Assembly: GCF_001806325.1 (NCBI RefSeq)
Contig: NZ_CP017580.1
Coordinates: forward strand, 2,480,001 to 2,544,000
DNA from: Curtobacterium sp. BH-2-1-1
Lineage (GTDB): Bacteria; Actinomycetota; Actinomycetes; Actinomycetales; Microbacteriaceae
Reading direction: 5' to 3'
Length of the DNA: 64,000 nucleotides
The translations under genes and the position numbers were made by a program. Shown one piece after another: positions 1 through 64,000 of the stretch (position 1 is the stretch's first letter; each line of letters opens with the position of its first letter). A model generated the notes under the pieces. The model made no database searches. It worked only from the letters and a program-made list of their open reading frames with translations, and was not told where the DNA came from.

Positions 1-2
1 CG

Positions 3-1388
<1,386 letters not shown>

Positions 1389-1389
1389 C

Positions 1390-2268
1390 GTGGACGTGGA
1401 CACCGTCGTGCGGTCACCATCGCCGGCCGACCTCGCTCGGGGCCTGGCGGCGCTGCGGTCGTGGCAGCGCGACGACGCACTCGTGCAGCTCCACCCCGGC
1501 GACCTCGGGTGGGCGTGGCGCCACGGGGCCGACGCGGTCGCGCGTGCGGTGCGCCTCTGGGAGGTCGACGGGCAGATCGTCGCCTTCGGCTTCCTCGACG
1601 GACCGACCACGCTCCGCATGACGGTGGCGCCCGAGCGCTGGACGGACCCGGACCTCGCGCGCGCCCTGGCGGCCGACGCCTCCGACCCCGGCACCGGCGT
1701 GCTCCCGAGCGGCCCTGCGTCGATCGAGGTACCGGACGGCACCGCCCTGCGCGGAGCGCTGCACGCTGCGGGATGGGGCGACGGCGAGTCCTGGACGCCG
1801 CTGTCCCTCGACCTGGCCGCGCCGGTCGGAGCACGCGGGTCGTCGCTGCACGTCGAGATCGTGCACGGTGCGGACACGTCCGACTTCACGGCGGTCCACC
1901 GCTCGGCCTGGGACAACGGGTCGTTCACCGACGAGCGCTGGAGGGCGATGTCCGCCGGTGCACCGTTCGCGGAGGCTCGCTGTCTGCTCGGCAGGGACGA
2001 CGCCGGGGAGCCGGTCGCCGGGATCACGGTCTGGCCGGCGGGCCGCGGCCGTCCCGGACTCATCGAGCCGCTCGGCGTCCACGCCGCCCACCGCGGTGCG
2101 GGACACGGGACCGCGATCTGCGTCGCCGGTGCGGCGATGCTCCGCGAGGCGGGAGCGTCGATCGCGTGGGTCTGCACCCCGAGCGACCTCGGCAGCGCCG
2201 TCGCGACCTACCGGGCGGCCGGCTTCACGAGGCTCCCGGAACGGCTCGACTGCGTCCGGCAGGCCTGA
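1390..2268 (+). CDS. GNAT family N-acetyltransferase
   Basis: Predicted acetyl-CoA-dependent N-acyltransferase of 292 residues. The C-terminal half holds a GNAT core: EPVAGITVW, then PLGVHAAHRGAGHGTAI, which matches the pyrophosphate-binding motif A (R/Q-x-x-G-x-G/A), and a final YRAAGF element. The N-terminal half also looks like a degenerate GNAT fold, so this may be a tandem-domain protein. The GTG start lies one base after the stop of the acyl-CoA ligase, so the two are probably co-transcribed and translationally coupled. The acceptor substrate is unknown. Confidence 0.8.
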   Translation: MDVDTVVRSPSPADLARGLAALRSWQRDDALVQLHPGDLGWAWRHGADAVARAVRLWEVDGQIVAFGFLDGPTTLRMTVAPERWTDPDLARALAADASDPGTGVLPSGPASIEVPDGTALRGALHAAGWGDGESWTPLSLDLAAPVGARGSSLHVEIVHGADTSDFTAVHRSAWDNGSFTDERWRAMSAGAPFAEARCLLGRDDAGEPVAGITVWPAGRGRPGLIEPLGVHAAHRGAGHGTAICVAGAAMLREAGASIAWVCTPSDLGSAVATYRAAGFTRLPERLDCVRQA

Positions 2269-2295
2269 GGCGAGTGACTCGGCGGGTGCCGCACG

Positions 2296-2301
2296 TACGC
2301 T
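2296..2301 (+). promoter_or_regulatory. -10 box for leaderless UbiA gene
   Basis: TACGCT ends 7 bases before the GTG at 2309, placing the transcription start at or next to the start codon. No ribosome-binding site is visible. Confidence 0.6.
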
Positions 2302-2308
2302 GGCACCT

Positions 2309-3178
2309 GTGACCCGGCCACGCCGACCCTCGACCGCACGGTTGCTGTTCGCGTCGTCGCACCCGGGGCCCACCGTCACCGTGACCGTGCTCGCGACGGT
2401 CATCGCCGTGGCGGTCGGGCACGCGTGGTGGACGGTCGTCCTCGTCGCCCTGACCGTCGTCGCCGGGCAGCTCTCGATCGGGCTCGCGAACGACTGGATC
2501 GACGCCGATCGCGACCGGGCCGTCGGCAGGTCGGACAAGCCCGTGGCGCAGGGGTCGATCGCCGTCGGCACCGTCCGTGGCGCGGCGTTCGGCACCGCCC
2601 TGGCGTCCGTCGTCCTGTCGGTGTTGCTCGGGCCGGTCGCCGCCGTCGCGCACCTCGTGCTCGTGGCCGCGGGGTGGGCGTACGACGCGGGGCTCAAGCG
2701 CACGGTCTGGTCCGTCGTGCCGTTCGTGGTCGCATTCGGGCTGCTCCCGGTCGTGGCGGTCTCGGCCGGGCCGGACGGCGACTGGCCGGCGTGGTGGGCG
2801 ATCGCGACGGGGGCGGTGTTCGGCGTCGCGATCCACTGCACGAACGTGTTGCCGGACCTGGTCGACGACGCGGCCACCGGGGTCCGGGGGTTCCCGCACC
2901 GACTCGGGCTCCGGGGCGCGGGCGTCACGGCGTTCGGGTCGCTCGTCGTGGCGGCGCTGCTCGTGCTCGGTGGTCAGGTGCTCGGGGACGATCCGGTCCG
3001 GGGCGCGGGGGTGGTGCTCGCGGTGCTCGGGACCGTGGTGGTCGTCGCGCTCGCCGGGGTCGGGGTGCGGCTCGTGCTGGCCGGGCGGGCATCGCGGGTG
3101 CTGTTCCGGCTCGTCATCGCGTCGTCGCTCGTGCTCGTCGTCGAGCTCGGCCTCGCCGGCGCCCGCCTGGTCGCCTGA
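2309..3178 (+). CDS. UbiA-family prenyltransferase
   Basis: Membrane enzyme that transfers a prenyl chain to an aromatic or other acceptor. The 289-residue protein has several hydrophobic helices and the family's first Asp-rich motif NDWIDADRD at about residues 61-69, for Mg-prenyl-diphosphate binding. A second acidic motif, DLVDDAATGVRGFP, lies near residue 190. I chose the GTG at 2309 because a good -10 box lies 7 bases upstream and the longer open frame reads antisense-like sequence through the previous gene. The product could be a menaquinone, carotenoid or lipid-related compound; the neighbours do not decide. It converges on the FAD monooxygenase gene. Confidence 0.85.
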   Translation: MTRPRRPSTARLLFASSHPGPTVTVTVLATVIAVAVGHAWWTVVLVALTVVAGQLSIGLANDWIDADRDRAVGRSDKPVAQGSIAVGTVRGAAFGTALASVVLSVLLGPVAAVAHLVLVAAGWAYDAGLKRTVWSVVPFVVAFGLLPVVAVSAGPDGDWPAWWAIATGAVFGVAIHCTNVLPDLVDDAATGVRGFPHRLGLRGAGVTAFGSLVVAALLVLGGQVLGDDPVRGAGVVLAVLGTVVVVALAGVGVRLVLAGRASRVLFRLVIASSLVLVVELGLAGARLVA

Positions 3179-3206
3179 CCCGCCGCCCGCGCGCCCCCGC
3201 GACCCG

Positions 3207-4373
3207 TCACGCCCACCGCATCGCGTACACACCGGCCAGCGCATCCGCGGTCGGGAGGGACAGGACCGTCCGGAGCAGCGCCTCCCGTCCGGCCGCCCCC
3301 ACCCTGCCGAGCGGACGGCCGAACGGACGTCCGAGCGCCATGTTCACCTCCGCCTGCCGCGCCGCCCGCCGCGCGACCGCCTGCTGCCGCCGCGCGTACT
3401 CCGGCCACGGGCCGGCGCTGCACGAGGCGACCGCCTCCGCGAGGAGCGGCGCGAGCTCGGCCGCGTCGAGCCACCCGAGGTTCATGCCCTGCCCGCCGAT
3501 CGGGCTGATCTCGTGCGCCGCGTCCCCGGCGAGGACGACACGGCCGACGCCGACCCGCTCGGCCTCCCGGCGTCGGACACCGAACCCGCTGCGCATGCTG
3601 CAGGACGTCGGGTCCGGCCGGGCACCGGTGCGTGCCGCCACGATCGCCGCGAGGTCCGCCGCACTCGGCGACGGATCGTCCGAGGACGCCAGGAGCACGA
3701 CGTACCGACGACGGTCGCCGGGCAACGGGAAGGACTCGACCACGCCGGCCGGTCCGACGTCGACGAGCGCGTCCGTCCGGGCAGCGGGGTCCTCGACGTC
3801 GGCGAAGTCCCCCATCGCGTAGCGGTCCGGGTAGTCACGACCGGTGGTGGCGATGCCGAGCAGGTCCCGCACGGTGCTCCGCGAGCCGTCCGCTCCGATG
3901 ACGAACCGGGCCCGCACGGTCACCGCGCCGTCGGGGCCGGTCCCGACCGCGTCGACGTGGTCCGGGTGCCGCTCGAGCGCCGAGAGCACCGTGCCGGTCC
4001 GGAGCGCGTCCGGCGCTGCCGCGGCGAGCCGTTCCCGCAGCAGGGTCTCGGTCCGGTGCTGGTCGAGCGTCGCGACGTACGGGTGCGTGGCCGACGCGTG
4101 GTCGAACGTCAGGGCGCCGAGCTCCCGGCCACGGCTGCGCGCGACCCCTCGGCGGACCCGGACGGCCTCCGCGAGGACCGGCCCGTCCAGCCCGATCGCC
4201 GCGAACGCGTCGAGGGACGGCGGGTGGATCCCGATCGCGCGAGAGCCCGTCGGCGCACCCTCGCGCCGTTCCCACACCACGACCTCGAGCCCGCGGGCCG
4301 CGAGGAGCGCCGCGGCGAAGAGGCCGACGGGCCCACCGCCGACGACGAGGACGTCGACGCGCTCCGTGGTCAC
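3207..4373 (-). CDS. FAD-dependent monooxygenase (PHBH/UbiH-like)
   Basis: Flavoprotein hydroxylase of 388 residues that would use NAD(P)H and O2 to oxidise an aromatic or similar substrate. Three family motifs are visible: the N-terminal Rossmann GGGPVG near residues 12-17, the DG motif in GADGSRSTVRDLLG, and the FAD ribityl-binding GDAAHEISPIGGQGMNLG. Length is normal for the group. The GTG start has a TAGGCT -10 box 6 bases upstream, so the mRNA is probably leaderless. It is divergent from the DUF4184 gene. The substrate is unknown. Confidence 0.88.
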   Translation of the reverse strand: MTTERVDVLVVGGGPVGLFAAALLAARGLEVVVWERREGAPTGSRAIGIHPPSLDAFAAIGLDGPVLAEAVRVRRGVARSRGRELGALTFDHASATHPYVATLDQHRTETLLRERLAAAAPDALRTGTVLSALERHPDHVDAVGTGPDGAVTVRARFVIGADGSRSTVRDLLGIATTGRDYPDRYAMGDFADVEDPAARTDALVDVGPAGVVESFPLPGDRRRYVVLLASSDDPSPSAADLAAIVAARTGARPDPTSCSMRSGFGVRRREAERVGVGRVVLAGDAAHEISPIGGQGMNLGWLDAAELAPLLAEAVASCSAGPWPEYARRQQAVARRAARQAEVNMALGRPFGRPLGRVGAAGREALLRTVLSLPTADALAGVYAMRWA

Positions 4374-4379
4374 GGCCCG

Positions 4380-4385
4380 AGCCTA
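4380..4385 (-). promoter_or_regulatory. -10 box for leaderless FAD monooxygenase gene
   Basis: TAGGCT on the minus strand ends 6 bases before the GTG at 4373. Confidence 0.55.
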
Positions 4386-4469
4386 CGGACGGTCGGCGCA
4401 GCGCCCACCCAGCCGATCGGCGCCCCGGGGTCATCCGCTCGACCGAAGCGCTCCACCGGGGCCGTCCGC

Positions 4470-4475
4470 GATGCT
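4470..4475 (+). promoter_or_regulatory. -10-like box for DUF4184 gene
   Basis: GATGCT ends 6 bases before the GTG at 4482. It is a weaker match than the TANNNT boxes, but the spacing is the same. Confidence 0.4.
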
Positions 4476-4481
4476 GGGGTC

Positions 4482-5234
4482 GTGCCCTTCACCGTCAGCC
4501 ACGCGGTCGTCGCCCTGGCCGCCCGCCGCACCCCGCTGCCCGTCGCGGCGGTCGCCGTCGGAGCCATGGCGCCGGACGCCGTCCTGTTCGCGCCGTTCCT
4601 GCCGCCCTACGTCGTGGCGCACTCGTGGGTGGGCGTCGTGACGATCGACCTGGTGGTCGCGCTGGTCGTCCTCCTGGCCTGGTGGTACCTGGTGCGGCCG
4701 GCGTGGGCGGCGGCCGTGCCGGGCGTCCGCGAGCGGCTGCCGGCGAGCTGGTCGTCCCCTCCGCGTGCCGGGGACCGGCCGGCCCGCCGGGCGGTCGCGG
4801 TCGTCGTCGCCTGTCTCGTCGGGAGCGTGACGCACGTCGTGTGGGACGCGTTCTCGCACCAGGCCGGGTGGGCAGTGCAGGCGATCCCGTTCCTCCGCGA
4901 GGGCCCGGCGGCCTACCCGGTCTGGGCCGGCGTGCAGGACGGTTCGAGCGTGCTCGGGTTGCTCGGGCTCGTCGTCGCGGCCGTGGTGTGGTGGCGACGG
5001 AACACGCCGCGTCGGATGCCACCGGTCGCTCGGCCGGAGGCCGCGGTCGTGGTGGCCGCGGGCGCGATCGTCGTCCTCGCCGTGCTCGGGATCGCCGGTC
5101 GGGTGCTCCTCGGCGGCGGTGGCGTCGCCGGGATCGTCACCGAGCTCGCCTTCCGGTTGCCGGTGGTCGTCGCGCTGGTGCTCGTGGTCGGCGCCGTCGG
5201 ACTGCTGGTCGGACGCAGCCGTCGCACCCGCTGA
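4482..5234 (+). CDS. DUF4184 family membrane protein
   Basis: Integral membrane protein of 250 residues that resembles the DUF4184 family, sometimes annotated as membrane-bound metal-dependent hydrolases. Conserved-looking polar residues sit in otherwise hydrophobic sequence: PFTVSHAVVALA at the N-terminus, APDAVLF, AHSWVG and THVVWDAFSHQAGWA, which could bind a metal. About five or six hydrophobic segments are visible. The GTG start is supported by a -10-like box 6 bases upstream; upstream codons in the same frame run through an antisense shadow of the monooxygenase. No biochemical role is established from the sequence. Confidence 0.75.
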   Translation: MPFTVSHAVVALAARRTPLPVAAVAVGAMAPDAVLFAPFLPPYVVAHSWVGVVTIDLVVALVVLLAWWYLVRPAWAAAVPGVRERLPASWSSPPRAGDRPARRAVAVVVACLVGSVTHVVWDAFSHQAGWAVQAIPFLREGPAAYPVWAGVQDGSSVLGLLGLVVAAVVWWRRNTPRRMPPVARPEAAVVVAAGAIVVLAVLGIAGRVLLGGGGVAGIVTELAFRLPVVVALVLVVGAVGLLVGRSRRTR

Positions 5235-5244
5235 CGCGGACCCC

Positions 5245-5386
5245 GGAGGCGCGGTGCAGCCGCCGTCGGTCGTGTCGCGTCCGGCAGGCCGCGGGTCGGG
5301 AGGCGCGGTGCACGCGCCGTCGGTCGTGTCGCGTCCGGCAGACCGCGGGTCGGGAGGCGCGGTGCGGGGCCGACCCGCGCCTCCCG
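5245..5386. repeat. 54-bp tandem repeats ending in an inverted pair of GGAGGCGCGG
   Basis: GGAGGCGCGG occurs at 5245, 5299 and 5353, exactly 54 bp apart. The intervening unit (starting TGCAGCCGCC or TGCACGCGCC, then GTCGGTCGTG) is nearly identical in both complete copies. The third copy pairs with CCGCGCCTCC at 5375-5384, giving 12-bp perfect arms (5351-5362 and 5375-5386). The array fills the gap between two convergent genes and could terminate transcription in both directions, though there is no T-tract. Confidence 0.85.
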
Positions 5387-5390
5387 TCCG

Positions 5391-6602
5391 TCAAGCGGTC
5401 GCGTCCGCCGTCTCGCGCGCGGACCGGTCCGCGGCGACCAGCCGCCGGGCCTCACGGAAGCGCTTCCGCAGCCGCTCGACCGGCACCTCGACCGCGTAGG
5501 CCGCCCCGACCGCGACCAGCAGGGCCGCCCCCACGAGCCACACCGTGCCCCACGCCCCGATCGCGAACGTGCCGAGCAGCGCGATGACCACGGGGTGCCA
5601 GAGGTACGCCGAGTACGACACGCGACGACCGAACCACGACACCGGCGTCCACGCGAGCGCGGCCGACAGCGGGGACCGCACCGACACCAGCCCACCGATG
5701 AGCATCGCCGAGATCAGCCCGGTCACCGGGAGCACGACGCCGAACGACCAGGCGTGCTGCGTCCAGTCATCGTCGATCCAGAACTGCACCGCGGCGAGCA
5801 GCCCGATGCCGAGCCAGGTGCCGACGTGTCCGGCGATCCCGGACGCCCACCTCCGGAAGCGCTCGTCGTCGAGGAGCAGTGCGAGCAGGCACCCGGTCGC
5901 CAGCGGCACGACGCCGAGCACGGGGGAGAAGTACACGTCCGGGGTCGCGCCGCTGTTCGGCGTCCGGTAGCTCAGCCACGACGCCGCTGCGGCACCGACG
6001 ATCACGACGCCGAGCCCGGTCATCAGCCAGCGCCGACGCGACCGCAGTGCGAACAGGAGCACGAGGACGGGCGGCCAGACGAGGTAGAACTGCTCCTCCA
6101 TCGACAGGCTCCACGTGTGCGCGAAGACGCCCTGCGTGGTGTCCCAGTACGAGCGGAAGAGGTTGCCGGTGTAGCTCAGCGCGATGAACGCCGCCTCGCC
6201 GGGGGAGAACGAGGCGCCCTTGTAGTCGCCGACCCAGTTCCACAGCGCGAGGCCGACGATGACGAGCGCGAGCAGTGCCGGGTAGAGGCGGAGGAGTCGC
6301 TTCGTCCAGAACGAGCCGAGCCGGATGCGCCCGGTGCGGCGGTGCTCGCCGAGGAGCAGCGTCGAGATGAGGAACCCGGAGAGCACGAAGAACACCGTCA
6401 CGCCGATGAACCCGCCCTCGAACTGCGGCACGTGCAGGTGGTAGAGGATCACGATGAGGATCGCGACCGTCCGGAGCCCGTCGAGCGCCGGAGCACGGTT
6501 CGTGAGCGGCGGCGGGGGCGTCGGTCGTGCGTGCCTGCCGTCGGTGTCGGCCGGAGCGGATGTCGTGCGGGTCCGCTCCGGCGAGGTCGTGGTGATGGCC
6601 AC
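5391..6602 (-). CDS. Acyltransferase 3 family (OafA-like) membrane protein
   Basis: Integral membrane O-acyltransferase of 403 residues with about ten hydrophobic segments. Family landmarks are ALDGLRTVAI near residue 38, the GGFIGVTVFFVLSGFLIS segment, and an Arg-rich cytoplasmic loop, TKRLLRLYPAL. Such proteins transfer acetyl or other acyl groups to cell-surface polysaccharides, lipids or peptidoglycan. The GTG start is favoured by AGGAGG with a 5-base spacer. The residues before 36 are Thr/Pro-rich and disordered-looking. The C-terminus ends just beyond the 54-bp repeat array. The substrate cannot be told. Confidence 0.88.
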   Translation of the reverse strand: MAITTTSPERTRTTSAPADTDGRHARPTPPPPLTNRAPALDGLRTVAILIVILYHLHVPQFEGGFIGVTVFFVLSGFLISTLLLGEHRRTGRIRLGSFWTKRLLRLYPALLALVIVGLALWNWVGDYKGASFSPGEAAFIALSYTGNLFRSYWDTTQGVFAHTWSLSMEEQFYLVWPPVLVLLFALRSRRRWLMTGLGVVIVGAAAASWLSYRTPNSGATPDVYFSPVLGVVPLATGCLLALLLDDERFRRWASGIAGHVGTWLGIGLLAAVQFWIDDDWTQHAWSFGVVLPVTGLISAMLIGGLVSVRSPLSAALAWTPVSWFGRRVSYSAYLWHPVVIALLGTFAIGAWGTVWLVGAALLVAVGAAYAVEVPVERLRKRFREARRLVAADRSARETADATA

Positions 6603-6694
6603 GGACGCCTCCTGCGCGATGCTGTCGATGGGGCCACGGGCCGTCGGGCCGTGACCGGATCGTTACATGATGCTCGCGGAAGGTAAGAGCCGTC

Positions 6695-7267
6695 TCAACG
6701 ACCGGGGTGCACCAGGGTCGTCAGGGCGTCGAGCCGTTCGTGGGCGATCGTGGCGAACGGGCGGTCCTCGTCGTCGGCGATCCACTGCGCGAACGACAGG
6801 TGGAACACGGTGACGGCGGTCTCGGCGGCGATGGTCGCGGCGGGCTCCGGGACGCCGCGGTCGCGCAGGACCTCACCCAGTCGGACCTTCAGGGTCGCGA
6901 GCTTCCCGAGCTCCCGTTCGCCGAGTGCGGGGTTGCCGTCGATGATGCCCTGGCGTGCGCGCGACCACGGGCGGCGCTCGTCGGGGAAGAACGCGCCGCT
7001 GGCGTCGAGCGCGAGCCGGACGAGGTCGAAGGGCGGGGTGCCGGCCGGTGCGGCCTCGATCGGGGTGGTGAACATGCCGAGGAAGTCGTCCTGCCCGGCG
7101 AACAGCACTTCACGCTTGTCGGCGAAGTGTCGGAAGAAGGTGCGCTCGGTGACCTCGGCCGCGGCGGCGATCTCGGCGACCGTCGTCTCGTCGTACCCCT
7201 GCTCCGCGAAGAGCTGCAGGGCAGTGGCCTGCAGTCGCTCACGGGTCCCGGGTTGCCATCGCGCCAT
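6695..7267 (-). CDS. TetR family transcriptional regulator
   Basis: Repressor of 190 residues with an N-terminal TetR helix-turn-helix (YDETTVAEIAAAAEVTER, then TFFRHFADKREVL, at about residues 25-55) and a ligand-binding C-terminal domain. It is divergent from the NAD-dependent epimerase gene. Two related palindromes lie in the 95-bp gap, one inside its own promoter, so autoregulation and control of the epimerase are likely. TAGACT ends 6 bases before the ATG, predicting a leaderless transcript. The inducer is unknown. Confidence 0.9.
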   Translation of the reverse strand: MARWQPGTRERLQATALQLFAEQGYDETTVAEIAAAAEVTERTFFRHFADKREVLFAGQDDFLGMFTTPIEAAPAGTPPFDLVRLALDASGAFFPDERRPWSRARQGIIDGNPALGERELGKLATLKVRLGEVLRDRGVPEPAATIAAETAVTVFHLSFAQWIADDEDRPFATIAHERLDALTTLVHPGR

Positions 7268-7273
7268 GTCCGC

Positions 7274-7279
7274 AGTCTA
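7274..7279 (-). promoter_or_regulatory. -10 box for leaderless tetR gene
   Basis: TAGACT on the minus strand ends 6 bases before the ATG at 7267. Confidence 0.6.
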
Positions 7280-7281
7280 CT

Positions 7282-7300
7282 GATGACAGCGACTGACATC
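7282..7300. promoter_or_regulatory. Operator-like palindrome 1 (TetR)
   Basis: GATGACAG-cga-CTGACATC is an inverted repeat with 7 of 8 positions matching. It lies in the -10/-35 spacer of the tetR promoter and over the ATGACA -35 (7283-7288) of the opposite promoter. Its half-site resembles that of the palindrome at 7311-7333. Confidence 0.6.
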
Positions 7301-7306
7301 GAGTGC

Positions 7307-7312
7307 TACGGT
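7307..7312 (+). promoter_or_regulatory. -10 box of epimerase promoter
   Basis: TACGGT, with ATGACA at 7283-7288 as a possible -35 (18-base spacer). It gives a short leader that includes the second palindrome. Confidence 0.5.
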
Positions 7313-7333
7313 GACGTCAGTTCATGACATCAC
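7311..7333. promoter_or_regulatory. Operator-like palindrome 2 (TetR)
   Basis: GTGACGTCAG-ttc-ATGACATCAC matches its reverse complement at 8 of 10 arm positions. It covers the -10/+1 region of the epimerase promoter and shares the core GAYGTCA with palindrome 1. Confidence 0.6.
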
Positions 7334-7362
7334 CGCCGTGGACACCTGCGAAGGGAAAGCAC

Positions 7363-8268
7363 ATGCACGTGTTCGTCACCGGGGCCTCCGGATGGATCGG
7401 CTCCCACACCGTCGACGAGCTCCTCGCCGCCGGACACACCGTCACCGGCCTCGCCCGCTCCGACTCGTCGGCCGCCGCGCTCGAGGCGAAGGACGTCGCC
7501 GTCGTCCGCGGTGACCTCGACGACCTCGACGCCATCCGCCGCGGGGCCGCCGCGTCCGAGGGGGTCCTGCACCTCGCGAACAAGCACGACTGGGCGAACC
7601 CGGCCGCCACGAATGCCAGCGAACGCGCCGCGGTCGAGACCATCGGCGAGGCGCTCGTCGGCACCGACCGGCCGTTCGTCGTCGCCTCGGGCGTCGCCGG
7701 ACTCGCACAGGGGCGCCCCTCGACCGAGGCGGACCCCAACCCGTTCGTCGGCCCGGACAGCATGCGCGGCGGCAGCGAGAACCGCGGGTTCGACTTCGTC
7801 GACCAGGGCGTGCGCACCATCGCGGCCCGCTTCAGCCCGACCACGCACGGCACCGGCGACCACGGGTTCATCGCCGCGATCGTCGGCGCCGCACAGCGCA
7901 CCGGCGTCTCCGGCTACATCGGCGAGGGCACGAACAGCTGGGCCGCCGTGCACGTCACCGATGCCGCTCGGCTCGTCCGGCTCGGCCTCGAGCACGCACC
8001 CGCGGGCACGAAGCTGCACGCCGTCGCCGAGACCGCGATCCCGACCCGGGCGATCGCCGAGGCCATCGGCGACGCACTCGGGCTGCCGGTGACCTCGATC
8101 GATCCCCAGGACGCGCTGTCGCACTTCGGGTTCATCGGCCAGTTCTTCGGCATGGAAATGTCGGCGACGTCCGAGGCCACGCGCGAGCTCCTCGGCTGGG
8201 AGCCCACCGGGCCGGGGCTGCTCGAGGACATCGCCGCCGGCGCCTACTCCGACGTGCGGGTGGCGTAG
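7363..8268 (+). CDS. NAD-dependent epimerase/dehydratase family protein (extended SDR)
   Basis: Short-chain dehydrogenase-like protein of 301 residues. The nucleotide-binding motif VTGASGWIGSHTVDELL is at the N-terminus. The usual Tyr-x-x-x-Lys is not evident where a classical SDR would have it, so it may belong to the atypical NmrA/epimerase-like group. The ATG at 7363 is preceded by GAAGGGA at a good distance; an upstream start would run through the operator. It is divergent from, and presumably repressed by, the TetR gene. The reaction is unknown. Confidence 0.8.
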   Translation: MHVFVTGASGWIGSHTVDELLAAGHTVTGLARSDSSAAALEAKDVAVVRGDLDDLDAIRRGAAASEGVLHLANKHDWANPAATNASERAAVETIGEALVGTDRPFVVASGVAGLAQGRPSTEADPNPFVGPDSMRGGSENRGFDFVDQGVRTIAARFSPTTHGTGDHGFIAAIVGAAQRTGVSGYIGEGTNSWAAVHVTDAARLVRLGLEHAPAGTKLHAVAETAIPTRAIAEAIGDALGLPVTSIDPQDALSHFGFIGQFFGMEMSATSEATRELLGWEPTGPGLLEDIAAGAYSDVRVA

Positions 8269-8282
8269 CGCGACCCACCACC

Positions 8283-8324
8283 GGCCTGGAGGCGCGTGGC
8301 GGCCCCGCCCCGCGCCTCCAGGCC
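8283..8324. terminator. Hairpin of paired GGAGGCGCG elements after epimerase gene
   Basis: Perfect 14-bp arms (8283-8296 and 8311-8324) begin GGCCTGGAGG, around a 14-base loop. The hairpin lies 14 bases past the epimerase stop. No U-tract follows, so its terminator function is inferred from position and stability. Confidence 0.55.
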
Positions 8325-8348
8325 GTCCCCGGTCCGGACCACCGCGCC

Positions 8349-8407
8349 CTTGGTGAGCAGAAATGGTCGGGTCCCGTCTCCGGACCCGACCATTTCTGCT
8401 CACCAAG
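8349..8407. repeat. Perfect 26-bp inverted repeat
   Basis: Arms at 8349-8374 and 8382-8407 are exact reverse complements (starting CTTGGTGAGC and ending GGTCGGGTCC), with a 7-base loop CGTCTCC. No coding frame or known terminator layout fits. The AT-containing core AGAAATGG stands out against the GC-rich surroundings. Confidence 0.9.
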
Positions 8408-8426
8408 TGCGCGCGCGGGGCGCGGG

Positions 8427-8465
8427 GGCGCGCCCGCGGGGCGCGCGGCGCGCCGCGGGCGCGCC
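8427..8465. repeat. 13-bp GC-only inverted repeat touching the ndh stop codon
   Basis: GGCGCGCCCGCGG (8427-8439) pairs with 8453-8465. The right arm reaches the first base of the minus-strand stop codon of the NADH dehydrogenase gene, so the stem could serve as that gene's terminator. Confidence 0.6.
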
Positions 8466-9763
8466 TACTCCGCCTTCTGCATCTGCCAGGGCTCGGGCTC
8501 GCGGTCGCCGTTCGGCCGCACGGGCCGGACGTCGCCGACGATCGGGATCGCCCGCTTCCGCATGAACCAGAGGTACCGCACGAAGAAGTGCGACAGCGTC
8601 GACAGCCGGTTGCCGTTGCCGAGCAGCGACGCGATGTGCACGGCCACCCACGCCGCCCAGGCCACGGGTCCGACCATCGTGATGCCGCCACGGAGCTGGG
8701 CCACCGCGGCGTTCGTGCCGATCGTCGCCATCGTGCCCTTGTCGAAGTACTTGAAGTGCTCGGTCGGCTTGCCCGCCATGAGCCGCACGATCTGCCGCGC
8801 CGAGTGACGACCACCCTGCAGCGCCGGCTGGGCGAGCTGCGCGAGGGCGTCGTCCTGCGCGGCGATGTCACCGGCGGAGAAGATCCGCTCGACGCCCTTC
8901 ACGCTGAGGTCGTCGTTCACCTGGATGCGTCCGCCGTGGGTCTGCGGCATGCCCCAGCCGGAGACCTCCTTGTGCGCGGCCACACCGGTCGCCCAGATGA
9001 CCTGCGACGCCGGGATGAACTCGCCCTCGGCCGTCATCACACCGTCGGGCTTGACCTCGGAGACGCCGGTGTTGAGGCGCAGGACGACACCGCGCTTGCG
9101 GAGGACCTTGGCCGCGTAGCGACGCAGCCGCGGGGCGAACGGCTTGAGGAGCTCGCCGCTGCGGTGCACGAGGGTGATCGAGATGTTGCCGCGCTCGATC
9201 TCGGGGTACGCGCCGACGAGGGCCTGGTCGCGGAGTTCGGCGAGCGCACCGGCCATCTCCACGCCGGTCGCGCCACCGCCCACGATGACGATCTTGATCT
9301 CGTCGGGGCCCTGGTTGGCTGCGGCTTCCTCGAGGCGGGTGAACAGCTCGTCGCGGATGCGGAGCGCCTGCGAGCGGGAGTACATCGAGTAGGCGTACTC
9401 GTACGCGCCGGGCGTGCCGAAGTAGCTCGTGTTCACGCCGTTCGCGAGGATCAGCCAGTCGTAGTGCAGGTGCTCGCCGTCGGACATCTCGGCGACCCGC
9501 TCGACCGGGTCGATGCCGGTGAGCAGCCCGTGCCGGAACTCGGCGTTGCTCTGCTTCGCGCGGAGGCTCCGGAGGAAGTACGTCACGTCGCCGGCGTTCA
9601 GCCCACCCGTCGCCACCTGGTACATGAGCGGCTGGAACATGTTGTAGACGTGGCGGTCGACCAGGGTGACCCGCACCGGTGCGTCGGCGAGCTCGCGCAT
9701 GGCCGCGACACCGGCGAATCCACCGCCGACGATGACGACGTGCGGGCGGGTGTCCTGGGGCAT
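8465..9763 (-). CDS. ndh: Type II NADH dehydrogenase (NDH-2-like NAD(P)/FAD oxidoreductase)
   Basis: Monotopic respiratory enzyme of 432 residues that would pass electrons from NADH to menaquinone without pumping protons. The FAD-binding VVIVGGGFAGVAAMRELA is at the N-terminus, a second Rossmann motif IVIVGGGATGVEMAGALAEL lies mid-protein, and FSAGDIAAQ matches the C-terminal FAD signature. A C-terminal hydrophobic/amphipathic stretch fits membrane anchoring. I chose the ATG at 9763 because GGAAGCCGGAG precedes it; an in-frame GTG at 9802 or 9799, near a TACCCT box (9805-9810), is the alternative. The extra 13 residues would be non-conserved. Confidence 0.88.
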   Translation of the reverse strand: MPQDTRPHVVIVGGGFAGVAAMRELADAPVRVTLVDRHVYNMFQPLMYQVATGGLNAGDVTYFLRSLRAKQSNAEFRHGLLTGIDPVERVAEMSDGEHLHYDWLILANGVNTSYFGTPGAYEYAYSMYSRSQALRIRDELFTRLEEAAANQGPDEIKIVIVGGGATGVEMAGALAELRDQALVGAYPEIERGNISITLVHRSGELLKPFAPRLRRYAAKVLRKRGVVLRLNTGVSEVKPDGVMTAEGEFIPASQVIWATGVAAHKEVSGWGMPQTHGGRIQVNDDLSVKGVERIFSAGDIAAQDDALAQLAQPALQGGRHSARQIVRLMAGKPTEHFKYFDKGTMATIGTNAAVAQLRGGITMVGPVAWAAWVAVHIASLLGNGNRLSTLSHFFVRYLWFMRKRAIPIVGDVRPVRPNGDREPEPWQMQKAE

Positions 9764-9860
9764 GCTGACTCCGGCTTCCTCGGATGGTGAGATGGTCACC
9801 ACCGAGGGTACGCGCGGTTCGGACAGTCGTTCGACGGCCGGGAGGCGCTGCGCACCTCCG

Positions 9861-10409
9861 TCAGGCGTCGAGCCGCGCGTAGGTGCTCACGACGTTGCCC
9901 TTGCTCGTCACGGTGCTGTCGACCAAGCGCAGGCGCGTGGGTGGGTCGGTCGGCTCGAAGAGCCTGCGGCCCGAGCCGGCGATCGCCGGGTGCACCATCA
10001 GCTGCAGTTCGTCGAGGACTCCTGCGAACAACAGGCTGCGGACGAGGGTGACGCTGCCGCACACCGCGATGTCGGCGCCGTCCCGCTGCTGCAGCCCGCG
10101 GACGAACTCGGGGACGTCGCCCGTGATCCGGGTGCTGTTCTCCCACGCCAGGTCGTCGCCGAGCGTGGTGGACGCCACGTGCTTCTCGATCGGGTTGATC
10201 CACTGGCCGAAGGGATCGTCGGGGTGGGCGGGCCACCACTCGGACCACTCCAGGTAGCTGTTCCTGCCCAGGAGGACCGTGTCGGTGCGGGCCATGAACG
10301 CGCCCATGCCCGCACCGAGCTCGTCGTCGAATGAGTCGTACTGGAAGGTGTACGGGTCCTGCACGACGCCGTCGACCGACGTGAAGAGTCCAGCGGTGAC
10401 CTTGCGCAT
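9861..10409 (-). CDS. Dihydrofolate reductase family protein (RibD C-terminal-like)
   Basis: Small NADPH-dependent reductase-like protein of 182 residues. MRKVTAGLFTSVDGVVQDP at the start, TVLLGRNSYLEWS, and DIAVCGSVTLVRSLL are typical of the DHFR/RibD-C fold found in many stand-alone proteins of unclear substrate. The start is fixed by ATG at 10409, with TACGCT ending 6 bases upstream. It lies 16 bases downstream of the Gly/Thr-rich membrane protein gene, so some co-transcription is possible as well. It is probably not the essential folate enzyme. Confidence 0.82.
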   Translation of the reverse strand: MRKVTAGLFTSVDGVVQDPYTFQYDSFDDELGAGMGAFMARTDTVLLGRNSYLEWSEWWPAHPDDPFGQWINPIEKHVASTTLGDDLAWENSTRITGDVPEFVRGLQQRDGADIAVCGSVTLVRSLLFAGVLDELQLMVHPAIAGSGRRLFEPTDPPTRLRLVDSTVTSKGNVVSTYARLDA

Positions 10410-10415
10410 GGTCGG

Positions 10416-10421
10416 AGCGTA
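10416..10421 (-). promoter_or_regulatory. -10 box for leaderless RibD-like gene
   Basis: TACGCT on the minus strand ends 6 bases before the ATG at 10409. Confidence 0.6.
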
Positions 10422-10425
10422 GCCC

Positions 10426-10986
10426 TCAGCTGTTCGCGGAGGAACCGCTCGTGTCCGATCCGGTGCCGGTGCCGGTGCCGGTGCCGGTCCCGGTCCCGCC
10501 CTGCGTGCCGTTGCCCGGGAACTGGCCGGTGCCGCCGCCGGGGAACTGGTTCGTGCCGCCGTTCGTGCCCGGCACCTGCGTCGTGGACTGGCTCGTGCCG
10601 CCGCCGATCGCGTGTCCGATGGCGAAGCCGATGCCGCCACCGACCAGCAGTGCCGCGAGGCCGACCCCGACGGCCAGCACCTGCCAGAACCACGGCGGTC
10701 GCGGGCCGCGCCCGCGCCGGGGCGTCGCCGCGGAGCCGTACCAGGGCGTCGCGCCGTTCGGGGCGCCCGGGTTCCACGAGCCCGCCGGAGGGGCCGGTGT
10801 CGCGTACGGGGGCTCGGGCGCCGGCGCCGGCGCCGGGGCGTCGAGCGTCGCGGTCGATGTGGGCGTCGGTGCGGCGCCCCAGCCGGCCGGGCTGGCGGGG
10901 TACGGCGTGGTGGGCTGGTGGGCTGCGGGGTCCACGTCGTCGCGGGACTCGCGGGACTCGGGGTTCACGGGGGTGCGCTCGGTCAT
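10426..10986 (-). CDS. Hypothetical single-pass membrane protein with Pro/Ala and Gly/Thr-rich tails
   Basis: Not assignable to a family. The 186-residue product has a Pro/Ala/Thr-rich N-terminal half (including PAPAPAPEP), one hydrophobic helix near residues 105-128 (FWQVLAVGVGLAALLVGGG), and a Gly/Thr/Gln-rich C-terminal tail ending in a (GT)n run. The layout suggests a cytoplasmic disordered region, one membrane pass and an exposed low-complexity tail. The tail is encoded by hexamer repeats that could change length by slippage. The start is the ATG at 10986, which has no strong ribosome-binding site. Confidence 0.7.
   Translation of the reverse strand: MTERTPVNPESRESRDDVDPAAHQPTTPYPASPAGWGAAPTPTSTATLDAPAPAPAPEPPYATPAPPAGSWNPGAPNGATPWYGSAATPRRGRGPRPPWFWQVLAVGVGLAALLVGGGIGFAIGHAIGGGTSQSTTQVPGTNGGTNQFPGGGTGQFPGNGTQGGTGTGTGTGTGTGSDTSGSSANS
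10460..10495. repeat. Six tandem CCGGTG/CCGGTC hexamers
   Basis: Four CCGGTG units and two CCGGTC units in a row. They encode the Gly-Thr repeat of the minus-strand membrane protein. Confidence 0.85.
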
Positions 10987-11063
10987 GAGGACGAGTACAG
11001 ACCGGTCGCCTATGTGCGGGCGATGACGACGCTGGAGCGTCACTGTGCACGGCGCCGTCCGCG

Positions 11064-11069
11064 TAGCCT
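11064..11069 (+). promoter_or_regulatory. -10 box for leaderless hydrolase gene
   Basis: TAGCCT ends 6 bases before the GTG at 11076. Confidence 0.6.
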
Positions 11070-11075
11070 CGCATC

Positions 11076-11849
11076 GTGCGCGCGAGAGTCGAGACCGTCC
11101 GGATCGACGGGCTCCCCGTGCGCCTGCACACCCTCGCGCCCGCCGGCAGGGTGCACGACGCCCTCGCCCCGACCGTCGTGCTCGTGCACGGCATCGGGAT
11201 GTCGCACCGGTCGTTCGCACGGTCGCAGCGGGCGCTCGCCGCGACGCACCGGACCGTGAGCGTCGACCTGCCGGGCTTCGGCGGGCTCCCGGCGGCCGGT
11301 CGGAGCCTCACCATGACGGAGCTCGGGGACCTCGTCGTCCGCGCCGTGCGGTCCCGCGGGGCCGGGGACCTCGTGCTCGTGGGGCAGTCGATGGGGACGC
11401 AGGTCGTCGCCGAGGCGGCCCGCCGGCACCCGGACGCCGTCGCCTCGGTCGTGCTCGTCGGCCCGGTCATCGCCGCCGGTCGTCGTCGGCTGCTCACGCA
11501 GGCGCTCGACCTCGGGCGGGACGGCTTCGTCGAGGGCGCCCGGATGAACGCCGTCCTCGTGACCGACTACCTGCGGAGCGTGCGGCAGTACGTGCCCGAA
11601 CTCCGACCGATGCTCCGCTACCGCCTCGAGGACACCGTCGCCGAGCTCGCGCAGCCGGTGCTCGTCGTCCGTGGCACCGAGGACCCGATCGCGCGCCACG
11701 ACTGGTCCGCCCGGGTCGCCGCCACCGCCCCCCGCGGGGCGTTCGTCGAGCTGCCGGGGCCGCACCACGTGCAGGAGCGCCAGCCGGTGGCGTTCGCGCG
11801 GCTCGTGGGGGAGTTCCGCCGCGTGCAGACCCTGGAGGGGCTGCGGTGA
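11076..11849 (+). CDS. Alpha/beta hydrolase
   Basis: Serine hydrolase of 257 residues. The oxyanion-hole region VVLVHGIGMSHRSF, the nucleophile elbow GQSMGT, the acid in VRGTEDPIA and the histidine in GPHHVQE form a complete catalytic triad layout. It overlaps the next hydrolase gene by 4 bp (GTGA), so the two are translationally coupled. Substrates may be esters or lactones; nothing in the sequence decides. The GTG start is supported by the TAGCCT box. Confidence 0.87.
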   Translation: MRARVETVRIDGLPVRLHTLAPAGRVHDALAPTVVLVHGIGMSHRSFARSQRALAATHRTVSVDLPGFGGLPAAGRSLTMTELGDLVVRAVRSRGAGDLVLVGQSMGTQVVAEAARRHPDAVASVVLVGPVIAAGRRRLLTQALDLGRDGFVEGARMNAVLVTDYLRSVRQYVPELRPMLRYRLEDTVAELAQPVLVVRGTEDPIARHDWSARVAATAPRGAFVELPGPHHVQERQPVAFARLVGEFRRVQTLEGLR

Positions 11850-12655
11850 CCGACGCGACCACGTCGGGGACGGACGGGACGCGCACGGACCGCACCGCGC
11901 CTCCCGTCCACGTCTCCCTGCTCCGCCGCACCCGGTGGGCCGTCCTCGACTGGTGGTACGCGATCCGCTGGCAGGTGCGGAGCCTCGGGCCGACGACCGC
12001 CGACGACTACCGGAGCGGCGACGGCCAGCCCGTCGTCGTCGTGCCCGGCGTCTACGAGACCTGGCACTTCATGCGTCCGCTCATGGACGCCCTGCACGAC
12101 CGCGGACACCCCGTGCACGTGCTGCCGGTGCTGCGGCACAACCTGCGTCCGGTGCCGGAGTCCGCGGCGGAGGTGCTCGCCTACCTCGACGAACACGACC
12201 TCCGCGACGTCCTGCTCGTCGCGCACAGCAAGGGCGGGCTGATCGGGAAGTACGCGATGACGCGCCTCGACGACCACGCGCGGATCGACCGCATGGTGGC
12301 GGTGTCGACGCCGTTCGCGGGCTCCGGGTACGCGCGGCTCGCACCCGTCCGGCACCTGCGGGCGTTCCGGTCGAGCGACCCGGTGCTCGCCGGCCTCGCA
12401 CGGGAGCTCGACGCGAACGCCCGGATCACCAGCGTGTACGGCGTCTTCGACACGCTCATCCCCGAGGGCAGTGCGCTCGCCGGGGCGACGAACGTGCGGG
12501 TCCCGGTCGGCGGGCACTTCCGCATCCTCGGCGACCCGCGGACGCGTGCGGCGGTGCTGGCGGCGGCGGACCCGGACCACCCGGGCACGGCCGAACCCCG
12601 GCCGAGCTCCGGCCCGCCCCCGGCCGAGCCCCGGCCCGGCCCGACCCCGGCCTGA
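11846..12655 (+). CDS. Lipase/esterase-like alpha/beta hydrolase
   Basis: A second hydrolase, 269 residues, closer to triacylglycerol-lipase/PGAP1-like proteins. It has VVVVPGVYETW (oxyanion region), the nucleophile motif VAHSKGG, aspartate in YGVFDTLIP, and histidine in GGHFRIL. The C-terminal 25 residues are Pro-rich. The N-terminal codons include an inverted copy of the dispersed 10-mer (CCGCGCCTCC at 11895-11904), which encodes part of a linker-like TDRTAPPVH. No signal peptide is seen. It starts within the stop of the upstream hydrolase and ends 3 bases from the convergent VOC gene. Confidence 0.82.
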   Translation: MTDATTSGTDGTRTDRTAPPVHVSLLRRTRWAVLDWWYAIRWQVRSLGPTTADDYRSGDGQPVVVVPGVYETWHFMRPLMDALHDRGHPVHVLPVLRHNLRPVPESAAEVLAYLDEHDLRDVLLVAHSKGGLIGKYAMTRLDDHARIDRMVAVSTPFAGSGYARLAPVRHLRAFRSSDPVLAGLARELDANARITSVYGVFDTLIPEGSALAGATNVRVPVGGHFRILGDPRTRAAVLAAADPDHPGTAEPRPSSGPPPAEPRPGPTPA

Positions 12656-12658
12656 GCC

Positions 12659-13045
12659 CTAGGCGCCCGGCAGGAACAGGCAGAACGGGTGCCCGTCGGG
12701 GTCGAGCAGCACGCGGACGTCCTCCTGCGGCTGGAACGCCGCCTGCCGAGCGCCGAGTCCCTCCGCCCGGTTCACCGCCGCTGGCAGGTCCTCCACCTGG
12801 AAGTCGAGGTGCAGCTGCATGCCGGGGGCGTCCTCGGTGCCGGGCCACGTGGGCGCCACGTAGGCGGGTTCGTACTGCACGGAGAGGCCCGGGCCGTCCT
12901 CGGGGCGGATGCGCGCCCAGGTCGGGTCGTCCTCGTGGACGGTCCAGCCGGTCAGCGCGCCGTAGAACCGGGCGAGCGCCAGGGGGTCCGGCGACTGCAG
13001 CACGGTGGCGGCGAGCGTCGGCATCGACGGGTCGGCAGCGGTCAT
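12659..13045 (-). CDS. VOC family protein (glyoxalase/bleomycin resistance fold)
   Basis: Single-module vicinal-oxygen-chelate protein of 128 residues. LATVLQSPDPLALARFYGALTGW at the N-terminus and VLLDPDGHPFCLF at the C-terminus are the typical beginning and end of the fold, and MQLHLDFQVEDL holds a probable metal-ligand histidine. Members act as isomerases, dioxygenases or drug-binding proteins; this one has no clear partner. TACGCT ends 7 bases before the ATG, so it is likely leaderless. Confidence 0.85.
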   Translation of the reverse strand: MTAADPSMPTLAATVLQSPDPLALARFYGALTGWTVHEDDPTWARIRPEDGPGLSVQYEPAYVAPTWPGTEDAPGMQLHLDFQVEDLPAAVNRAEGLGARQAAFQPQEDVRVLLDPDGHPFCLFLPGA

Positions 13046-13052
13046 GCGGCGG

Positions 13053-13058
13053 AGCGTA
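13053..13058 (-). promoter_or_regulatory. -10 box for leaderless VOC gene
   Basis: TACGCT on the minus strand ends 7 bases before the ATG at 13045. Confidence 0.6.
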
Positions 13059-13079
13059 CGCCGGACCCGCCCGCCCCGG

Positions 13080-14087
13080 TCAGCGCGTGGCCACGCTCGC
13101 GCGCTCGACGATCCGGTGCGGCACCACGACGGTCTCGGGCGGAGCCTCGCGGTCCTCGATCCGCCGGGTGAGCAGGTCGAGCGCCGCCGTCGCGAACGCC
13201 CCTCGGTCGAACGACACCGTGCTCAGCGCGGGGATCGCGTACGCGGCCCCGTCGACGTCGTCGAACCCGATCACGCTCACCTGCTCGGGGACCCGCACGC
13301 CACGCGCGGCGAGGACGTGCAGCACCCCGAACGCGATCGAGTCGGTGAACGCGAACACCGCGTCGGGCAGCGGGTGCTCGTCGAGCCACGCCGCGAACGC
13401 CGACGCCGCCGCGCTGGTCGACCACGCCGGCAGCGGGACCCGCAGCTCCGGGTCCGCACCGATGCCCGCCGCCGCGAGGCCCGCGAGGTACCCGCGCTCC
13501 CGCAACTCGCTCGTCGCGGTGGCCTCGACGTCACGGGCGGCACCGACGATCGCGATCCGACGGTGGCCCCGGCCGACGAGGTACGACGTCACCTGCTCGG
13601 CCGCGGCACGGCTGTCGACGTGCACCTGGTCGACGTGCTCGGGCTCCACCTCGCCGATGACGACGGTCGGGGGCAGCCCCTCGGTCGAGGCCAGCACGCT
13701 CGCGCTGAGCGACACCGGGTTGAGGATCAGCCCGTCGACGAGGTGTGCCCGGGCACGCGAGACGAGGTCACGCTCGCGGGCGGGGTCGTTCGCGGTCTGG
13801 TCGAGCTGCACGGTCCAGCCGCGCTCCCGCGACAGCTCCACGAACCACTGCGCGAGTTCGGCCGAGTAGGCGCTGGCCATCTCGGGGAGCGTCAGGGCGA
13901 TCGCACCCGAGCGTCCGTTGCGCAGACCCCGGGCGGACAGGTTCGGCACGTAGTCGAGCTCGGCGAGTGCCTGCTCGACCCGTGCGCGGGTCTCCGGGCG
14001 CACCACGACACCGCCGTTGATGACGTTGGAGACGGTCTTCGGCGACACCCCGGCGAGGGCAGCCACGTCCCGCACGGTCGCGCGCAT
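13080..14087 (-). CDS. LacI family transcriptional regulator
   Basis: Repressor of 335 residues. The N-terminal HTH is textbook (TVRDVAALAGVSPKTVSNVING at residues 4-25, then VPNLSARGLRNGRSG as hinge). The rest is a periplasmic-binding-protein-like sugar sensor with VIGFDDVDGA. It lies 3 kb from a divergent sugar-dehydrogenase/ABC-importer region holding an AAACGTTT palindrome of the LacI type, which makes it the obvious candidate regulator. TACGCT ends 7 bases before the ATG. Confidence 0.92.
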   Translation of the reverse strand: MRATVRDVAALAGVSPKTVSNVINGGVVVRPETRARVEQALAELDYVPNLSARGLRNGRSGAIALTLPEMASAYSAELAQWFVELSRERGWTVQLDQTANDPARERDLVSRARAHLVDGLILNPVSLSASVLASTEGLPPTVVIGEVEPEHVDQVHVDSRAAAEQVTSYLVGRGHRRIAIVGAARDVEATATSELRERGYLAGLAAAGIGADPELRVPLPAWSTSAAASAFAAWLDEHPLPDAVFAFTDSIAFGVLHVLAARGVRVPEQVSVIGFDDVDGAAYAIPALSTVSFDRGAFATAALDLLTRRIEDREAPPETVVVPHRIVERASVATR

Positions 14088-14094
14088 CGCCACG

Positions 14095-14100
14095 AGCGTA
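14095..14100 (-). promoter_or_regulatory. -10 box for leaderless lacI-type gene
   Basis: TACGCT on the minus strand ends 7 bases before the ATG at 14087. Confidence 0.6.
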
Positions 14101-14113
14101 GCGCGGCTGCGGC

Positions 14114-14851
14114 TCAGGGACGCACGTACCGGTGCACGTACGTGGTGTAGCCGACGGGGACGGTCGCGCTCCCGGCGGTCTCCGGATCGTCGTCGAGCAC
14201 GCGCCGCACCCGGTCGAGGAGGGCGGTGCGCTCGTCCGGCGGCAGCACGATGACGTAGCTGCGCGAGGCGACCATGTCGAGGAACGCCGACCGGTCCTGC
14301 TCGTGCACCCACGGGAACCGCTCGTGCTCGACGGCGCCGTCGTCGAACGGTGCTCCGACGACCGGCGCTCTCTGGACGCTCGCCCGCGACTCGGGCTGGG
14401 ACAGGATCGCGCTGATCCGGGCGGACCAGGGCCGGGTCTCGTCGCGGACGTTCCACACCAGACCGAGCACGCCGCCGGGGCGGAGGACCCGGGCCACCTC
14501 CAGCGACCCCCGCACCGGGTCGACCCAGTGCCACGCCTGCGCGAAGGTCACGGCGTCGGCGCTCCCGTCGGCGAGGGGGATCGACTCGCCGGTCCCCGCG
14601 AGCGCCCGCACGTCGGGCAGCACCGCGGTGAGCCGGTCGCGCATCGCCGGGTCCGGTTCGACGGCGACGATCTCGGCGGCGCGTCCGACGAGGCTCCGCG
14701 TGAACTTGCCGGTCCCCGCGCCGACGTCGGCGACGAGTCGGGCGTCCGCCGGTAGGAGCCAGCCGACCGCCGCCTCGGGGTACCCCGGCCGTCCGCGCTC
14801 GTACGCATCGGCAGCGGCTCCGAACGAGTTGGCGTACTCCTCGAGGGTCAT
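14114..14851 (-). CDS. Class I SAM-dependent methyltransferase
   Basis: Methyltransferase of the Methyltransf_11 type, 245 residues. The SAM-binding motif I VADVGAGTGKFTRSL follows an N-terminal FGAAADAYERGRPGYP typical of a group of small-molecule methyltransferases, then FAQAWHWVDP and a motif III-like VLRPGGVLGLVWN. A weaker CATGCT box lies 6 bases before the ATG. It sits upstream of the lacI-type gene on the same strand with a 26-base gap. The substrate is unknown. Confidence 0.87.
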   Translation of the reverse strand: MTLEEYANSFGAAADAYERGRPGYPEAAVGWLLPADARLVADVGAGTGKFTRSLVGRAAEIVAVEPDPAMRDRLTAVLPDVRALAGTGESIPLADGSADAVTFAQAWHWVDPVRGSLEVARVLRPGGVLGLVWNVRDETRPWSARISAILSQPESRASVQRAPVVGAPFDDGAVEHERFPWVHEQDRSAFLDMVASRSYVIVLPPDERTALLDRVRRVLDDDPETAGSATVPVGYTTYVHRYVRP

Positions 14852-14887
14852 GCGTCCAGCATGCCCCGCCCGGCCGGGTGGCGGACC

Positions 14888-14972
14888 GGAGGCGCGGGTC
14901 GGGCCGGTCGCGTGCCTCCCGGCCGGCCGTGTGACGGACTGGAGGCGCGGGTCGGGGCCGCCACGCGCCTCC
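14888..14972. repeat. Two hairpin-forming GGAGGCGCGG pairs
   Basis: GGAGGCGCGG at 14888 pairs imperfectly with CGCGTGCCTCC at 14909-14919, and GGAGGCGCGG at 14941 pairs with CGCGCCTCC at 14964-14972. Both lie between the dehydrogenase stop (15006) and the methyltransferase start (14851), and are probable termination or spacer structures for minus-strand transcription. Confidence 0.7.
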
Positions 14973-15005
14973 CGTGCGCAGTGGGGTCGCCGGGCGACGC
15001 GTCGC

Positions 15006-16031
15006 TCACGCCGTCGGGACGGGCACCGTCCTGCCGGTCCGCACCGACTCCTGTGCCGCGAGGACGATCGACAGCGTCCGCAACCCGACCTGCACGTCGG
15101 GCTGGGGCTGCGCGCCGGCCCGCACCCCGTCGAGGAACGTCCGCAGCATCGGCACGTCGTGGTCCGCCCCGTACCGCAGCTCGATCGGCCGGCCGCCGAC
15201 CGCGTCGAGCCCCCTGGCCGCCGCGCCGAAGAAGTCGACCGACACCGTGCCGCCCGTCCCCGCGACGTCGAGCGTCAGGCCGCCCCACGCGGGCGCCGTG
15301 TCCGGGCGGCTCCACGAGCAGTCGACCGCGACGACCATCCCGGTGTCGTAGCTCACCGTCACGAGCCCGGCCGTCTCGGCCCGTGCGCGCTCGGCGTGCA
15401 GCACGCGGTTCGCGACGGCGGTGACGGACACCGGTCGCGCGCCGGTCAGCCCGTCGACGAGGTCGGCGACGTGCACGACGTGGTCGACGATCGCGCCGCC
15501 GCCGCTCAGCGCTGGGTCCGTGAACCAGTCGCGCGTGAGCGGCAGCATGCCGTTGTTCGCACCGCGGACCGAGAACACCGTGCCGAGTGCGCCCGAGGCG
15601 TGCGTGGCCCGCAACCGGTCGAACGCCGACGCGAACCGCACCGGGTAGGCCATCATCAGCGTGACCCCGGCGCGCTGCACGGCGTCGCGGATCGCGAGGC
15701 CGTCCTCCCACGAGGTGGCGAGCGGCTTCTCGCAGAGCACGTGTGCGCCGGCGGCGGCGGCCCGTTCGACGAACTCGCGGTGCCGTGCGTTCTCGCTGGT
15801 CACCACGACGGCGTCCGGCCCCCAGGCGAGGAGGTCGTCGACCGTGTCGGCGTGCGCGACGCCGAGCGCTCCGGTGAGGTCGGCGCCCCGGAGTTCGCCG
15901 AGGGTCGTGCCGGTCGAGACGCCGCCGGGGTCCGTCCCGCGCACCTCGACGTCGGGCATCGCGGCGAGCGCCGCGAGGTACCCGATCGCGTGCGTGTGGG
16001 CGAAGGACAGGACGCCGACGCGGAGGGTCAC
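15006..16031 (-). CDS. Gfo/Idh/MocA family oxidoreductase (second gene)
   Basis: NAD(P)-dependent sugar or cyclitol dehydrogenase of 341 residues. LRVGVLSFAHTHAIGYL replaces the usual GxGxxG with a degenerate Rossmann start, as seen in some family members. HVLCEKPLATS carries the catalytic EKP motif, and the later GGGAIVDHVVHVADL contains the conserved D-x-x-x-H-x-x-D. It overlaps the preceding dehydrogenase by 4 bp (GTGA), so the two are made together. Together with the divergent importer it should act on an imported carbohydrate. Confidence 0.87.
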   Translation of the reverse strand: MTLRVGVLSFAHTHAIGYLAALAAMPDVEVRGTDPGGVSTGTTLGELRGADLTGALGVAHADTVDDLLAWGPDAVVVTSENARHREFVERAAAAGAHVLCEKPLATSWEDGLAIRDAVQRAGVTLMMAYPVRFASAFDRLRATHASGALGTVFSVRGANNGMLPLTRDWFTDPALSGGGAIVDHVVHVADLVDGLTGARPVSVTAVANRVLHAERARAETAGLVTVSYDTGMVVAVDCSWSRPDTAPAWGGLTLDVAGTGGTVSVDFFGAAARGLDAVGGRPIELRYGADHDVPMLRTFLDGVRAGAQPQPDVQVGLRTLSIVLAAQESVRTGRTVPVPTA

Positions 16032-17050
16032 AGCGTCACCTCCACGGGTTGTCCGGACTCGATCGACGCCAGGGCGGCGTTGGCGAGGCGCACCGCGACG
16101 GCACCGTCCGCCGCACTGACGCGGGGGAGCGGCCCGCCGTCGAACGCGGCGACGAAGTCTGCGAGCTCGAGGGCGTACGGGTCCTCGGCGGGGTCGACGG
16201 ACGGCAGGAACCCGTCGACAGCGGTCGGGGTCGCGAGGTCGGCGCGGGTGTCCTCCTCGGCGAGGGACGAGTGCGACAGGCTGCCGCGCGTGCCGGTCAC
16301 CGAGTACTCCGTGCTGAAGGCCAGGTGCGGTGGTCCCCAGAGCCCGGCGACGTGGCTGATCGCGCCGGACGCGTGCGTGAGGAGGACGTGCGCGGCCTCG
16401 ACCGGGTGCTCGTCGTCGCCCGTGCGGACGGTGACGGCGGACACCCGGGTGACCGGACCGGCGACCCAGCGGGCGACGTCGAGGTCGTGGATCATCTGGT
16501 CCATCACGATGCCGCCGGACTGTGCGCGGTCGCCGAACCACGCGACTCGGGTCGGGAACGCCCCGGAGCGGGAGAAGCGCAGGACGGCGAGGTCGCCCAG
16601 GAGGCCCGTCGTGACGGCCTCGTGCAGCCGCCGGTACGCGGGGAACCAGCGGACGACGTGCGCCGGGTAGAGCTGCAGGCCCGCGTCCGCCGCCCGGGCG
16701 ACGAGGTCGTCGGCGTCGGCGTCGGTGCGGGCGAGGGGCTTCTCGGAGACGACGTGCCTGCCCGCCGCGAGTGCCGCACGGACGACGGTGGCGTGGGCCG
16801 GTGTCGGGACGACCACGTCGACGACGTCGACCGCGGCGAGCAGCTCGTCGAGCGAGTCGGCGACGGTGATCGTGCTGCCGACCCGTGCGGCCTCGTCCGC
16901 GAAGGCGGCGGCGAGCGCGGGCGCACCGTCCTCCGAGTGCACGACGAGGTCGCCCAGGCGGAGGAGCCCGGGGACGTGCGCCACCGCGATGCCGCCGGCG
17001 CCCACGAGTCCGATCCGCCGGCGTGGTCGGGGTGCTGACTGCAGCGTCAT
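16028..17050 (-). CDS. Gfo/Idh/MocA family oxidoreductase (first gene)
   Basis: Dehydrogenase of 340 residues with an intact Rossmann motif IGLVGAGGIAVAHVPGL, the catalytic HVVSEKPLART, and GIVMDQMIHDLDVARW matching the family's substrate/catalytic Asp-His region. Two adjacent members often carry out successive oxidation/epimerisation of sugars or inositols. A TACGCT box ends 6 bases before the ATG, and an operator-like palindrome lies about 75 bp upstream, shared with the divergent ABC importer genes. Confidence 0.9.
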   Translation of the reverse strand: MTLQSAPRPRRRIGLVGAGGIAVAHVPGLLRLGDLVVHSEDGAPALAAAFADEAARVGSTITVADSLDELLAAVDVVDVVVPTPAHATVVRAALAAGRHVVSEKPLARTDADADDLVARAADAGLQLYPAHVVRWFPAYRRLHEAVTTGLLGDLAVLRFSRSGAFPTRVAWFGDRAQSGGIVMDQMIHDLDVARWVAGPVTRVSAVTVRTGDDEHPVEAAHVLLTHASGAISHVAGLWGPPHLAFSTEYSVTGTRGSLSHSSLAEEDTRADLATPTAVDGFLPSVDPAEDPYALELADFVAAFDGGPLPRVSAADGAVAVRLANAALASIESGQPVEVTL

Positions 17051-17056
17051 GGAGCC

Positions 17057-17062
17057 AGCGTA
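17057..17062 (-). promoter_or_regulatory. -10 box for leaderless dehydrogenase operon
   Basis: TACGCT on the minus strand ends 6 bases before the ATG at 17050. Confidence 0.6.
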
Positions 17063-17124
17063 GAGGTCCGCCGGACGCGGTGCGGCGATGCGACCCGGCT
17101 TCGTCCCGATGGACCGTTACAACG

Positions 17125-17150
17125 ATGGAAACGTTTGGCAACGGGTTGCC
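17125..17150. promoter_or_regulatory. LacI-type operator (CRE-like) between divergent sugar genes
   Basis: ATGGAAACGTTTGG contains the perfect AAACGTTT palindrome with a central CG (17129-17136), typical of LacI-family sites. It is directly followed by GGCAAC-GG-GTTGCC (17137-17150), a second perfect inverted repeat. Both lie between the importer and dehydrogenase starts. Confidence 0.6.
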
Positions 17151-17207
17151 GCACGGTTGCCGTCACCGCCAGGGTCGCTCCAGGAATCCAACGGAGGGGG
17201 CCACCGA

Positions 17208-18221
17208 GTGACGAAGCTCGACGACCGTGCGACGGACCGCACGAGGACCGCTGCACAGCGCGACCCGGGAGCGGCACCACCACCCGACCCCGGGCTCCGG
17301 CGGCGCAGCACGTGGCAGCGGATCCGCCGTGACCGCGTCCTCCTGCTCATGGGCCTGCCCGGCGTCGCGCTCCTGCTCGGGTTCCACTACCTGCCGCTGC
17401 TCGGGAACCTCATCGCGTTCCAGGAGTACCTGCCCTTCGTGCCGCTCGGCCGCAGCCCCTGGGTCGGCGTCGAGAACTTCTCCGTCATCTTCGACGGTGA
17501 CCCCGAGTTCCTCCGCGCCCTCGGCAACACGCTGCTCATCACGCTCGTGCAGGTCGTGTTCGTGTTCCCGGCGCCGATCATCCTCGCGCTCATGCTCAAC
17601 TCGCTGCTCTCCGAGCGGATCAAGCAGGTCGTGCAGTCGGTGCTGTACCTGCCGCACTTCCTGTCGTGGGTGATCGTGGTCGCGGTGTTCCAGCAGATCC
17701 TCGGCGGCTCCGGGCTCGTGAACAACGCCATCCGCGCGGCCGGCGGTGACGCGATCGACTTCCTCGGCAACCCGAACGGGTTCATCGCCCTGCTGACCAG
17801 CCAGGTGATCTGGAAGGACACCGGGTGGGCGACGATCCTGTTCCTCGCGGTCCTCAGCCAGATCGACGCGAGCCTGTACGAGGCCGCGAAGATGGACGGC
17901 GCGAGTCGCTGGCGGCAGCTCTGGCACGTCACGCTGCCCGGCATGCGCGGCATCATCATCCTGCTGCTCATCCTCCGGCTCGGCGACTCCCTGACCGTCG
18001 GGTTCGAGCAGATCCTCCTGCAGCAGCAGGCCGTCGGCCGGGCCGCGAGCGAGGTCCTCGACACCTACGTCTACAACAACGGCGTGCTCGGCGGGCAGTG
18101 GGGCGTCGCCGCAGCGGTCGGGCTCGTGAAGGGCGTCGTCGGCGTCCTGCTCGTCCTCGGCGCCAACAAGCTCGCGCACGTCTTCGGCGAAGCGGGCGTC
18201 TACCAGAAGGAGGCGAAGTGA
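17208..18221 (+). CDS. Carbohydrate ABC transporter permease (LplB-like)
   Basis: First inner-membrane permease of a sugar or oligosaccharide importer, 337 residues, with six hydrophobic segments after a charged N-terminus. The permease EAA loop is visible as EAAKMDGASRWRQLWHVTLPGM. I took the GTG at 17208 because GGAGGGGG lies 8-10 bases upstream, and the longer frame from 17088 would place the operator inside the coding sequence. It overlaps the second permease by 4 bp. Partners are the next two genes; no ATPase is encoded here, so a shared MsiK-like ATPase is inferred. Confidence 0.9.
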   Translation: MTKLDDRATDRTRTAAQRDPGAAPPPDPGLRRRSTWQRIRRDRVLLLMGLPGVALLLGFHYLPLLGNLIAFQEYLPFVPLGRSPWVGVENFSVIFDGDPEFLRALGNTLLITLVQVVFVFPAPIILALMLNSLLSERIKQVVQSVLYLPHFLSWVIVVAVFQQILGGSGLVNNAIRAAGGDAIDFLGNPNGFIALLTSQVIWKDTGWATILFLAVLSQIDASLYEAAKMDGASRWRQLWHVTLPGMRGIIILLLILRLGDSLTVGFEQILLQQQAVGRAASEVLDTYVYNNGVLGGQWGVAAAVGLVKGVVGVLLVLGANKLAHVFGEAGVYQKEAK

Positions 18222-19144
18222 CCGCCACGCACACCGTGACCGTCCCCCGGACGAAGAAGCGCCGCCGCGGTGGCCCGGACGCACCCCCGCTGCCCGGACG
18301 GCTGCTCACCGGGTTCGTCCTGCTCATGATCTGCCTCGTCGTCATCCTGCCGTTCGTCGGCATCGTGTCGACCAGCCTCGCGCCCGTCGCCCAGGTGAAC
18401 GACGCCGGCGGGTTCGTGATGTGGCCGCAGGGACTCGACCTCGGCGCGTACCAGAGCATCTTCGCCGGCGGCGTCGTCACCCGCGCGATGCTCGTCAGCA
18501 TCGGGATCACCGTCGTCGGGACGCTCATCAGCCTGTTCGTCAGCGCGATGCTCGCCTACGCCCTGAGCCGTCCGGGGTCGTACGGCTCCGGGTTCGTCCT
18601 GAGCCTCGTGCTGGTCAGCCTGCTGTTCGCGCCCGGGCTGATCCCGAACTACCTCGTCGTGAAGGAGTTCGGGCTGCTCGACTCGTACTGGGCCCTGATC
18701 CTCCCGACGGCCCTCAGCGCGTTCAACGTCATCGTGATGCGGTCGTTCTTCATGGCGATCCCGAAGGAGCTCATCGAGTCCGCCCGCATCGACGGCGCCG
18801 GCGACTTCCAGGTCTTCTGGCGGATCGTGCTCCCGCTGTCCAAGGCCGTCCTCGCCGTGATCGGCCTGTTCTACGCGGTCGGCTACTGGAACGCCTTCTT
18901 CAACGCGCTGCTCTACATCAACGACACCGCGAAGTGGCCGCTCCAGCTCGTCCTGCGCACCTACGTCATCAACAACGCACAGCTCGGCGGCGCCGACCTC
19001 GGCACGTCCTCCGACGCGCTGCCCCCGCAGGCCTCGATCCAGATGGCGATCCTCGTCGTCTCGATCGTGCCGATCCTCATCGTCTACCCGTTCCTGCAGC
19101 GGCGCTTCGCCAAGGGTGTCCTGACCGGCGCGGTGAAGGGCTGA
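18218..19144 (+). CDS. Carbohydrate ABC transporter permease (YtcP/MalG-like)
   Basis: Second permease, 308 residues, with six hydrophobic segments and the EAA-type motif ELIESARIDGAGDFQVFWRIVLPLS. The start is the GTG overlapping the upstream stop. In the LplABC/YtcP family such permeases pair with large lipoprotein binding proteins, as here. The substrate may be an oligosaccharide derived from plant polymers, but that is inference only. Confidence 0.9.
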   Translation: MTATHTVTVPRTKKRRRGGPDAPPLPGRLLTGFVLLMICLVVILPFVGIVSTSLAPVAQVNDAGGFVMWPQGLDLGAYQSIFAGGVVTRAMLVSIGITVVGTLISLFVSAMLAYALSRPGSYGSGFVLSLVLVSLLFAPGLIPNYLVVKEFGLLDSYWALILPTALSAFNVIVMRSFFMAIPKELIESARIDGAGDFQVFWRIVLPLSKAVLAVIGLFYAVGYWNAFFNALLYINDTAKWPLQLVLRTYVINNAQLGGADLGTSSDALPPQASIQMAILVVSIVPILIVYPFLQRRFAKGVLTGAVKG

Positions 19145-19146
19145 CC

Positions 19147-20766
19147 ATGACCACCTCCATCAGCCGCCGCGCGCTCGTCGCGGGCGGACTCGGGATCGCC
19201 GCCACGACCCTCCTGGCCAGCTGCTCGACCGTGACCCGGTCCACCGACGTCCGGGCCATCAACAAGGCCGTCCAGCTGCCGGACTACGTCCCGTGGACCG
19301 GCGGCCCCGAGCCCGTCCTGCCGAAGACGAGCCCGCTCATGCCGAGCGCCTTCCGGAAGATCCCGGCGACCCTCGTGCCGACCAGGGGCAAGCCCGGCGA
19401 TGGTTCGACCGTGCACGGCAGCGTTCCCACCAACTCGCCCGTCCCGCCCTCGAAGGGGAGCAACCCGTACTGGCAGGGCCTCGACGAGCGGATGGGGATC
19501 GACCTCGACCTGACGATCACCCCGAACGCGGACTTCGGCAACAAGTTCGCCACCCAGGTCGCGGGCGACACCCTCGGCGACGTCTTCACGATCAACCAGG
19601 CGTTCTCCTACCTGCCGCAGTTCCTCGAGGCGAAGGCCGCCGACCTCAGCCCGTACCTCTCCGGCAACGGCGTCCGCGACTACCCGTACCTGGCGAACCT
19701 GCCGACGGCGTCGTGGCGCGGGACGGTGTTCTCGGGCGGCATCTACGGCGTCCCCGTGCCCCGGGGGCCGCTGACCTCGCAGGCGCTGCACCGCCGCCAG
19801 GACCGCTTCGAGCGGCTCGGCGTCGACCCGTCGTTCTCGAGCGTCGACGAGTTCGTGCAGCTCTGCCGGCAGGTCTCCGACCCGCACGCGAACCGCTGGG
19901 CCCTGGCCTCGGTGCCGACGAGCATCCTCGCGCCGATGCTCGGCCTGCCGAACCAGTGGCAGGAGCAGGGCGGACGGCTCATCCACATGTACGAGCTCGA
20001 GGAGTACGTGGAGCTCCTCGACGTGTCGCGCCGGCTCATCGCCGAGGACCTCGTCCACCCCGACAGCGTCACGGCCTACAACGGCAAGGTCTGGTTCGTG
20101 CAGGGCTCCGCGCTGATGCTGTCCGACACGTACAGCGCGATCCCGGGACTCCTGCAGCAGGCCACGCCCGGCTCCGGGTTCGAGCTGACGATCGCCCCGT
20201 TCGTCGGACCGTCCGGAGGCGCCGCGAAGCCCTGGTTGGGTGACCCGAACAACACGATCACGTCCGTGGCCGCGGGCTCCGAGTCTCGGGTGCGGATGCT
20301 CCTCGAGGTCCTGAACTGGTGCGCCTCGCCGTTCGGCACCGAGGCCTGGACCTACCGCAAGTTCGGCATCGAGGGGCGCGACTTCGAGTACCGCGACGGC
20401 GCCCCGGTCCTGACGAAGACCGGCAACAGCGAGACCGCGCTCGGCGAGTTCCCGCTGCAGTACTTCACCGAGTGCCCGCTGCCGCTCTACTACGCGGGCA
20501 ACCCGACGATGACCGACACCGTGTACGAGTCGCTGGCGTCCTGGCTCGACCGCGGCCTGCCGAACCCCGTCTACGGCCTGTACTCGCCGACGAACTCGAC
20601 GAAGGGACCGGCGGTCGGCACGTTCGCGACGAACGCGATCAACGACGTGCTGCTCGGGCGGGCGAAGGTCTCGTCGTGGCGGGCGACCGTGCGCGACTGG
20701 CGCCGCCGGGGCGGCGACGCGATCCGCCGCGAGTACGAGCAGGCGCTGGAGGCGCGCGCCGCCTGA
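19147..20766 (+). CDS. Extracellular solute-binding lipoprotein (LplA-like)
   Basis: Substrate-capturing lipoprotein of 539 residues. The signal peptide has a twin-arginine pair (SRRALVAGG) and ends in the lipobox LLASC, so it may be exported by Tat and anchored at Cys near residue 21. The large size fits the Lpl-type binding proteins. It begins 2 bases after the permease stop. The C-terminal end is Arg-rich. Downstream lies a hairpin made of the dispersed 10-mer. Confidence 0.87.
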   Translation: MTTSISRRALVAGGLGIAATTLLASCSTVTRSTDVRAINKAVQLPDYVPWTGGPEPVLPKTSPLMPSAFRKIPATLVPTRGKPGDGSTVHGSVPTNSPVPPSKGSNPYWQGLDERMGIDLDLTITPNADFGNKFATQVAGDTLGDVFTINQAFSYLPQFLEAKAADLSPYLSGNGVRDYPYLANLPTASWRGTVFSGGIYGVPVPRGPLTSQALHRRQDRFERLGVDPSFSSVDEFVQLCRQVSDPHANRWALASVPTSILAPMLGLPNQWQEQGGRLIHMYELEEYVELLDVSRRLIAEDLVHPDSVTAYNGKVWFVQGSALMLSDTYSAIPGLLQQATPGSGFELTIAPFVGPSGGAAKPWLGDPNNTITSVAAGSESRVRMLLEVLNWCASPFGTEAWTYRKFGIEGRDFEYRDGAPVLTKTGNSETALGEFPLQYFTECPLPLYYAGNPTMTDTVYESLASWLDRGLPNPVYGLYSPTNSTKGPAVGTFATNAINDVLLGRAKVSSWRATVRDWRRRGGDAIRREYEQALEARAA

Positions 20767-20780
20767 CGCGGCTGCTGACG

Positions 20781-20820
20781 GACGGGAGGCGCGGGTCGGC
20801 CCCGCCCCGCGCCTCCCGTC
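20781..20820. terminator. Hairpin of paired GGAGGCGCGG after ABC importer operon
   Basis: Perfect 15-bp arms (20781-20795 and 20806-20820, starting GACGGGAGGC) with a 10-base loop, 14 bases after the binding-protein stop. There is no U-tract. Confidence 0.6.
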
Positions 20821-20891
20821 CCCCAGACCGGCGCGCCCACCCCCCCCACCGGACCCCGCTGGCTCGCGGACGTTCGCATCCGCCTCCGGTC

Positions 20892-20940
20892 GTGACCGTT
20901 CCGGTTCGCGGAACCCGGAAATCGCGAACCGGACGGTCAC
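20892..20940. repeat. Long inverted repeat upstream of SRPBCC gene
   Basis: GTGACCGTTCCGGTTCGCG (20892-20910) pairs with 20923-20940, with only one extra T in the left arm and a 12-base loop GAACCCGGAAAT. No gene lies in 20767-20992; apart from this stem and the hairpin at 20781 the stretch shows only the downstream promoter. Confidence 0.8.
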
Positions 20941-20980
20941 GGGTCGCGCGGATTGCCCGAACCCGGCGCGCTCCGTGCCC

Positions 20981-20986
20981 TACGCT
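20981..20986 (+). promoter_or_regulatory. -10 box for leaderless SRPBCC gene
   Basis: TACGCT ends 6 bases before the GTG at 20993. Confidence 0.6.
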
Positions 20987-20992
20987 CGGGCT

Positions 20993-21622
20993 GTGGGGAA
21001 GCGCGGCATCTACGTCGAGACGGTCATCGACGCGGACGTCGACCGGGTGTGGGCGGCGACGCAGGACCCCGAGCAGCACGTCCGGTGGGACGTCCGCTTC
21101 TCCGAGATCGTCCCCGAGCCGGCGGACGCCGACGGTGCCGCCCGCTTCACGTACGTCCGGCGCTCCCCGGTGCACGACGTGCACGGCACCGGCGTGAGCA
21201 TCGGCGAGCGACGTCGTGCGGACGGCACCCGCACGTCGGCACTGCGGTTCGCGACCGACGACCGGTTGTCGCCGATCCGGGCCGGCCGCGGCTACTGGCG
21301 GTACGTCCCGACCGACGACGGGCGCACCCGGTTCGTCACCGGCTACGACTACGACTCCGGCTGGGGCCCGCTCGACCTGGTGGTCCGGCCGCTCCTCGGC
21401 TGGGCGACCGCGTGGAGCTTCGACCGGCTCCGGATCTGGCTGGAAGGCGGGGCCGAGCCGGAGGCCTGGCCGCTCACCTCGGTGCTGCAGCCGTGGCAGC
21501 GGGACCGGCCCCGCGCCTCCAGGACCCGCCGCGCGCCCGTCGGTGGCACCCGGCGAGGCGACCAGCTGCACGACGCGCCCGCCACCCTGGCAGCGCTGCC
21601 CGACCCGGGAGGCGACCGATGA
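20993..21622 (+). CDS. SRPBCC (START-like) family protein
   Basis: Probable lipid- or small-ligand-binding helix-grip protein of 209 residues. IYVETVIDADVDRVWAATQDPEQHVRWDVRFSEI is the typical first strand and helix of the family. The last 40 residues (after LQPW) are Arg/Pro-rich and unlike the fold. They begin where a copy of the dispersed 10-mer (CCGCGCCTCC, 21511-21520) lies, so the tail may have been added by the repeat. It overlaps the DUF4166 gene by 4 bp. Function is unknown. Confidence 0.78.
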   Translation: MGKRGIYVETVIDADVDRVWAATQDPEQHVRWDVRFSEIVPEPADADGAARFTYVRRSPVHDVHGTGVSIGERRRADGTRTSALRFATDDRLSPIRAGRGYWRYVPTDDGRTRFVTGYDYDSGWGPLDLVVRPLLGWATAWSFDRLRIWLEGGAEPEAWPLTSVLQPWQRDRPRASRTRRAPVGGTRRGDQLHDAPATLAALPDPGGDR

Positions 21623-22290
21623 GCTCGGTGTTCGAGGAGGCGCTCGGCGCCGACTTCCAGCGGCTGCACCCGCAGATGCGCCGCAGGTTCGGCGTCGGTC
21701 TCGACGCCGCCGAGGCGTGCACCGGCCGCGGCGTCATGACGTCGATCCGCCGGGGACCGTGGTGGACCGTGCCGTTCCTGCAGATCGGGCGACTGCGGAA
21801 CATCCTCGTCCCGGACGTCGGGACGGACGTGCCGTTCACGATCGAGAACTACCCCTACCGCGACCGGTACGGCCGCGAGACGGTGACGTTCGTCCGGACC
21901 TACACGACCAAGCCCGGGCGGACCGCTCGGTTCGACGCCACGATGGTGCTCGTCGACGGCCGGGTGCTCGACTACCTCGGTTCCCACCAGCACCTCGCGG
22001 TGGACCTCGACCTGACCGTCGACGACCGCGGTGGCCTCGTCCTGACCTCGGACGCGCAGCGGTTCTACGAGGGGCCGATCGCGTTCCGTTTCCCGATGCT
22101 GTTCAGCGGTCGCGCGACCCTGCACGAGTGGTGGTCGGACGACGACCAGGCGTTCCACGTCGACCTCGAGGTGCACAACCGCGTCTTCGGGTTCCTGTTC
22201 GGCTACCGCGGGACGTTCACCTGCGAGTGGACGCCGGCGACCGACGCCCCCGAGCGGTTGAAGCCGCGGCGGACCGAACTCCGGACCTGA
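21619..22290 (+). CDS. DUF4166 domain-containing protein
   Basis: Protein of 223 residues that resembles DUF4166: LHPQMRRRFGVGLDAAEACTGRGVM at the start, then VPFTIENYPYRDRYGRETVTFVRTY, GSHQHLAVDLDLTVDDRGGLVLTSD and LHEWWSDD. No enzymatic motif is visible. The ATG overlaps the SRPBCC stop (ATGA) and has GGGAGG upstream, so the pair is coupled and may act on the same ligand or membrane surface; that link is an inference. Confidence 0.75.
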   Translation: MSSVFEEALGADFQRLHPQMRRRFGVGLDAAEACTGRGVMTSIRRGPWWTVPFLQIGRLRNILVPDVGTDVPFTIENYPYRDRYGRETVTFVRTYTTKPGRTARFDATMVLVDGRVLDYLGSHQHLAVDLDLTVDDRGGLVLTSDAQRFYEGPIAFRFPMLFSGRATLHEWWSDDDQAFHVDLEVHNRVFGFLFGYRGTFTCEWTPATDAPERLKPRRTELRT

Positions 22291-22314
22291 CCGCGGCGGC
22301 GGGCACCAGGGTGT

Positions 22315-22971
22315 TCAGCGGCGGAGCCACCCCGCCTCGGCGAGCACCGTCTGGAGCTCGTCGACGAACCGGGACCCGTGGAAGCCGTCCGTGACCGCGT
22401 GGCTCACCTGGAGCGCGAGCGGCATCAGGGTGCGTCCCTCGACGAACCGGTACCGGCCGATGGTGAAGATCGGCAGCAGGTGGTCCCAGCCGTCCCGCAC
22501 GTGCAGGGCGAACCCGGTGAAGGACGCCCCGGGCAGGGTCGAGATGTCGAACACGTTCCGCGGGCGGTCCTCCTGCGGGAACATCCGGTGGTCGTCCCGG
22601 TAGCGCTCCATCGTGGCGACCGCGGCCTCGTGGAAGCGTGCCGGATCGTCGTCGTACGGCACGGTCAGCACCGAGAACGTCTCGGTGCTGCGGTGGAACA
22701 CGGTGAACATCGGGTGCACCACGTCCCAGACGGCGGGCGAGCCGTCGTCGAGCAGCTGCATCCGGAACTCGGCGTGCCGGTTCACCACCGAGGCGATCGC
22801 CCAGATCTGCGACGCGTACGTGCGGCGGTCCGTGGCGCGCACCGTCTCGGCGAAGTCCGTGACGTCGAGCTCGACGGTCATCTCCCACGTGCAGGGCACC
22901 CGGTCGCGGTAGTGCTCGAAGTGTTCGCGTCGGGGCCAGCGGTCGAGGTCGACGGGGCGGAGCTCGGTCAT
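22315..22971 (-). CDS. Chloramphenicol acetyltransferase-like protein (CatA family)
   Basis: Type A CAT-fold acyltransferase of 218 residues. VDLDRWPRREHFEHYR matches the CAT N-terminus, and LQVSHAVTDGFHGSRFVDEL carries the catalytic H-x-x-x-D-G-x-H. The family includes true chloramphenicol resistance enzymes and many acetyltransferases of unknown substrate, so resistance cannot be claimed. Its ATG overlaps the stop of the upstream HAD-fusion gene (ATGA). It lies last in a minus-strand group that begins at the CPBP gene. Confidence 0.83.
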   Translation of the reverse strand: MTELRPVDLDRWPRREHFEHYRDRVPCTWEMTVELDVTDFAETVRATDRRTYASQIWAIASVVNRHAEFRMQLLDDGSPAVWDVVHPMFTVFHRSTETFSVLTVPYDDDPARFHEAAVATMERYRDDHRMFPQEDRPRNVFDISTLPGASFTGFALHVRDGWDHLLPIFTIGRYRFVEGRTLMPLALQVSHAVTDGFHGSRFVDELQTVLAEAGWLRR

Positions 22972-24275
22972 GGGACCAGCTTCGTCGCGAGCGCCTGGTC
23001 GAGTGCCGAACGGTCCCCGTCGATCGTCACGGCGACCGCGTCGAGTGGACGCCGGCCCCAGAGGACGAGCAGCAGGTCCTCCGCCCGCCCCGTCACCCGG
23101 ACCTCCGGCCCGGCACCCGCCGTCCCGACGAGCTCCGCCTCGCCGTCGGCGTCCGGGAACCGGAACACGACGGTCTCCGACAACGGGTCGACGCGGCCGA
23201 GGCGCACCTGGCGCGGGTACAGGTCGCCGACCACCTCGCGCACGCCGTCGGCCGCGGTGTCGGCCTGGAGGCGCGGCTCGCCCCCGACCGCCTGCTGCGC
23301 GTCCCACAGGTGGATCGTCGTCTCGTGCAGCTGCCGTCGTGCCCACGTGCCGGCCGTGTCGGGTGGGTAGATCGCGCTGCACGCCGCGTCCGCGGCGCGC
23401 GCGCGGAGCGCGGCCACGAGGCGGTCCGCGCCGGCGCGGAACCGGTCGGCGAGGTCGGCGGGCTCCGGCGCTTCCGGGTCGTCCGGCTCGGTTCCGGTGA
23501 GCTGGCCGAGGGCCCAGCGGTGGACATCCGTCAGGTGCCCGGCGAGGTCCGTCAGCGTCCACCCCGGGCAAGACGGCACCACGGAGCTGTGGTCGCCCGT
23601 CCGGAGCACCGCCTCGAACCCGTCGACCGCCTCCGCGAGCAGGTCGATGTGGGCCCGGTAGGTGGATCCACCGGCGTCGGTGAGGTCGATGCCGCTCGAG
23701 CGCAGGGCAGCACGGAGTCCGTCGACCCCGGTGAAGTGGTGGACCCGCATGCCGAGTGCGACGGCCCCGGCGAGCTTCGACTCCGAGTCGTCGGTGAAGA
23801 ACACCTCGGGTCCGTCGAGGTCGAGCGCGTCGAGCACGTGCCGGAAGGCCCGGACGTCGGGCTTCGCGAACCCGATCTCGTGCGAGCTGTACAAGGCGTC
23901 GACCCGGTCGCGCAGGCCGAACGAGGCCACCTCGGCCGGGATGCCGTCCGTGCCGTTCGTGAGCACCGCCGTCGTGTACCCGGCGGCACGGAGCTCGTCC
24001 GCGAGGGCCAGCACCTCGGCGTCCGGGGTGAACGGCTGTCGGCCCCAGGCCTCGGCGGCGTCATGGTCGCCGATGCGCTCGCCGACGGCCCGGACCCACT
24101 CGGTCCGGGTGATCCGGCCGGTCGTCACCTCGTCGATCAGGGGCGCGGCGAACGCCACCGCCTCGATCGTTCCCGGTGGCAGGCCGTGCGCGCGTTCGAT
24201 GGCCGCGACGTGCTCCGGGTGGAAGTGTCGGATGACGCCGTCCAGGTCGAACAGGACCGCGCGGATGCCCGTCAC
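22968..24275 (-). CDS. HAD hydrolase fused to a DinB/maleylpyruvate-isomerase-like domain
   Basis: Two-part protein of 435 residues. Residues 1-200 are a HAD phosphatase: AVLFDLDGVIR (nucleophile Asp), TAVLTNGTDG (motif II), KPDVRAF (motif III Lys) and VFFTDDSESKLAGA (motif IV). From about residue 205 the sequence changes to HIDLLAEAVDGFEAVL, VVPSCPGWTLTDLAGHLTDVHRWAL and QLHETTIHLWDAQQAVGG. That fits the mycothiol-dependent maleylpyruvate isomerase/DinB metal-binding fold with three histidines. No frameshift separates the parts. It starts with GTG 6 bases after the VOC stop. Confidence 0.8.
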   Translation of the reverse strand: MTGIRAVLFDLDGVIRHFHPEHVAAIERAHGLPPGTIEAVAFAAPLIDEVTTGRITRTEWVRAVGERIGDHDAAEAWGRQPFTPDAEVLALADELRAAGYTTAVLTNGTDGIPAEVASFGLRDRVDALYSSHEIGFAKPDVRAFRHVLDALDLDGPEVFFTDDSESKLAGAVALGMRVHHFTGVDGLRAALRSSGIDLTDAGGSTYRAHIDLLAEAVDGFEAVLRTGDHSSVVPSCPGWTLTDLAGHLTDVHRWALGQLTGTEPDDPEAPEPADLADRFRAGADRLVAALRARAADAACSAIYPPDTAGTWARRQLHETTIHLWDAQQAVGGEPRLQADTAADGVREVVGDLYPRQVRLGRVDPLSETVVFRFPDADGEAELVGTAGAGPEVRVTGRAEDLLLVLWGRRPLDAVAVTIDGDRSALDQALATKLVP

Positions 24276-24281
24276 GAGCCG

Positions 24282-24650
24282 TCAGTCGTTCGGACGGATG
24301 AGGCAGAACGGGTGCCCGGCCGGGTCGAGGTACACGCGGAACGTGTCCGTCCCCGAGCCCGTCGCCGTCGCCCCGATGGCCAGGACCGCGGTCTCGCCGG
24401 CGTCCAGGTCGTCGACCTTCACGTCGAGGTGGCTCTGCTGCGGGACGTCCTGGCCGGGCCACTCGGGGGCGCGGTACTCCGCCACCTGCTGGAAGGCGAG
24501 GATCGGCCGGTGGTCCGTGAAGGGGAGCGCGACCTCGGTCCAGTCCTCGTCGAAGCCGACGATCTCGCCGCCGAGCAGTTCGGCGTAGAAGCGGGCGAGC
24601 GCGCGAGGGTCCGCGCAGTCGAGGACGATGACGTCGAGTGTGCCGATCAC
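24282..24650 (-). CDS. VOC family protein
   Basis: Single VOC module of 122 residues. LDVIVLDCADPRALARFYAELLGG is the typical first strand-helix, SHLDVKVDDLDAGE contains a likely metal-ligand His, and VYLDPAGHPFCLI is the usual end. The GTG start overlaps the stop of the CPBP protease gene (GTGA), so it is expressed with it. It resembles the VOC protein at 12659 but is not a close copy. The substrate is unknown. Confidence 0.85.
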   Translation of the reverse strand: MIGTLDVIVLDCADPRALARFYAELLGGEIVGFDEDWTEVALPFTDHRPILAFQQVAEYRAPEWPGQDVPQQSHLDVKVDDLDAGETAVLAIGATATGSGTDTFRVYLDPAGHPFCLIRPND

Positions 24651-25420
24651 AGGAGTGCTCCCGTCGTGAGGATGGTGGAGGTGAACAGGACCCAGTCGTT
24701 GATGATGTGTGCGCCCGTGCTGACGGCGATGTTCTTCGTGCGGATGTACGCGAGCGTCAGGACGAGTCGTGCGACACCGATGACCAGGAGCGCCTGGGCG
24801 AAGTTCCAGTCGTAGGTCGGGAGGTGCGCCGCACCGAACCAGACGGCGGTGACGAGCCAGGCCACCAGGACCGCCCGGTTGCGGGACATCCCGCCGCGGA
24901 AGCAGAACGACATCACGGCCAGGAACGGCAGGATCGAGAAGAGCTCCTCGCCGAACAGCTGGATCGCCGTGCCGAGGTAGAACGCCGTGATCTCCGCAGC
25001 GCCGTGGACGCCGTCCGTCGCGCCGTTCGCGTTCGCGCCGAAGACGTACTTGACGAGGATGCCCATCGCGAAGCTCACGACGATGTTCGCGATCGCGAAC
25101 AGCACCATCGTGAGGACGTCCCGCCCCGTGGTCCGCTGGAAGATCCGCGACCAGTGCCGCCGGGTGAAGACGATGAACACCGCGAGGGGGATCGCGGCGA
25201 AGAGGAACCGGGGGACCAGCGACTGGACGTTGTCCGCCGCGGGGGTGAAGCTCAGGACGAGGAACCCGACGGCACACGCGGCGATCACCGCCACCCACTG
25301 CAGGATCGACAACGGCAGCGGATCACCGTCGTAGTACGGGAAGTCCCGCCCGTCCCTGCGCTCGATCGCCCTGCCGTAGCGGGCTTGCACCCGTTCCGGC
25401 CCTGCCGTCGTCCCCACCAT
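24647..25420 (-). CDS. CPBP family intramembrane metalloprotease
   Basis: Membrane protein of 257 residues with about seven to eight hydrophobic segments. The family's motifs are present in order: GEELFSILP (E-E), WFGAAHLPTYDWN (F/W-x-x-x-H), and GAHIINDW (H-x-x-x-N/D). In bacteria the family (ABI/CaaX-like) processes membrane or peptide substrates; some members give immunity to bacteriocins. TAGCCT ends 6 bases before the ATG, making it the leaderless head of a minus-strand set running to 22315. Confidence 0.87.
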   Translation of the reverse strand: MVGTTAGPERVQARYGRAIERRDGRDFPYYDGDPLPLSILQWVAVIAACAVGFLVLSFTPAADNVQSLVPRFLFAAIPLAVFIVFTRRHWSRIFQRTTGRDVLTMVLFAIANIVVSFAMGILVKYVFGANANGATDGVHGAAEITAFYLGTAIQLFGEELFSILPFLAVMSFCFRGGMSRNRAVLVAWLVTAVWFGAAHLPTYDWNFAQALLVIGVARLVLTLAYIRTKNIAVSTGAHIINDWVLFTSTILTTGALL

Positions 25421-25426
25421 GTCCCG

Positions 25427-25432
25427 AGGCTA
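25427..25432 (-). promoter_or_regulatory. -10 box for leaderless CPBP gene
   Basis: TAGCCT on the minus strand ends 6 bases before the ATG at 25420. Confidence 0.6.
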
Positions 25433-25438
25433 GCGGGA

Positions 25439-28400
25439 TCAGCGGACGGCGGCCAGCGCCTTCGTGATGCGCTGCAGCGAGACCGTCTCGGCGGTGCCGA
25501 GCTCCTGCGCGAACAGACTGAGCCGGAACTCCTCGAGCATCCAGCGGGCGTGCACGAGTTCCGGGTGCGCTCCGACGGACGGCGGGAAGGTGCCGCCCGC
25601 GTCGACGTACCGGTCGGTCGCGACGGTGACCTCGCGCATCCACGTGGCGTCCCGCCCGGGGTTCTGCAGGAGCTTCTGCACGCGGGCGTCGACGCCCTGC
25701 AGGTACACCCGGATGCGCCGGAGACGATCGAGCCCGGCGACCGAGACGAACCCCGGGAACACGAGCCGCTCCATCTGCTGCCGCATGTCCGTGAGCGCCG
25801 GCAGGAGCGACATCGAGTTCGCCTGCTTGAGCGACCGTTCCGCGGCTCGGTGCGCGGCGAGGACCGCGGCCACCTCGGACACGGCGGTGAACATCGTGTC
25901 GACGACGGTCGCGGACACGGTGTCGCGCACGGACTCGAAGTCGGTCTTCGTGAACACCAGCCCGTCGGGGTGCTCCCGGCGGATGCCGGCGTCCACGACC
26001 GCCGCGAGGACGTCGTCGAAGAGCGCCGCGGTGGAGGGGTACGGGCTGGCGGCGAGCGCGAGCTTCTCCTGCGCGGTCAGGTGGGACTGGATGTAGGAGA
26101 CCGGCGAGGGCACCGCGTGCATGACCAGCCGCCGGACACCCGCGGGCATCCGCACGGCCCGGTCGGACGGCGTCGCGAGCAGCTGGACGCCGACCGTCGC
26201 CTTCGGGCCGTCGCCCTCCTCCACGAGGGACGGGTACGCGCGGATCACGCCACCCGCCTGCTTCGTGTCGAGCACCTGCGGCAGGTCGTCGGGGGGCCAG
26301 GCGGTGAGCCCTGACCGCTCCACGGCACCACCGGAGGCGGCGGACGCGACGCGAGCCGCGCCTCCTGGACGCCCTGCGGCGCGCGTCGTCGCCGAGGCGA
26401 CGCTCTGCTGCGTCCGGTCCTTGAGCTTCGTCTGCAGCGCCGAGAGGTCCTTGCCGGCCTCGACCCGACGGCCGCGTTCGTCGACGATCGCCCACGTCGG
26501 CAGGAGGTGGGCCGGTACCCGCGAGAGGTCGAAGTCCGACTCCGACACCGGCACGTACGTCATGCGCTGGATCGCCTTGGCGAGGGTGGCGCGGAACGAC
26601 TCGGTCGGCTCGGTCGGGGCGTCGTCGGGGAGCTCGGCGACGATCTTCTCGGCCCAGTCGGCAGCGGGGACGACGTTCTTCCGGATCTGCTTCGGCAGGG
26701 ACTTGATGAGCGCCGTGACGAGCTCCTTGCGGAGGCCGCGGACCTGCCAGTCGAAGCCCTCTTCGCGCATGCGGGGGAGCAGCGCGAGCGGCACCTGCAC
26801 GCTCACGCCGTCGTCCTGTGCGCCGGGTTCGAACCGGTACTTGATCGCGAGGCGCTGGTCGCCGCTCCGCCACTGGGTCGGGTACTCCTGCTGGTCCTGT
26901 GCGGCCTCGGCCGCGTCTTCGTCCAGCAGGTCCGACCGGCGCATCGTGAGCAGGTCCGGCTGCTCGCGTCTCGTCTGCCGCCACCAGCCCTCGAAGTCGC
27001 GCGTGGTCGCGATGTCGGCCGGGATTCGGGCGTCGTAGAACTCGAAGACCCGCTCGTCGTCGAAGAGGATGTCGCGGCGACGCGTGCGCTCCTCGAGCTG
27101 TTCGAGCTCGCGCCGCAGCCTGCGGTTGTCGCGGTCGAACGCCTGCTGCGCGTCCCACTCGCCCTCGACGAGCGCGTGCCGGATGAAGAGCTCACGCGAG
27201 TGCTCCGGGTCGACGCGCTTGTACTGCACGCGGCGGCGCTGGACGATCGGGACGCCGAACAGGGTGACCCGCTCGTAGGCGACCGCCGCACCCTGCTTCT
27301 TCTCCCAGTGGGGTTCGCCGTAGGTGCGCTTCAGGAGGTCCCCGGCGAGCGGCTCGACCCACGCCGGGTCGATCCGACCGACCGTCCGCGCGAAGAGCCG
27401 ACTCGTCTCGACGAGTTCGGCGGCCATCACCGCGTCCGGCTGCTTCTTGGCGAGGACACTGCCGGGGAACACCACGAACCGGGTGTTCCGCGAGCCGAGG
27501 TAGTCGCGCTTCTCACGGTCGCGCAGACCGATCTGGCTGAGGAGTCCGGCCAGCAGGGAACGGTGCACCGCGTCGCCGTCGTCGGAGCGCGCCTGCCCGA
27601 TGCGGACGTCGACCTGCTTCGCCGCACGGGAGAGCTGCCGGTACAGGTCCTGCCACTCGCGGATGCGGAGGTAGTTCAGGAACTCGGCCTTGCACAGGCG
27701 GCGGAACGCACTGGACGAGAGCTCGTCCTGCTTGTCCTCGATGTGGTTCCAGAGGTTGAGCAGGGTGAGGAAGTCGCTCGTCGGATCGGCGAACCGGGAG
27801 TGCAGCTGGTCGGCGTGTGCGCGCTTCTCGAGGGGGCGCTCGCGCGGGTCCTGGATGCTCAGTGCGCTGACGACGGCGATGACCTCGCGCCCGACGCCCT
27901 GCCGACCGGCCTCGAGCACCATGCGTCCGAGCCGGGGGTCGATGGGCAACCGGGTGAGCTGCTTGCCGGTCTTCGTGATCGTGCCCGCGGCGTCGACGGC
28001 TCGGAGCTCGCGGAGCAGGTCGAGGCCGTCCTTCACACCCCGGGAGTCCGGCGGCTGCAGGAACGGGAACGCCTCGATGTCACCGAACCCCAGCGAGATC
28101 ATCTGCAGGATCACCGCCGCGAGGTTCGTCCGGAGGATCTCGGGGTCGGTGAACTCCGGACGGCGTTCGAAGTCGTCCTCGGAGTAGAGCCGGATCGCGA
28201 TGCCGGCGCTCGTGCGGCCCGCGCGACCGGAGCGCTGGTTCGCGCTCGCCTGCGAGATCGCCTCGATCGGCAGTCGCTGCACCTTGGCCCGCGGCGAGTA
28301 GCGCGAGATGCGGGCGGTGCCGACGTCGATCACGTACTTGATGCCGGGAACCGTCAGACTCGTCTCCGCCACGTTGGTCGCGAGGACCACTCGGCGTCGG

Positions 28401-29299
28401 ATGCCCGGTGTGGTGCGCCGCTCGAAGACCCGGTGCTGGTCGGCGGCGGACAGGCGACCGTAGAGCGGGAGGACCTCGGTACCGGGGTAGCGTTTGCCCT
28501 CGATGGCGTCCTGGGCGTCGCGGATCTGGTTCTCGCCGGAGAGGAACACGAGGACGTCGCCCGGGTCCTCCTGCGCGAGTTCGTCGAGCGCGTCGGTGAT
28601 GCCCTGCATCGTGTCGCGGTCGTCGGCCGTGCGCCCGCCGTGGTCGTCCGTCCGCGGATCGTCCTCGTCGCCTTCGTCGTCGCGGTCGGCGTCGTCGGCG
28701 TCCTCCGCGACGAGCGGGCGGTACCGGATCTCGACCGGGTAGGTGCGGCCGGAGACCTCGATGATCGGTGCCCCGCCGAAGTGCTGCGAGAACGACTCGG
28801 GGTCGATCGTCGCACTCGTGATGATGAGCTTGAGGTCCGGCCGACGGGGGAGCAGCCGCTTGAGGTAGCCGAGCAGGAAGTCGATGGTGAGGGACCGCTC
28901 GTGCGCCTCGTCGATGATGATCGTGTCGTACCGCTTGAGGTCGCGGTCGAAGTGGATCTCGTTGAGCAGGATGCCGTCGGTCATCAGCTTGACCCGGGTG
29001 TCGGAGGACACCTTGTCGGTGAAGCGGACCTGGTACCCGACGAGTCCGCCGAGCTCGCCCCCGAGCTCCTCGGACACGCGCTCGGCGATGGTCCGGGCCG
29101 CGATCCGCCGGGGCTGGGTGTGCCCGATGTGCTCACGTCCGAGCTCGAGGCAGATCTTCGGCAGCTGGGTGGTCTTGCCCGACCCCGTGGCACCGGCGAC
29201 GATCACGACCTGGTTGTCGCGGATGGCGGCAGCGATGTCGTCCCGCCGCTGCGACACCGGCAGTTCGGGCGGGTACGTGATGACGGGGGTGGCAGACAT
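25439..29299 (-). CDS. hrpA: ATP-dependent RNA helicase HrpA
   Basis: DEAH-box RNA helicase of 1286 residues, the full length expected for HrpA. Walker A GATGSGKTTQLP near residue 35, DEAH in IIIDEAHERS, motif III SATID, motif VI QRSGRAGRTSAG, and a long C-terminal region (OB fold plus DUF3418-like) are all present. It acts in RNA remodelling and, in E. coli, rescue of stalled or collided ribosomes. ATG at 29299 has GGAGGGCT upstream; earlier in-frame codons are non-conserved. Near residue 975 a low-complexity insertion coincides with an inverted copy of the dispersed 10-mer (26356-26365). Confidence 0.95.
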   Translation of the reverse strand: MSATPVITYPPELPVSQRRDDIAAAIRDNQVVIVAGATGSGKTTQLPKICLELGREHIGHTQPRRIAARTIAERVSEELGGELGGLVGYQVRFTDKVSSDTRVKLMTDGILLNEIHFDRDLKRYDTIIIDEAHERSLTIDFLLGYLKRLLPRRPDLKLIITSATIDPESFSQHFGGAPIIEVSGRTYPVEIRYRPLVAEDADDADRDDEGDEDDPRTDDHGGRTADDRDTMQGITDALDELAQEDPGDVLVFLSGENQIRDAQDAIEGKRYPGTEVLPLYGRLSAADQHRVFERRTTPGIRRRVVLATNVAETSLTVPGIKYVIDVGTARISRYSPRAKVQRLPIEAISQASANQRSGRAGRTSAGIAIRLYSEDDFERRPEFTDPEILRTNLAAVILQMISLGFGDIEAFPFLQPPDSRGVKDGLDLLRELRAVDAAGTITKTGKQLTRLPIDPRLGRMVLEAGRQGVGREVIAVVSALSIQDPRERPLEKRAHADQLHSRFADPTSDFLTLLNLWNHIEDKQDELSSSAFRRLCKAEFLNYLRIREWQDLYRQLSRAAKQVDVRIGQARSDDGDAVHRSLLAGLLSQIGLRDREKRDYLGSRNTRFVVFPGSVLAKKQPDAVMAAELVETSRLFARTVGRIDPAWVEPLAGDLLKRTYGEPHWEKKQGAAVAYERVTLFGVPIVQRRRVQYKRVDPEHSRELFIRHALVEGEWDAQQAFDRDNRRLRRELEQLEERTRRRDILFDDERVFEFYDARIPADIATTRDFEGWWRQTRREQPDLLTMRRSDLLDEDAAEAAQDQQEYPTQWRSGDQRLAIKYRFEPGAQDDGVSVQVPLALLPRMREEGFDWQVRGLRKELVTALIKSLPKQIRKNVVPAADWAEKIVAELPDDAPTEPTESFRATLAKAIQRMTYVPVSESDFDLSRVPAHLLPTWAIVDERGRRVEAGKDLSALQTKLKDRTQQSVASATTRAAGRPGGAARVASAASGGAVERSGLTAWPPDDLPQVLDTKQAGGVIRAYPSLVEEGDGPKATVGVQLLATPSDRAVRMPAGVRRLVMHAVPSPVSYIQSHLTAQEKLALAASPYPSTAALFDDVLAAVVDAGIRREHPDGLVFTKTDFESVRDTVSATVVDTMFTAVSEVAAVLAAHRAAERSLKQANSMSLLPALTDMRQQMERLVFPGFVSVAGLDRLRRIRVYLQGVDARVQKLLQNPGRDATWMREVTVATDRYVDAGGTFPPSVGAHPELVHARWMLEEFRLSLFAQELGTAETVSLQRITKALAAVR

Positions 29300-29308
29300 G
29301 AGCCCTCC

Positions 29309-29314
29309 AGGATA
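29309..29314 (-). promoter_or_regulatory. -10-like box of hrpA
   Basis: TATCCT on the minus strand, 9 bases before the ATG. GGAGGG lies between, so any leader is very short. Confidence 0.45.
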
Positions 29315-29382
29315 CCGCGCCGGGGGTCGGTGGGTCGCTAGCCTGTCGTGCGGACTCGATCGCCGAGGAGAGGAACCGGCCG

Positions 29383-29982
29383 GTGCACGTGTGGATCCGC
29401 CCGAGCGCGCGTGGTGCGGTGCGAGGAGCGGCAACCGCTCGGGAGCGGCCCTGGGATGCACTGGCCGCGGTCCGGACGCTCGACGCGGAACTGAGCACCG
29501 GCCGACGGTTCTGGGGTGGGACGGTCTCGGTCGCACTCGCGGTGCTCGGAGGCGCGGTGCTGTTCGGGGTCGGCGGCGCTCGGAGCGGTCCGGATGTCGT
29601 CGCAGTGGCGATCACTGCCTCGCTGCTGCTGGGAGCGGCGCTCTGTGTGGGGATCGGAGTCCTCCGTGCACGGCACGCCATCGTCGAGGCGTTCGTGACG
29701 TGGTCGTCGATGTCGGCGCCGCTCGGCCCTTCGTCGGTCTTCACCGGGCAGCTCAGCGGGAAGAGAATCGCTCGTACGGCGCTCGCCGCCGTGCTCTTCA
29801 TCGCCGCTGCGTTCAGCTGGTCGTCGGTCGCGGCCGGCCCGTGGGCGTCCGATGACTGGTCGTTCCGCCTGTCCGCCGTTGTGTGGGGTGTCGCCAGCAC
29901 GGTCGCGATGCTCGCTGTCGTCGCGACCGAGGTCCGTGGGAACCTCGCTCGGACCGGGCGCATCGCCCGTGGCCGGCTCTGA
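29383..29982 (+). CDS. Hypothetical four-helix membrane protein
   Basis: Not recognised. The 199-residue product has a short charged N-terminus, then four hydrophobic stretches (about residues 45-65, 73-95, 132-150 and 163-183), arranged as two pairs around a polar loop. The GTG start has GAGGAGAGG 9 bases upstream. It is divergent from hrpA and convergent with the DUF255 gene. One copy of GGAGGCGCGG (29548-29557) lies inside the second codon block of helix 1. No catalytic motif is seen. Confidence 0.65.
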   Translation: MHVWIRPSARGAVRGAATARERPWDALAAVRTLDAELSTGRRFWGGTVSVALAVLGGAVLFGVGGARSGPDVVAVAITASLLLGAALCVGIGVLRARHAIVEAFVTWSSMSAPLGPSSVFTGQLSGKRIARTALAAVLFIAAAFSWSSVAAGPWASDDWSFRLSAVVWGVASTVAMLAVVATEVRGNLARTGRIARGRL

Positions 29983-30036
29983 GCGCCCCTGACTCCGCCG
30001 ATTCCGGGTGTCGCCGCCGGTCGGGCCGCGAGCTGG

Positions 30037-31872
30037 TCACGCGCTGAGCTGTGCCGTCAGCTCGTCGACCGACCGCGCGGGCAGGGCGCACACGCGGTCG
30101 TGGCAGACGTACCCGGCGGGGTCGAGCCCGTCACGGGACTCGAAGAGCGTGAAGCCCGCGGCCGACCAGTCGGCCGCCTGCGCCGGGGTCACCGTGGCGA
30201 CGACGGTCCCCTGACGCCGAGCGCCGCGGGCCGCCGCACGGATCGGGTCGTCCGGGTCCGACGCGACCACGACGACCTCGCGCGAGGGACGCTGCAGCGC
30301 GAGCGCAACCCCGAGGGCATCGGCGTGCCCGAGCGGCCGCTCCGTCCCGGTGACGGCCCGGTCGGCCACGAGCGACAGCGCCGCCGCCCGGTACGACTCG
30401 TTGCCGGTCAGCGCGGCGAGCGTCGCGGCGGCCGCGGCGAGTGCGACCGTGCCGGAGCGCATGGCGGTCTGCGGCTGCTCGCCCGTGGCGGTGCCGGCTG
30501 CCGCGAGCACCGGGTCGGTGTCGAACCGCCCGGCCAGGCCGTCGTCGACCAGCGTGCGCGCGACGTCGGCGTGGGGGCGCTCCCCGGTGACGAGGGCGAG
30601 TTCGAGGAGCCCTTCGGCGAGGAGTCCCACGTCCTCGATGGTGGGCGCCGCCGTCGACGCGCCTCGCGGAGTGCTCGACCGCACCGACACGTGTCCGTCC
30701 GTGAGGTGCCCGGCGACGATCGCGTCGGCCGCACCCCGTGCGAGCTCGATCATCTCGGCGTCGCCGTGGCGGGCCCCGGCGATGGCGAGCCCCCGGATCG
30801 CCAGGCCGTTCCACCCGGTGAGCACTTGGTCGTCGAGCGGCGGAGGATCGAGCCGCCCACGCTCGTCGAGCGGGAGTCGGTACCACTCGCCCTCGACCCG
30901 CCGGCCGTCGATGGTGGACTCGCTGTCCTGCGCCGCGACGAACACGCCGTCCGCACGCCGGAGCGTGTCCCGCAGGAAGTCGGCGATGCCCCGGGCCTGC
31001 TCCGCCCCGGCCACCGCGAGCAGTCCCGCGTTGTCGTAGAGCATCCGCTCGTAGTGCGGCACCGACCAGTCGCGCTTGGTCGCGTACCGGAAGACCCCGC
31101 CGTCGGCGTCGGTCAGCTCGCTCGCGCGGATCGCGTGCAGGGAACGTTCGAGCAGTGCGGACGCCCGAGCGTCGCCGTCGGCGGCGACGTCCGACAGGAA
31201 CTCGAGGAGCGGCGCGCTCGGGAACTTGGGGGCACCGCCGAAACCGCCGTGCGTGGTGTCCTCGGCTCGTGCCAGTTGGTCGACGACGGCTCGGACGTCG
31301 TCGACGCTCGGGAGGCGCGGCTCGTCCCCGCCACCGTCCGCGCCACCGCGGGCGGTCCGGTCCGCCTCGGCACCCTGCCGGATCGCCGCGGCGATCGCAC
31401 TCGCGTTCGCGTCCACCTCGTGCCGGCGCTCGGTCCACGCGTCGAGCACCGCCGCCAGGATCTGCCGGAACGCCGGCACCTGCCCGACGGGCGACGGCGG
31501 GAAGTACGTCCCCGCGAAGAACACGTGCCCGTCCGGTGTGAGGAACGTCGTCAGGGGCCAGCCGAGCTGCTGCGTGAAGGCACTCGCCGAGGCCATCAGG
31601 CTGGCGTCCACGTCCGGCCGTTCTTCGCGGTCGACCTTCACCGCGACGAAGTCCTGGCGGAGCAGCTCGCCGATGCCCGGGTCGGAGAAGCTCTCGCGCG
31701 CCATGACGTGGCACCAGTGGCACGTGGCGTAGCCGACCGACACGAGCACGGGGACGTCGCGCTCGCGGGCCTCGGCGAAGGCTTCCGGGCCCCACTCACG
31801 CCAGTCCACCGGGTTGTCGGCGTGCTGGCGGAGGTACGGGCTGACGGCGGATCCGAGGCGGTTGTCCGTCAT
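30037..31872 (-). CDS. DUF255/YyaL-type thioredoxin-domain protein
   Basis: Protein of 611 residues like the widespread YyaL family. An N-terminal thioredoxin fold carries [15 protein letters not shown] with a CxxC-type CHWC active site near residue 47. A C-terminal alpha/alpha-barrel resembling N-acylglucosamine 2-epimerases follows, with [32 protein letters not shown] and [17 protein letters not shown]. The biological role is not established. A CAGGCT box ends 6 bases before the ATG. One copy of the dispersed 10-mer lies at 31311-31320 in the spacer between domains. Confidence 0.9.
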
Positions 31873-31878
31873 GCGTCC

Positions 31879-31884
31879 AGCCTG
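31879..31884 (-). promoter_or_regulatory. -10-like box for DUF255 gene
   Basis: CAGGCT on the minus strand ends 6 bases before the ATG at 31872. Confidence 0.4.
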
Positions 31885-31910
31885 CCTCGACCGTCCTGGG
31901 TGCGCTGCGC

Positions 31911-32483
31911 TCAGTCGCGATCTGTGGACGGATCCGCGGTGTCCACAGGGAGCCGCAGACCGACCCAGCCCACGAGCGACGCGAGCTGCGCGGCCACGTC
32001 GACCGGCGACCGGGAGTCGGTGTCCACCCGGGTGACGTCGCGTCGGACAGTCGAGTCGAGCCTCCTGGCCGTCCGCGTGCTGTGCGCCAGCTGCGCCTCG
32101 GGGAGGTGCCCACCGGATCGACGGCGCAGCCGGTCGGCGGTCGTCGTGTCGCCGGCGCGGAGCAGCACGGCGGTCACGACGGGGTCGTCGCCCATCGCCT
32201 CGGCCAACGCGTCCTGCTCCAGCACCGACACGGTGTTCGTGTACACGAGCCGGTGGTGGCCGAGTTCGCGGTACCGGGCCCACATCGCGGCGAGGTTCCG
32301 TTCGGCGAGGCGGGCCTCCGGGTGCTCGACGTGCGGCGCGGGGTGGGCGAGGTCGAGGAAGTCGCCCTCGATGACGGCGTGCTGCACGTCGGCGGCGACG
32401 AGCAGGTCGTGCAGTGCCTCTGCTGCGGTCGACTTCCCCACGCCGGACCTGCCCCCGATGAAGAGGACCTCGGTGCGGGGCAC
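31911..32483 (-). CDS. P-loop ATPase/kinase-like protein
   Basis: Small AAA_33/kinase-like protein of 190 residues. [23 protein letters not shown] contains a clear Walker A, and [13 protein letters not shown] resembles the Asp-containing substrate site of gluconate/chloramphenicol-phosphotransferase-type kinases. The GTG start at 32483 lies 4 bases after the stop of the upstream epimerase gene, so the two are one operon. The C-terminus is ordinary. Substrate is unknown; a small-molecule or nucleoside kinase is possible. Confidence 0.75.
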
Positions 32484-32487
32484 GGCG

Positions 32488-33555
32488 TCAGTCCCCGCTG
32501 AGCGACAGGAGGGCGAGGGCGGCGTCCTCGGGGCCGTAGTCGAACAGCCGGTCCCAGAACGGGTCGTCGGCCCACGGCACGTCGCTGCCGGCCGGGACCG
32601 CGTTCGCCGTCTCGACGAGCCAGTCGAGCTCCGGCCGGACCGCCGTCGCGAACACGGGCGGCTCCCACCCGAGGGAGCGTGCGGCGGTGGTGTCGAGCAC
32701 GAACGGCGTCGGCGTGGTCCACGGGGTGGTGCCCACGAACGCGGGGGCGTCGGCGTCGAGCAGGACCTCGTCGAACGGGTGGTCGAGGTGACCGGCGATG
32801 GTGCGGACGATCTCGAGCACGCTCGGCGCGGTGTCGTCGGCGACGTTGAGGATGCGGCGGTCAGGTGCATCGGCGACGAGGCGGACGAGGGAACCGATGC
32901 CGCTGGCAGCCGTGGTGTGGTCGACGCTGCGGCCGTGGTCGGCGAGGAGGATGCGCTCCCGACCGTCCAACGCTCGCCGGACGACGAACCACTCGCGGGG
33001 CCGACCGATGCCGACGCCGTACACCTTCGATGGCCGGACCACGGTGACCGGGGCGCCGTGGTCGAGCAGCACCTGTTCGGCGGCGACCTTGGCGGCGCCG
33101 TAGCCGTCACGACCGGTGGGGTCGCCGTCGCCCGCCGTGACGGTCGGCTGCAGCTCGGTCACCGCGCCGCCGAACACGGGCTTGTCCAGCGAGTTGGCGT
33201 GCCGACCCTGCTCGTCGGCGTACACGGCCTTCGATGACACGAACACGGTCGAGCCGACGTCGTCGAGGAAGGGCAGGAGCTGTCGGGCGTCGTCGCGGGT
33301 GAGGCCAACCGTGTCCACCAGCAGGTCGGCGCCGGGGCGGAGGAGGTCGCGGAGGACGGCGGTGTCGCGACGGTCGCCCGGGAGGAACGTCGCTCCCGCC
33401 GCGGTGAGTTCGTCGGCGACGGGGCCACCGCGGCGGGCGACCACGTCCACCTGCCAGTCGTCGCCGCCGCGTCCGGAGGCGTCGAGGAGCGCACGCGCGA
33501 CGGCCGAACCGATCCCGCCGGTACCGCCGAGGACGACCGCGCGTCTGGTGCTCAT
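32488..33555 (-). CDS. NAD-dependent epimerase/dehydratase family protein (extended SDR)
   Basis: Extended SDR of 355 residues. RRAVVLGGTGGIGSAVARALL is the Rossmann motif (GxxGxxG), VFVSSKAVYAD gives the active-site Ser region, and GYGAAKVAAEQVLL holds the catalytic Tyr-x-x-x-Lys. The downstream half has VVRPSKVYG and an ordinary substrate lobe. Leaderless start: TACCGT ends 6 bases before the ATG. It is paired with a kinase-like gene 4 bases downstream. Substrate not identifiable, probably a sugar nucleotide or related carbonyl. Confidence 0.85.
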   Translation of the reverse strand: MSTRRAVVLGGTGGIGSAVARALLDASGRGGDDWQVDVVARRGGPVADELTAAGATFLPGDRRDTAVLRDLLRPGADLLVDTVGLTRDDARQLLPFLDDVGSTVFVSSKAVYADEQGRHANSLDKPVFGGAVTELQPTVTAGDGDPTGRDGYGAAKVAAEQVLLDHGAPVTVVRPSKVYGVGIGRPREWFVVRRALDGRERILLADHGRSVDHTTAASGIGSLVRLVADAPDRRILNVADDTAPSVLEIVRTIAGHLDHPFDEVLLDADAPAFVGTTPWTTPTPFVLDTTAARSLGWEPPVFATAVRPELDWLVETANAVPAGSDVPWADDPFWDRLFDYGPEDAALALLSLSGD

Positions 33556-33561
33556 GGGTCA

Positions 33562-33567
33562 ACGGTA
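33562..33567 (-). promoter_or_regulatory. -10 box for leaderless SDR gene
   Basis: TACCGT on the minus strand ends 6 bases before the ATG at 33555. Confidence 0.6.
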
Positions 33568-33633
33568 GTCGGCGCGGGCGCGGGCGCGGGCGCGGAGTCA
33601 CCCGAGACGGCCGCCGGTGTGACCGGTGTCGGC

Positions 33634-33650
33634 CGCCGGTGTCACCGGCG
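33634..33650. terminator. Small palindrome downstream of sulfurtransferase
   Basis: CGCCGGTG-T-CACCGGCG is a perfect 8-bp palindrome. It is part of a tandem duplication of GGCCGCCGGTGT-ACCGG-GTC between 33609 and 33652, just 3' of the sulfurtransferase gene. Termination is inferred from position only. Confidence 0.4.
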
Positions 33651-33671
33651 TCGGCGCTCGGGGTCGTCGGG

Positions 33672-34565
33672 CTAGGAGGCCAGCGCCTCGGGCTCGCGCC
33701 GCCACCAGTCGAGCAGGGACCCGTCGTAGACCCGGACCTTCTCGTGGCCGAGCACCGTCAGCGCGAGGGCGTCGACGCACGCGGCACTGCCGACACCGCA
33801 GTACGTGACGATCTCGTCGGCGTCGAGCACGGATGCGAAGGCCTGCTCGAGGGCGGGACGGCGCAGGTACGCGTTCGTCGTGGGGTCCACGAGCGTGTCC
33901 ACGGTGATCGGGGTGCTGCCGGGGACGATCGGCGGGTGCTCGGCGCCGAGGGCGGACTCGGGCGCGGCGAACACCAGCGACGCGGGCTGCTCGCCCGAGA
34001 CGGCACGGAGGACTCGTTCGTGGTCGGCCCAGAGCGGACGCTCCTCGCCCGCGAGGAAGGTCGTGGTCGCCGTCGCGTCGCCCACGTGCGACGCCGGGGT
34101 CGACGCTGGATTCGGCGCCGATCGGAGCGCACCGACGCGCACCGGGCGACCCTCGTCCCGCCACTTCGTGAAGCCCCCGTCGAGCACAGCGACGGAGTCG
34201 AAGCCGAACGAGCGGAAGATCCACCAGAGCCGCGCCGACCACTCGCCGACGCTGTCGTCGTAGACCACGACCGTCGAGGTGTTCGTCACGCCGAGGTCGC
34301 CGGCGGCGGACTCGAACCGCTCGGCGCCGGGTCGGGTGAACGGGACGTCGGCGTCGGGCGTGGAGAACGCCTCGACGAGGTCGGCGTGCCGGGCGCCCGG
34401 GACGTGTCCGCGCTGCTCGTAGGAGTCCCGCGCCGTCTGCCACGTCGTCTCGAGACCGGTCCCCGCGGTGTGCACGGACGCGTCGAGCACGACGAGCTCG
34501 TCAGCACCGAGGTGGTCTGCGAGCCACTGCGTCGACACGAGCGGCGAGGTCAGGACGGGGGCCAT
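33672..34565 (-). CDS. Sulfurtransferase (tandem rhodanese, SseA-like)
   Basis: Two rhodanese domains in 297 residues, as in thiosulfate or 3-mercaptopyruvate sulfurtransferases. The first domain is inactive-type: VVVYDDSVGEWSARLWW lacks a cysteine. The second has EIVTYCGVGSAACVDAL, with the persulfide cysteine in a CGVGSA loop closer to mercaptopyruvate than thiosulfate enzymes. It is the normal length. A TACCCT box ends 7 bases before the ATG. It might supply sulfur for cofactors such as molybdopterin, but no direct link is visible. Confidence 0.9.
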   Translation of the reverse strand: MAPVLTSPLVSTQWLADHLGADELVVLDASVHTAGTGLETTWQTARDSYEQRGHVPGARHADLVEAFSTPDADVPFTRPGAERFESAAGDLGVTNTSTVVVYDDSVGEWSARLWWIFRSFGFDSVAVLDGGFTKWRDEGRPVRVGALRSAPNPASTPASHVGDATATTTFLAGEERPLWADHERVLRAVSGEQPASLVFAAPESALGAEHPPIVPGSTPITVDTLVDPTTNAYLRRPALEQAFASVLDADEIVTYCGVGSAACVDALALTVLGHEKVRVYDGSLLDWWRREPEALAS

Positions 34566-34572
34566 GCCGGAA

Positions 34573-34578
34573 AGGGTA
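34573..34578 (-). promoter_or_regulatory. -10 box for leaderless sulfurtransferase gene
   Basis: TACCCT on the minus strand ends 7 bases before the ATG at 34565. Confidence 0.6.
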
Positions 34579-34648
34579 ATCGGCACCCCTGACGTGTGCG
34601 AGGGAAACCGACACACGACGCAACCGGGCCGCGTCCTGCGGCGGATCG

Positions 34649-35209
34649 TCAGACCGGACGGAGCGGTTCCGGCGTGCCGGCGGGGACCTCGACGCGGATG
34701 CGGTCTCCGGGGCGGACGACCCCGCCGGTGACGACGACGGCCATCACGCCGCCCTTGCGTTCGACCGAGCCGTCCTCGGCGCGACCGAGCACAGCGCGCA
34801 GGAGCCCGGGCTCGAAGTCGTTGATCTGCTGGCAGGGGTTCCGCAGGCCGGTCACGCGGACGCAGGCGTCGTCGCCGAGGTGCAGGAGCGTGTCGGTCGG
34901 CAACCCGAGCAGGTCGACGCCGCGGGTGGTGACGTTCTCGCCCATCTGGCCCGGAGCGACTTCGTACCCGGCCTCGGCGACCTCGTCGAAGAGTTCGGTG
35001 TGCAGCAGGTGGACCTGCCGCAGGTTCGGCTGCGAGGGGTCCCGCGCGACCCGGGACCGGTGCTGGACCGTGGTGCCGGCGTGTGCGTCGCCCTCGATGC
35101 CCCAGCCGGCGACGAGCACGACCTCGTCCACGACCGGCTTGCTGAACCGGTGGTCGGTGTCGCGGCTGACGGAGACGACGGCGGCGTGATCTTCCTGGTG
35201 TTCGGTCAC
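34649..35209 (-). CDS. MOSC domain-containing protein
   Basis: MOSC domains carry sulfur or the molybdenum cofactor. The 186-residue protein has GIEGDAHAGTTVQHRSRV (family signature), GQMGENVTTRGVDLLGLP and TGLRNPCQQI, in which the cysteine is the presumed sulfur-carrying residue. The short C-terminal beta segment VVRPGDRIRVEVP is typical. The GTG start has a CAGGAT box ending 6 bases upstream. A role in Moco-dependent detoxification or sulfuration is plausible given the molybdenum genes 20 kb away, but not shown. Confidence 0.87.
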   Translation of the reverse strand: MTEHQEDHAAVVSVSRDTDHRFSKPVVDEVVLVAGWGIEGDAHAGTTVQHRSRVARDPSQPNLRQVHLLHTELFDEVAEAGYEVAPGQMGENVTTRGVDLLGLPTDTLLHLGDDACVRVTGLRNPCQQINDFEPGLLRAVLGRAEDGSVERKGGVMAVVVTGGVVRPGDRIRVEVPAGTPEPLRPV

Positions 35210-35215
35210 CCCTCG

Positions 35216-35221
35216 ATCCTG
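35216..35221 (-). promoter_or_regulatory. -10-like box for MOSC gene
   Basis: CAGGAT on the minus strand ends 6 bases before the GTG at 35209. Confidence 0.45.
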
Positions 35222-35273
35222 GCGCGGATCGGGTCGGGGCGCGAGGGTGTCCCGCGCGGAGTGCCGGGAGTGT

Positions 35274-35402
35274 CGACGCCGAACGACAAACCCGTTGTCG
35301 TACGACCTCGATCATGTCGCTGCCGTCGGACCGCGAATGCTCGCGAACGCAACGAGCGACAACGCCGATGTCGTGCGCCGTCGACCATGTCGTTCGGCGT
35401 CG
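35274..35402. repeat. Non-coding element bounded by 15-bp perfect inverted repeats
   Basis: CGACGCCGAACGACA at 35274-35288 and its exact complement at 35388-35402 enclose 99 bases rich in further small palindromes. One is ACGACAA-acccg-TTGTCGT (35283-35301); there are also repeated CATGTCG/GATGTCGT motifs. It resembles a MITE or a highly structured RNA. No target duplication is visible and no frame is convincing. Confidence 0.6.
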
Positions 35403-35469
35403 GCGTCGGCGCCCCCGCCCCGCCCCGCCCCGCCCGCCACGCCGCACCCGCGCCCGCGCCCGCGAGCGA

Positions 35470-35507
35470 CGAACGGCCCGCCCCGGAGAACCGGGACGGG
35501 CCGTTCG
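35470..35507. terminator. Strong hairpin after MFS transporter gene
   Basis: 17-bp arms (35470-35486 and 35491-35507, starting CGAACGGCCC) with a single mismatch and a 4-base loop AGAA, 16 bases past the MFS stop on the minus strand. No T-tract, but the stability and position fit a terminator. Confidence 0.65.
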
Positions 35508-35523
35508 TGTCGAGCGGGACGGG

Positions 35524-37065
35524 TCAGTGCGCCGCGGTCGGGATGCTGCCCGTCGTCGCCGCGCTGGCGTGCTCGAGCTTCGCGAGCCGCACCGACTGGC
35601 GGTTGATGAGGAGCCCGCCGGCCAGTGCGACCAGGACGAGCACGCCCGCCGAGATGCCGAACGCCACGTGGTACCCGTCGAGCACGGCCTGCGCCTGCTG
35701 GAGCTTCGTCGGCGCCGCGGAGAGCCCGGAGAGGCTGTTCGCCACGACGTTCGCGAAGATCGTCGACAGGAGCGCGGTGCCGATCGAGCCGCCGATCTGC
35801 TGCATCGTGTTCACTGTCGCCGAGGCCACGCCAGCGTCCGCACGGGCGACCCCGGTCGTCGCGGTGTTCATCGCGGACGAGAAGATCGTGCCCATGCCGA
35901 GGCCGATCACGATGAGCGCCGGCAGGACGGTGCCCGCGTAGGAGCTGTCGAGGTCCGTGCGGAGGAGCAGCAGCAGACCGATCGACGCGACGAGACCACC
36001 GGCGAAGATGAGCACCTTCGGCCCGACGCGGGGGAGCAGGCGACCACCGATCTGCGTCGCCGAGATCATGATCGAGAGCGGCATCGGCAGGAACGCCAGA
36101 CCCGTCTGCAGCGAGCTGAACCCGAGGGTCTGCTCGAGGTAGTAGGTCAGGAACAGGAAGATGCCGAACATGCCGATCGCCACCAGGCCGATCGCGATGA
36201 ACGAGCCACCGCGGTCACGGTCGAGCACGACCCGGAGCGGCAGCAGCGGGTGCGCGACGCGGGTCTCGATGAAGACGAACGCCGCGATGAGCACGACGCC
36301 CGCGGCGAGCATGACGATCGTGACCGGGGAGTCCCAGCCGTTGGTCTCGGCGTTGGAGAAGCCGTAGACGACGCCGACCAGGCCAGCGGTGATCGTGAGG
36401 ACGCCGGCGACGTCGATGCGCGGGCGTTCGACCTTCGGCGGCTTCGCCATGAACACCAGGGCGCCGATCACGCCGAGCACCGCGAACACGACGTTCACGT
36501 AGAGGCACCAGCGCCACGACGCGTACTCGGTGAGCACGCCGCCGAGAAGGAGGCCGATCGCGGCACCGGAGCCGGCGATCGACCCGAAGATGCCGAACGC
36601 ACGGCCGCGTTCCTTCGGGTCGCGGAAGGTCGTCGTCAGCATGCCCAGCGCGGAGGGGGCGAGGAGCGCGCCGAACACGCCCTGCAGTGCACGAGCGGCG
36701 ACGAGCAGGCCGAACGAGTCCGCCAGGCCGCCGAGCACGGACGCCACGGCGAAGCCGACGAGCCCGATGATGAAGGTGTTCTTCCGGCCGAAGAGGTCGC
36801 CGAGCCGCCCGCCGAGGAGCAGCAGCGACCCGAACGCGAGCGAGTACGCCGTGACGATCCACTGGCGCTGGTCGGTGCCGAAGTCGAGGTCGGCCTGGGC
36901 CGAGGGCAGTGCGATGTTGACGATCGTCGCGTCGAGCACGACCATCAGCTGCGCGAGGGCGATGACCGCCAGGGCGATCCAACGGTGGTTGCTCTTGTCG
37001 GGCGTGGAGCCGGAAGTCGTGGGTGCTGTCCCGGTGGGGGTCGGCACGGTCTGTTCTGCCGTCAC
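35524..37065 (-). CDS. MFS multidrug efflux transporter (DHA2/EmrB-QacA type)
   Basis: Proton-driven exporter of 513 residues with 14 predicted membrane segments. VVLDATIVNIALPSAQADL (motif D1 of the DHA2 group), GGRLGDLFGRKNTFIIG (motif A) and LGPLxG-like GIFGSIAGSGAAIGLLLGGVL (motif C, antiporter) are visible. I chose GTG at 37065 because GAAGGAGG precedes it by 6 bases. It is divergent from a TetR gene with two strong palindromes in the gap, the classic layout of a drug-induced pump. The drugs cannot be read from sequence. Confidence 0.92.
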   Translation of the reverse strand: MTAEQTVPTPTGTAPTTSGSTPDKSNHRWIALAVIALAQLMVVLDATIVNIALPSAQADLDFGTDQRQWIVTAYSLAFGSLLLLGGRLGDLFGRKNTFIIGLVGFAVASVLGGLADSFGLLVAARALQGVFGALLAPSALGMLTTTFRDPKERGRAFGIFGSIAGSGAAIGLLLGGVLTEYASWRWCLYVNVVFAVLGVIGALVFMAKPPKVERPRIDVAGVLTITAGLVGVVYGFSNAETNGWDSPVTIVMLAAGVVLIAAFVFIETRVAHPLLPLRVVLDRDRGGSFIAIGLVAIGMFGIFLFLTYYLEQTLGFSSLQTGLAFLPMPLSIMISATQIGGRLLPRVGPKVLIFAGGLVASIGLLLLLRTDLDSSYAGTVLPALIVIGLGMGTIFSSAMNTATTGVARADAGVASATVNTMQQIGGSIGTALLSTIFANVVANSLSGLSAAPTKLQQAQAVLDGYHVAFGISAGVLVLVALAGGLLINRQSVRLAKLEHASAATTGSIPTAAH

Positions 37066-37137
37066 GGCAGCCTCCTTCGAGAAGGTGGAGGGGTGGTGGA
37101 GCACGCGCCGTCGGGCGCTCCGGGAGAGGGAGGGATG

Positions 37138-37160
37138 AAGCGGATGCGATGCATCCGCTT
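37138..37160. promoter_or_regulatory. TetR operator 1 (perfect palindrome)
   Basis: AAGCGGATGC-gat-GCATCCGCTT: perfect 10-bp arms with 3-base centre. It overlaps the predicted start point of the MFS transcript. Confidence 0.8.
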
Positions 37161-37166
37161 GTGACC

Positions 37167-37172
37167 AGTGTA
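37167..37172 (-). promoter_or_regulatory. -10 box of MFS transporter promoter
   Basis: TACACT on the minus strand, between the two palindromes. It gives a leader of about 95 bases with a ribosome-binding site. Confidence 0.45.
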
Positions 37173-37177
37173 GACCG

Positions 37178-37200
37178 AAACGGAAGGTCCGCATCCGCTT
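37178..37200. promoter_or_regulatory. TetR operator 2 (degenerate copy)
   Basis: AAACGGAAGG-tcc-GCATCCGCTT has an intact right half-site identical to operator 1 and a left half-site matching at 7 of 10. It starts exactly 40 bp after operator 1 and covers the region upstream of the tetR -10 box. Confidence 0.7.
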
Positions 37201-37218
37201 ATTCCCAGAAAGTTCAAC

Positions 37219-37224
37219 TAGCGT
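37219..37224 (+). promoter_or_regulatory. -10 box for leaderless tetR gene
   Basis: TAGCGT ends 7 bases before the GTG at 37232. Confidence 0.55.
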
Positions 37225-37231
37225 CGAGGCC

Positions 37232-37879
37232 GTGAGCACCACCGACCTCGAGCGCCCCCTCCGCGCCGACGCAGCACGCAACCGCGAGCTGATCCTGCAG
37301 ACGGCACGCAAGTGCTTCGCGGAACGCGGGTTGTCGGTCACGCTGAACGACATCGCGCACGAGGCCGGGGTCGGCGTCGGCACGGTCTACCGCCGCTTCG
37401 CCGACAAGGACTCCCTGATCGAGGCGCTGCTCGCCACCAAGTTCGAGGCGATGAACGACGCCGCGGCACGTGCGGCGGACGAGTCCGATCCGCGCGAGTC
37501 CCTGCGGGTGTACCTGATGGGCGTGTTCGAGTTCCGGGCACGCGACCGGGCCCTCGCCGACGCCATCGTGCGTGCCGGCAAGTCGCGTCCGTCGATCGTG
37601 CAGGAACGCGATCGACTCGAGACCCAGGTCTCCGAGATCATCCGCCGTGCGCGGGACGCCGGCGTCGTGCGGGTCGGGTTCGACTACCGCGACCTGCCGA
37701 TGCTCACCTCGATGGTCGGCGCCGTCGCGGACACCACCCGCGCGCACGACCCCAACGCGTGGCGGCGCTACGCCGAGGTCCTCATCGAGGGCGTGCTACC
37801 GGGCGAACGGGAAGCGCCCATGCTCGGCGAGCCGCTCGACCGTGAATCGATCGAGCGAGCGCTGCACGCGCAGTCCTGA
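37232..37879 (+). CDS. TetR family transcriptional regulator of the MFS pump
   Basis: Repressor of 215 residues. The N-terminal HTH TARKCFAERGLSVTLNDIAHEAGVGVGTVYRRFADKDSLIEAL is a strong TetR match (residues 20-65). The C-terminal domain would bind the inducing compound. It starts divergently from the exporter across operators with AAGCGGATGC half-sites; autoregulation is likely because the second palindrome covers its own promoter region. Leaderless GTG start. Confidence 0.92.
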   Translation: MSTTDLERPLRADAARNRELILQTARKCFAERGLSVTLNDIAHEAGVGVGTVYRRFADKDSLIEALLATKFEAMNDAAARAADESDPRESLRVYLMGVFEFRARDRALADAIVRAGKSRPSIVQERDRLETQVSEIIRRARDAGVVRVGFDYRDLPMLTSMVGAVADTTRAHDPNAWRRYAEVLIEGVLPGEREAPMLGEPLDRESIERALHAQS

Positions 37880-37920
37880 CGCCGCGCACGCCGCAGTCCC
37901 GGCACCGCGGCGGCCGAGCA

Positions 37921-39552
37921 CTACAACCAGCTCGGCACCCAGTAGTGCGACCGGACGAAGTCCCACGGCATCTGCATGCCGGTCCACATCGGGAACCAGT
38001 ACGCCGACGCGAGCACCACGACCCCGAGGTACACGCCGACCCAGACGACCGCTCGGGTCCGGCGTGGCCGGAGATCGTCCCGTGAACCGAGCACCAACCC
38101 GATCGCCGCGGCGAGCGCCATCACCATGAAGGGCTCGAACGAGACCGTGTAGAACTGGAACACCGTCCGGTTCACGTAGAGCAGCCACGGCAGGTACCCT
38201 GCCGCGACGCCCATCAGGACGAAGGCGTACTCCCACCGGCGGCGCAGGATCCAGAGCACCAGCAGCGCCACGGTCGCGATGACGGCCGCGTACCAGATGA
38301 ACGGGTTCGCGATGCCGGTGATGGCCTCCCCGCAGCGGGTCGCCGTGCAGCCGTCCTGGCCGGCGTTCGTGCCGACGTAGTACATCGACGTGGGCCGCTG
38401 CATGAGCAGCCAGAGCAGTGGGTTCGCCTGGTACGAGTGCGGGGTGTGCAGGCCGATGTTGAAGCCGTAGATCTCGGACTGGTAGTGCCACCAGTTCTGC
38501 AGGCTGTCCGGCACCCACGACAGCACGCCGGTCCAGCGCTGCCCGCCCGTGGCGATCCAGTCGCGGTCCCAGCCGTCCTTCGACACGAACCACCCGGTCC
38601 ACGACGCGACGTAGGTGACCGCGGCGATCGGCACCGTGAGCAGGAACGACGCCGGTCCCTGTTGCAGCCAGGCGCTCGAGGACCAGAACTCGATGCCGGC
38701 CCGCTTCCGCAGCATCATGTCGGTCAGGACGGAGTACACCGCGAAGAACGCGAGGAAGTACATGCCGGACCACTTCGTCGCGGTCGCGAGTCCGAGCGCC
38801 ACCCCCATCGCGATCAGCCACGGACGCCACCAGAGCACCGGTCCCCAGAGCGTGTCGCGGCCGGCTGCCGTGCGCCGGGCGACCCAGGCGTCGAGCCGCT
38901 TGGACGTCCAGCGACGGTCGAGCAGCAGTGCGCCGAAGCCGAGCACCACGAAGAACGTCAGGATCCCGTCGAGCAGGCTCACACGGGACAGCACGATCGC
39001 CTGCCCATCGATCGCGAGCAGGAAGCCGGCGAGGGTGCCGACCAGTGTCGAGCGGAAGAGCGACCGGGCGATGACCGCCGTGAGGAACACGGTCGCGATG
39101 CCGAGTACCGCCACGGCGAACCGCCAGCCGAACGAGTTGTCCGCGCCGAACAGGAGCATCCCGAGGCCGATGAGGTACTTGCCGAGCGGCGGGTGCGCGA
39201 TGAACTCTGCAGCGCTGGTGAACAGCGAGGTCTCACCGGACGCGAACCGCTGGTCCGTCGTCGGCTGGGAGCTGTCGGCGGGGTTGCCCGGCCAGGTGCC
39301 CTCGTACCCGAGGTGCACGATCGACCAGCCGTCCTTGACGTAGTACGTCTCGTCGAACACGAGCGAGTGCGGGTGTCCGAGGGCGACGAGCCGCAGCACC
39401 GCGGCCAGCAGCGTGACGGCCAGGGGCCCGGCCCAGCGCCAGACGGCGACGCGCCTGGCGGTGGAGAGCGTGCGCCCCCACCAGTCGTCGAGACGGGAGC
39501 CGACCGGCCCGTCGGGGACGGCGGTGCGGTCGTCGGTCAGCTCGCTGGTCAT
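37921..39552 (-). CDS. pmt: Dolichyl-phosphate-mannose-protein mannosyltransferase (Pmt)
   Basis: GT39 O-mannosyltransferase of 543 residues that moves mannose from polyprenyl-phosphate-mannose to Ser/Thr of exported proteins. The catalytic loop LVFDETYYVKD (D67-E68) is intact and about eleven hydrophobic segments follow, with the long extracytoplasmic loop WTGWFVSKDGWDRD in the middle and an Arg-rich segment between helices. It is divergent from rsmI, the same arrangement as in mycobacteria (Rv1002c/Rv1003), which supports the assignment. A TAGGAT box lies 9 bases before the ATG. Confidence 0.93.
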   Translation of the reverse strand: MTSELTDDRTAVPDGPVGSRLDDWWGRTLSTARRVAVWRWAGPLAVTLLAAVLRLVALGHPHSLVFDETYYVKDGWSIVHLGYEGTWPGNPADSSQPTTDQRFASGETSLFTSAAEFIAHPPLGKYLIGLGMLLFGADNSFGWRFAVAVLGIATVFLTAVIARSLFRSTLVGTLAGFLLAIDGQAIVLSRVSLLDGILTFFVVLGFGALLLDRRWTSKRLDAWVARRTAAGRDTLWGPVLWWRPWLIAMGVALGLATATKWSGMYFLAFFAVYSVLTDMMLRKRAGIEFWSSSAWLQQGPASFLLTVPIAAVTYVASWTGWFVSKDGWDRDWIATGGQRWTGVLSWVPDSLQNWWHYQSEIYGFNIGLHTPHSYQANPLLWLLMQRPTSMYYVGTNAGQDGCTATRCGEAITGIANPFIWYAAVIATVALLVLWILRRRWEYAFVLMGVAAGYLPWLLYVNRTVFQFYTVSFEPFMVMALAAAIGLVLGSRDDLRPRRTRAVVWVGVYLGVVVLASAYWFPMWTGMQMPWDFVRSHYWVPSWL

Positions 39553-39606
39553 CGAGAGAGCATCCTACGGACCGACGCCATGTCTCCGCTGTCGCGCTCA
39601 GGCGAC

Positions 39607-39612
39607 CACAAT
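39607..39612 (+). promoter_or_regulatory. -10-like box for rsmI
   Basis: CACAAT ends 6 bases before the GTG at 39619. Confidence 0.4.
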
Positions 39613-39618
39613 GGTCCC

Positions 39619-40440
39619 GTGATCGTGCTCGCAGCAACGCCCATCGGCAACCTCGGAGACGCCTCCCGGAGGTTGGTCGAGACCCTCTCGAACGCGAGTG
39701 TGGTCGCCGCCGAGGACACCCGCACCGCGATCCACCTCATGCGGGCGCTCGGCATCGAGAACCGCCCGCGCCTCATCGCCCTGCACGAGCACAACGAACG
39801 GGCGAAGGCGGCCGAGGTCGTCGAGCTCGCGCGGGACGAGGACGTCGTCGTCCTCACCGACGCCGGCATGCCCGCGATCAGCGACCCGGGCTTCCCCCTC
39901 GTCGAGGCCGCCGCGGCCGCCGGGGTCACGGTCACCGCGCTGCCGGGCCCCTCGGCGGTGCTCATGGCGCTCGCCGTGTCGGGGCTGCCGACCGACCGCT
40001 TCAGCTTCGAGGGGTTCCCGACGCGGAAGGGCGGGGAACGTCGGCGGCTCTTCGCGTCGCTCGCCGGGGAGCAGCGGACGATGGTGTTCTTCGAGTCGCC
40101 GCACCGGTTGGGTGACACGCTCGCGGACATGGCCGCGGGCTTCGGGGACGACCGGCGCGCGGTCGTCTGCCGCGAGCTCACGAAGCTGCACGAGGAGGTC
40201 CGGCGCGGGTCCCTCGCGGAGCTCGCGGCGTGGGCAGCCGACGGGGTACGCGGCGAGATCTGCGTGGTCGTCGAGGGGTCGACCGGTGCGCTCGACGACA
40301 CGACGATCGAGGACGGGGTCCGGCTCGTGCTGGAGCGGGTGGCCGCCGGGTCGCGCATGAAGGAGGCGGCCGCGGCCGTCGCCGACGCGACGGGGCTGTC
40401 GAAGCGCGACCTCTACGAGGGCGCGCTGGCGGCGCGGTAG
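39619..40440 (+). CDS. rsmI: 16S rRNA (cytidine(1402)-2'-O)-methyltransferase
   Basis: Ribosomal RNA methyltransferase of 273 residues in the tetrapyrrole-methylase fold. IVLAATPIGNLGDAS at the N-terminus, AAEDTRTA, VLTDAGMPAISDPG and PGPSAVLMAL are RsmI hallmarks, and FFESPHRLGDTL follows. It modifies the ribosomal P-site region together with RsmH. The GTG start is the only one that keeps the conserved N-terminus without an extension. Its 3' side carries a strong hairpin built from the dispersed 10-mer, separating it from metG. Confidence 0.95.
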   Translation: MIVLAATPIGNLGDASRRLVETLSNASVVAAEDTRTAIHLMRALGIENRPRLIALHEHNERAKAAEVVELARDEDVVVLTDAGMPAISDPGFPLVEAAAAAGVTVTALPGPSAVLMALAVSGLPTDRFSFEGFPTRKGGERRRLFASLAGEQRTMVFFESPHRLGDTLADMAAGFGDDRRAVVCRELTKLHEEVRRGSLAELAAWAADGVRGEICVVVEGSTGALDDTTIEDGVRLVLERVAAGSRMKEAAAAVADATGLSKRDLYEGALAAR

Positions 40441-40452
40441 ACGCGAGCGTCA

Positions 40453-40499
40453 CCGGACTGGAGGCGCGGCTCCGGACGCGCACCGCGCCTCCCGTCCGG
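40453..40499. terminator. Hairpin of paired GGAGGCGCGG between rsmI and metG
   Basis: Arms 40453-40469 and 40483-40499 (17 bp, one mismatch; CCGGACTGGAGGCGCGG on the left) with a 13-base loop, 12 bases past the rsmI stop. Confidence 0.65.
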
Positions 40500-40548
40500 T
40501 TCTCCACAGGTGGCGCGCGGGGCGCGTCATGCGGCTCCCGCCCGCCCG

Positions 40549-40554
40549 TAGGAT
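40549..40554 (+). promoter_or_regulatory. -10 box for leaderless metG
   Basis: TAGGAT ends 7 bases before the ATG at 40562. Confidence 0.6.
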
Positions 40555-40561
40555 GGTCCGC

Positions 40562-42139
40562 ATGTCCGACGGGTCCTCGTTCAGCATCACCACGCCGATC
40601 TTCTACGTGAACGACGTGCCCCACATCGGGCACGCCTACACCGAGGTGGCCGCGGACGTCCTCGCGCGCTGGCACCGGCAGCGCGGCGACGACACGTGGC
40701 TGCTCACCGGCACCGACGAACACGGGCAGAAGATCCTGCGGACGGCCTCGGCCAACGACGTCACGCCCAAGGAATGGGCCGACCGGCTCGTGACCGAGGC
40801 GTGGAAGCCGCTCCTCGACACCGTCGACGTGGCGAACGACGACTTCATCCGCACCACGGACGAGCGCCACGAGCGCGGTGTGACGGCGTTCCTGCAGAAG
40901 CTGTACGACGACGGCTACATCTACGCGGGCGAGTTCGAGGGCTTCTACTGCGTGGGCTGCGAGGAGTACAAGCAGCCGAGCGACCTCGTCCCCGGCACCG
41001 GTGCGTACGAGGGGCAGCAGGTCTGCGCGATCCACTCGATCCCGGTCGAGGTGCTGTCCGAGCGCAACTACTTCTTCCGCATGTCCGACTTCGAGCAGCG
41101 CCTGCTCGACCTGTACGAGTCGAACCCGCTGTTCATCCAGCCGGAGAGCGTCCGCAACGAGATCATCTCGTTCGTCAAGCAGGGTCTGCGCGACCTGTCG
41201 ATCTCGCGGTCGAGCTTCGACTGGGGCATCCAGATCCCGTGGGACCACGACCACGTCCTCTACGTGTGGTTCGACGCCCTGCTCAACTACGTCACGGCGC
41301 TCGGGTACGGCACCGACGACGACGAGGCCTTCCAGCGCCTCTGGCCGAGCGTGCACATCGTCGGCAAGGACATCGCACGGTTCCACGCGGTGATCTGGCC
41401 GGCGATGCTCATGGCCGCCGGGCTGCCCCTCCCCGAGCGCGTGTTCGGCCACGGCTGGCTGCTCGTCGGCGGCGAGAAGATGTCGAAGTCGAAGCTGACC
41501 GGCATCGCGCCGTCGGAGATCACCGACACGTTCGGGTCCGACGCCTTCCGCTACTACTTCCTCCGCGCCATCACCTTCGGGCAGGACGGCAACTTCAGCT
41601 GGGAGGACATCTCCGCCCGCTACCAGGCCGAGCTCGCGAACGGCTTCGGCAACCTCGCCTCCCGCCTCGTCGCGATGCTGCAGAAGTACTTCGACGGTGC
41701 GGTGCCCGAGCGTGGGTCGCTGACCTCGTCCGACGAAGCGATCGACGCGCTCGCGGTCTCCGTCACCGAGCGCGCCGACGCCGCCATCGCCGCGTTCGCC
41801 CCGCACGAGGCCATCGCCGCGGTGTGGGAGCTCGTCGACGCGCTGAACGGGTACATCACCGAGCAGCAGCCGTGGGCGCTGGCGAAGGTCGACGCGCAAC
41901 GCGAGCGGCTCGGCACCGTCCTGGCCACCGCGCTCCGTGGGCTCGGCACCGTCGCCGTCCTGCTCTCGCCGGTCATGCCGAAGGCGACCGAGAAGCTCTG
42001 GGCCTCGATCGGTGCCGGCGGATCGATCGCCGAGCAGCGGGTGGACCGTGCCTGGGAGTGGCAGGGTGCCTCGACCGTGGTCCCGCTCGAGTCCGGGTTG
42101 TTCCCGCGCATCGAGCAGTCGGAGCAGGGCGCAGCGTGA
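40562..42139 (+). CDS. metG: Methionyl-tRNA synthetase
   Basis: Class I aminoacyl-tRNA synthetase of 525 residues that charges tRNA-Met. ITTPIFYVNDVPHIGHAYTE contains the HIGH motif, KMSKSKL is present near residue 310, and FYCVGCEEYKQPSDLV with a later CAIH suggest the single zinc knuckle type. The length is that of the short actinobacterial enzyme without a C-terminal dimerisation domain. It overlaps tatD by 4 bp and starts a tatD-rsmA operon. ATG at 40562 agrees with the conserved start and the leaderless promoter. Confidence 0.97.
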   Translation: MSDGSSFSITTPIFYVNDVPHIGHAYTEVAADVLARWHRQRGDDTWLLTGTDEHGQKILRTASANDVTPKEWADRLVTEAWKPLLDTVDVANDDFIRTTDERHERGVTAFLQKLYDDGYIYAGEFEGFYCVGCEEYKQPSDLVPGTGAYEGQQVCAIHSIPVEVLSERNYFFRMSDFEQRLLDLYESNPLFIQPESVRNEIISFVKQGLRDLSISRSSFDWGIQIPWDHDHVLYVWFDALLNYVTALGYGTDDDEAFQRLWPSVHIVGKDIARFHAVIWPAMLMAAGLPLPERVFGHGWLLVGGEKMSKSKLTGIAPSEITDTFGSDAFRYYFLRAITFGQDGNFSWEDISARYQAELANGFGNLASRLVAMLQKYFDGAVPERGSLTSSDEAIDALAVSVTERADAAIAAFAPHEAIAAVWELVDALNGYITEQQPWALAKVDAQRERLGTVLATALRGLGTVAVLLSPVMPKATEKLWASIGAGGSIAEQRVDRAWEWQGASTVVPLESGLFPRIEQSEQGAA

Positions 42140-43044
42140 CCGACGCCCACCTCCGCGCCCGTGGTGACGGCGACGGGTCCAAGCGGGACCTGACCTACCC
42201 GCCCCTGCCCGAGGCGCTCGTCGTCCCGGTCTACGACAACCACACCCACATGGAGATCGCCGACGGCGGCGACGGCGCGCTCGACTACCGGGAACACCTC
42301 GACCGCGCGTCGAGCGTCGGCGTCCGCGGTGTCGTGCAGGTCGGCACCGACCTGGCCACCTCGGAGTGGTCGGCGGCCATCGCCGCACGGGAACCCCGGG
42401 TCCTCGCCGCGGTGGCGCTGCACCCGAACGAGGCGCCGTCGCTGCAGGAACAGGGTCTGCTCGACGAGCACCTCGCCGGCATCGAACGGCTCGCGGCACT
42501 GCCCCGGGTCCGGGCGATCGGTGAGACCGGTCTCGACTTCTTCCGCACCGGCGAGGACGGCCGCGACGCCCAGGTCCGCTCGTTCGAGGAGCACATCCGC
42601 ATCGCCAAGGCGCACGACCTCGCGCTGACGATCCACGACCGCGACGCGCACGACGCCGTGGTCGAGGTCCTCGACCGTGTCGGCGCTCCCGAGAAGACCG
42701 TGTTCCACTGCTTCTCCGGCGGTCCCGACCTCGCCCGGCTCTGCGCGGAGCGCGGCTGGTACATGTCGTTCGCCGGCACCGTGACGTTCAAGAACGCGGC
42801 CCCCCTGCGTGCCGCGCTCGAGGTCGCACCCCGTCACCTGATCATGGTCGAGACCGACGCCCCGTACCTCACGCCGACGCCGTTCCGCGGTCGCCCGAAC
42901 GCGCCGTACCTCATCCCGCTCACCCTCCGGTCGATGGCCGAGACCCTCGGGACCGACGCCTCGATGCTCGCGGCACAGATCGCCTCGACCACCGAGCTCG
43001 TCTACGGCGCGTGGGACGCCGAGCCCGTGACGGTGGAGCAGTAG
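42136..43044 (+). CDS. tatD: TatD family metal-dependent DNase
   Basis: TIM-barrel hydrolase of 302 residues, a 3'-5' exonuclease in characterised members. Metal ligands are all recognisable: DNHTHME (HxH), AIGETGLDFF (Glu), TIHDRDAHDAV (His), VFHCFSGG (His) and VETDAPYL (Asp). The GTG overlaps the metG stop. The N-terminal 30 residues before the barrel are an extension. It ends one base into the rsmA start (TAGTG). Order metG-tatD-rsmA is the conserved actinobacterial one, but rpfB, often between tatD and rsmA, is missing. Confidence 0.93.
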   Translation: MTDAHLRARGDGDGSKRDLTYPPLPEALVVPVYDNHTHMEIADGGDGALDYREHLDRASSVGVRGVVQVGTDLATSEWSAAIAAREPRVLAAVALHPNEAPSLQEQGLLDEHLAGIERLAALPRVRAIGETGLDFFRTGEDGRDAQVRSFEEHIRIAKAHDLALTIHDRDAHDAVVEVLDRVGAPEKTVFHCFSGGPDLARLCAERGWYMSFAGTVTFKNAAPLRAALEVAPRHLIMVETDAPYLTPTPFRGRPNAPYLIPLTLRSMAETLGTDASMLAAQIASTTELVYGAWDAEPVTVEQ

Positions 43045-43895
43045 TGGCATCGCTCCTCGGCCCGGCGGAGATCCGGGACCTCGCGGCCCAGCTCGACGTC
43101 ACGCCGACGAAGAAGCTCGGCCAGAACTTCGTGCACGACGCGAACACGGTCCGTCGCATCGTGGCGTCGGGTCGGGTCACCGCCGACTCGAAGGTGCTCG
43201 AGATCGGTCCCGGTCTCGGCTCGCTGACGCTCGGGTTGACCGAGACGGGCGCGTCCGTCACCGCGGTGGAGATCGACGGCCGGCTCGCCGCACAGCTGCC
43301 GACCACGGTCGCCACGATGCAACCGGCGGCCCGGCTCGAGGTCATCCACCAGGACGCCCTCACCGTCGCCGCGACGGACCTGCCCGAGGCGCCCACGCAC
43401 GTCGTCGCGAACCTGCCCTACAACGTCTCCGTCCCGGTGCTGCTGCACCTGCTCGCGACCTTCCCGTCGATCGAACGGGCGCTCGTCATGGTGCAGGCCG
43501 AGGTCGGCTACCGCATCGCCGCGGGCCCCGGCAGCAAGGTCTACGGGGCGCCGAGCGTGAAGGCGGCCTGGTACGGGTCGTGGTCGATCGCCGGACAGGT
43601 CAGCCGGCAGGTGTTCTGGCCGGTGCCGAACGTCGACAGTGTCCTCGTCGGGTTCGACCGGCACGACCCGCCCGGGGACGAAGCACTGCGGGCGCAGGTC
43701 TTCGCGCTCGTCGACGGGGCGTTCCAGCAGCGGCGGAAGATGCTCCGCCAGAGCCTCTCCGGTGTCCTCGGCAGCAGTGCCCGGGCGTCGGAACTCCTCA
43801 CCGCCGGTGGGGTCGACCCGACGGCTCGGGGCGAGATGCTCAGCGCCGACGACTTCGTGCGCCTCGGCCGGACGGTCCTCGCCGCGGCGGAGTGA
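43044..43895 (+). CDS. rsmA: 16S rRNA (adenine(1518)-N6/adenine(1519)-N6)-dimethyltransferase
   Basis: KsgA-type dimethyltransferase of 283 residues. KKLGQNFVHDANTVRRIV at the N-terminus, VLEIGPGLGSLTLGL (SAM motif I), and VVANLPYNVSVPVLL with the NLPY catalytic motif are diagnostic. I chose GTG at 43044, which overlaps the tatD stop codon by one base. Its last 56 bp are shared tail-to-tail with the convergent pentapeptide gene. Loss of the enzyme gives kasugamycin resistance in other bacteria. In relatives ispE is the next gene; here it is 8.5 kb away. Confidence 0.95.
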   Translation: MASLLGPAEIRDLAAQLDVTPTKKLGQNFVHDANTVRRIVASGRVTADSKVLEIGPGLGSLTLGLTETGASVTAVEIDGRLAAQLPTTVATMQPAARLEVIHQDALTVAATDLPEAPTHVVANLPYNVSVPVLLHLLATFPSIERALVMVQAEVGYRIAAGPGSKVYGAPSVKAAWYGSWSIAGQVSRQVFWPVPNVDSVLVGFDRHDPPGDEALRAQVFALVDGAFQQRRKMLRQSLSGVLGSSARASELLTAGGVDPTARGEMLSADDFVRLGRTVLAAAE

Positions 43896-44757
43896 CCCCG
43901 GCGGCCGCGTCCGCCGTCGTGCTCCAGTGCCCGGGGCGCTGGAACCCCTCCGGCAGGACCGTGGCCGCGTCGCCCCGCGCCGCGTTGACCTGCATCTGTG
44001 TGAGGAACACCGCGCCACGGAGATCGGTGCCGCGCAGGTCCGCATCGCGGAGGTCCACGCCGAGCAGGTCGCAGCGGTCCAACCGGGCGCCCCGCAGGTC
44101 CGCCGCGATGGCGAGCGACCCGCGCAGCGTCGCCCCGCGCAGGTCGGCCCCGCGCAGGTCCGCGCCGACGAGGTCCGTCCCCGGACCGACCCGCTGGCCG
44201 TGGGCACCGACCGGACCCTGCCGACGCGCGATCGCACTCGCGTCGAGCAACAGCGGACGGACACGGTCGTACTCCGCGTCGACGTCGAGGGTGGTGAGGT
44301 CCTCCGGCGTCCCGTCGCTCAGCAGACGAACGTGCTCGAAAGCCGCGACCCACGGGGTCTGGTCGTGTGTCGCTCGCACGAGGGTGATCGCCTCGTCGAG
44401 GTACCGCAGGAGGTCGTGGAGTCGTCGGACGATCGGGAACGTGGCGAACATGGAGCGCCGCGTCTCGGGGTCGTCGCGCCACGAGCGGCCCGCGAAGGTG
44501 TGCCGGGAGACCTTCTGCCCGGCCCCCGAGCAGTCGAACACCGTGCAGCCGGAGAAGCCCCGCTCACGCAGGTGCGGGTGGATCCGGCAGCCGTCCGCGT
44601 CGTCGAGGTTCGTGCACGGGTCGCCGGCGTCCTTGTCGAACGGGAAGTCCGCGGACTTCGCGAACGCCAGGGCCACGCAGCACAGGCCGAAGCAGTTCGC
44701 GCAGTCGGCGCCGAGGTCCTCGCGTCGCCCCAGCTCGACCCGCGTCCGCGCCGCCAT
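43840..44757 (-). CDS. Cys-rich pentapeptide repeat-containing protein
   Basis: Protein of 305 residues with two unlike parts. The N-terminal 90 residues are cysteine-rich: GADCANCFGLCCVALAF, DPCTNLDDADGCRIHP and GFSGCTVFDCSGAG, which may bind a metal or cluster. From about residue 195 a series of A-D-L-R-G pentapeptides (DLVGADLRGADLRGATLRGS, DLRGARLDRCDLLGVDLRDADLRGTDLRG) folds into a right-handed beta-helix. The C-terminus runs into antisense of rsmA. Role unknown; related proteins exist in Streptomyces. It starts one base inside the deacylase stop. Confidence 0.8.
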   Translation of the reverse strand: MAARTRVELGRREDLGADCANCFGLCCVALAFAKSADFPFDKDAGDPCTNLDDADGCRIHPHLRERGFSGCTVFDCSGAGQKVSRHTFAGRSWRDDPETRRSMFATFPIVRRLHDLLRYLDEAITLVRATHDQTPWVAAFEHVRLLSDGTPEDLTTLDVDAEYDRVRPLLLDASAIARRQGPVGAHGQRVGPGTDLVGADLRGADLRGATLRGSLAIAADLRGARLDRCDLLGVDLRDADLRGTDLRGAVFLTQMQVNAARGDAATVLPEGFQRPGHWSTTADAAAGVTPPRRGPSGRGARSRRR

Positions 44758-45227
44758 CAGTGGTCGTTGACCCGGACGACCGTCCCACCGGTCAGCGACA
44801 GCAACTGCTCGAAGGTCAGGGGGAGCACGCTGTTCGCGGTCCCGGCCGCCGACCAGACCGTGTCGTACTCGCGGAGCGCCTCGTCCACCACCGTGCGGAT
44901 CGGGGCCGGGTGCCCGACGGGGGAGACGCCGCCGATCGGCTGCCCGGTGATCTCGCGGACCTGCTTCGCGGTGGCCATGGTGAGCTCGGTCGCGTCGATC
45001 TGGGCGGCGAGCAGGTCGGTGTCGACCCGGTGCCGGCCGGACGTCATCGCGAGCAGGGGTTCCCCGTCGGCCAGGAACAGCAGGCTGCTCGCGATCGCTC
45101 CCGGTTCGGTGCCGAGCGCGGCGGCGGCCTGCGCGGCGCTGTGGGTCGAGTCGGGGAGTTCCCGGGGGGTCGCGTCGATGCCGGCTTCGGCGACGATGCG
45201 CTGGACGGTGGCGAGGCGGTCGTTCAT
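44757..45227 (-). CDS. YbaK/EbsC-type aminoacyl-tRNA deacylase
   Basis: Editing-domain protein of 156 residues that would hydrolyse mis-charged tRNA. ELPDSTHSAAQAAAALGTEPGAIASSLLFLADGEPLLAMTSG, then ATAKQVREITGQPIGGVSPVGH and the end VVRVNDH, fit the YbaK/ProX fold. The ATG at 45227 was preferred; an in-frame GTG one codon upstream is the alternative, with a GAGGAT box nearby. It overlaps the pentapeptide gene by one base, so they form a minus-strand pair. Confidence 0.85.
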   Translation of the reverse strand: MNDRLATVQRIVAEAGIDATPRELPDSTHSAAQAAAALGTEPGAIASSLLFLADGEPLLAMTSGRHRVDTDLLAAQIDATELTMATAKQVREITGQPIGGVSPVGHPAPIRTVVDEALREYDTVWSAAGTANSVLPLTFEQLLSLTGGTVVRVNDH

Positions 45228-45273
45228 CACCGTCCATCCTCGTGGGAAGCGGTGTCGAGCGCGAGCACCTGCC

Positions 45274-45304
45274 CTGCAATCATGGAAATCCAACATGTTT
45301 GCAG
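45274..45304. promoter_or_regulatory. Operator-like inverted repeat upstream of antitoxin-like gene
   Basis: CTGCAATCATG (45274-45284) and CATGTTTGCAG (45294-45304) are complementary at 10 of 11 positions, around a 9-base centre. The region is AT-richer than its surroundings and lies at the -35 side of the TATGGT box (45323-45328). Confidence 0.6.
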
Positions 45305-45354
45305 ACCGGATCCGTGCCCGCCTATGGTCGTCCCCACGAACCGAAGGAGACACC

Positions 45355-45579
45355 ATGACCGTTCAGTACCGACCGTCAGCCTCCGACACCGCTCCGGCAG
45401 AGGTGCGTCACGGAGTCCGCGTGTTCACCGCGGCGGAGATGGCGTCGATCCTCACACGAACGCCGCCGCGCGAAGGGACGCGGGAAGAACGTCGAGCTCG
45501 GCTGCATCGCGCGCTGAACTCGTTCCAGGGTGACGTCAGGCCCGCACCGGTCGAACACTTCCGACGCACCGCCGTCTGA
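45355..45579 (+). CDS. Small antitoxin-like protein
   Basis: Unrecognised 74-residue, charged protein. The C-terminal half is Arg/Glu-rich (REGTREERRARLHRALNSF), as in many VapB-type antitoxins whose tail wraps the toxin. It has a good GAAGGAG ribosome-binding site at 6 bases, a -10 box TATGGT (45323-45328) and an upstream palindrome for autoregulation. The next reading frame, 3 bases downstream, has the start of a PIN domain. The antitoxin call rests on this arrangement alone. Confidence 0.55.
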   Translation: MTVQYRPSASDTAPAEVRHGVRVFTAAEMASILTRTPPREGTREERRARLHRALNSFQGDVRPAPVEHFRRTAV

Positions 45580-45582
45580 GCG

Positions 45583-46021
45583 GTGTTCGAGCCGCTCAGC
45601 CCGACGGCGTTCGGTGACCGCGGAGTGCTCACCTACTCCACCTGCACCGCGCGTCCGGACCAGGTACTCCTCGACAGCGGTTTCGTGCTGCGCGCCCTGA
45701 ACCCCTCCGAGCCGGATCACGTCGAGGCCGTCGAGTTCCTCGACCGCCTCGACCTGATGGACACCACGATCCTCTCCACCACGCTCCTCGAGCTCGACGT
45801 GTTCGACGCGGCGTTCGACATCGGCCAGGACGCTGATGTCGACGTGGGGGCTCACCACCCGGGGAGCAGTTCAGGTCGCGACCGCGATCGCCGCCGAAGT
45901 CAGCGCCATCGTCACGTGCGACGTCGCGTTCGGCACCGTTCCGCGCGAGGAACTCCCGCTCCTCATCTCGCCTGACGGCGTCGATGCTGCGCGGCGACTG
46001 CGGTCCGGATCCGCGAGCTGA
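45583..46021 (+). pseudogene. PIN-domain (VapC-like) toxin, frameshifted and shortened
   Basis: Frame 1 gives VLLDSGFVLRALNPSEPDHVEAVEFLDRL and TTILSTTLLELDVFDAAFD, which look like the first Asp and the central Glu of a PIN ribonuclease, then turns into Arg/His-rich nonsense and stops at 45975. In frame 2, from about 45838, the sequence TTRGAVQVATAIAAEVSAIVTCDVAF and a proper ending follow, matching the C-terminal PIN strand with its last Asp, and stop at 46021. The join lies between 45820 and 45870. The stretch between Glu and the C-terminal part is also about 30 residues short, so deletion plus frameshift is likely, unless there is a sequencing error. Confidence 0.65.
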
Positions 46022-46055
46022 CGAGATCACGAGCGTGAAGCGATCGCACCGCCCC

Positions 46056-46061
46056 TACGAT
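46056..46061 (+). promoter_or_regulatory. -10 box for leaderless DUF4287-like gene
   Basis: TACGAT ends 6 bases before the ATG at 46068. Confidence 0.6.
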
Positions 46062-46067
46062 GGCGGC

Positions 46068-46607
46068 ATGACCGACGGGACGGTGCGATCGCACGCGCAG
46101 GGGATGGCCGCCGACAACGTGCTCGCGGCGACCGGTCGCACGCCGGACGACTGGTACGCCCGCATCGACGAGATCGACGGACGGACGATCGGGCACGCCG
46201 CCATCGCCGCCTGGATCGTCGAACAGGGCGTCGAGCCGTGGTGGGCGCAGGGCGTCACGATCGGGTACGAGCAGGCGAGGGGCCTCCGGATCCCCGGGCA
46301 ACGATCGGACGGCTCGTTCGCGGTGTCGGCGTCGCGCCAGGTGCCCGGGGAGCGCGAGACGGTGCTCGACGGGGTCGTGCCGGTCTGCACGACGGCGTTC
46401 GGGTTCGCCCCGACCTCGGAACGCCGGGGCGGGAAGCGGCCGTCGGCGCGGTGGACGTTCCCCGATCGCGAGTCGGTGCTGCTCACCACCGAGGACGGCC
46501 CCCGGGCGGGCACGGTCCGGATCGCCGTGCAGCGGGAACGGCTCACCGGACCGGAACGCATGCCCGACGCCAAGGCGGAGCTCCAGGACCTGCTCGCGGC
46601 ACTCTGA
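46068..46607 (+). CDS. DUF4287-like hypothetical protein
   Basis: Protein of 179 residues. NVLAATGRTPDDWYARIDEID, IAAWIVEQGVEPWWAQGVTIGYEQARGLR and QRSDGSFAVSASRQVP resemble proteins annotated DUF4287, which are often found with SRPBCC domains. The second half is a beta-rich segment ending in a short helix. No catalytic residues stand out. The start is set by the ATG with TACGAT 6 bases before it. No partner gene is adjacent. Confidence 0.6.
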   Translation: MTDGTVRSHAQGMAADNVLAATGRTPDDWYARIDEIDGRTIGHAAIAAWIVEQGVEPWWAQGVTIGYEQARGLRIPGQRSDGSFAVSASRQVPGERETVLDGVVPVCTTAFGFAPTSERRGGKRPSARWTFPDRESVLLTTEDGPRAGTVRIAVQRERLTGPERMPDAKAELQDLLAAL

Positions 46608-46651
46608 ACCGGGGTCCCGAACGGGGCACGCGCAGATCGACCGGATGGCCC

Positions 46652-46657
46652 TAGGCT
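46652..46657 (+). promoter_or_regulatory. -10 box for leaderless membrane protein gene
   Basis: TAGGCT ends 7 bases before the GTG at 46665. Confidence 0.55.
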
Positions 46658-46664
46658 TCGACGG

Positions 46665-47120
46665 GTGTCCGCACCGCGTTCCCGTTCCGCAATCGTCCTC
46701 CTGCTCACGGCAGTGGTCGCAGGGTGCGCCATCGTGGTCTTCGCCGTGCTCGCGCTCCTCCGGGATCCGTCCGACGACGCCGCGTGGGTGGCCGTCGTGC
46801 TGGGCGGGCTGTTCGTCGCGTGGGGGATCACGTTCGACCGCCTTCCCGACGATGACGATGACGGGGACGGCGACGGTGACCTCCACCACCACGACCACAG
46901 CCACGGCCAGGGCTGGACGCCCCGCCGCCTCAACGCCGCCCTGTCGACCGGCCTGGTGATGACGGGCGCGTACGTCGTGATCCGCGCGCTCGGCCGCCCG
47001 GTCGACACGGCGCTGGTCGGGGCCCTCGCGTGGCCGGCCTGGCGACTCGTCAACCGGCTCCTCGACGGCGTGATCCGACGGCGCGGAGCCCGCGGCGAGG
47101 CGGACGGCGCCACCGACTGA
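46665..47120 (+). CDS. Small membrane protein with Asp/His-rich loop
   Basis: Unrecognised, 151 residues. Two N-terminal hydrophobic helices are followed by DDDDDGDGDGDLHHHDHSHGQG near residues 62-83, a cluster of acidic and histidine residues that looks able to bind divalent metal. Two more hydrophobic segments and a basic C-terminus follow. GTG start with TAGGCT 7 bases upstream. Metal transport or sensing is a guess only. It stands alone between the DUF4287-like gene and a convergent SDR gene. Confidence 0.6.
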   Translation: MSAPRSRSAIVLLLTAVVAGCAIVVFAVLALLRDPSDDAAWVAVVLGGLFVAWGITFDRLPDDDDDGDGDGDLHHHDHSHGQGWTPRRLNAALSTGLVMTGAYVVIRALGRPVDTALVGALAWPAWRLVNRLLDGVIRRRGARGEADGATD

Positions 47121-47144
47121 GCGAGGCGGACGGCGAGCCGGTCG

Positions 47145-47888
47145 TCAGTGCCCCCGCGACGCCAGCGCCTCGATGAGCTGCTGCTGCGTCCCGTCCCGCT
47201 CCGACCACCGCAGCGGCAGCACGTTCTGCACCAGGATCTCCGGCGCGGCGCCGGCCTGCAGCAGCGACACCACCTCGTCGAGGAACGAGGACAGCGGCAT
47301 CCCGCCGAAGTCGACGCCCTCGCCCATCAGGTCCGTGGCGACCGCCGGCGGCACGAGCTCGAGCACCGAGACGGGCGACCCGGTCAGCTGCTGGCGGAGC
47401 GACTGCGTGTACGAGTGCACCGCGGCCTTCGTGGCGCTGTAGGTCGGGGTCGCGGCGAGCGGTGTGTACGCCAGCCCCGACGACACGGTGACGATCGTCG
47501 ACGCCGGACGGCCGAGCAGGTGCGGCAGGAACGCGTCGATGAGGCGGATGGTGCCGAGCAGGTTCGTCTCGACGGTGGCGACGGCGTCGGCCAGGTGTTC
47601 CGACGAGCGCAGGTCCTCGGCGCGCATGATGCCCGACATCGTGACGAGAGTGTCGAGCGACGGGTAGGCATCGATGACGGAGGCGGCCGCGGCGGTGATC
47701 GACGCCGGGTCGGTGACGTCGAGCTCGACGGTGCCGAAGCCGTACTCGTCGTGCAGCGAGTCGAGCAGCGCGCGACGTCGGCCGCCGATGACGACGGTGC
47801 TGCCCGCTGCCTGCAGGCGCTGGGCCAGCCCGAGGCCGATGCCCGAGGTCGCGCCGGGGATGAAGACGGTGGAGTTCGTGATGTCCAT
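47145..47888 (-). CDS. SDR family oxidoreductase (DltE-like)
   Basis: Classical short-chain dehydrogenase of 247 residues. STVFIPGATSGIGLGLAQRL gives TGxxxGxG with Pro instead of the first Thr, TLVTMSGIMRAEDL replaces the NNAG motif, IVTVSSGLAYTP carries Ser, and PTYSATKAAVHSYT the catalytic Tyr-x-x-x-Lys. It is divergent from an XRE regulator gene 100 bp away, a frequent pairing in Actinobacteria, so the regulator may control it. No clear promoter box was seen before the ATG at 47888. Confidence 0.85.
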   Translation of the reverse strand: MDITNSTVFIPGATSGIGLGLAQRLQAAGSTVVIGGRRRALLDSLHDEYGFGTVELDVTDPASITAAAASVIDAYPSLDTLVTMSGIMRAEDLRSSEHLADAVATVETNLLGTIRLIDAFLPHLLGRPASTIVTVSSGLAYTPLAATPTYSATKAAVHSYTQSLRQQLTGSPVSVLELVPPAVATDLMGEGVDFGGMPLSSFLDEVVSLLQAGAAPEILVQNVLPLRWSERDGTQQQLIEALASRGH

Positions 47889-47977
47889 GACGACCACGAT
47901 CCACCCGCCCGACCGCCCGAACCAGAGCGCCGTCATCGGGGGACCGCCGATCCCTGGCACGGTCGCCGGACCCGGTG

Positions 47978-47983
47978 CACGAT
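47978..47983 (+). promoter_or_regulatory. -10-like box for XRE regulator gene
   Basis: CACGAT ends 6 bases before the ATG at 47990. Confidence 0.4.
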
Positions 47984-47989
47984 GAAGGC

Positions 47990-48832
47990 ATGGACCGCCC
48001 CGGGCTCGCCGACTTCCTCCGCCGCCGCCGCGAACTGCTGCGCCCCGAGGACGTCGGGCTCGGCTCCGGGCAGCGCCGCCGCACGCCGGGCCTCCGGCGC
48101 GAGGAGGTCGCCGCGCTGGCGGGGATGTCCGCCGACTACTACACGCGCCTCGAGCAGCAGCGTGGACCGCAGCCGTCCGAGCAGATGGTGGCGGCGATCG
48201 CCCGGGCGCTCCGCTGCAGCCTCGACGAGCGCGACCACCTGTTCCGCCTCGCCGGGCACAACGCGCCCGCACGGGTCCACCGTTCCGACCACGTCGACCC
48301 CGCGATCCTCCGGGTGCTCGACCGCCTCGAGGACACCCCGGCGATCGTGGTGAACGACCTGGGGGAGACCCTCGTCGAGAACCGGCTCGGGGCCGCGCTC
48401 CTCGGCACGACGACGGGGTTGCCGGGCAACGAGCGGTACCAGCCGTGGCGCTGGTTCATGACGGGCTACGAACGGGCGAAGTACGCGCCGGAGGAGCACG
48501 AGCGGCTCGCCCGGGCACAGGTCGCCGCACTCCGTGCAGCGGTCGGCGCCGCGGGGCCGACGGACACCCGGGCGGCGGAGCTCATCGCCGACCTCGAGGC
48601 GAACAGCGCGGGCTTCCGAGCGCTGTGGTCCCTGCACGAGGTGGCGAGCCGGTGGGAGGACCACAAGACGTTCGTCCACCCGGAGCTCGGCCGCATCACC
48701 GTGGACTGCCAGGTGCTCCACACGACGAGCCAGACGCAGGCGCTGCTGCTCTTCACGGCACCGACGGGCAGCGAGGACGCGGAGAAGCTCGAGCTCCTCG
48801 GCGTCGTCGGCCAGCAGACCTTCGCCCGCTGA
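47990..48832 (+). CDS. XRE family transcriptional regulator with MmyB-like domain
   Basis: Regulator of 280 residues. LADFLRRRRELLRPEDVGL, RRTPGLRREEVAALAGMSADYYTRLEQQRGPQPS (HTH) and a C-terminal MmyB-like ligand-binding domain ending in LLFTAPTGSEDAEKLELLGVVG are the usual features of this actinobacterial group, which typically acts next to a divergent SDR or oxidoreductase gene. Such regulators may bind fatty acids. ATG at 47990 chosen; a longer form adds five residues without support. Confidence 0.9.
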   Translation: MDRPGLADFLRRRRELLRPEDVGLGSGQRRRTPGLRREEVAALAGMSADYYTRLEQQRGPQPSEQMVAAIARALRCSLDERDHLFRLAGHNAPARVHRSDHVDPAILRVLDRLEDTPAIVVNDLGETLVENRLGAALLGTTTGLPGNERYQPWRWFMTGYERAKYAPEEHERLARAQVAALRAAVGAAGPTDTRAAELIADLEANSAGFRALWSLHEVASRWEDHKTFVHPELGRITVDCQVLHTTSQTQALLLFTAPTGSEDAEKLELLGVVGQQTFAR

Positions 48833-48880
48833 CGGAGTAAACCCGCGTCACACACCTGGCGACTCCCGGCAGGCCGTGCC

Positions 48881-48886
48881 TAGGGT
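48881..48886 (+). promoter_or_regulatory. -10 box for leaderless ATP-grasp gene
   Basis: TAGGGT ends 6 bases before the GTG at 48893. Confidence 0.6.
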
Positions 48887-48892
48887 GGCGAG

Positions 48893-49891
48893 GTGAGCAC
48901 TCCCCGCGTGTACGTCATCCACGAGAACCCCGAGTGGTTCCCGCCGCTCGCCGCTGCCTTCGAGGCCGAGGGGGTCCCCGTCGAGGAGATCCTCCTCACC
49001 GAGGGACAGATCGACCTCGCAGCCGACCCCGAACCGGGCGTGTACTGGTCGCGGATGTCGGCGAGCTCCCACACGCGCGGGCACGAGCACTCGAAGGAGT
49101 ACACCCGCGCGGTCCTCGGCTGGCTCGAGCGGGCCGGTCGACCGGTCGTCGGCGGCAGCCACGTCCTCGAGCTCGAGGTCTCGAAGGTCGCCCAGCACGG
49201 ACTGCTCCGGAACGCCGGGTTCGACGTGCCCCGCACCACGGCCGTCTTCGGGCGCACGACGCTCAAGCAGGCGGCCCACGACTTCACCGGCGGCCAGGAC
49301 GTGCCGTTCATCACGAAGCACAACCAGGGCGGCAAGGGCCTCGGCGTCCGCCGGTTCGACTCGCTCGCCGAGTTCGACGCCTACGTCGACAGCCCGGAGT
49401 TCGAGGAGCCCGTCGACGGCATCACCCTGCTGCAGGAGTACCTCACGGCCCGCGAGCCGTTCATCACACGCGTCGAGTTCGTCGGCGGCGAGTTCGTCTA
49501 CGCCGTCCGCGTCGACACGAGCGCCGGCAGCTTCGAGCTGTGCCCGGCCGACGCCTGCGAGGTCCCGCAGGTCATCGCCGGTGCGGTCTGCGACGTCCCC
49601 GGCACCGAGGCCGCCGGGGCACCCCCGGCGTTCAGCGTCCGCACGGAGGTCACCGCCGAACACCCGCTCGTCCAGCAGCTCCGCGGGTTCCTCGCGGAGC
49701 AGCGGATCCAGATCGCGGGCGTCGAGTTCATGGAGACGACGGACGGTCGCACGGTCGTCTACGACATCAACACGAACACGAACTACAACCCCGCCGTCGA
49801 GGAGACCGCGCCGGCCTCCGGCCCGCGCTCCATCGCGCGGTACCTCGGTGGCCTGCTGGAGACGCAGTACGCGGCGCAGCTCACGGCCTGA
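48893..49891 (+). CDS. ATP-grasp domain protein (RimK/D-Ala ligase-like)
   Basis: Predicted ATP-dependent carboxylate-amine or -thiol ligase of 332 residues. The N-terminal pre-ATP-grasp part (VYVIHENPEWFPPLAAAFEAEG) is followed by PFITKHNQGGKGLGVRRFDS (ATP-binding lysine and glycine loop), LLQEYLTAREPFITRVEFV, and QIAGVEFMETTDGRTVVYDINTNTNYNP, which carries the Mg-binding Glu and D-x-N-x-N ligands. The specific substrate is not known. It heads a group with an LLM flavin monooxygenase and a MetY-like enzyme; a hairpin separates it from them, so expression may be reduced downstream. Confidence 0.8.
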   Translation: MSTPRVYVIHENPEWFPPLAAAFEAEGVPVEEILLTEGQIDLAADPEPGVYWSRMSASSHTRGHEHSKEYTRAVLGWLERAGRPVVGGSHVLELEVSKVAQHGLLRNAGFDVPRTTAVFGRTTLKQAAHDFTGGQDVPFITKHNQGGKGLGVRRFDSLAEFDAYVDSPEFEEPVDGITLLQEYLTAREPFITRVEFVGGEFVYAVRVDTSAGSFELCPADACEVPQVIAGAVCDVPGTEAAGAPPAFSVRTEVTAEHPLVQQLRGFLAEQRIQIAGVEFMETTDGRTVVYDINTNTNYNPAVEETAPASGPRSIARYLGGLLETQYAAQLTA

Positions 49892-49906
49892 GAACGCAAG
49901 ATCCAC

Positions 49907-49950
49907 CGGACTGGAGGCGCGGTGCGGGCCCGCCCCGCGCCTCCAGTCCG
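49907..49950. terminator. Hairpin of paired GGAGGCGCGG after ATP-grasp gene
   Basis: Perfect 16-bp arms (49907-49922, CGGACTGGAGGCGCGG, and 49935-49950) with a 12-base loop, 15 bases past the stop. It may terminate or attenuate before the LLM gene. Confidence 0.65.
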
Positions 49951-49981
49951 ACCCTCCCCACCTCCCCAAGGAACTCACCCC

Positions 49982-51034
49982 GTGCGATTCGGATACTGGA
50001 CCCCGCTCTTCGGCGGCTGGCTGCGCAACGTCGACAACGAGAACATGCCGGTCACCTTCGACTACGTGAAGCGGTTGGCGCAGCGCGCCGAGCGGATCGG
50101 CTTCGACCTGACGCTCGTGCCGGAGCTCAACCTCAACGACATCAAGGGCACGGCCGCGCCCTCGCTGGAGGCCTGGTCGCTCGCCGCGGCCATCGCGGCG
50201 ACGACCGAGCGCCTCGAGATCATGGCGGCGATGCGTCCCGGGTACCACCTGCCCGCGGTGACGGCGAAGCAGGCCGCGACGATCGACGACATCTCGTGCG
50301 GCCGGTTCACGTTCAACGTGGTGAGCGCGTGGTGGGCGGAAGAGGCCAAGCAGTACGGCGGCATCTTCTCGGAGCACGACGACCGGTACAAGCGCACGGC
50401 GGAGTTCGTCGAGATCATGAAGGGGCTCTGGCGGGAGACGCCGTACTCCTTCCACGGCGAGTACTACGACATCGAGAACAGCCACCTCGAGCCGAAGCCC
50501 CGGGTCACCCCGCGCATCTACGCCGGCGGCGAGAGCGAGGCCGGCAAGGCGGCGATCACCGGGTACGCCGACGCCTACGTGACCCACGGCGGCACCGTCG
50601 AGGAGCTCCGGACGAAGATCGCCGAGATGAAGGAACGCCGTGTCGACGCGGGGCTGCCGCCGTTCGAGGCGTTCGGCATGGCCGCCTACGTCATCGTCCG
50701 CGAGACGGAGCAGGAGGCGCAGGCCGAGCTCGCCCGGATCACCGACGTGCAGCACGGGCACGCGTACGAGTCGTACCAGGACTTCATCTCGAAGTCGCAG
50801 CTCGAGCACGTGCCGTCGCTCGAGGACTACTCGGTGTCGAACCGTGGGCTCCGCCCCGGGTTCGTGGGGACGCCGGAGCAGGTGGCCGCGCGGATCCGCG
50901 AGTTCGAGGACGCCGGGGTGGACACGCTGCTGCTGCAGTTCTCGCCGCAGCTCGAGGAGATGGACCGGTTCGGCGAGCAGGTCATCCCGCTCGTCCGGCC
51001 GTCCGTGGCCGCGCCGTCCGGGGCGGTCGTCTGA
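49982..51034 (+). CDS. LLM class flavin-dependent monooxygenase (SsuD/SfnG-like)
   Basis: Bacterial-luciferase-like FMN monooxygenase of 350 residues. RFGYWTPLFGGWLRNVDNENMP, GFDLTLVPELNLNDIKG, ATTERLEIMAAMRPGYHLPAVTAKQAATIDDISCGRF and NVVSAWW match the sulfonate/sulfone monooxygenases (SsuD, SfnG). AAGGAAC lies 8-10 bases before the GTG at 49982. The stop overlaps the start of the MetY-like gene by one base. Release of sulfite from an alkyl sulfonate or sulfone, for use by the next enzyme after reduction, is a reasonable inference. Confidence 0.85.
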   Translation: MRFGYWTPLFGGWLRNVDNENMPVTFDYVKRLAQRAERIGFDLTLVPELNLNDIKGTAAPSLEAWSLAAAIAATTERLEIMAAMRPGYHLPAVTAKQAATIDDISCGRFTFNVVSAWWAEEAKQYGGIFSEHDDRYKRTAEFVEIMKGLWRETPYSFHGEYYDIENSHLEPKPRVTPRIYAGGESEAGKAAITGYADAYVTHGGTVEELRTKIAEMKERRVDAGLPPFEAFGMAAYVIVRETEQEAQAELARITDVQHGHAYESYQDFISKSQLEHVPSLEDYSVSNRGLRPGFVGTPEQVAARIREFEDAGVDTLLLQFSPQLEEMDRFGEQVIPLVRPSVAAPSGAVV

Positions 51035-52350
51035 TGGGCGACGCTTCCGACGGCACCGAGGCCGGCTGGGCCTTCGAGACCCGGCAGATCCGTGCCGGCT
51101 TCCGGGCGGACCCCGGGTTCGGTGCCAACGTACCGCCGATCGCGCAGAGCGCCGCGTTCGTGTACCCGTCGGGTGAGGACGCGGCCGACCGGTTCATGCT
51201 CAACGCGCCGGGTCACACGTACTCGCGGGTGAACAACCCGTCGGCGGCGGCGCTCGAGCGGCGCATCGCCGACCTCGAGGGCGGTGTCGGCGCCCTCGCG
51301 CTCGCGTCCGGGCAGGCCGCGACCTCGCTCGCCGTCCTCGGCCTGGCCCGCGCCGGAGACCACATCGTGTCGAGCGCGTCGCTCTACGGCGCGACCTACA
51401 CGCTCTTCGCCTCCACCCTGGGCGACCTCGGCATCGCGTTCACGTTCGTGCAGGACCCGACGGACCTCGACGAGTGGGCGGCGGCGGTCCGTCCGGAGAC
51501 GAAGGCGTTCTTCGGCGAGTCGATCCCGAACCCGCGCGGCGACGTCCTCGACTTCGCGGGGGTGGCCGGTGTCGCGCACGAGCACGGCGTGCCGCTCATC
51601 GTCGACAACACCATCGCCACGCCGTACCTCGTCCGGCCGATCGAGCACGGTGCGGACATCGTCGTGCACTCGGCGACGAAGTACCTCGCCGGGCACGGCA
51701 GCGCCATCGCCGGGCTCATCGTCGACAGCGGGAACTTCGACTGGGCGGCGCACGCCGAGCGGTACCCGCAGCTCGCCACGACCGAGCAGTCCGGGTTCGC
51801 GAACACGAACTTCGCGGCGAAGTTCGGGCGGCGCGCCTTCATCCAGCGCACCCGGTCGAAGCTCTCCGCCGACCTCGGGCCGGCGATCGCACCCTTCAAC
51901 GCCTTCCTCGTGCTGCAGGGCATCCAGACCCTGTCGCTCAGGATGGACCGGCACGTGTCGAACGCGGCCGCGGTGGCGACGTGGCTCGACGCGCACGACC
52001 AGGTGCTCGGCGTGCACTACGCCGGGCTGCCGTCGTCGCCGTGGCACGAACTCGCCCAGCGGTACGTGCCGGCGGGTCCGTCGGCGGTGCTCGCGTTCGA
52101 CCTCGACGGCGGGGTCGACGCCGGGCGGCGGTTCGTCGCGGCGCTCGAGCTGTTCGACCACGTGTCGAACATCGGTGACGTGCGCTCGCTCGTCGTGCAC
52201 CCGGCGTCGACGACCCATGTGCAGATGACCTCGGCGGAGCGGGCGGCCGCGGGGGTCGGGGACGGGCTGATCCGGCTGTCCATCGGACTCGAGCACGTGG
52301 ACGACATCCTCGCGGACCTCGCGCGCGGCTTCGCGGCTGCGTCGGGATAG
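51034..52350 (+). CDS. O-acetylhomoserine aminocarboxypropyltransferase/cysteine synthase-like
   Basis: PLP enzyme of the Cys/Met metabolism family, 438 residues. GFGANVPPIAQSAAFVYPSGEDAADRF, TYSRVNNPSAAALERRIADLEGG, PLIVDNTIATPYLVRPIEHGADIVVHSATKYLAGHG (PLP-Lys) and SLVVHPASTTHVQMT are those of O-acetylhomoserine sulfhydrylase (MetY). It would add sulfide, or a thiol, to O-acetylhomoserine to make homocysteine. It is coupled to the LLM monooxygenase by a TGATG overlap. The ispE -10 box overlaps its stop codon. Confidence 0.93.
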   Translation: MGDASDGTEAGWAFETRQIRAGFRADPGFGANVPPIAQSAAFVYPSGEDAADRFMLNAPGHTYSRVNNPSAAALERRIADLEGGVGALALASGQAATSLAVLGLARAGDHIVSSASLYGATYTLFASTLGDLGIAFTFVQDPTDLDEWAAAVRPETKAFFGESIPNPRGDVLDFAGVAGVAHEHGVPLIVDNTIATPYLVRPIEHGADIVVHSATKYLAGHGSAIAGLIVDSGNFDWAAHAERYPQLATTEQSGFANTNFAAKFGRRAFIQRTRSKLSADLGPAIAPFNAFLVLQGIQTLSLRMDRHVSNAAAVATWLDAHDQVLGVHYAGLPSSPWHELAQRYVPAGPSAVLAFDLDGGVDAGRRFVAALELFDHVSNIGDVRSLVVHPASTTHVQMTSAERAAAGVGDGLIRLSIGLEHVDDILADLARGFAAASG

Positions 52351-52353
52351 GTT
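52348..52353 (+). promoter_or_regulatory. -10 box for leaderless ispE, overlapping the upstream stop codon
   Basis: TAGGTT ends 6 bases before the ATG at 52360; its first three bases are the stop codon of the MetY-like gene. Confidence 0.55.
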
Positions 52354-52359
52354 GGGGGC

Positions 52360-53292
52360 ATGACCACGCTGGCCGCACCGACCCGTGTGCGGACGCGCGC
52401 CCCCGGGAAGATCAACGTCTACCTGTCGGTGGGGGCCCTGCAGGACGACGGGTACCACGACGTGGCGACGGCGTACCAGGCGGTCTCGTTGTACGAGGAC
52501 GTCTCGGCCGAGCCGGCGGACGACTTCTCGGTGACCTTCACCGGGCCGATCGACACCCGGTCGGTCCCGGTCGACGAGTCGAACCTCGCGATCCGGGCCG
52601 CGCGCCTCGTGGCCGACGCAGCCGGGTACCGCGGGGGCGTCCGGCTCACCATCGACAAGCAGGTCCCGGTCGCCGGTGGGATGGGCGGTGGATCGGCCGA
52701 CGCCGCAGCGACCCTGCTCGCCGTCGACACGCTGTGGGGGACCGCGCTCGGGCGTGAGGAACTGCTGCGTCTCGCCGCGCAGCTCGGCGCCGACGTGCCC
52801 TTCGCCTTCGCCGGCGGGACCGCGGTCGGGACCGGGCGCGGCGACGAGCTGAGCCCGGCGCTGGCCAAGGGCGAGTTCCACTGGGTGCTCGCCCTGAGCG
52901 ACGCCGGCCTCTCGACGCCCGCCGTGTACCGGGCGCTCGACGAGCACCGTGAGCGGTACCGTGCGGACATCGCGCCGGCACCCACCACGCCCGTGGTCGA
53001 GGCGAACGTGCTGCAGGCCCTCCGCGCCGGCGATCCCGACCTGCTCGCGGATTGCCTGCACAACGACCTGCAGGCCCCGGCGATGCGCCTCCAGCCCGCG
53101 CTCGCGACGACGCTCGAGATCGGGGAGAAGGCCGGTGCCCTCGCCGGACTGGTGTCGGGCAGCGGGCCGACGGTGGCGTTCCTCGTCGCCGACCGCGATG
53201 CCGCGCTCGAGGTGCAGGTCGAGCTCAGCGCCGCCGGCATGGTCGCGGTGCGTGCCGCCGGACCGGTGCACGGCGCCCGCGTCCTGCACTGA
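52360..53292 (+). CDS. ispE: 4-diphosphocytidyl-2-C-methyl-D-erythritol kinase
   Basis: GHMP kinase of 310 residues that phosphorylates CDP-ME in the non-mevalonate isoprenoid pathway. [25 protein letters not shown] is the IspE N-terminus, [19 protein letters not shown] the ATP-binding GHMP motif 2, and [12 protein letters not shown] motif 3. It normally lies directly after rsmA in Actinobacteria; here it is separated by other genes and has its own leaderless promoter. Confidence 0.95.
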
Positions 53293-53312
53293 CAGCGAGC
53301 CCCGTCGGCCGG

Positions 53313-54986
53313 TCAGTTCCGGACGTACTCCGTGATGACGACCGTGCCGGTCTTCCAGTGCTCCTTGGCGGTGAAACCGTGCTCCGCGAGCACCGCGGCG
53401 GTCTCCGGCTCGATGTTGCGCGCCTTCACCGTCCCGCCGACGAACCAGACCGTGTCGATGTCGCCCAGGCGGCTCGGGATCGTCGTCTCGAGGTCCCCGG
53501 TCTGGTTCCACAGGACGCCGGACTCGGCTCCGACCTTGCGCACGCCGAGGTCCGTCATGCCCGCGAACGCCGACGGGTAGGAGACGCGGATGACGTCGGC
53601 GGTGGTGCCGGGGTGCCCGTAGACGCTGCCGAACACGACACCCTCGTCGGCGTCGGCGCGGTTGGTGCTCCGCTCGGCGGCGATGATCGAGGCGGCACGG
53701 GCCCAGGTCGAGTCCTGCTTCGCGAGCGGCTCCTTCACGGCCACGGCCGTCGGCACCGACAGCACGAGGACGGCGGCCACGGCGGCGGCGAGCAGTGCCT
53801 TCGGCCGGACCAGCGTCAGGGCGAGGGCGATGAGCAGCGCGACGAACGGCAGGCTGAGGGTCGCGTACTTCGGGGAGTACAGGTGCTTCCCCATCGCCGT
53901 GGCGAACACGAGCGCGGCCGTCGGGATGACGACGAGCGGCACGGCGACGCGGACCGCCTGCGCGCGGACGAGGGACCGGACCGTGGCGGAGCGCCGGTGC
54001 GCCTCGACGAGGGCGAACACCGTGCCGACGAGCATGAGCGCCCACGCGCCCGCGGCGTACACGTCGACGCCGCCGAACCACGCCGTGGCGAACACCTGCA
54101 CGCCCGTGCGTTCGCCGATGCCGGCGATCCACGCGACCTGCTTCGACTGCGAGGCGACCTCGACGACGAGCGGAGATACGGCCACGGCGGCGAAGGCGGC
54201 TGCGACGGCCCAGCGGACCAGGACCCCGCGCGTCACGAGCGCCCGACCCAGGTCGTGGCCGCGACGGGACACCGTGGCGCGACGGACGGCCGCGCGGCGG
54301 GCGACCAGCGTCCACAGCAGGGTCACGGCGTGCGCGACGACTGCGAGCGAGAGGTAGACGTTGAAGGTCACCGAGACGAGTGCGAGTGCTCCGTAGGCCG
54401 CCCACCAGTGCAGGCTGCGACCCGTCCGGGTGCGGCGGACCGCGGTCAGGCCGACGAGGGTGAGGCAGACGGCCAGGGTCGTGATCGTGGCGTACGGCCG
54501 ACCTTCGGACCCGGCCCACTGCACGCGGGGCAGCGCGAGGAACACGAGCCCGGCGGTGATGCCGAGGCGAAGTCCGCCGAGCCGGCGCCCGAGCGCGACG
54601 AGGAGCCCCGCGGCCACGCCGATGGCCAGGGCGCTCGGGAACCGCAGCGTGAACGGTGTGTACCCGACGAGCCAGAACCAGACGTGCATCAGCGAGTAGT
54701 AGAGCCCGTGCACGGCGTCGACGCTGTGCAGCTCGGCCCAGAGCTGCGGCCAGGTCCGCTGGGCGCTCGTGACCGTCGCGGCCTCGTCGTACCAGAGCGA
54801 CGGGACCCAGGCGAAGGCGGCGCAGACGATCACGCCGAACGCGCCGACCGTCAGCTCGGGCGTGCGGACGACGGCGGTGCCGATGCTCGACACGAGGCCG
54901 CGGAACCAGGAGCGGGAGCGGGCACGGACCGGCGCGATCCCCGACGTTCGGGGGATGCTGATGGTGCCGGTCCGTGGTGCAGTCAC
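53313..54986 (-). CDS. GT39/ArnT-like membrane glycosyltransferase
   Basis: Multispanning protein of 557 residues with about ten hydrophobic segments and a C-terminal extracytoplasmic domain of about 130 residues. SLWYDEAATVTSAQRTWPQL contains the Asp-Glu of the first periplasmic loop seen in GT39/GT83-type enzymes that use polyprenyl-phosphate sugars, and HGLYYSLMHVWFWLVGYTPFTLRFPSAL matches the next signature. It is divergent from the molybdenum regulator gene and convergent with ispE. The GTG start has TACCGT 7 bases upstream; a longer start is possible. Sugar donor and acceptor unknown. Confidence 0.82.
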   Translation of the reverse strand: MTAPRTGTISIPRTSGIAPVRARSRSWFRGLVSSIGTAVVRTPELTVGAFGVIVCAAFAWVPSLWYDEAATVTSAQRTWPQLWAELHSVDAVHGLYYSLMHVWFWLVGYTPFTLRFPSALAIGVAAGLLVALGRRLGGLRLGITAGLVFLALPRVQWAGSEGRPYATITTLAVCLTLVGLTAVRRTRTGRSLHWWAAYGALALVSVTFNVYLSLAVVAHAVTLLWTLVARRAAVRRATVSRRGHDLGRALVTRGVLVRWAVAAAFAAVAVSPLVVEVASQSKQVAWIAGIGERTGVQVFATAWFGGVDVYAAGAWALMLVGTVFALVEAHRRSATVRSLVRAQAVRVAVPLVVIPTAALVFATAMGKHLYSPKYATLSLPFVALLIALALTLVRPKALLAAAVAAVLVLSVPTAVAVKEPLAKQDSTWARAASIIAAERSTNRADADEGVVFGSVYGHPGTTADVIRVSYPSAFAGMTDLGVRKVGAESGVLWNQTGDLETTIPSRLGDIDTVWFVGGTVKARNIEPETAAVLAEHGFTAKEHWKTGTVVITEYVRN

Positions 54987-54993
54987 GGTGAGG

Positions 54994-54999
54994 ACGGTA
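54994..54999 (-). promoter_or_regulatory. -10 box for leaderless GT39-like gene
   Basis: TACCGT on the minus strand ends 7 bases before the GTG at 54986. Confidence 0.55.
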
Positions 55000-55055
55000 T
55001 CCGCGGCGGCTGGGCAGGTGCCCGGCGTCCCCGCAGCCCAGACTGAGAGTTCCAC

Positions 55056-55065
55056 ATACCGGTAT
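55056..55065. promoter_or_regulatory. Palindrome ATACCGGTAT at promoter of molybdenum operon
   Basis: Perfect 10-bp palindrome that overlaps the -10 box TATCGT (55063-55068) of the HTH-Mop gene. It is a candidate binding site for the regulator encoded immediately downstream. Confidence 0.5.
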
Positions 55066-55078
55066 CGTGCGGAGGACC

Positions 55079-55489
55079 ATGACGAAGCTCCGCATCCGCG
55101 ACGCCGCGCGGTACCTCGGCGTCAGCGACGACACCGTCCGGCGGTTGGTCGACGCCGGGACCTTCACGCGGGAGACCGACCCCTCCGGACGGACCGTCGT
55201 GGACGGGCGGGAGCTCGCGGCGCACATCCGCGGCACCGGCGGGCAGCTCGACGACCCGTCGGGGACGAAGAGCTCGGCGCGCAACCGGTTCGTCGGGATC
55301 GTCACCGACCTCGTGGTCGACGGCGTGATGGCGCAGGTGGAGCTGCAGAGCGGCCCGCACCGGGTCGTGTCGCTCATGAGCGCCGAGGCCGTCCGCGACC
55401 TCGGGCTCGAGGTCGGGACGGTCGCCGTCGCATCGGTCAAGGCGACGATGGTGTCGGTCGAGGTGCCGGCGGAACCGACCGACGCATGA
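55079..55489 (+). CDS. HTH plus TOBE (Mop-like) molybdate-binding regulator
   Basis: Small regulator of 136 residues. An excisionase/MerR-like helix-turn-helix (KLRIRDAARYLGVSDDTVRRLVDAGTF) is followed by a TOBE domain (NRFVGIVTDLVVDGVMAQVELQSGPHRVVSLMS and later ASVKATMVSVEVP) that binds molybdate in Mop proteins. GGAGGA lies before the ATG. Four following genes for cofactor synthesis and molybdate uptake lie in one direction with overlaps, so it most likely senses molybdate and controls them. Confidence 0.87.
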   Translation: MTKLRIRDAARYLGVSDDTVRRLVDAGTFTRETDPSGRTVVDGRELAAHIRGTGGQLDDPSGTKSSARNRFVGIVTDLVVDGVMAQVELQSGPHRVVSLMSAEAVRDLGLEVGTVAVASVKATMVSVEVPAEPTDA

Positions 55490-56583
55490 CCGACGACCGG
55501 CACCCGAGCGACGACCGCCGTCGGTTGCTGTCCCGCACCGCGGCGCTCCAGGGCGCGGGGGACCGGGCCGTCCGGGCGCTGTCCGAGGCGAGCGTCCTCG
55601 TCGTCGGTGCCGGTGGCCTCGGCGCGCCCGTGCTCACGTACCTGGCCGGGTCGGGACTCCGCCGCGTCACCATCGTCGACCACGACGTCGTCGACACGTC
55701 CAACCTGGCACGGCAGACGCTCTTCGCCGCGGCGGACGTCGGCCGACCCAAGGCCGAGTGCGCGGCCGAGCGGGTGCGGGGCGTCGACCCGGAGCTCGAG
55801 GTCGTCGCACTCGCCGAGCCGTTCCACGCCGACCACGTGGCGGGCCACGACGTGGTCGTCGACGCCGCGGACAGCGTCGAGGTCACCCGGGCGATCTCGG
55901 ACGCCTGCTCCACGGCCGGGGTCCCGTTCGTGTGGGGCACGGTCCTCGGCACCGACGGGCAGGTGTCGGTGTTCCACGACGCCGAGCCGGAGCCGATCGA
56001 CTTCCACGACCTGCACCCGGACGCCCTGCCGGACGAGGGGTCCTGCGCGCTCGACGGCGTGCTGCCCGCGCTGTGCGGCGCCGTCGGCTCGGTGATGGCG
56101 GCCCAGGTGACCGCGCTCGTCGCCGGCATCGGGGAGCCGTTGACCGGTCGGGTGCTCACGGTCGACGCCCGGCGGTGGCGCTGGACCGAGAGCACGCTGC
56201 GACGTGGCCCGGGCTCCCGGCGTCCGGTCCCCTCGGTGGACGAGGCCCCGCCCCGGATCGCCCCGGCGGCACTCGCCGCCCGACTCGACCGGACCACCGG
56301 CGGCAGCGGCGGACCCGTCCTCGTCGACGTCCGCACCCCGGCCGAACGCGCCACCGGGATCGTCGCCGGCAGCATCCCGCCGGACGACCTCGCCGCGGAC
56401 GACGACCGACCCGTCGTCGTGGTGTGCGCCAGTGGCGTCCGCGCGACCGCCTGGGCACGCGCAGCCCGTGCCGCAGGCCGTGACGCGACGGTCCTCGACG
56501 GGGGCATCCAGGCCTGGGACCGAGAGGGCCTGCCGACGATCCGGCCCACGGCGACCGCAGATGCGGATACGATCGAGCGATGA
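55486..56583 (+). CDS. MoeB/ThiF-type adenylyltransferase with rhodanese-like C-terminus
   Basis: E1-like enzyme of 365 residues that adenylates the C-terminal Gly of a sulfur-carrier protein such as MoaD (encoded at 59397). ASVLVVGAGGLGAPVLTYLAGSG binds ATP, RVTIVDHDVVDTSNLARQTLF is the MoeB signature, and the C-terminal domain holds VVVVCASGVRATAWARA with a rhodanese active-site Cys, as in MoeZ/MoeBR. Zn-binding CxxC pairs are not evident. It overlaps the regulator (ATGA) and modA (ATGA). Confidence 0.88.
   Translation: MTDDRHPSDDRRRLLSRTAALQGAGDRAVRALSEASVLVVGAGGLGAPVLTYLAGSGLRRVTIVDHDVVDTSNLARQTLFAAADVGRPKAECAAERVRGVDPELEVVALAEPFHADHVAGHDVVVDAADSVEVTRAISDACSTAGVPFVWGTVLGTDGQVSVFHDAEPEPIDFHDLHPDALPDEGSCALDGVLPALCGAVGSVMAAQVTALVAGIGEPLTGRVLTVDARRWRWTESTLRRGPGSRRPVPSVDEAPPRIAPAALAARLDRTTGGSGGPVLVDVRTPAERATGIVAGSIPPDDLAADDDRPVVVVCASGVRATAWARAARAAGRDATVLDGGIQAWDREGLPTIRPTATADADTIER
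56568..56573 (+). promoter_or_regulatory. -10 box for possible leaderless modA transcript
   Basis: TACGAT ends 6 bases before the modA ATG, inside the 3' end of the upstream gene. Confidence 0.45.
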
Positions 56584-57440
56584 CGACGCACGTGCGGAAC
56601 GCCGCCCTCCTGATCGCCGCGACCGCCCTCGTCGCCGTCGGCCTCGCCGGCTGCAGGACGGCCGACACGGCTGGCACGGCTGGCACGGCTGGCACGGCTG
56701 GCACGGCCGGCACGACGGACGCCACCGCCCCGAGCACCAGCGCGAGCAGCACGGCCGCGGCCCCGACCGGGAAGATCACCGTCTTCGCCGCGGCGTCGCT
56801 CCAGAAGACGTTCACGACCCTCGGTGAGCAGTACGAGGCCGCCCACCCGGGGAACACGATCACCTTCTCGTTCGCCGGCTCGAGCGACCTCGTCACGCAG
56901 ATCCAGAACGGCGCCCCCGCCGACGTCTTCGCGTCCGCCGACGAGGCGAACATGGACAAGCTCGTGAAGACCGACATCGCCGCCGGTTCGCCGCGGGACT
57001 TCGCCACGAACGTCCTCGAGATCGCCGTGGCTCCCGGCAACCCGAAGGGGATCAAGGACCTCGACGACCTGACCGCCTCGGACGTGCAGCTCGTCACCTG
57101 CGCCACCCCGGTGCCGTGCGGTGCCGCGACCGCGAAGGTCGAGCAGGCCACCGGTGTCGACCTGCAGCCGGTCAGCGAGGAGCAGTCGGTGACCGACGTC
57201 CTCGGCAAGGTCGAGTCCGGCCAGGCGGACGCGGGACTCGTCTACGTGACCGACGTCGAGGGTGCCGGCGGCAAGGTCGACGGCGTCCGGTTCGACGCGG
57301 CGTCGAAGGCCGTCAACACCTACCCGATCGGTGTCCTGAAGGACGCGTCGAACCCCGACCTCGCGGCGGCGTTCACGGCGTACGTGCGTTCCGACGCCGG
57401 CCAGAAGGTGCTCGCCGACGCCGGCTTCGGAGCCCCCTGA
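56580..57440 (+). CDS. modA: Molybdate-binding lipoprotein ModA
   Basis: High-affinity molybdate-binding protein of 286 residues. LLIAATALVAVGLAGC is a lipoprotein signal (Cys near residue 25). After a repeat-made linker the ModA core begins with ITVFAAASLQKTFTTLGEQYEAAHPG, then ITFSFAGSSDLVTQIQNGAPADVFASAD, and GQADAGLVYVTDV. The two Ser residues in AAASL and AGSS form the oxyanion site. It overlaps the MoeB-like gene and leads modB and modC. Confidence 0.95.
   Translation: MTTHVRNAALLIAATALVAVGLAGCRTADTAGTAGTAGTAGTAGTTDATAPSTSASSTAAAPTGKITVFAAASLQKTFTTLGEQYEAAHPGNTITFSFAGSSDLVTQIQNGAPADVFASADEANMDKLVKTDIAAGSPRDFATNVLEIAVAPGNPKGIKDLDDLTASDVQLVTCATPVPCGAATAKVEQATGVDLQPVSEEQSVTDVLGKVESGQADAGLVYVTDVEGAGGKVDGVRFDAASKAVNTYPIGVLKDASNPDLAAAFTAYVRSDAGQKVLADAGFGAP
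56666..56710. repeat. Five 9-bp tandem repeats in modA
   Basis: CACGGCTGG repeated four times plus a CACGGCCGG unit. It encodes the Thr-Ala-Gly linker after the lipidated Cys. Confidence 0.9.
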
Positions 57441-57443
57441 GCC

Positions 57444-58268
57444 GTGCCCGACCACACTGACCGAACACCCCGGGCGAGCCCGTCCGTCCGCACCCCGGTG
57501 CCGTGGTGGCTGCCGGTCCCGGCGGTCCTCGGCGGCCTGTTCGTGGTGGTCCCGGTCCTGGCGATGGTCGGCCGCGTCGACTGGGGGTCGTTCGGCGCAC
57601 TCGTCACGTCGCCCGCGTCGCTCACCGCCCTCGGACTGAGTCTCGGGACCGCTGCCGCCGCGACGGGCATCGCCTTCGTGCTCGGCTACCCGCTCGCCGT
57701 CCTGTTCGCCCGGTCCACGTCGCGGTGGATCGGGGCCGCACGCGCCCTGGTCCTGCTGCCGCTCGTGCTGCCGCCGGTCGTCGGGGGACTGGCCCTCCTC
57801 GCGGCGTTCGGTCGGCTCGGCGTCGTCGGGGCGTGGCTCGACGACCACGGTCTCCGGATCGCCTTCACCACGGCCGCGGTCGTGATCGCGCAGACCTTCG
57901 TCGCGATGCCGTTCCTGGTGTCCTCGATCGAGGGTGCGCTGCGCGTCGGGGGCGACCGGTTCGAGCGGGTCGCCGCGACGCTCGGTGCGTCCCCGACCCG
58001 GACGTTCCTGACGGTGACGACACCGCGGGTGCTCCCGGGCATCCTGGCCGGCCTCGTCCTCTGCTTCGCCCGTGCCCTCGGGGAGTTCGGCGCGACCCTC
58101 ACGTTCGCCGGCAGCCTGCAGGGCGTCACCCGGACGCTGCCCCTCGAGATCTACCTGCAGCGCGAGATCGACCCGGACACCGCGGTCGCGCTGGCGCTCG
58201 TGCTGGTCGTCGTCGCGCTCGTGGTCATCGGCGCCTCCGCGCTCCGCACCCGGACGGCACTCGCATGA
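57444..58268 (+). CDS. modB: Molybdate ABC transporter permease ModB
   Basis: Inner-membrane permease of 274 residues with five to six hydrophobic segments. The EAA loop [28 protein letters not shown] and [17 protein letters not shown] are the typical ModB/CysT features. GTG start 3 bases after the modA stop; it overlaps modC by 4 bp. The N-terminal 20 residues are polar. Confidence 0.94.
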
Positions 58269-59311
58269 GCCGCGAGCGTCCGGCGCACAGCGGCCTCCGC
58301 GCCCACGTCGTCGTCCCCGACCGTGGCGTCGACGTCCACCTCGACGTCGCACCGGACGAGTGCGTCGCGCTGGTCGGGCCGAACGGCGCGGGCAAGTCCA
58401 CGGTCGTCGAGGCCCTCGCCGGACTGCTGCGCATCCGGTCCGGATCGGTCCTGCTCGGCGACCGCGACCTCACGGGCGTCCGAGCGCACCGCCGCGGGGT
58501 CGGGCTCGTCGCCCAGCGCGCGGACCTCTTCCCCCACCTGTCGGTCGCTCGCAACGTCGGCTACGGACCGCGCGCGGCCGGTTCCGGGGGCCAGGAGGCG
58601 CGGCTCCGCTCCGACGCGGCCCTCGCCGCCGTCGGCGTGGCCGGTCTGGCGGACCGCGCACCGGGGACGCTCTCGGGAGGGCAGGCCCAGCGCGTGGCGA
58701 TCGCCCGGGCCCTCGCCACCGAGCCGGCGCTCCTGCTGCTCGACGAGCCCACCTCGGCGCTCGACGTCGACGCCCGGGCCGAGGTCCGCTCCGCCCTCGG
58801 GACCGCCCGGACCGGTCGACCGACGGTCCTCGTCACGCACGACCCGCTCGAGGCCGTCACCCTCGCGGACCGCATCGTCGTGCTCGAGGGCGGCCGGGTC
58901 GCCGAGCAGGGACCGACCGCCGTCGTCCTCGGGCGTCCGACCAGCGCGTTCGCGGCGTCCTTCTCGGGCCTGACGCTCCTGCGCGGCACCGCCACCCGGG
59001 GTGGGATCGCCCTCGACGACGGGGGTGCGCTCGCGTCGTCGACCGGCACCGCGCCTCCTGGCTCGTCCGCCCTCGCCGTCTACCACCCGACGGCCGCCGT
59101 CGTGACGCGCGACGGTGCCGGGCCGGGGCGCCGGGTGACCGGACTCGAACCGCGGGACGGGCTCGTCCGGGTGCGGGCCGGTGACCTCGTGGCGGACGTC
59201 ACGGTCGCGGTGGCTGCGGCGCTGGCGCTCGCGCCGGGGGATGCCGTGCGGATCGCGGTCCCGGCGGACGAACTGGCGGTCTACCGGCCGGACGGACCCA
59301 CGCCGGACTGA
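58265..59311 (+). CDS. modC: Molybdate ABC transporter ATP-binding protein ModC
   Basis: ATPase of 348 residues. Walker [20 protein letters not shown]-loop [15 protein letters not shown], signature [16 protein letters not shown] and Walker [13 protein letters not shown] are intact. A C-terminal region ending in [26 protein letters not shown] is the Mop/TOBE-like domain. Two copies of the dispersed 10-mer lie inside the gene (58594-58603 and, inverted, 59049-59058), giving GQEARLRSD and [10 protein letters not shown] at surface loops. It is followed by a 26-bp tandem repeat. Confidence 0.94.
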
Positions 59312-59402
59312 GCCGGACTCGGCCGCAGGGCTCAGCTGCCGGACTCGGCCGCCGGGCTCAGCCGCCGCAGTCGGCTGCCGGGCTCAGTCGCCGGGCTCAG
59401 CC
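59312..59402. repeat. 26-bp tandem repeat between modC and moaD
   Basis: Three copies (59312-59337, 59338-59363, 59364-59389; begins GCCGGACTCGGC) and a partial fourth (59390-59402). The convergent moaD stop codon (59397-59399) lies in the partial copy. Confidence 0.85.
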
Positions 59403-59642
59403 GCCGGCGAAGGGCGGCATGACGTCGACGACCGCCACGCCGTCGAGCCCGGTCGCCCGGTCGCGGGTCGTCACCCCGTCGACGAGGTACGAGCAGCGCT
59501 CCTGCAGTGCCCGCCACCGATCGGGGTCGTCCGCCGTCACCGACCGCAGGGCCTCGTCGAGCGTCGCTGCCTGCACCGCGACGTCGTCCACGCCCACCGC
59601 TGCCCGGGCCGCGGCGAAGAACCGGATCGTCGTCACCGTCAT
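59397..59642 (-). CDS. moaD: MoaD sulfur-carrier protein
   Basis: Small ubiquitin-like subunit of molybdopterin synthase, 81 residues. TTIRFFAAARAAVGVDD opens the fold, and the essential C-terminal Gly-Gly is present in VVDVMPPFAGG, directly before the stop. It would be adenylated by the MoeB-like enzyme and thiocarboxylated. It overlaps moaA by 4 bp (ATGA). MoaE, its partner, is not in the window. Confidence 0.92.
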   Translation of the reverse strand: MTVTTIRFFAAARAAVGVDDVAVQAATLDEALRSVTADDPDRWRALQERCSYLVDGVTTRDRATGLDGVAVVDVMPPFAGG

Positions 59643-60682
59643 CCGCCGATCGCGCTCATGCCCCGGGTGGGGTGCACCAGGTCGTCGCTGTCGTCGCCGT
59701 GGTCGCGGGGCTTCGCCCACATCGCCAGGCGCCAGAGCTCGGCGACCTCGTCGTCGGAGGCACCCTGGCGCATCGGGCCGAGCACGTCGGTCTCGTCGTC
59801 CGAGAAGAGGCAGCTGCGGACGTTGCCGTCGGCCGTCAGACGGGTGCGGGTGCAGTCGGCGCAGAACGACTCGGTGATGCTCGCGATGATGCCGATCGTG
59901 CCGAGCTCCGCACCGACGCCGCCGTCGGCCGTCCCCGCGAGCACCCGGAAGCGCTCCGCCGGGGCGCCGTCGCGGGGCGCCTCGTCCGGCACCAGGGCGA
60001 AGGACTCGGACAGCATCGCCCGGGTCTCGGCCGCGGTCACCATCGACGTGCGGTCCCAGGCGTGGTCGGGGTCGAGCGGCATCTGCTCGATGAACCGGAG
60101 CTCGTAGCCGCGGTCGAGGCACCACCGCATGAGGTCCGGCGCCAGGTGGTCGTTCACGCCGCGCAGCAGCACCGCATTGACCTTGATCGCGAGCCCCGCT
60201 GCCCGCGCGGCCTCGAGCCCGGCGATGACCTTGTCGAGGAACGGGCGCCGGGTGACGGTGGTGAAGACGTCCGGGTCGACGGTGTCGAGCGACACGTTCA
60301 CGCGTCGGAGGCCGGCGTCGTACAGGGCGGCTGCGCGGTGGGCGAGCCCGATCGCGTTCGTGGTGAGCGACAGCTCCGGGGCGTCGGGGAGCGCGGCGCA
60401 CCGGGCGATCACGTCGACGAGGTCGTGGCGGAGCATCGGCTCACCGCCGGTGAAGCGGACCTTGCGCACGCCGAAGCGGTCGGTCGCGAGCCGGACGAGC
60501 CGCTCGATCTCGGCCGCGGTCATGAGTGCGTCGTCAGGGGCGAACGGCAGCCCGGCCGCCGGCATGCAGTACGTGCAGCGGAGGTTGCAGCGCTCGGTGA
60601 GCGACACGCGCAGGTCGACCGCGCGCCGCCCGAACCGGTCGAGCAGGCCGCCGGTGGAGCCGAGCATGGTCGCGGGTGCCAT
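59639..60682 (-). CDS. moaA: GTP 3',8-cyclase MoaA
   Basis: Radical SAM enzyme of 347 residues for the first step of molybdopterin synthesis. VSLTERCNLRCTYCMPAAGLPF gives the CxxxCxxC cluster, RFTGGEPMLRHDLV the SAM-binding GGEP, and ESFCADCTRTRLTADGNVRSCLFS the second cluster cysteines; the C-terminal Gly-Gly is kept. MoaC is not seen. Leaderless ATG with TACGCT 7 bases upstream, which lies inside the end of the GT87-like gene. Confidence 0.96.
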   Translation of the reverse strand: MAPATMLGSTGGLLDRFGRRAVDLRVSLTERCNLRCTYCMPAAGLPFAPDDALMTAAEIERLVRLATDRFGVRKVRFTGGEPMLRHDLVDVIARCAALPDAPELSLTTNAIGLAHRAAALYDAGLRRVNVSLDTVDPDVFTTVTRRPFLDKVIAGLEAARAAGLAIKVNAVLLRGVNDHLAPDLMRWCLDRGYELRFIEQMPLDPDHAWDRTSMVTAAETRAMLSESFALVPDEAPRDGAPAERFRVLAGTADGGVGAELGTIGIIASITESFCADCTRTRLTADGNVRSCLFSDDETDVLGPMRQGASDDEVAELWRLAMWAKPRDHGDDSDDLVHPTRGMSAIGG

Positions 60683-60687
60683 GAGCG

Positions 60688-62133
60688 TCAGCGTACGGGG
60701 TCGGCGGGTCCTCCACCTGATGACATCGCGAGCGCTCGTTCCCGGAAGGCGAGCCGGCGCCCCCAGCGCTCCCAGTCGGACCGCCGGGTGCGCACCAGCG
60801 TGACGACGATGACCACGGCGACCGCGGCGGCGAGCCACCAGCGGTACGCGTCCGCCGACGGCCAGACGCCGCGCAGGGCGATGGCGAGCCCGATCGACAG
60901 CCACTCCCAGCGGCCGGAGAGCACCACGAAGGGGATGAGGAGCAGCGCGTACCAGGGGTAGCGCGGGCTCACCGCGAGGAACGTCACGCCGATGAGGAGG
61001 ACCTCGCCGGACCACGGCCGCGCGGGGTCGGACAGCCGCCACGCCACGAACGCCGCCAGCAGGACGAGCAGTCCGACCACGAGCGTCGCCGCGTCGCCGT
61101 GGAAGACGAGCGAGACCAGGGCGAACCGGGAGCCGTCCTCGTAGCCCTCTTCCGACAGGTACCCGGGCAGGTAGCCGAGGACGTCGAGGCCCGTCGTCAG
61201 CACGTACGGCACGTAGAGCAGCCCGAACACCGCGATGCCGACCGGGATCGCCCACCAGTTCCGCCACCGACCGAGCAGTGGCGGGTACACGAGCGCGGGG
61301 ATGAGCTTCGTCGCGGTCGCGGCGCCGAGGGCGATCCCGCCCCAGATCGGGCGGCCGAAGGCGACGAGCACGGCGCCGGCGGTGGCCAGGGCCGCGCCGA
61401 GGGCGTCGACGTGCGAGTTGGTGACGGCCTCGGACGCGACGAGCGGGGACCACGCCCACAGTGCGGCCCACCACGTCGGTCGTCCGAGCTTGCGGAGCAC
61501 GACGACCAGGCCCACGGTGACGCCGAGCGACAGGAGCAGCCCCGCGACCTGGAACGGCATGTACTGCGCGGTGGCCGGCACGAACGCCCGCACCGCCGCG
61601 AACCAGAGCTGGGCCATCGGCGGGTAGATCGTCACGACGTCCGGGCGGTTGATCGCGACGCAGTGCCCGTCCGCGCCGTCGCCGAGGCCGCGGAACCGGG
61701 GTTCGAGGGGCTTGCACGTGCCGTCGACCTTGTCGGGGAAGAGCCAGTCGGGGCGCAGACCGGACAACGCGGTCGACTGCGGCGTGTGCGCGTACGGCGA
61801 GATCCCGGCGTGCTGCACGATGCCGTCCCAGGCGTAGCGAGCAGAGTCGGTGCTGGTGTTCGGCGGCCCGGCGATGGCGGCGAGCCCGACCACCAGGCCA
61901 CCGCCGACCACGAGCCACGTCATCCACTTCGCCGGGACGAACCGCAGCGCGAGCACCGCGAGCGCGAACACCGTCCAAGCGATCAGGGTCCACGCAACGA
62001 ATGGGGAACGATGACCGGACCGGAGGAACCCCAGATGCGTGACGCCGAAGGCGATGACGCCCGACAGAGCGAGCACGCCGAGCACGGCCAGCACGGTCGG
62101 CAGGAGTCGGCCGGGGCGAAGTCGTTCACTCAT
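60688..62133 (-). CDS. GT87-like (DUF2029) polyprenyl-phosphate-mannose mannosyltransferase
   Basis: Membrane glycosyltransferase-like protein of 481 residues with about eleven hydrophobic segments. TSTDSARYAWDGIVQHAGISPYAHTPQS contains the Asp of the family's first loop, and VTIYPPMAQLWFAAVRAF and ATKLIPALVYPPLL resemble the mannosyl/arabinosyl transferase families of Actinobacteria. Its stop is 5 bases from the moaA start, but the function seems unrelated. ATG start; a TAGCCT box lies 9 bases upstream. Confidence 0.8.
   Translation of the reverse strand: MSERLRPGRLLPTVLAVLGVLALSGVIAFGVTHLGFLRSGHRSPFVAWTLIAWTVFALAVLALRFVPAKWMTWLVVGGGLVVGLAAIAGPPNTSTDSARYAWDGIVQHAGISPYAHTPQSTALSGLRPDWLFPDKVDGTCKPLEPRFRGLGDGADGHCVAINRPDVVTIYPPMAQLWFAAVRAFVPATAQYMPFQVAGLLLSLGVTVGLVVVLRKLGRPTWWAALWAWSPLVASEAVTNSHVDALGAALATAGAVLVAFGRPIWGGIALGAATATKLIPALVYPPLLGRWRNWWAIPVGIAVFGLLYVPYVLTTGLDVLGYLPGYLSEEGYEDGSRFALVSLVFHGDAATLVVGLLVLLAAFVAWRLSDPARPWSGEVLLIGVTFLAVSPRYPWYALLLIPFVVLSGRWEWLSIGLAIALRGVWPSADAYRWWLAAAVAVVIVVTLVRTRRSDWERWGRRLAFRERALAMSSGGGPADPVR
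60690..60695 (-). promoter_or_regulatory. -10 box for leaderless moaA
   Basis: TACGCT on the minus strand ends 7 bases before the ATG at 60682. Confidence 0.55.
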
Positions 62134-62151
62134 GGTGCGACGAGGCTATCC

Positions 62152-63624
62152 ATGGTCCGCGGGCTGCTCCTGGATGCACGATCCGCGATGGCGTCGCCGA
62201 ACCGGAACGCGCGGACGGCGGTCGTCCTGGGGCGGTTGCTCGGGGTGGCGTTCCTGGTCTGCTTCGCGACCGGCGTCTACAGCTACTTCCTCCAGCAGCC
62301 GCTGCCGTGGATGCGGTTCCCGACCCGTCCCGCGCAGCTCTACCAGTTCACGCAGGGCGTGCACATCACCGCGGGGATCGCGATCATCCCGCTGCTGCTC
62401 GCGAAGCTCAACACGGTCATGCCGGCACTCGTGCAGACCCCGCCGGTGCGTGGGCCGCTGCACCTGCTCGAGCGGCTCTCGATCGCGGTGTTCGTGGCGT
62501 CGGCGATCGTGCAGGTGACGACGGGCCTGCTCAACACGTACCAGTGGTACCCGTGGCCGTTCCCGTTCAAGCAGGTCCACAACGCGCTCGCGTACGTGCT
62601 CATCGGGTCGCTCGTGCTGCACATCGGCGTGAAGCTCCGGCTGATCACCCGGTACTGGCGGAAGCGGGACTCGTACGACGAGCACGGCCGGTTCGTGGTC
62701 GACCCGGCCGCGGGGAGCGAGCTGCTCTCGCCGTCCCAGGAGGAACGGGGCGCTTCCACCGGGCCGGATGCGCCTCCGCAGGCGGTCGCGTCCTACCCCC
62801 GCGGCGTCACCGGCCGTGTGCTCCGCTGGGTCGACGGCGTGCCGGCCGAGCCCGCCGTCCCGGCCGTCCCGGCGGACGCTGCCGAGACTCGTCCCGGCGG
62901 ACCGGACTCGGCGTCCGCGACCCGAGCGGCGTCCGCAGAGCCGAGTCTCGGCGTGCCGCAGGACGGTGCGGCGGAGGCGAGCCGCGCCTCCAGGGCCACG
63001 CCGGACGCGACCGACGGTCGACGTGAGCGGATCGCCCGACGCGGGTTCTTCGCCGGTGTGACCGCCGCGACGGTCGGTGTCGTGGCGTTGACCGCCGGAC
63101 AGTCGAGCACGCTCGCCGAGCCGTTCAACGTGTTCGGCGCCCGACAGCGGCACCGCGGGCCGAACGACCTGCCGGTCAACCGCACGGCCCGTGCCGCCGG
63201 TGTGCTGGCGACCGCCACCGCCGCCGACTGGTCCCTGACCGTCGTCGGGCACGACGTGGTCCGCACCTTCTCGCGAGCCGAGCTGGTGGCGCTCGGCACC
63301 GCCGAGGCCGAGCTCCCCATCTCCTGCGTCGAGGGCTGGAGCCAGATGGCGACCTGGAAGGGCGTGCGCATGCGCGACCTGCTCGGCGCCGTGCAGGCCG
63401 CGCCGGGGTCGCACGTGCGGGTGACGAGCCTCGAGCGGCACGGCGGCTACCGCATCATGGACATGGGCCCCGAGTACGCCGAGGACCCGACGACGCTCGT
63501 CGCGCTCGAGCTGAACGGCGCGACGCTCGACCTCGACCACGGGTTCCCGGCGCGGATCATCGCTCCCGGACGACCCGGTGTGCTGCAGACCAAGTGGATC
63601 GAGAAGATCGAGGTGATCGCATGA
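62152..63624 (+). CDS. Cytochrome b-type membrane domain fused to a molybdopterin (SUOX/YedY-like) oxidoreductase
   Basis: Fusion of 490 residues. The first 165 residues hold four membrane helices with histidines suitable for b heme (QGVHITAGIAI, QVHNALAYVLIGSLVLHIGVK). A polar Pro/Ala/Glu linker (about 190-290) carries an inverted copy of the dispersed 10-mer. RRERIARRGFFAGVTAATVGVVAL is a second membrane or Tat-like anchor. The last 160 residues are an SUOX-type Mo domain with the Mo-ligand Cys in LPISCVEGWSQMATWKGV and TTLVALELNG. It looks like YedZ and YedY in one chain. ATG at 62152; a start at 62188 is possible. Confidence 0.83.
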   Translation: MVRGLLLDARSAMASPNRNARTAVVLGRLLGVAFLVCFATGVYSYFLQQPLPWMRFPTRPAQLYQFTQGVHITAGIAIIPLLLAKLNTVMPALVQTPPVRGPLHLLERLSIAVFVASAIVQVTTGLLNTYQWYPWPFPFKQVHNALAYVLIGSLVLHIGVKLRLITRYWRKRDSYDEHGRFVVDPAAGSELLSPSQEERGASTGPDAPPQAVASYPRGVTGRVLRWVDGVPAEPAVPAVPADAAETRPGGPDSASATRAASAEPSLGVPQDGAAEASRASRATPDATDGRRERIARRGFFAGVTAATVGVVALTAGQSSTLAEPFNVFGARQRHRGPNDLPVNRTARAAGVLATATAADWSLTVVGHDVVRTFSRAELVALGTAEAELPISCVEGWSQMATWKGVRMRDLLGAVQAAPGSHVRVTSLERHGGYRIMDMGPEYAEDPTTLVALELNGATLDLDHGFPARIIAPGRPGVLQTKWIEKIEVIA

Positions 63625-64000
63625 GGGCCGCACGCATCGTGCTCGTCGTGGTCGGGGTGCTCGTCATCGCGTTCGGGGCGTACGTCCTCGTGACGACGGT
63701 CCGACCGAACCGGATCTGGGGGCTGGCGACCTGGCTCCTCGGGGCCGTGATCCTGCACGACGCGATCCTGTCGCCGTTCGTCGTCGGAGTGGGGCTCCTG
63801 CTCCGCCGGACCGGGCGGACGCTGCGTGCCTGGGCGCTCGTCGTCGTGCAGGCGGTCGTCGTGCTCGGGAGCGTCCTCGCGCTCGTGGTCCTGCCGGAGA
63901 TCGCGGCGAAGGCGCACGGGCAGAAGAACCCGACGGTGCTGCCGTTCGACTACGGCGCGCGGCTGCTCCTCGTCGAGGGGGTCCTGCTGCTCGTCGTCGT
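63621..64000 (+). CDS. Hypothetical membrane protein, cut by the window end
   Basis: Starts with ATG overlapping the stop of the molybdenum oxidoreductase gene and runs off the window after 126 codons. Four hydrophobic stretches are visible (VLVVVGVLVIAFGAYVL, LLGAVILHDAILSPFVVG, ALVVVQAVVVLGSVLALVVL and a last LLLVEGVLLLVVV). Histidine in ILHDAIL and KAHGQ could bind heme, but there is no clear family. The coupling suggests it works with the upstream enzyme. Confidence 0.7.
   Translation, partial: MRAARIVLVVVGVLVIAFGAYVLVTTVRPNRIWGLATWLLGAVILHDAILSPFVVGVGLLLRRTGRTLRAWALVVVQAVVVLGSVLALVVLPEIAAKAHGQKNPTVLPFDYGARLLLVEGVLLLVV

Follow-up and report, generated by a model that had tools for sequence, protein, structure and literature searches.

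An abundant word resembling an uptake sequence

We propose, with fair rather than firm confidence, that in Curtobacterium the 10-mer GGAGGCGCGG is a putative DNA-uptake-sequence-like element, and that Frigoribacterium has such an element too, with other flanks. The word, considered on both strands, was studied in Curtobacterium sp. BH-2-1-1 (GCF_001806325.1, contig NZ_CP017580.1), starting from a stretch of 64,000 nt, here called the window, at positions 2480001-2544000 of the 3,795,948 bp. A preliminary description of the window had listed 22 exact copies, with about two expected from base composition. All 22 were found (12 plus, 10 minus), and dinucleotide shuffling gave an expectation of 1.71 ± 1.36, the highest count in 100 shuffles being 5. 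The description had also proposed a genome-wide count against a Markov model, and named a near-expected count, or one repeat family with long identical flanks, as evidence against its view. In a 1.264-Mb sample of the genome, the basis for all statistics on 334 copies, GGAGGCGCGG was the most over-represented 10-mer, with 334 copies seen and 12.9 expected (z = 89, order-4 Markov model). The whole genome contains 495 + 472 = 967 copies, against 50 + 42 = 92 of the reversed word.

The conserved site is longer than 10 bp, reading roughly GG[AC]CN-GGAGGCGCGG-NNC. Outside hairpins, flank conservation is strong only to about 5 bp on the 5' side and about 3 bp on the 3' side, with weaker letters further 3'. 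Neither of the two adverse outcomes named in the description was observed. An Rfam search of the window returned no family at a credible score; M23 (E 0.16) and mir-H11 (E 0.98) were both below gathering.

Hairpins after genes

By the genes called by script, 13 of the 22 window copies are intergenic, as are 239 of the 334 sample copies. The tight inverted pairs after genes that had been described were recovered: the window holds four exact pairs, with loops of 12, 12, 13 and 12 nt, and an exact 12-nt loop separates 62 of the 73 plus-minus neighbours within 60 bp in the sample. One pair (5353..5384, 12-nt loop) is intergenic and adjoins a plus-strand tandem repeat (5245..5365) of 2.2 units of 54 bp, each beginning with the motif (copies at 5245, 5299 and 5353). 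The others lie past gene ends: at 20785..20816 (12-nt loop, 18 bp past the end at 20766; RNA fold z -4.7), at 40460..40492 (13-nt loop, past 40440; z -3.2) and at 49913..49944 (12-nt loop, past 49891; z -5.9). Imperfect inverted partners follow a minus-strand copy between convergent genes (8310..8319) and each of two direct plus-strand copies in a tandem gap (14888 and 14941, spanning 14888..14950).

Under a relaxed definition, 48 hairpins lay in convergent gaps, 55 in tandem gaps and 5 in divergent gaps, so that 103/108 were convergent or tandem; their densities were 1.72, 0.68 and 0.14 per kb, respectively. All four hairpins tested had strong RNA folds. These features suggest that the hairpins after genes probably also act as terminators. 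In the sample, 88 intergenic copies had no partner copy within 60 bp.

Copies in genes exceed codon usage

Single copies within coding regions had also been claimed, and nine of the 22 window copies do lie inside called genes. The minus-strand copy at 11895..11904 may really be intergenic, because it is only 49 bp within the called gene start. The others are at 21511..21520 (minus; antisense in gene 20993-21622 +), 23267..23276 (plus; antisense in gene 22968-24275 -, and present in both aligned relatives shown), 26356..26365 (minus; sense in an HrpA-type helicase gene, 25439-29299 -), 29548..29557 (plus; gene 29383-29982 +, without the C at -2 and with no relative aligned), 31311..31320 (plus; antisense in gene 30037-31872 -), 58594..58603 and 59049..59058 (plus, sense, and minus, antisense, in gene 58265-59311 +) and 62982..62991 (minus; antisense in gene 62152-63624 +). 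At the place aligned with 26356..26365, many Curtobacterium loci carry the motif or a position-7 variant, and position 7 varies among G, C and T in relatives aligned at 31311..31320.

The 95 coding copies among the 334 compare with 29.1 ± 5.1 expected from 100 synonymous shuffles, and gene interiors alone hold 70 against 21.4 expected. Codon usage alone was therefore rejected as the cause, as it accounts for about 29 of the 95. For the extended motif, genes held 92 copies vs 15.2 expected in Curtobacterium sp. BH-2-1-1 and 15 vs 3.5 in three pooled genomes of the T clade, and for the core they held 74 vs 9.0 in Frigoribacterium. The coding excess was not significant in the C-dialect genome G035 (extended motif 3 vs 1.7).

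Dialects follow clades

The comparison of related genomes that the preliminary description had suggested revealed dialects. All 60 Curtobacterium genomes showed at least threefold enrichment of one spelling; its seventh letter was G, C or T and tracked the clades of an HrpA tree (one gene, 26 genomes). Coding and intergenic copies carry the same dialect, which implies a single recogniser. Of the 92 coding copies, 75 in Curtobacterium sp. BH-2-1-1 have G at position 7 (8.1 expected), and 8 of the 15 in the T clade have T (0.5 expected). Frigoribacterium shares the core with other flanks, and its copies are mostly coding.

Turnover, orientation and spacing

Genes that lack the motif at an aligned place differ mostly by substitution, as seen in 66/80 alignments in Curtobacterium and 25/34 in Frigoribacterium. 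Gaps of at least 4 occurred in 5/80 of the Curtobacterium alignments (controls 13/333) and in 8/54 intergenic non-carrier alignments. Orthology counts were 583/1065 vs 64/578, in which the same sites are counted many times; the by-site test above is more reliable, and even in it a few widely shared sites dominate the Curtobacterium mean (5/13 common to at least two genomes).

Copies showed no orientation bias relative to the replichores (167:167 in the sample, with the terminus assumed at 1.9 Mb), and placing the terminus at 1.7 or 2.1 Mb gave 171:163 and 164:170. Single coding copies were split 43:45. Spacing was over-even in Curtobacterium sp. BH-2-1-1, where the variance/mean ratio of merged sites per 20 kb was 0.38 against 0.86 ± 0.16 under a gap-class null, and none of 5000 nulls was as low. 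We used this null because control 10-mers of equal frequency were unobtainable, the motif being alone in its count range. Frigoribacterium sites are uneven (variance/mean 2.5 per 20 kb, and 1.2 when 10-kb stretches of GC 0.69 or more were used). Copies were scarce in low-GC stretches (12 vs 33, by a cut-off picked after the data had been seen), and over all 60 stretches the correlation with GC was weak (rho 0.25, p 0.054).

Uptake machinery

Proximity to competence genes had been named as a further check, and the genome does encode such genes. Adjacent comEA and comEC are present, as is a type IV pilus locus with pilB, pilT, pilC, prepilins, pilD, pilM, pilN and pilO together, in addition to a further T2SSE-family ATPase gene. 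comEC was found in 19/20 relatives. Pilus genes were considered as a discriminating factor and rejected: pilM-like genes occur in 97/199 family genomes, including 10/10 from the three genera in which any genome carries the motif, and since they reach beyond the motif genera they are compatible with uptake, not discriminating. The stretch holding the pilus locus has one motif copy, and PilM identity is only 64-65% between species with an HrpA identity of about 94%; the locus therefore shows no obvious tracking of the dialect.

A putative uptake system and its alternatives

The uptake-sequence reading of the preliminary description is favoured by the coding excess, the clade dialects common to coding and intergenic copies, turnover by substitution in genes, the lack of replichore bias, the even spacing in Curtobacterium sp. 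BH-2-1-1 and the competence and pilus genes. Its support is only partial, as codon usage covers part of the coding copies, Frigoribacterium sites are uneven and the hairpins probably act as terminators too. We infer transformable cells, a motif-binding receptor and terminating hairpins. Under this model, a natural-transformation receptor, either ComEA or a type IV pilin, would prefer DNA with about GG[AC]CN-GGAGGC-N-CGG-NNC, so that DNA of the same or a near species would enter and recombine more frequently. Such a preference would let the motif build up through point substitutions at hundreds of permissive sites, within genes and between them, inverted pairs would serve also as hairpin terminators after genes, and a shift in receptor preference would rewrite the position-7 dialect genome-wide. 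In our view there is a slightly better than even chance that Curtobacterium and Frigoribacterium have a true uptake-sequence system, evolved within a Gram-positive phylum separately from those of Neisseriaceae and Pasteurellaceae, read by a type IV pilin or ComEA and with clade dialects acting as barriers or bridges for the exchange of genes.

An unlikely alternative is an intracellular site: evenly spaced copies would be bound by a protein that organises the nucleoid or acts in replication or repair, its specificity having drifted by clade, and the hairpins would be terminators that contain the site. The even spacing in Curtobacterium sp. BH-2-1-1, the unbiased orientation and the single recogniser implied by the common dialect all suit such a protein, as does an uptake machinery that is not specific to motif genera. 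However, Frigoribacterium sites are uneven, and selection would have to rewrite hundreds of sites at each change of specificity, which biased uptake would presumably do unaided. It is improbable that the motif is a standard terminator hairpin that has spread through Curtobacterium or been conserved there, with codon usage (EAR-type codons) supplying the copies in genes. Hairpins hold most intergenic copies, and terminators alone could explain these, given their gap types, strong folds and fixed 12-nt loop. The intergenic copies without a partner do not fit this explanation, nor do the coding copies, which outnumber the codon-usage expectation and have the local dialect, nor the mostly coding copies of Frigoribacterium.

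The REP-like and Chi-like candidates named in the preliminary description are both disfavoured. REP/REPIN elements are short intergenic palindromes with species-specific variants, as is the Curtobacterium motif, and the fixed spacing of its arms, the gaps in some intergenic alignments and the local tandem repeat could likewise point to a mobile palindrome whose single copies have decayed. We regard this as very improbable. The Y1 transposase (PF01797) was found in none of the 60 Curtobacterium genomes, while 5/14 control genomes match; insertion patterns in genes are few, coding copies turning over by substitution in both genera; and spacing is over-even. A polar recombination or segregation signal of the Chi or KOPS type, which would also be frequent, partly coding and lineage-specific, is just as hard to credit, since polarity is absent and many copies form inverted pairs.

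Comparison with known systems

Like the DUS of Neisseriaceae as described in PMC3630211, where dialects follow the core-genome tree, inverted pairs lie at terminators and intragenic copies are common, the motif is a word of about 10-12 bp in hundreds to thousands of copies. It differs in sequence and phylum and is known from sequence alone, whereas DUS has the receptor ComP. With the USS of Pasteurellaceae it shares a core with a less conserved extension and unbiased orientation (both PMC1939737), and inverted pairs, which serve as terminators in that family, and clade-bound types (PMC12616744). The even spacing also reported for USS in PMC1939737, whose discussion holds it to be less even than that of chromosome-compacting sites would be, was found in Curtobacterium sp. 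BH-2-1-1, not in Frigoribacterium. The two differ in sequence and in density, with one copy in about 3.9 kb here and one in about 1 kb in H. influenzae (PMC7811141). Transformation in Micrococcus luteus is likewise actinobacterial and involves ComEA/ComEC and a pilus, for which Curtobacterium offers genes only; the pili are Flp/tad there (PMC4322843), as opposed to the type IV pilus locus that includes pilT here. The words 'uptake sequence' are absent from that paper. Strong uptake preference for short motifs was reported for two families, both Gram-negative, in a 2020 paper (PMC7811141).

Our literature search found no such motif for Curtobacterium, Frigoribacterium or Actinobacteria. Unlike Neisseriaceae, Curtobacterium cells have no outer membrane. 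If the uptake reading is true, this would be a third, independent case, in Actinomycetota, and would show that self-recognition by biased uptake can arise even where the cell envelope is very different. Such a case would also provide a new system for studying why dialects change and would predict which lineages can exchange genes. Even if the function is intracellular, it has to be explained how one letter came to be rewritten between sister clades at hundreds of places. A survey of the order (297 genomes, 95 genera) revealed no further genome with a comparable motif count; a few genomes exceeded their control, at low counts (e.g., 29 vs 10 in G463).

Copies in and between genes

The genome is a single contig of 3,795,948 bp (window at 2480001-2544000), which we assign to Curtobacterium because its HrpA-type protein (window 25442-29299) shares 92-93% identity with the four closest named Curtobacterium loci of full length among the matches listed. 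Every one of the 22 copies of the 10-mer reported in the preliminary description was recovered in place, where 1.7 are expected. Genome-wide the motif occurs 967 times (495 on the forward and 472 on the reverse strand), versus 92 times for the reversed word, the motif read backwards. For detailed analysis we sampled the window and 60 evenly spaced 20-kb stretches (1,264,000 bp in total), in which our own codon-score script called 1209 genes (87.6% coding); these calls are uncurated and will misplace some gene ends. Once the motif was masked, the 10-mer most over-represented in this sample was CTCGCGCAGG (70 vs 16.4, z 13), an excess that is possibly codon-driven. The window also carries a 54-bp unit, starting with the motif and repeated in tandem 2.2 times (5245-5365), and a chloramphenicol acetyltransferase family gene (22318-22971; PF00302, E 2.5e-64) adjoining a HAD/MDMPI-domain gene.

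Of 334 motif copies in the sample, 239 were intergenic, where only 12.4% of bases lie, and 95 were in genes, compared with 0 and 29 for the reversed word. Further conserved letters flank the motif in both settings. Among intergenic copies, C occupies -2 in 99% and +12 in 94%, about 80% have G at -5 and -4, and -3 is A or C; flanks in genes are similar (C at -2 in 91%, G at -5 in 77%, C at +12 in 83%).

The tight inverted pairs after genes noticed at the outset were borne out. Exactly 12 nt separates 62 of the 73 '+-' neighbours lying within 60 bp in the sample, and 145 of the 239 intergenic copies belong to such '+-' neighbour pairs. Another 88 have no second exact copy within 60 bp, some of them facing an imperfect arm. 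Hairpins under a relaxed definition (one arm exact, at most two mismatches allowed) were densest in convergent gaps at 1.72 per kb; tandem gaps had 0.68 per kb and divergent gaps 0.14. In tandem gaps they lie a median of 23 bp past the stop codon, and all four hairpins tested showed strong RNA folding (z -3.2 to -8.7). These are positions expected of terminators, a role in which the hairpins very probably also serve.

Single copies inside coding regions, likewise proposed earlier, exceed what codon usage yields. Permuting synonymous codons per gene (100 shuffles) gave 29.1 ± 5.1 copies against the 95 seen, so codon usage leaves roughly two thirds of the coding copies unaccounted for. The surplus is seen on either strand and in several reading frames. 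It persists in gene interiors trimmed by 60 bp at both ends (70 vs 21.4; 20 shuffles), and stands at 92 vs 15.2 once C at -2 and +12 is required.

Dialects and range

Species of Curtobacterium poor in GGAGGCGCGG are rich in GGAGGCTCGG and/or GGAGGCCCGG (60 genomes), and in all 60 one or more such dialects, named by the letter at position 7, reach at least three times the reversed control. Counts of G/T/C were 967/25/44 in the window genome, 94/448/239 in G030 and 89/126/411 in G045. GGAGGCACGG has 100 copies in the window genome, a figure derived by subtraction from the any-dialect count. In an HrpA protein tree of 26 genomes, one clade comprised nine G-dialect genomes and another ten T- and/or C-rich ones; on this one-gene tree, C-rich or mixed genomes lay near the base of the G clade and outside both clades.

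Coding copies share the dialect of their genome. Among extended coding copies, those with the flanking letters, G was found in 75 of 92 in the window genome (8.1 expected); A was also enriched there (8 vs 0.5) and C was not (5 vs 6.9). T was found in 8 of 15 from three pooled T-clade genomes (0.5 expected), where a coding excess was visible only with the extended motif (15 vs 3.5) or any dialect (30 vs 17.4). The coding excess was not significant in the C-dialect genome G035 (extended motif 3 vs 1.7, shuffle maximum 4). The simplest explanation would be one putative recogniser for both coding and intergenic copies.

Among 199 Microbacteriaceae genomes (85 genera), large counts, also with any dialect allowed, were confined to Curtobacterium (4 of 4), genus g35 (3 of 3; 926-1378 copies) and one of three genomes of genus g55 (399). 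A second g55 genome showed a slight excess (133 vs 98), and other family members sometimes exceeded the control at low counts (17 vs 5 in G109). A search across the order, covering 297 genomes from 95 genera, found no other comparable count. The g35 genome G093 is Frigoribacterium or very near (HrpA identity 87%); most of its copies lie in genes (74 of 116, 9.0 expected), and their flanks differ. Six named Frigoribacterium loci had 10-23 copies per 21-24 kb, two Clavibacter loci one copy each, and the single Frondihabitans locus zero. Genus g55 adjoins Clavibacter on the HrpA tree, and the HrpA matches in two of its genomes, G113 (L211) and G234 (L212), each have one in-frame TGA. In G113 (stretches L234-L241) the related word TGGAGGCGGT is also in excess in genes (15 vs 4.2) and is perhaps a further dialect.

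Turnover and spacing

Across 26 Curtobacterium loci, the extended motif occupied 13 orthologous coding sites with a mean of 4.4 genomes per site, versus 1.5-1.6 for three control words; this mean is driven by a few widely held sites, since only 5 of the 13 were common to at least two genomes. Of the 80 alignments of non-carriers at these sites, 66 differed by substitution and 9 by a small gap; gaps of at least 4 were seen in 5 (13 of 333 for control words). In Frigoribacterium, 15 of 22 coding sites were common to at least two of six genomes, and substitution accounts for 25 of 34 non-carriers. The motif in genes mostly turns over in place. Alignments were poorer at intergenic sites, with gaps of at least 4 in 8 of 54, so some hairpin movement is possible.

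Copy orientation showed no replichore bias (167:167) with the terminus assumed at 1.9 Mb, and similarly with 1.7 and 2.1 Mb. Merged sites per 20 kb had a variance/mean of 0.38 (54 stretches, GC ≥0.69), compared with 0.86 ± 0.16 under a null that held density constant within every gap class; none of 5000 null draws was as low. Neighbours less than 1 kb apart made up 8%, versus 18% with sites re-dealt. Such even spacing was not found in Frigoribacterium. The six stretches with GC <0.69 held 12 copies against 33 expected, a cut picked post hoc with the data already seen; across all 60 stretches the correlation of GC with copy count was weak (rho 0.25, p 0.054). We infer that these six are foreign. 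One, free of copies, encodes an Lsr2-domain protein along with various metabolic functions.

A candidate uptake-sequence-like system

Earlier reports describe uptake sequences whose dialects track phylogeny, which are often intragenic and which form inverted pairs at terminators (PMC3630211, PMC12616744). They are also described as lacking orientation bias and as evenly spaced, though less even than chromosome-compaction sites would be (PMC1939737). The Curtobacterium motif is alike in its tree-following dialects, intragenic copies, inverted pairs at terminator positions and lack of orientation bias; its spacing is even in the window genome but not in Frigoribacterium. We favor, with moderate confidence, a candidate DNA-uptake-sequence-like system as the most likely reading. 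Uptake sequences have been described in two Gram-negative families (PMC7811141). The main rival is a hypothetical intracellular DNA-binding site, which could mimic the observed spacing and orientation. The rewriting of dialects is harder to account for by such a site than by uptake.

Competence and pilus genes

The window genome has comEA adjoining comEC at about 3.328 Mb and a type IV pilus locus at 1.950-1.963 Mb (G000:C1:1950105-1962957, or L041:105-12957), which falls in another of the six low-GC stretches. Pfam matches in this locus support pilB and pilT (PF00437), pilC (PF00482), pilO (PF04350) and one prepilin (N_methyl). Others we take, from sequence and gene order, to be the major prepilin, two further prepilin-like proteins, a prepilin peptidase, pilM and pilN. 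Since a pilM-like gene occurs in 97 of the 199 family genomes, including 10 of 10 from Curtobacterium, g35 and g55, the pilus machinery fits the motif without being specific to it.

Between the window genome and eleven Curtobacterium genomes, identity is only about 60-73% for comEA and comEC (L179, L168-L180). For PilM of the window genome, identity is 64-65% to two species of the genus and 73% to a basal one. HrpA identity to one of those two species (G052) is 94%, and thus the pilus locus either is evolving with unusual speed or has undergone exchange.
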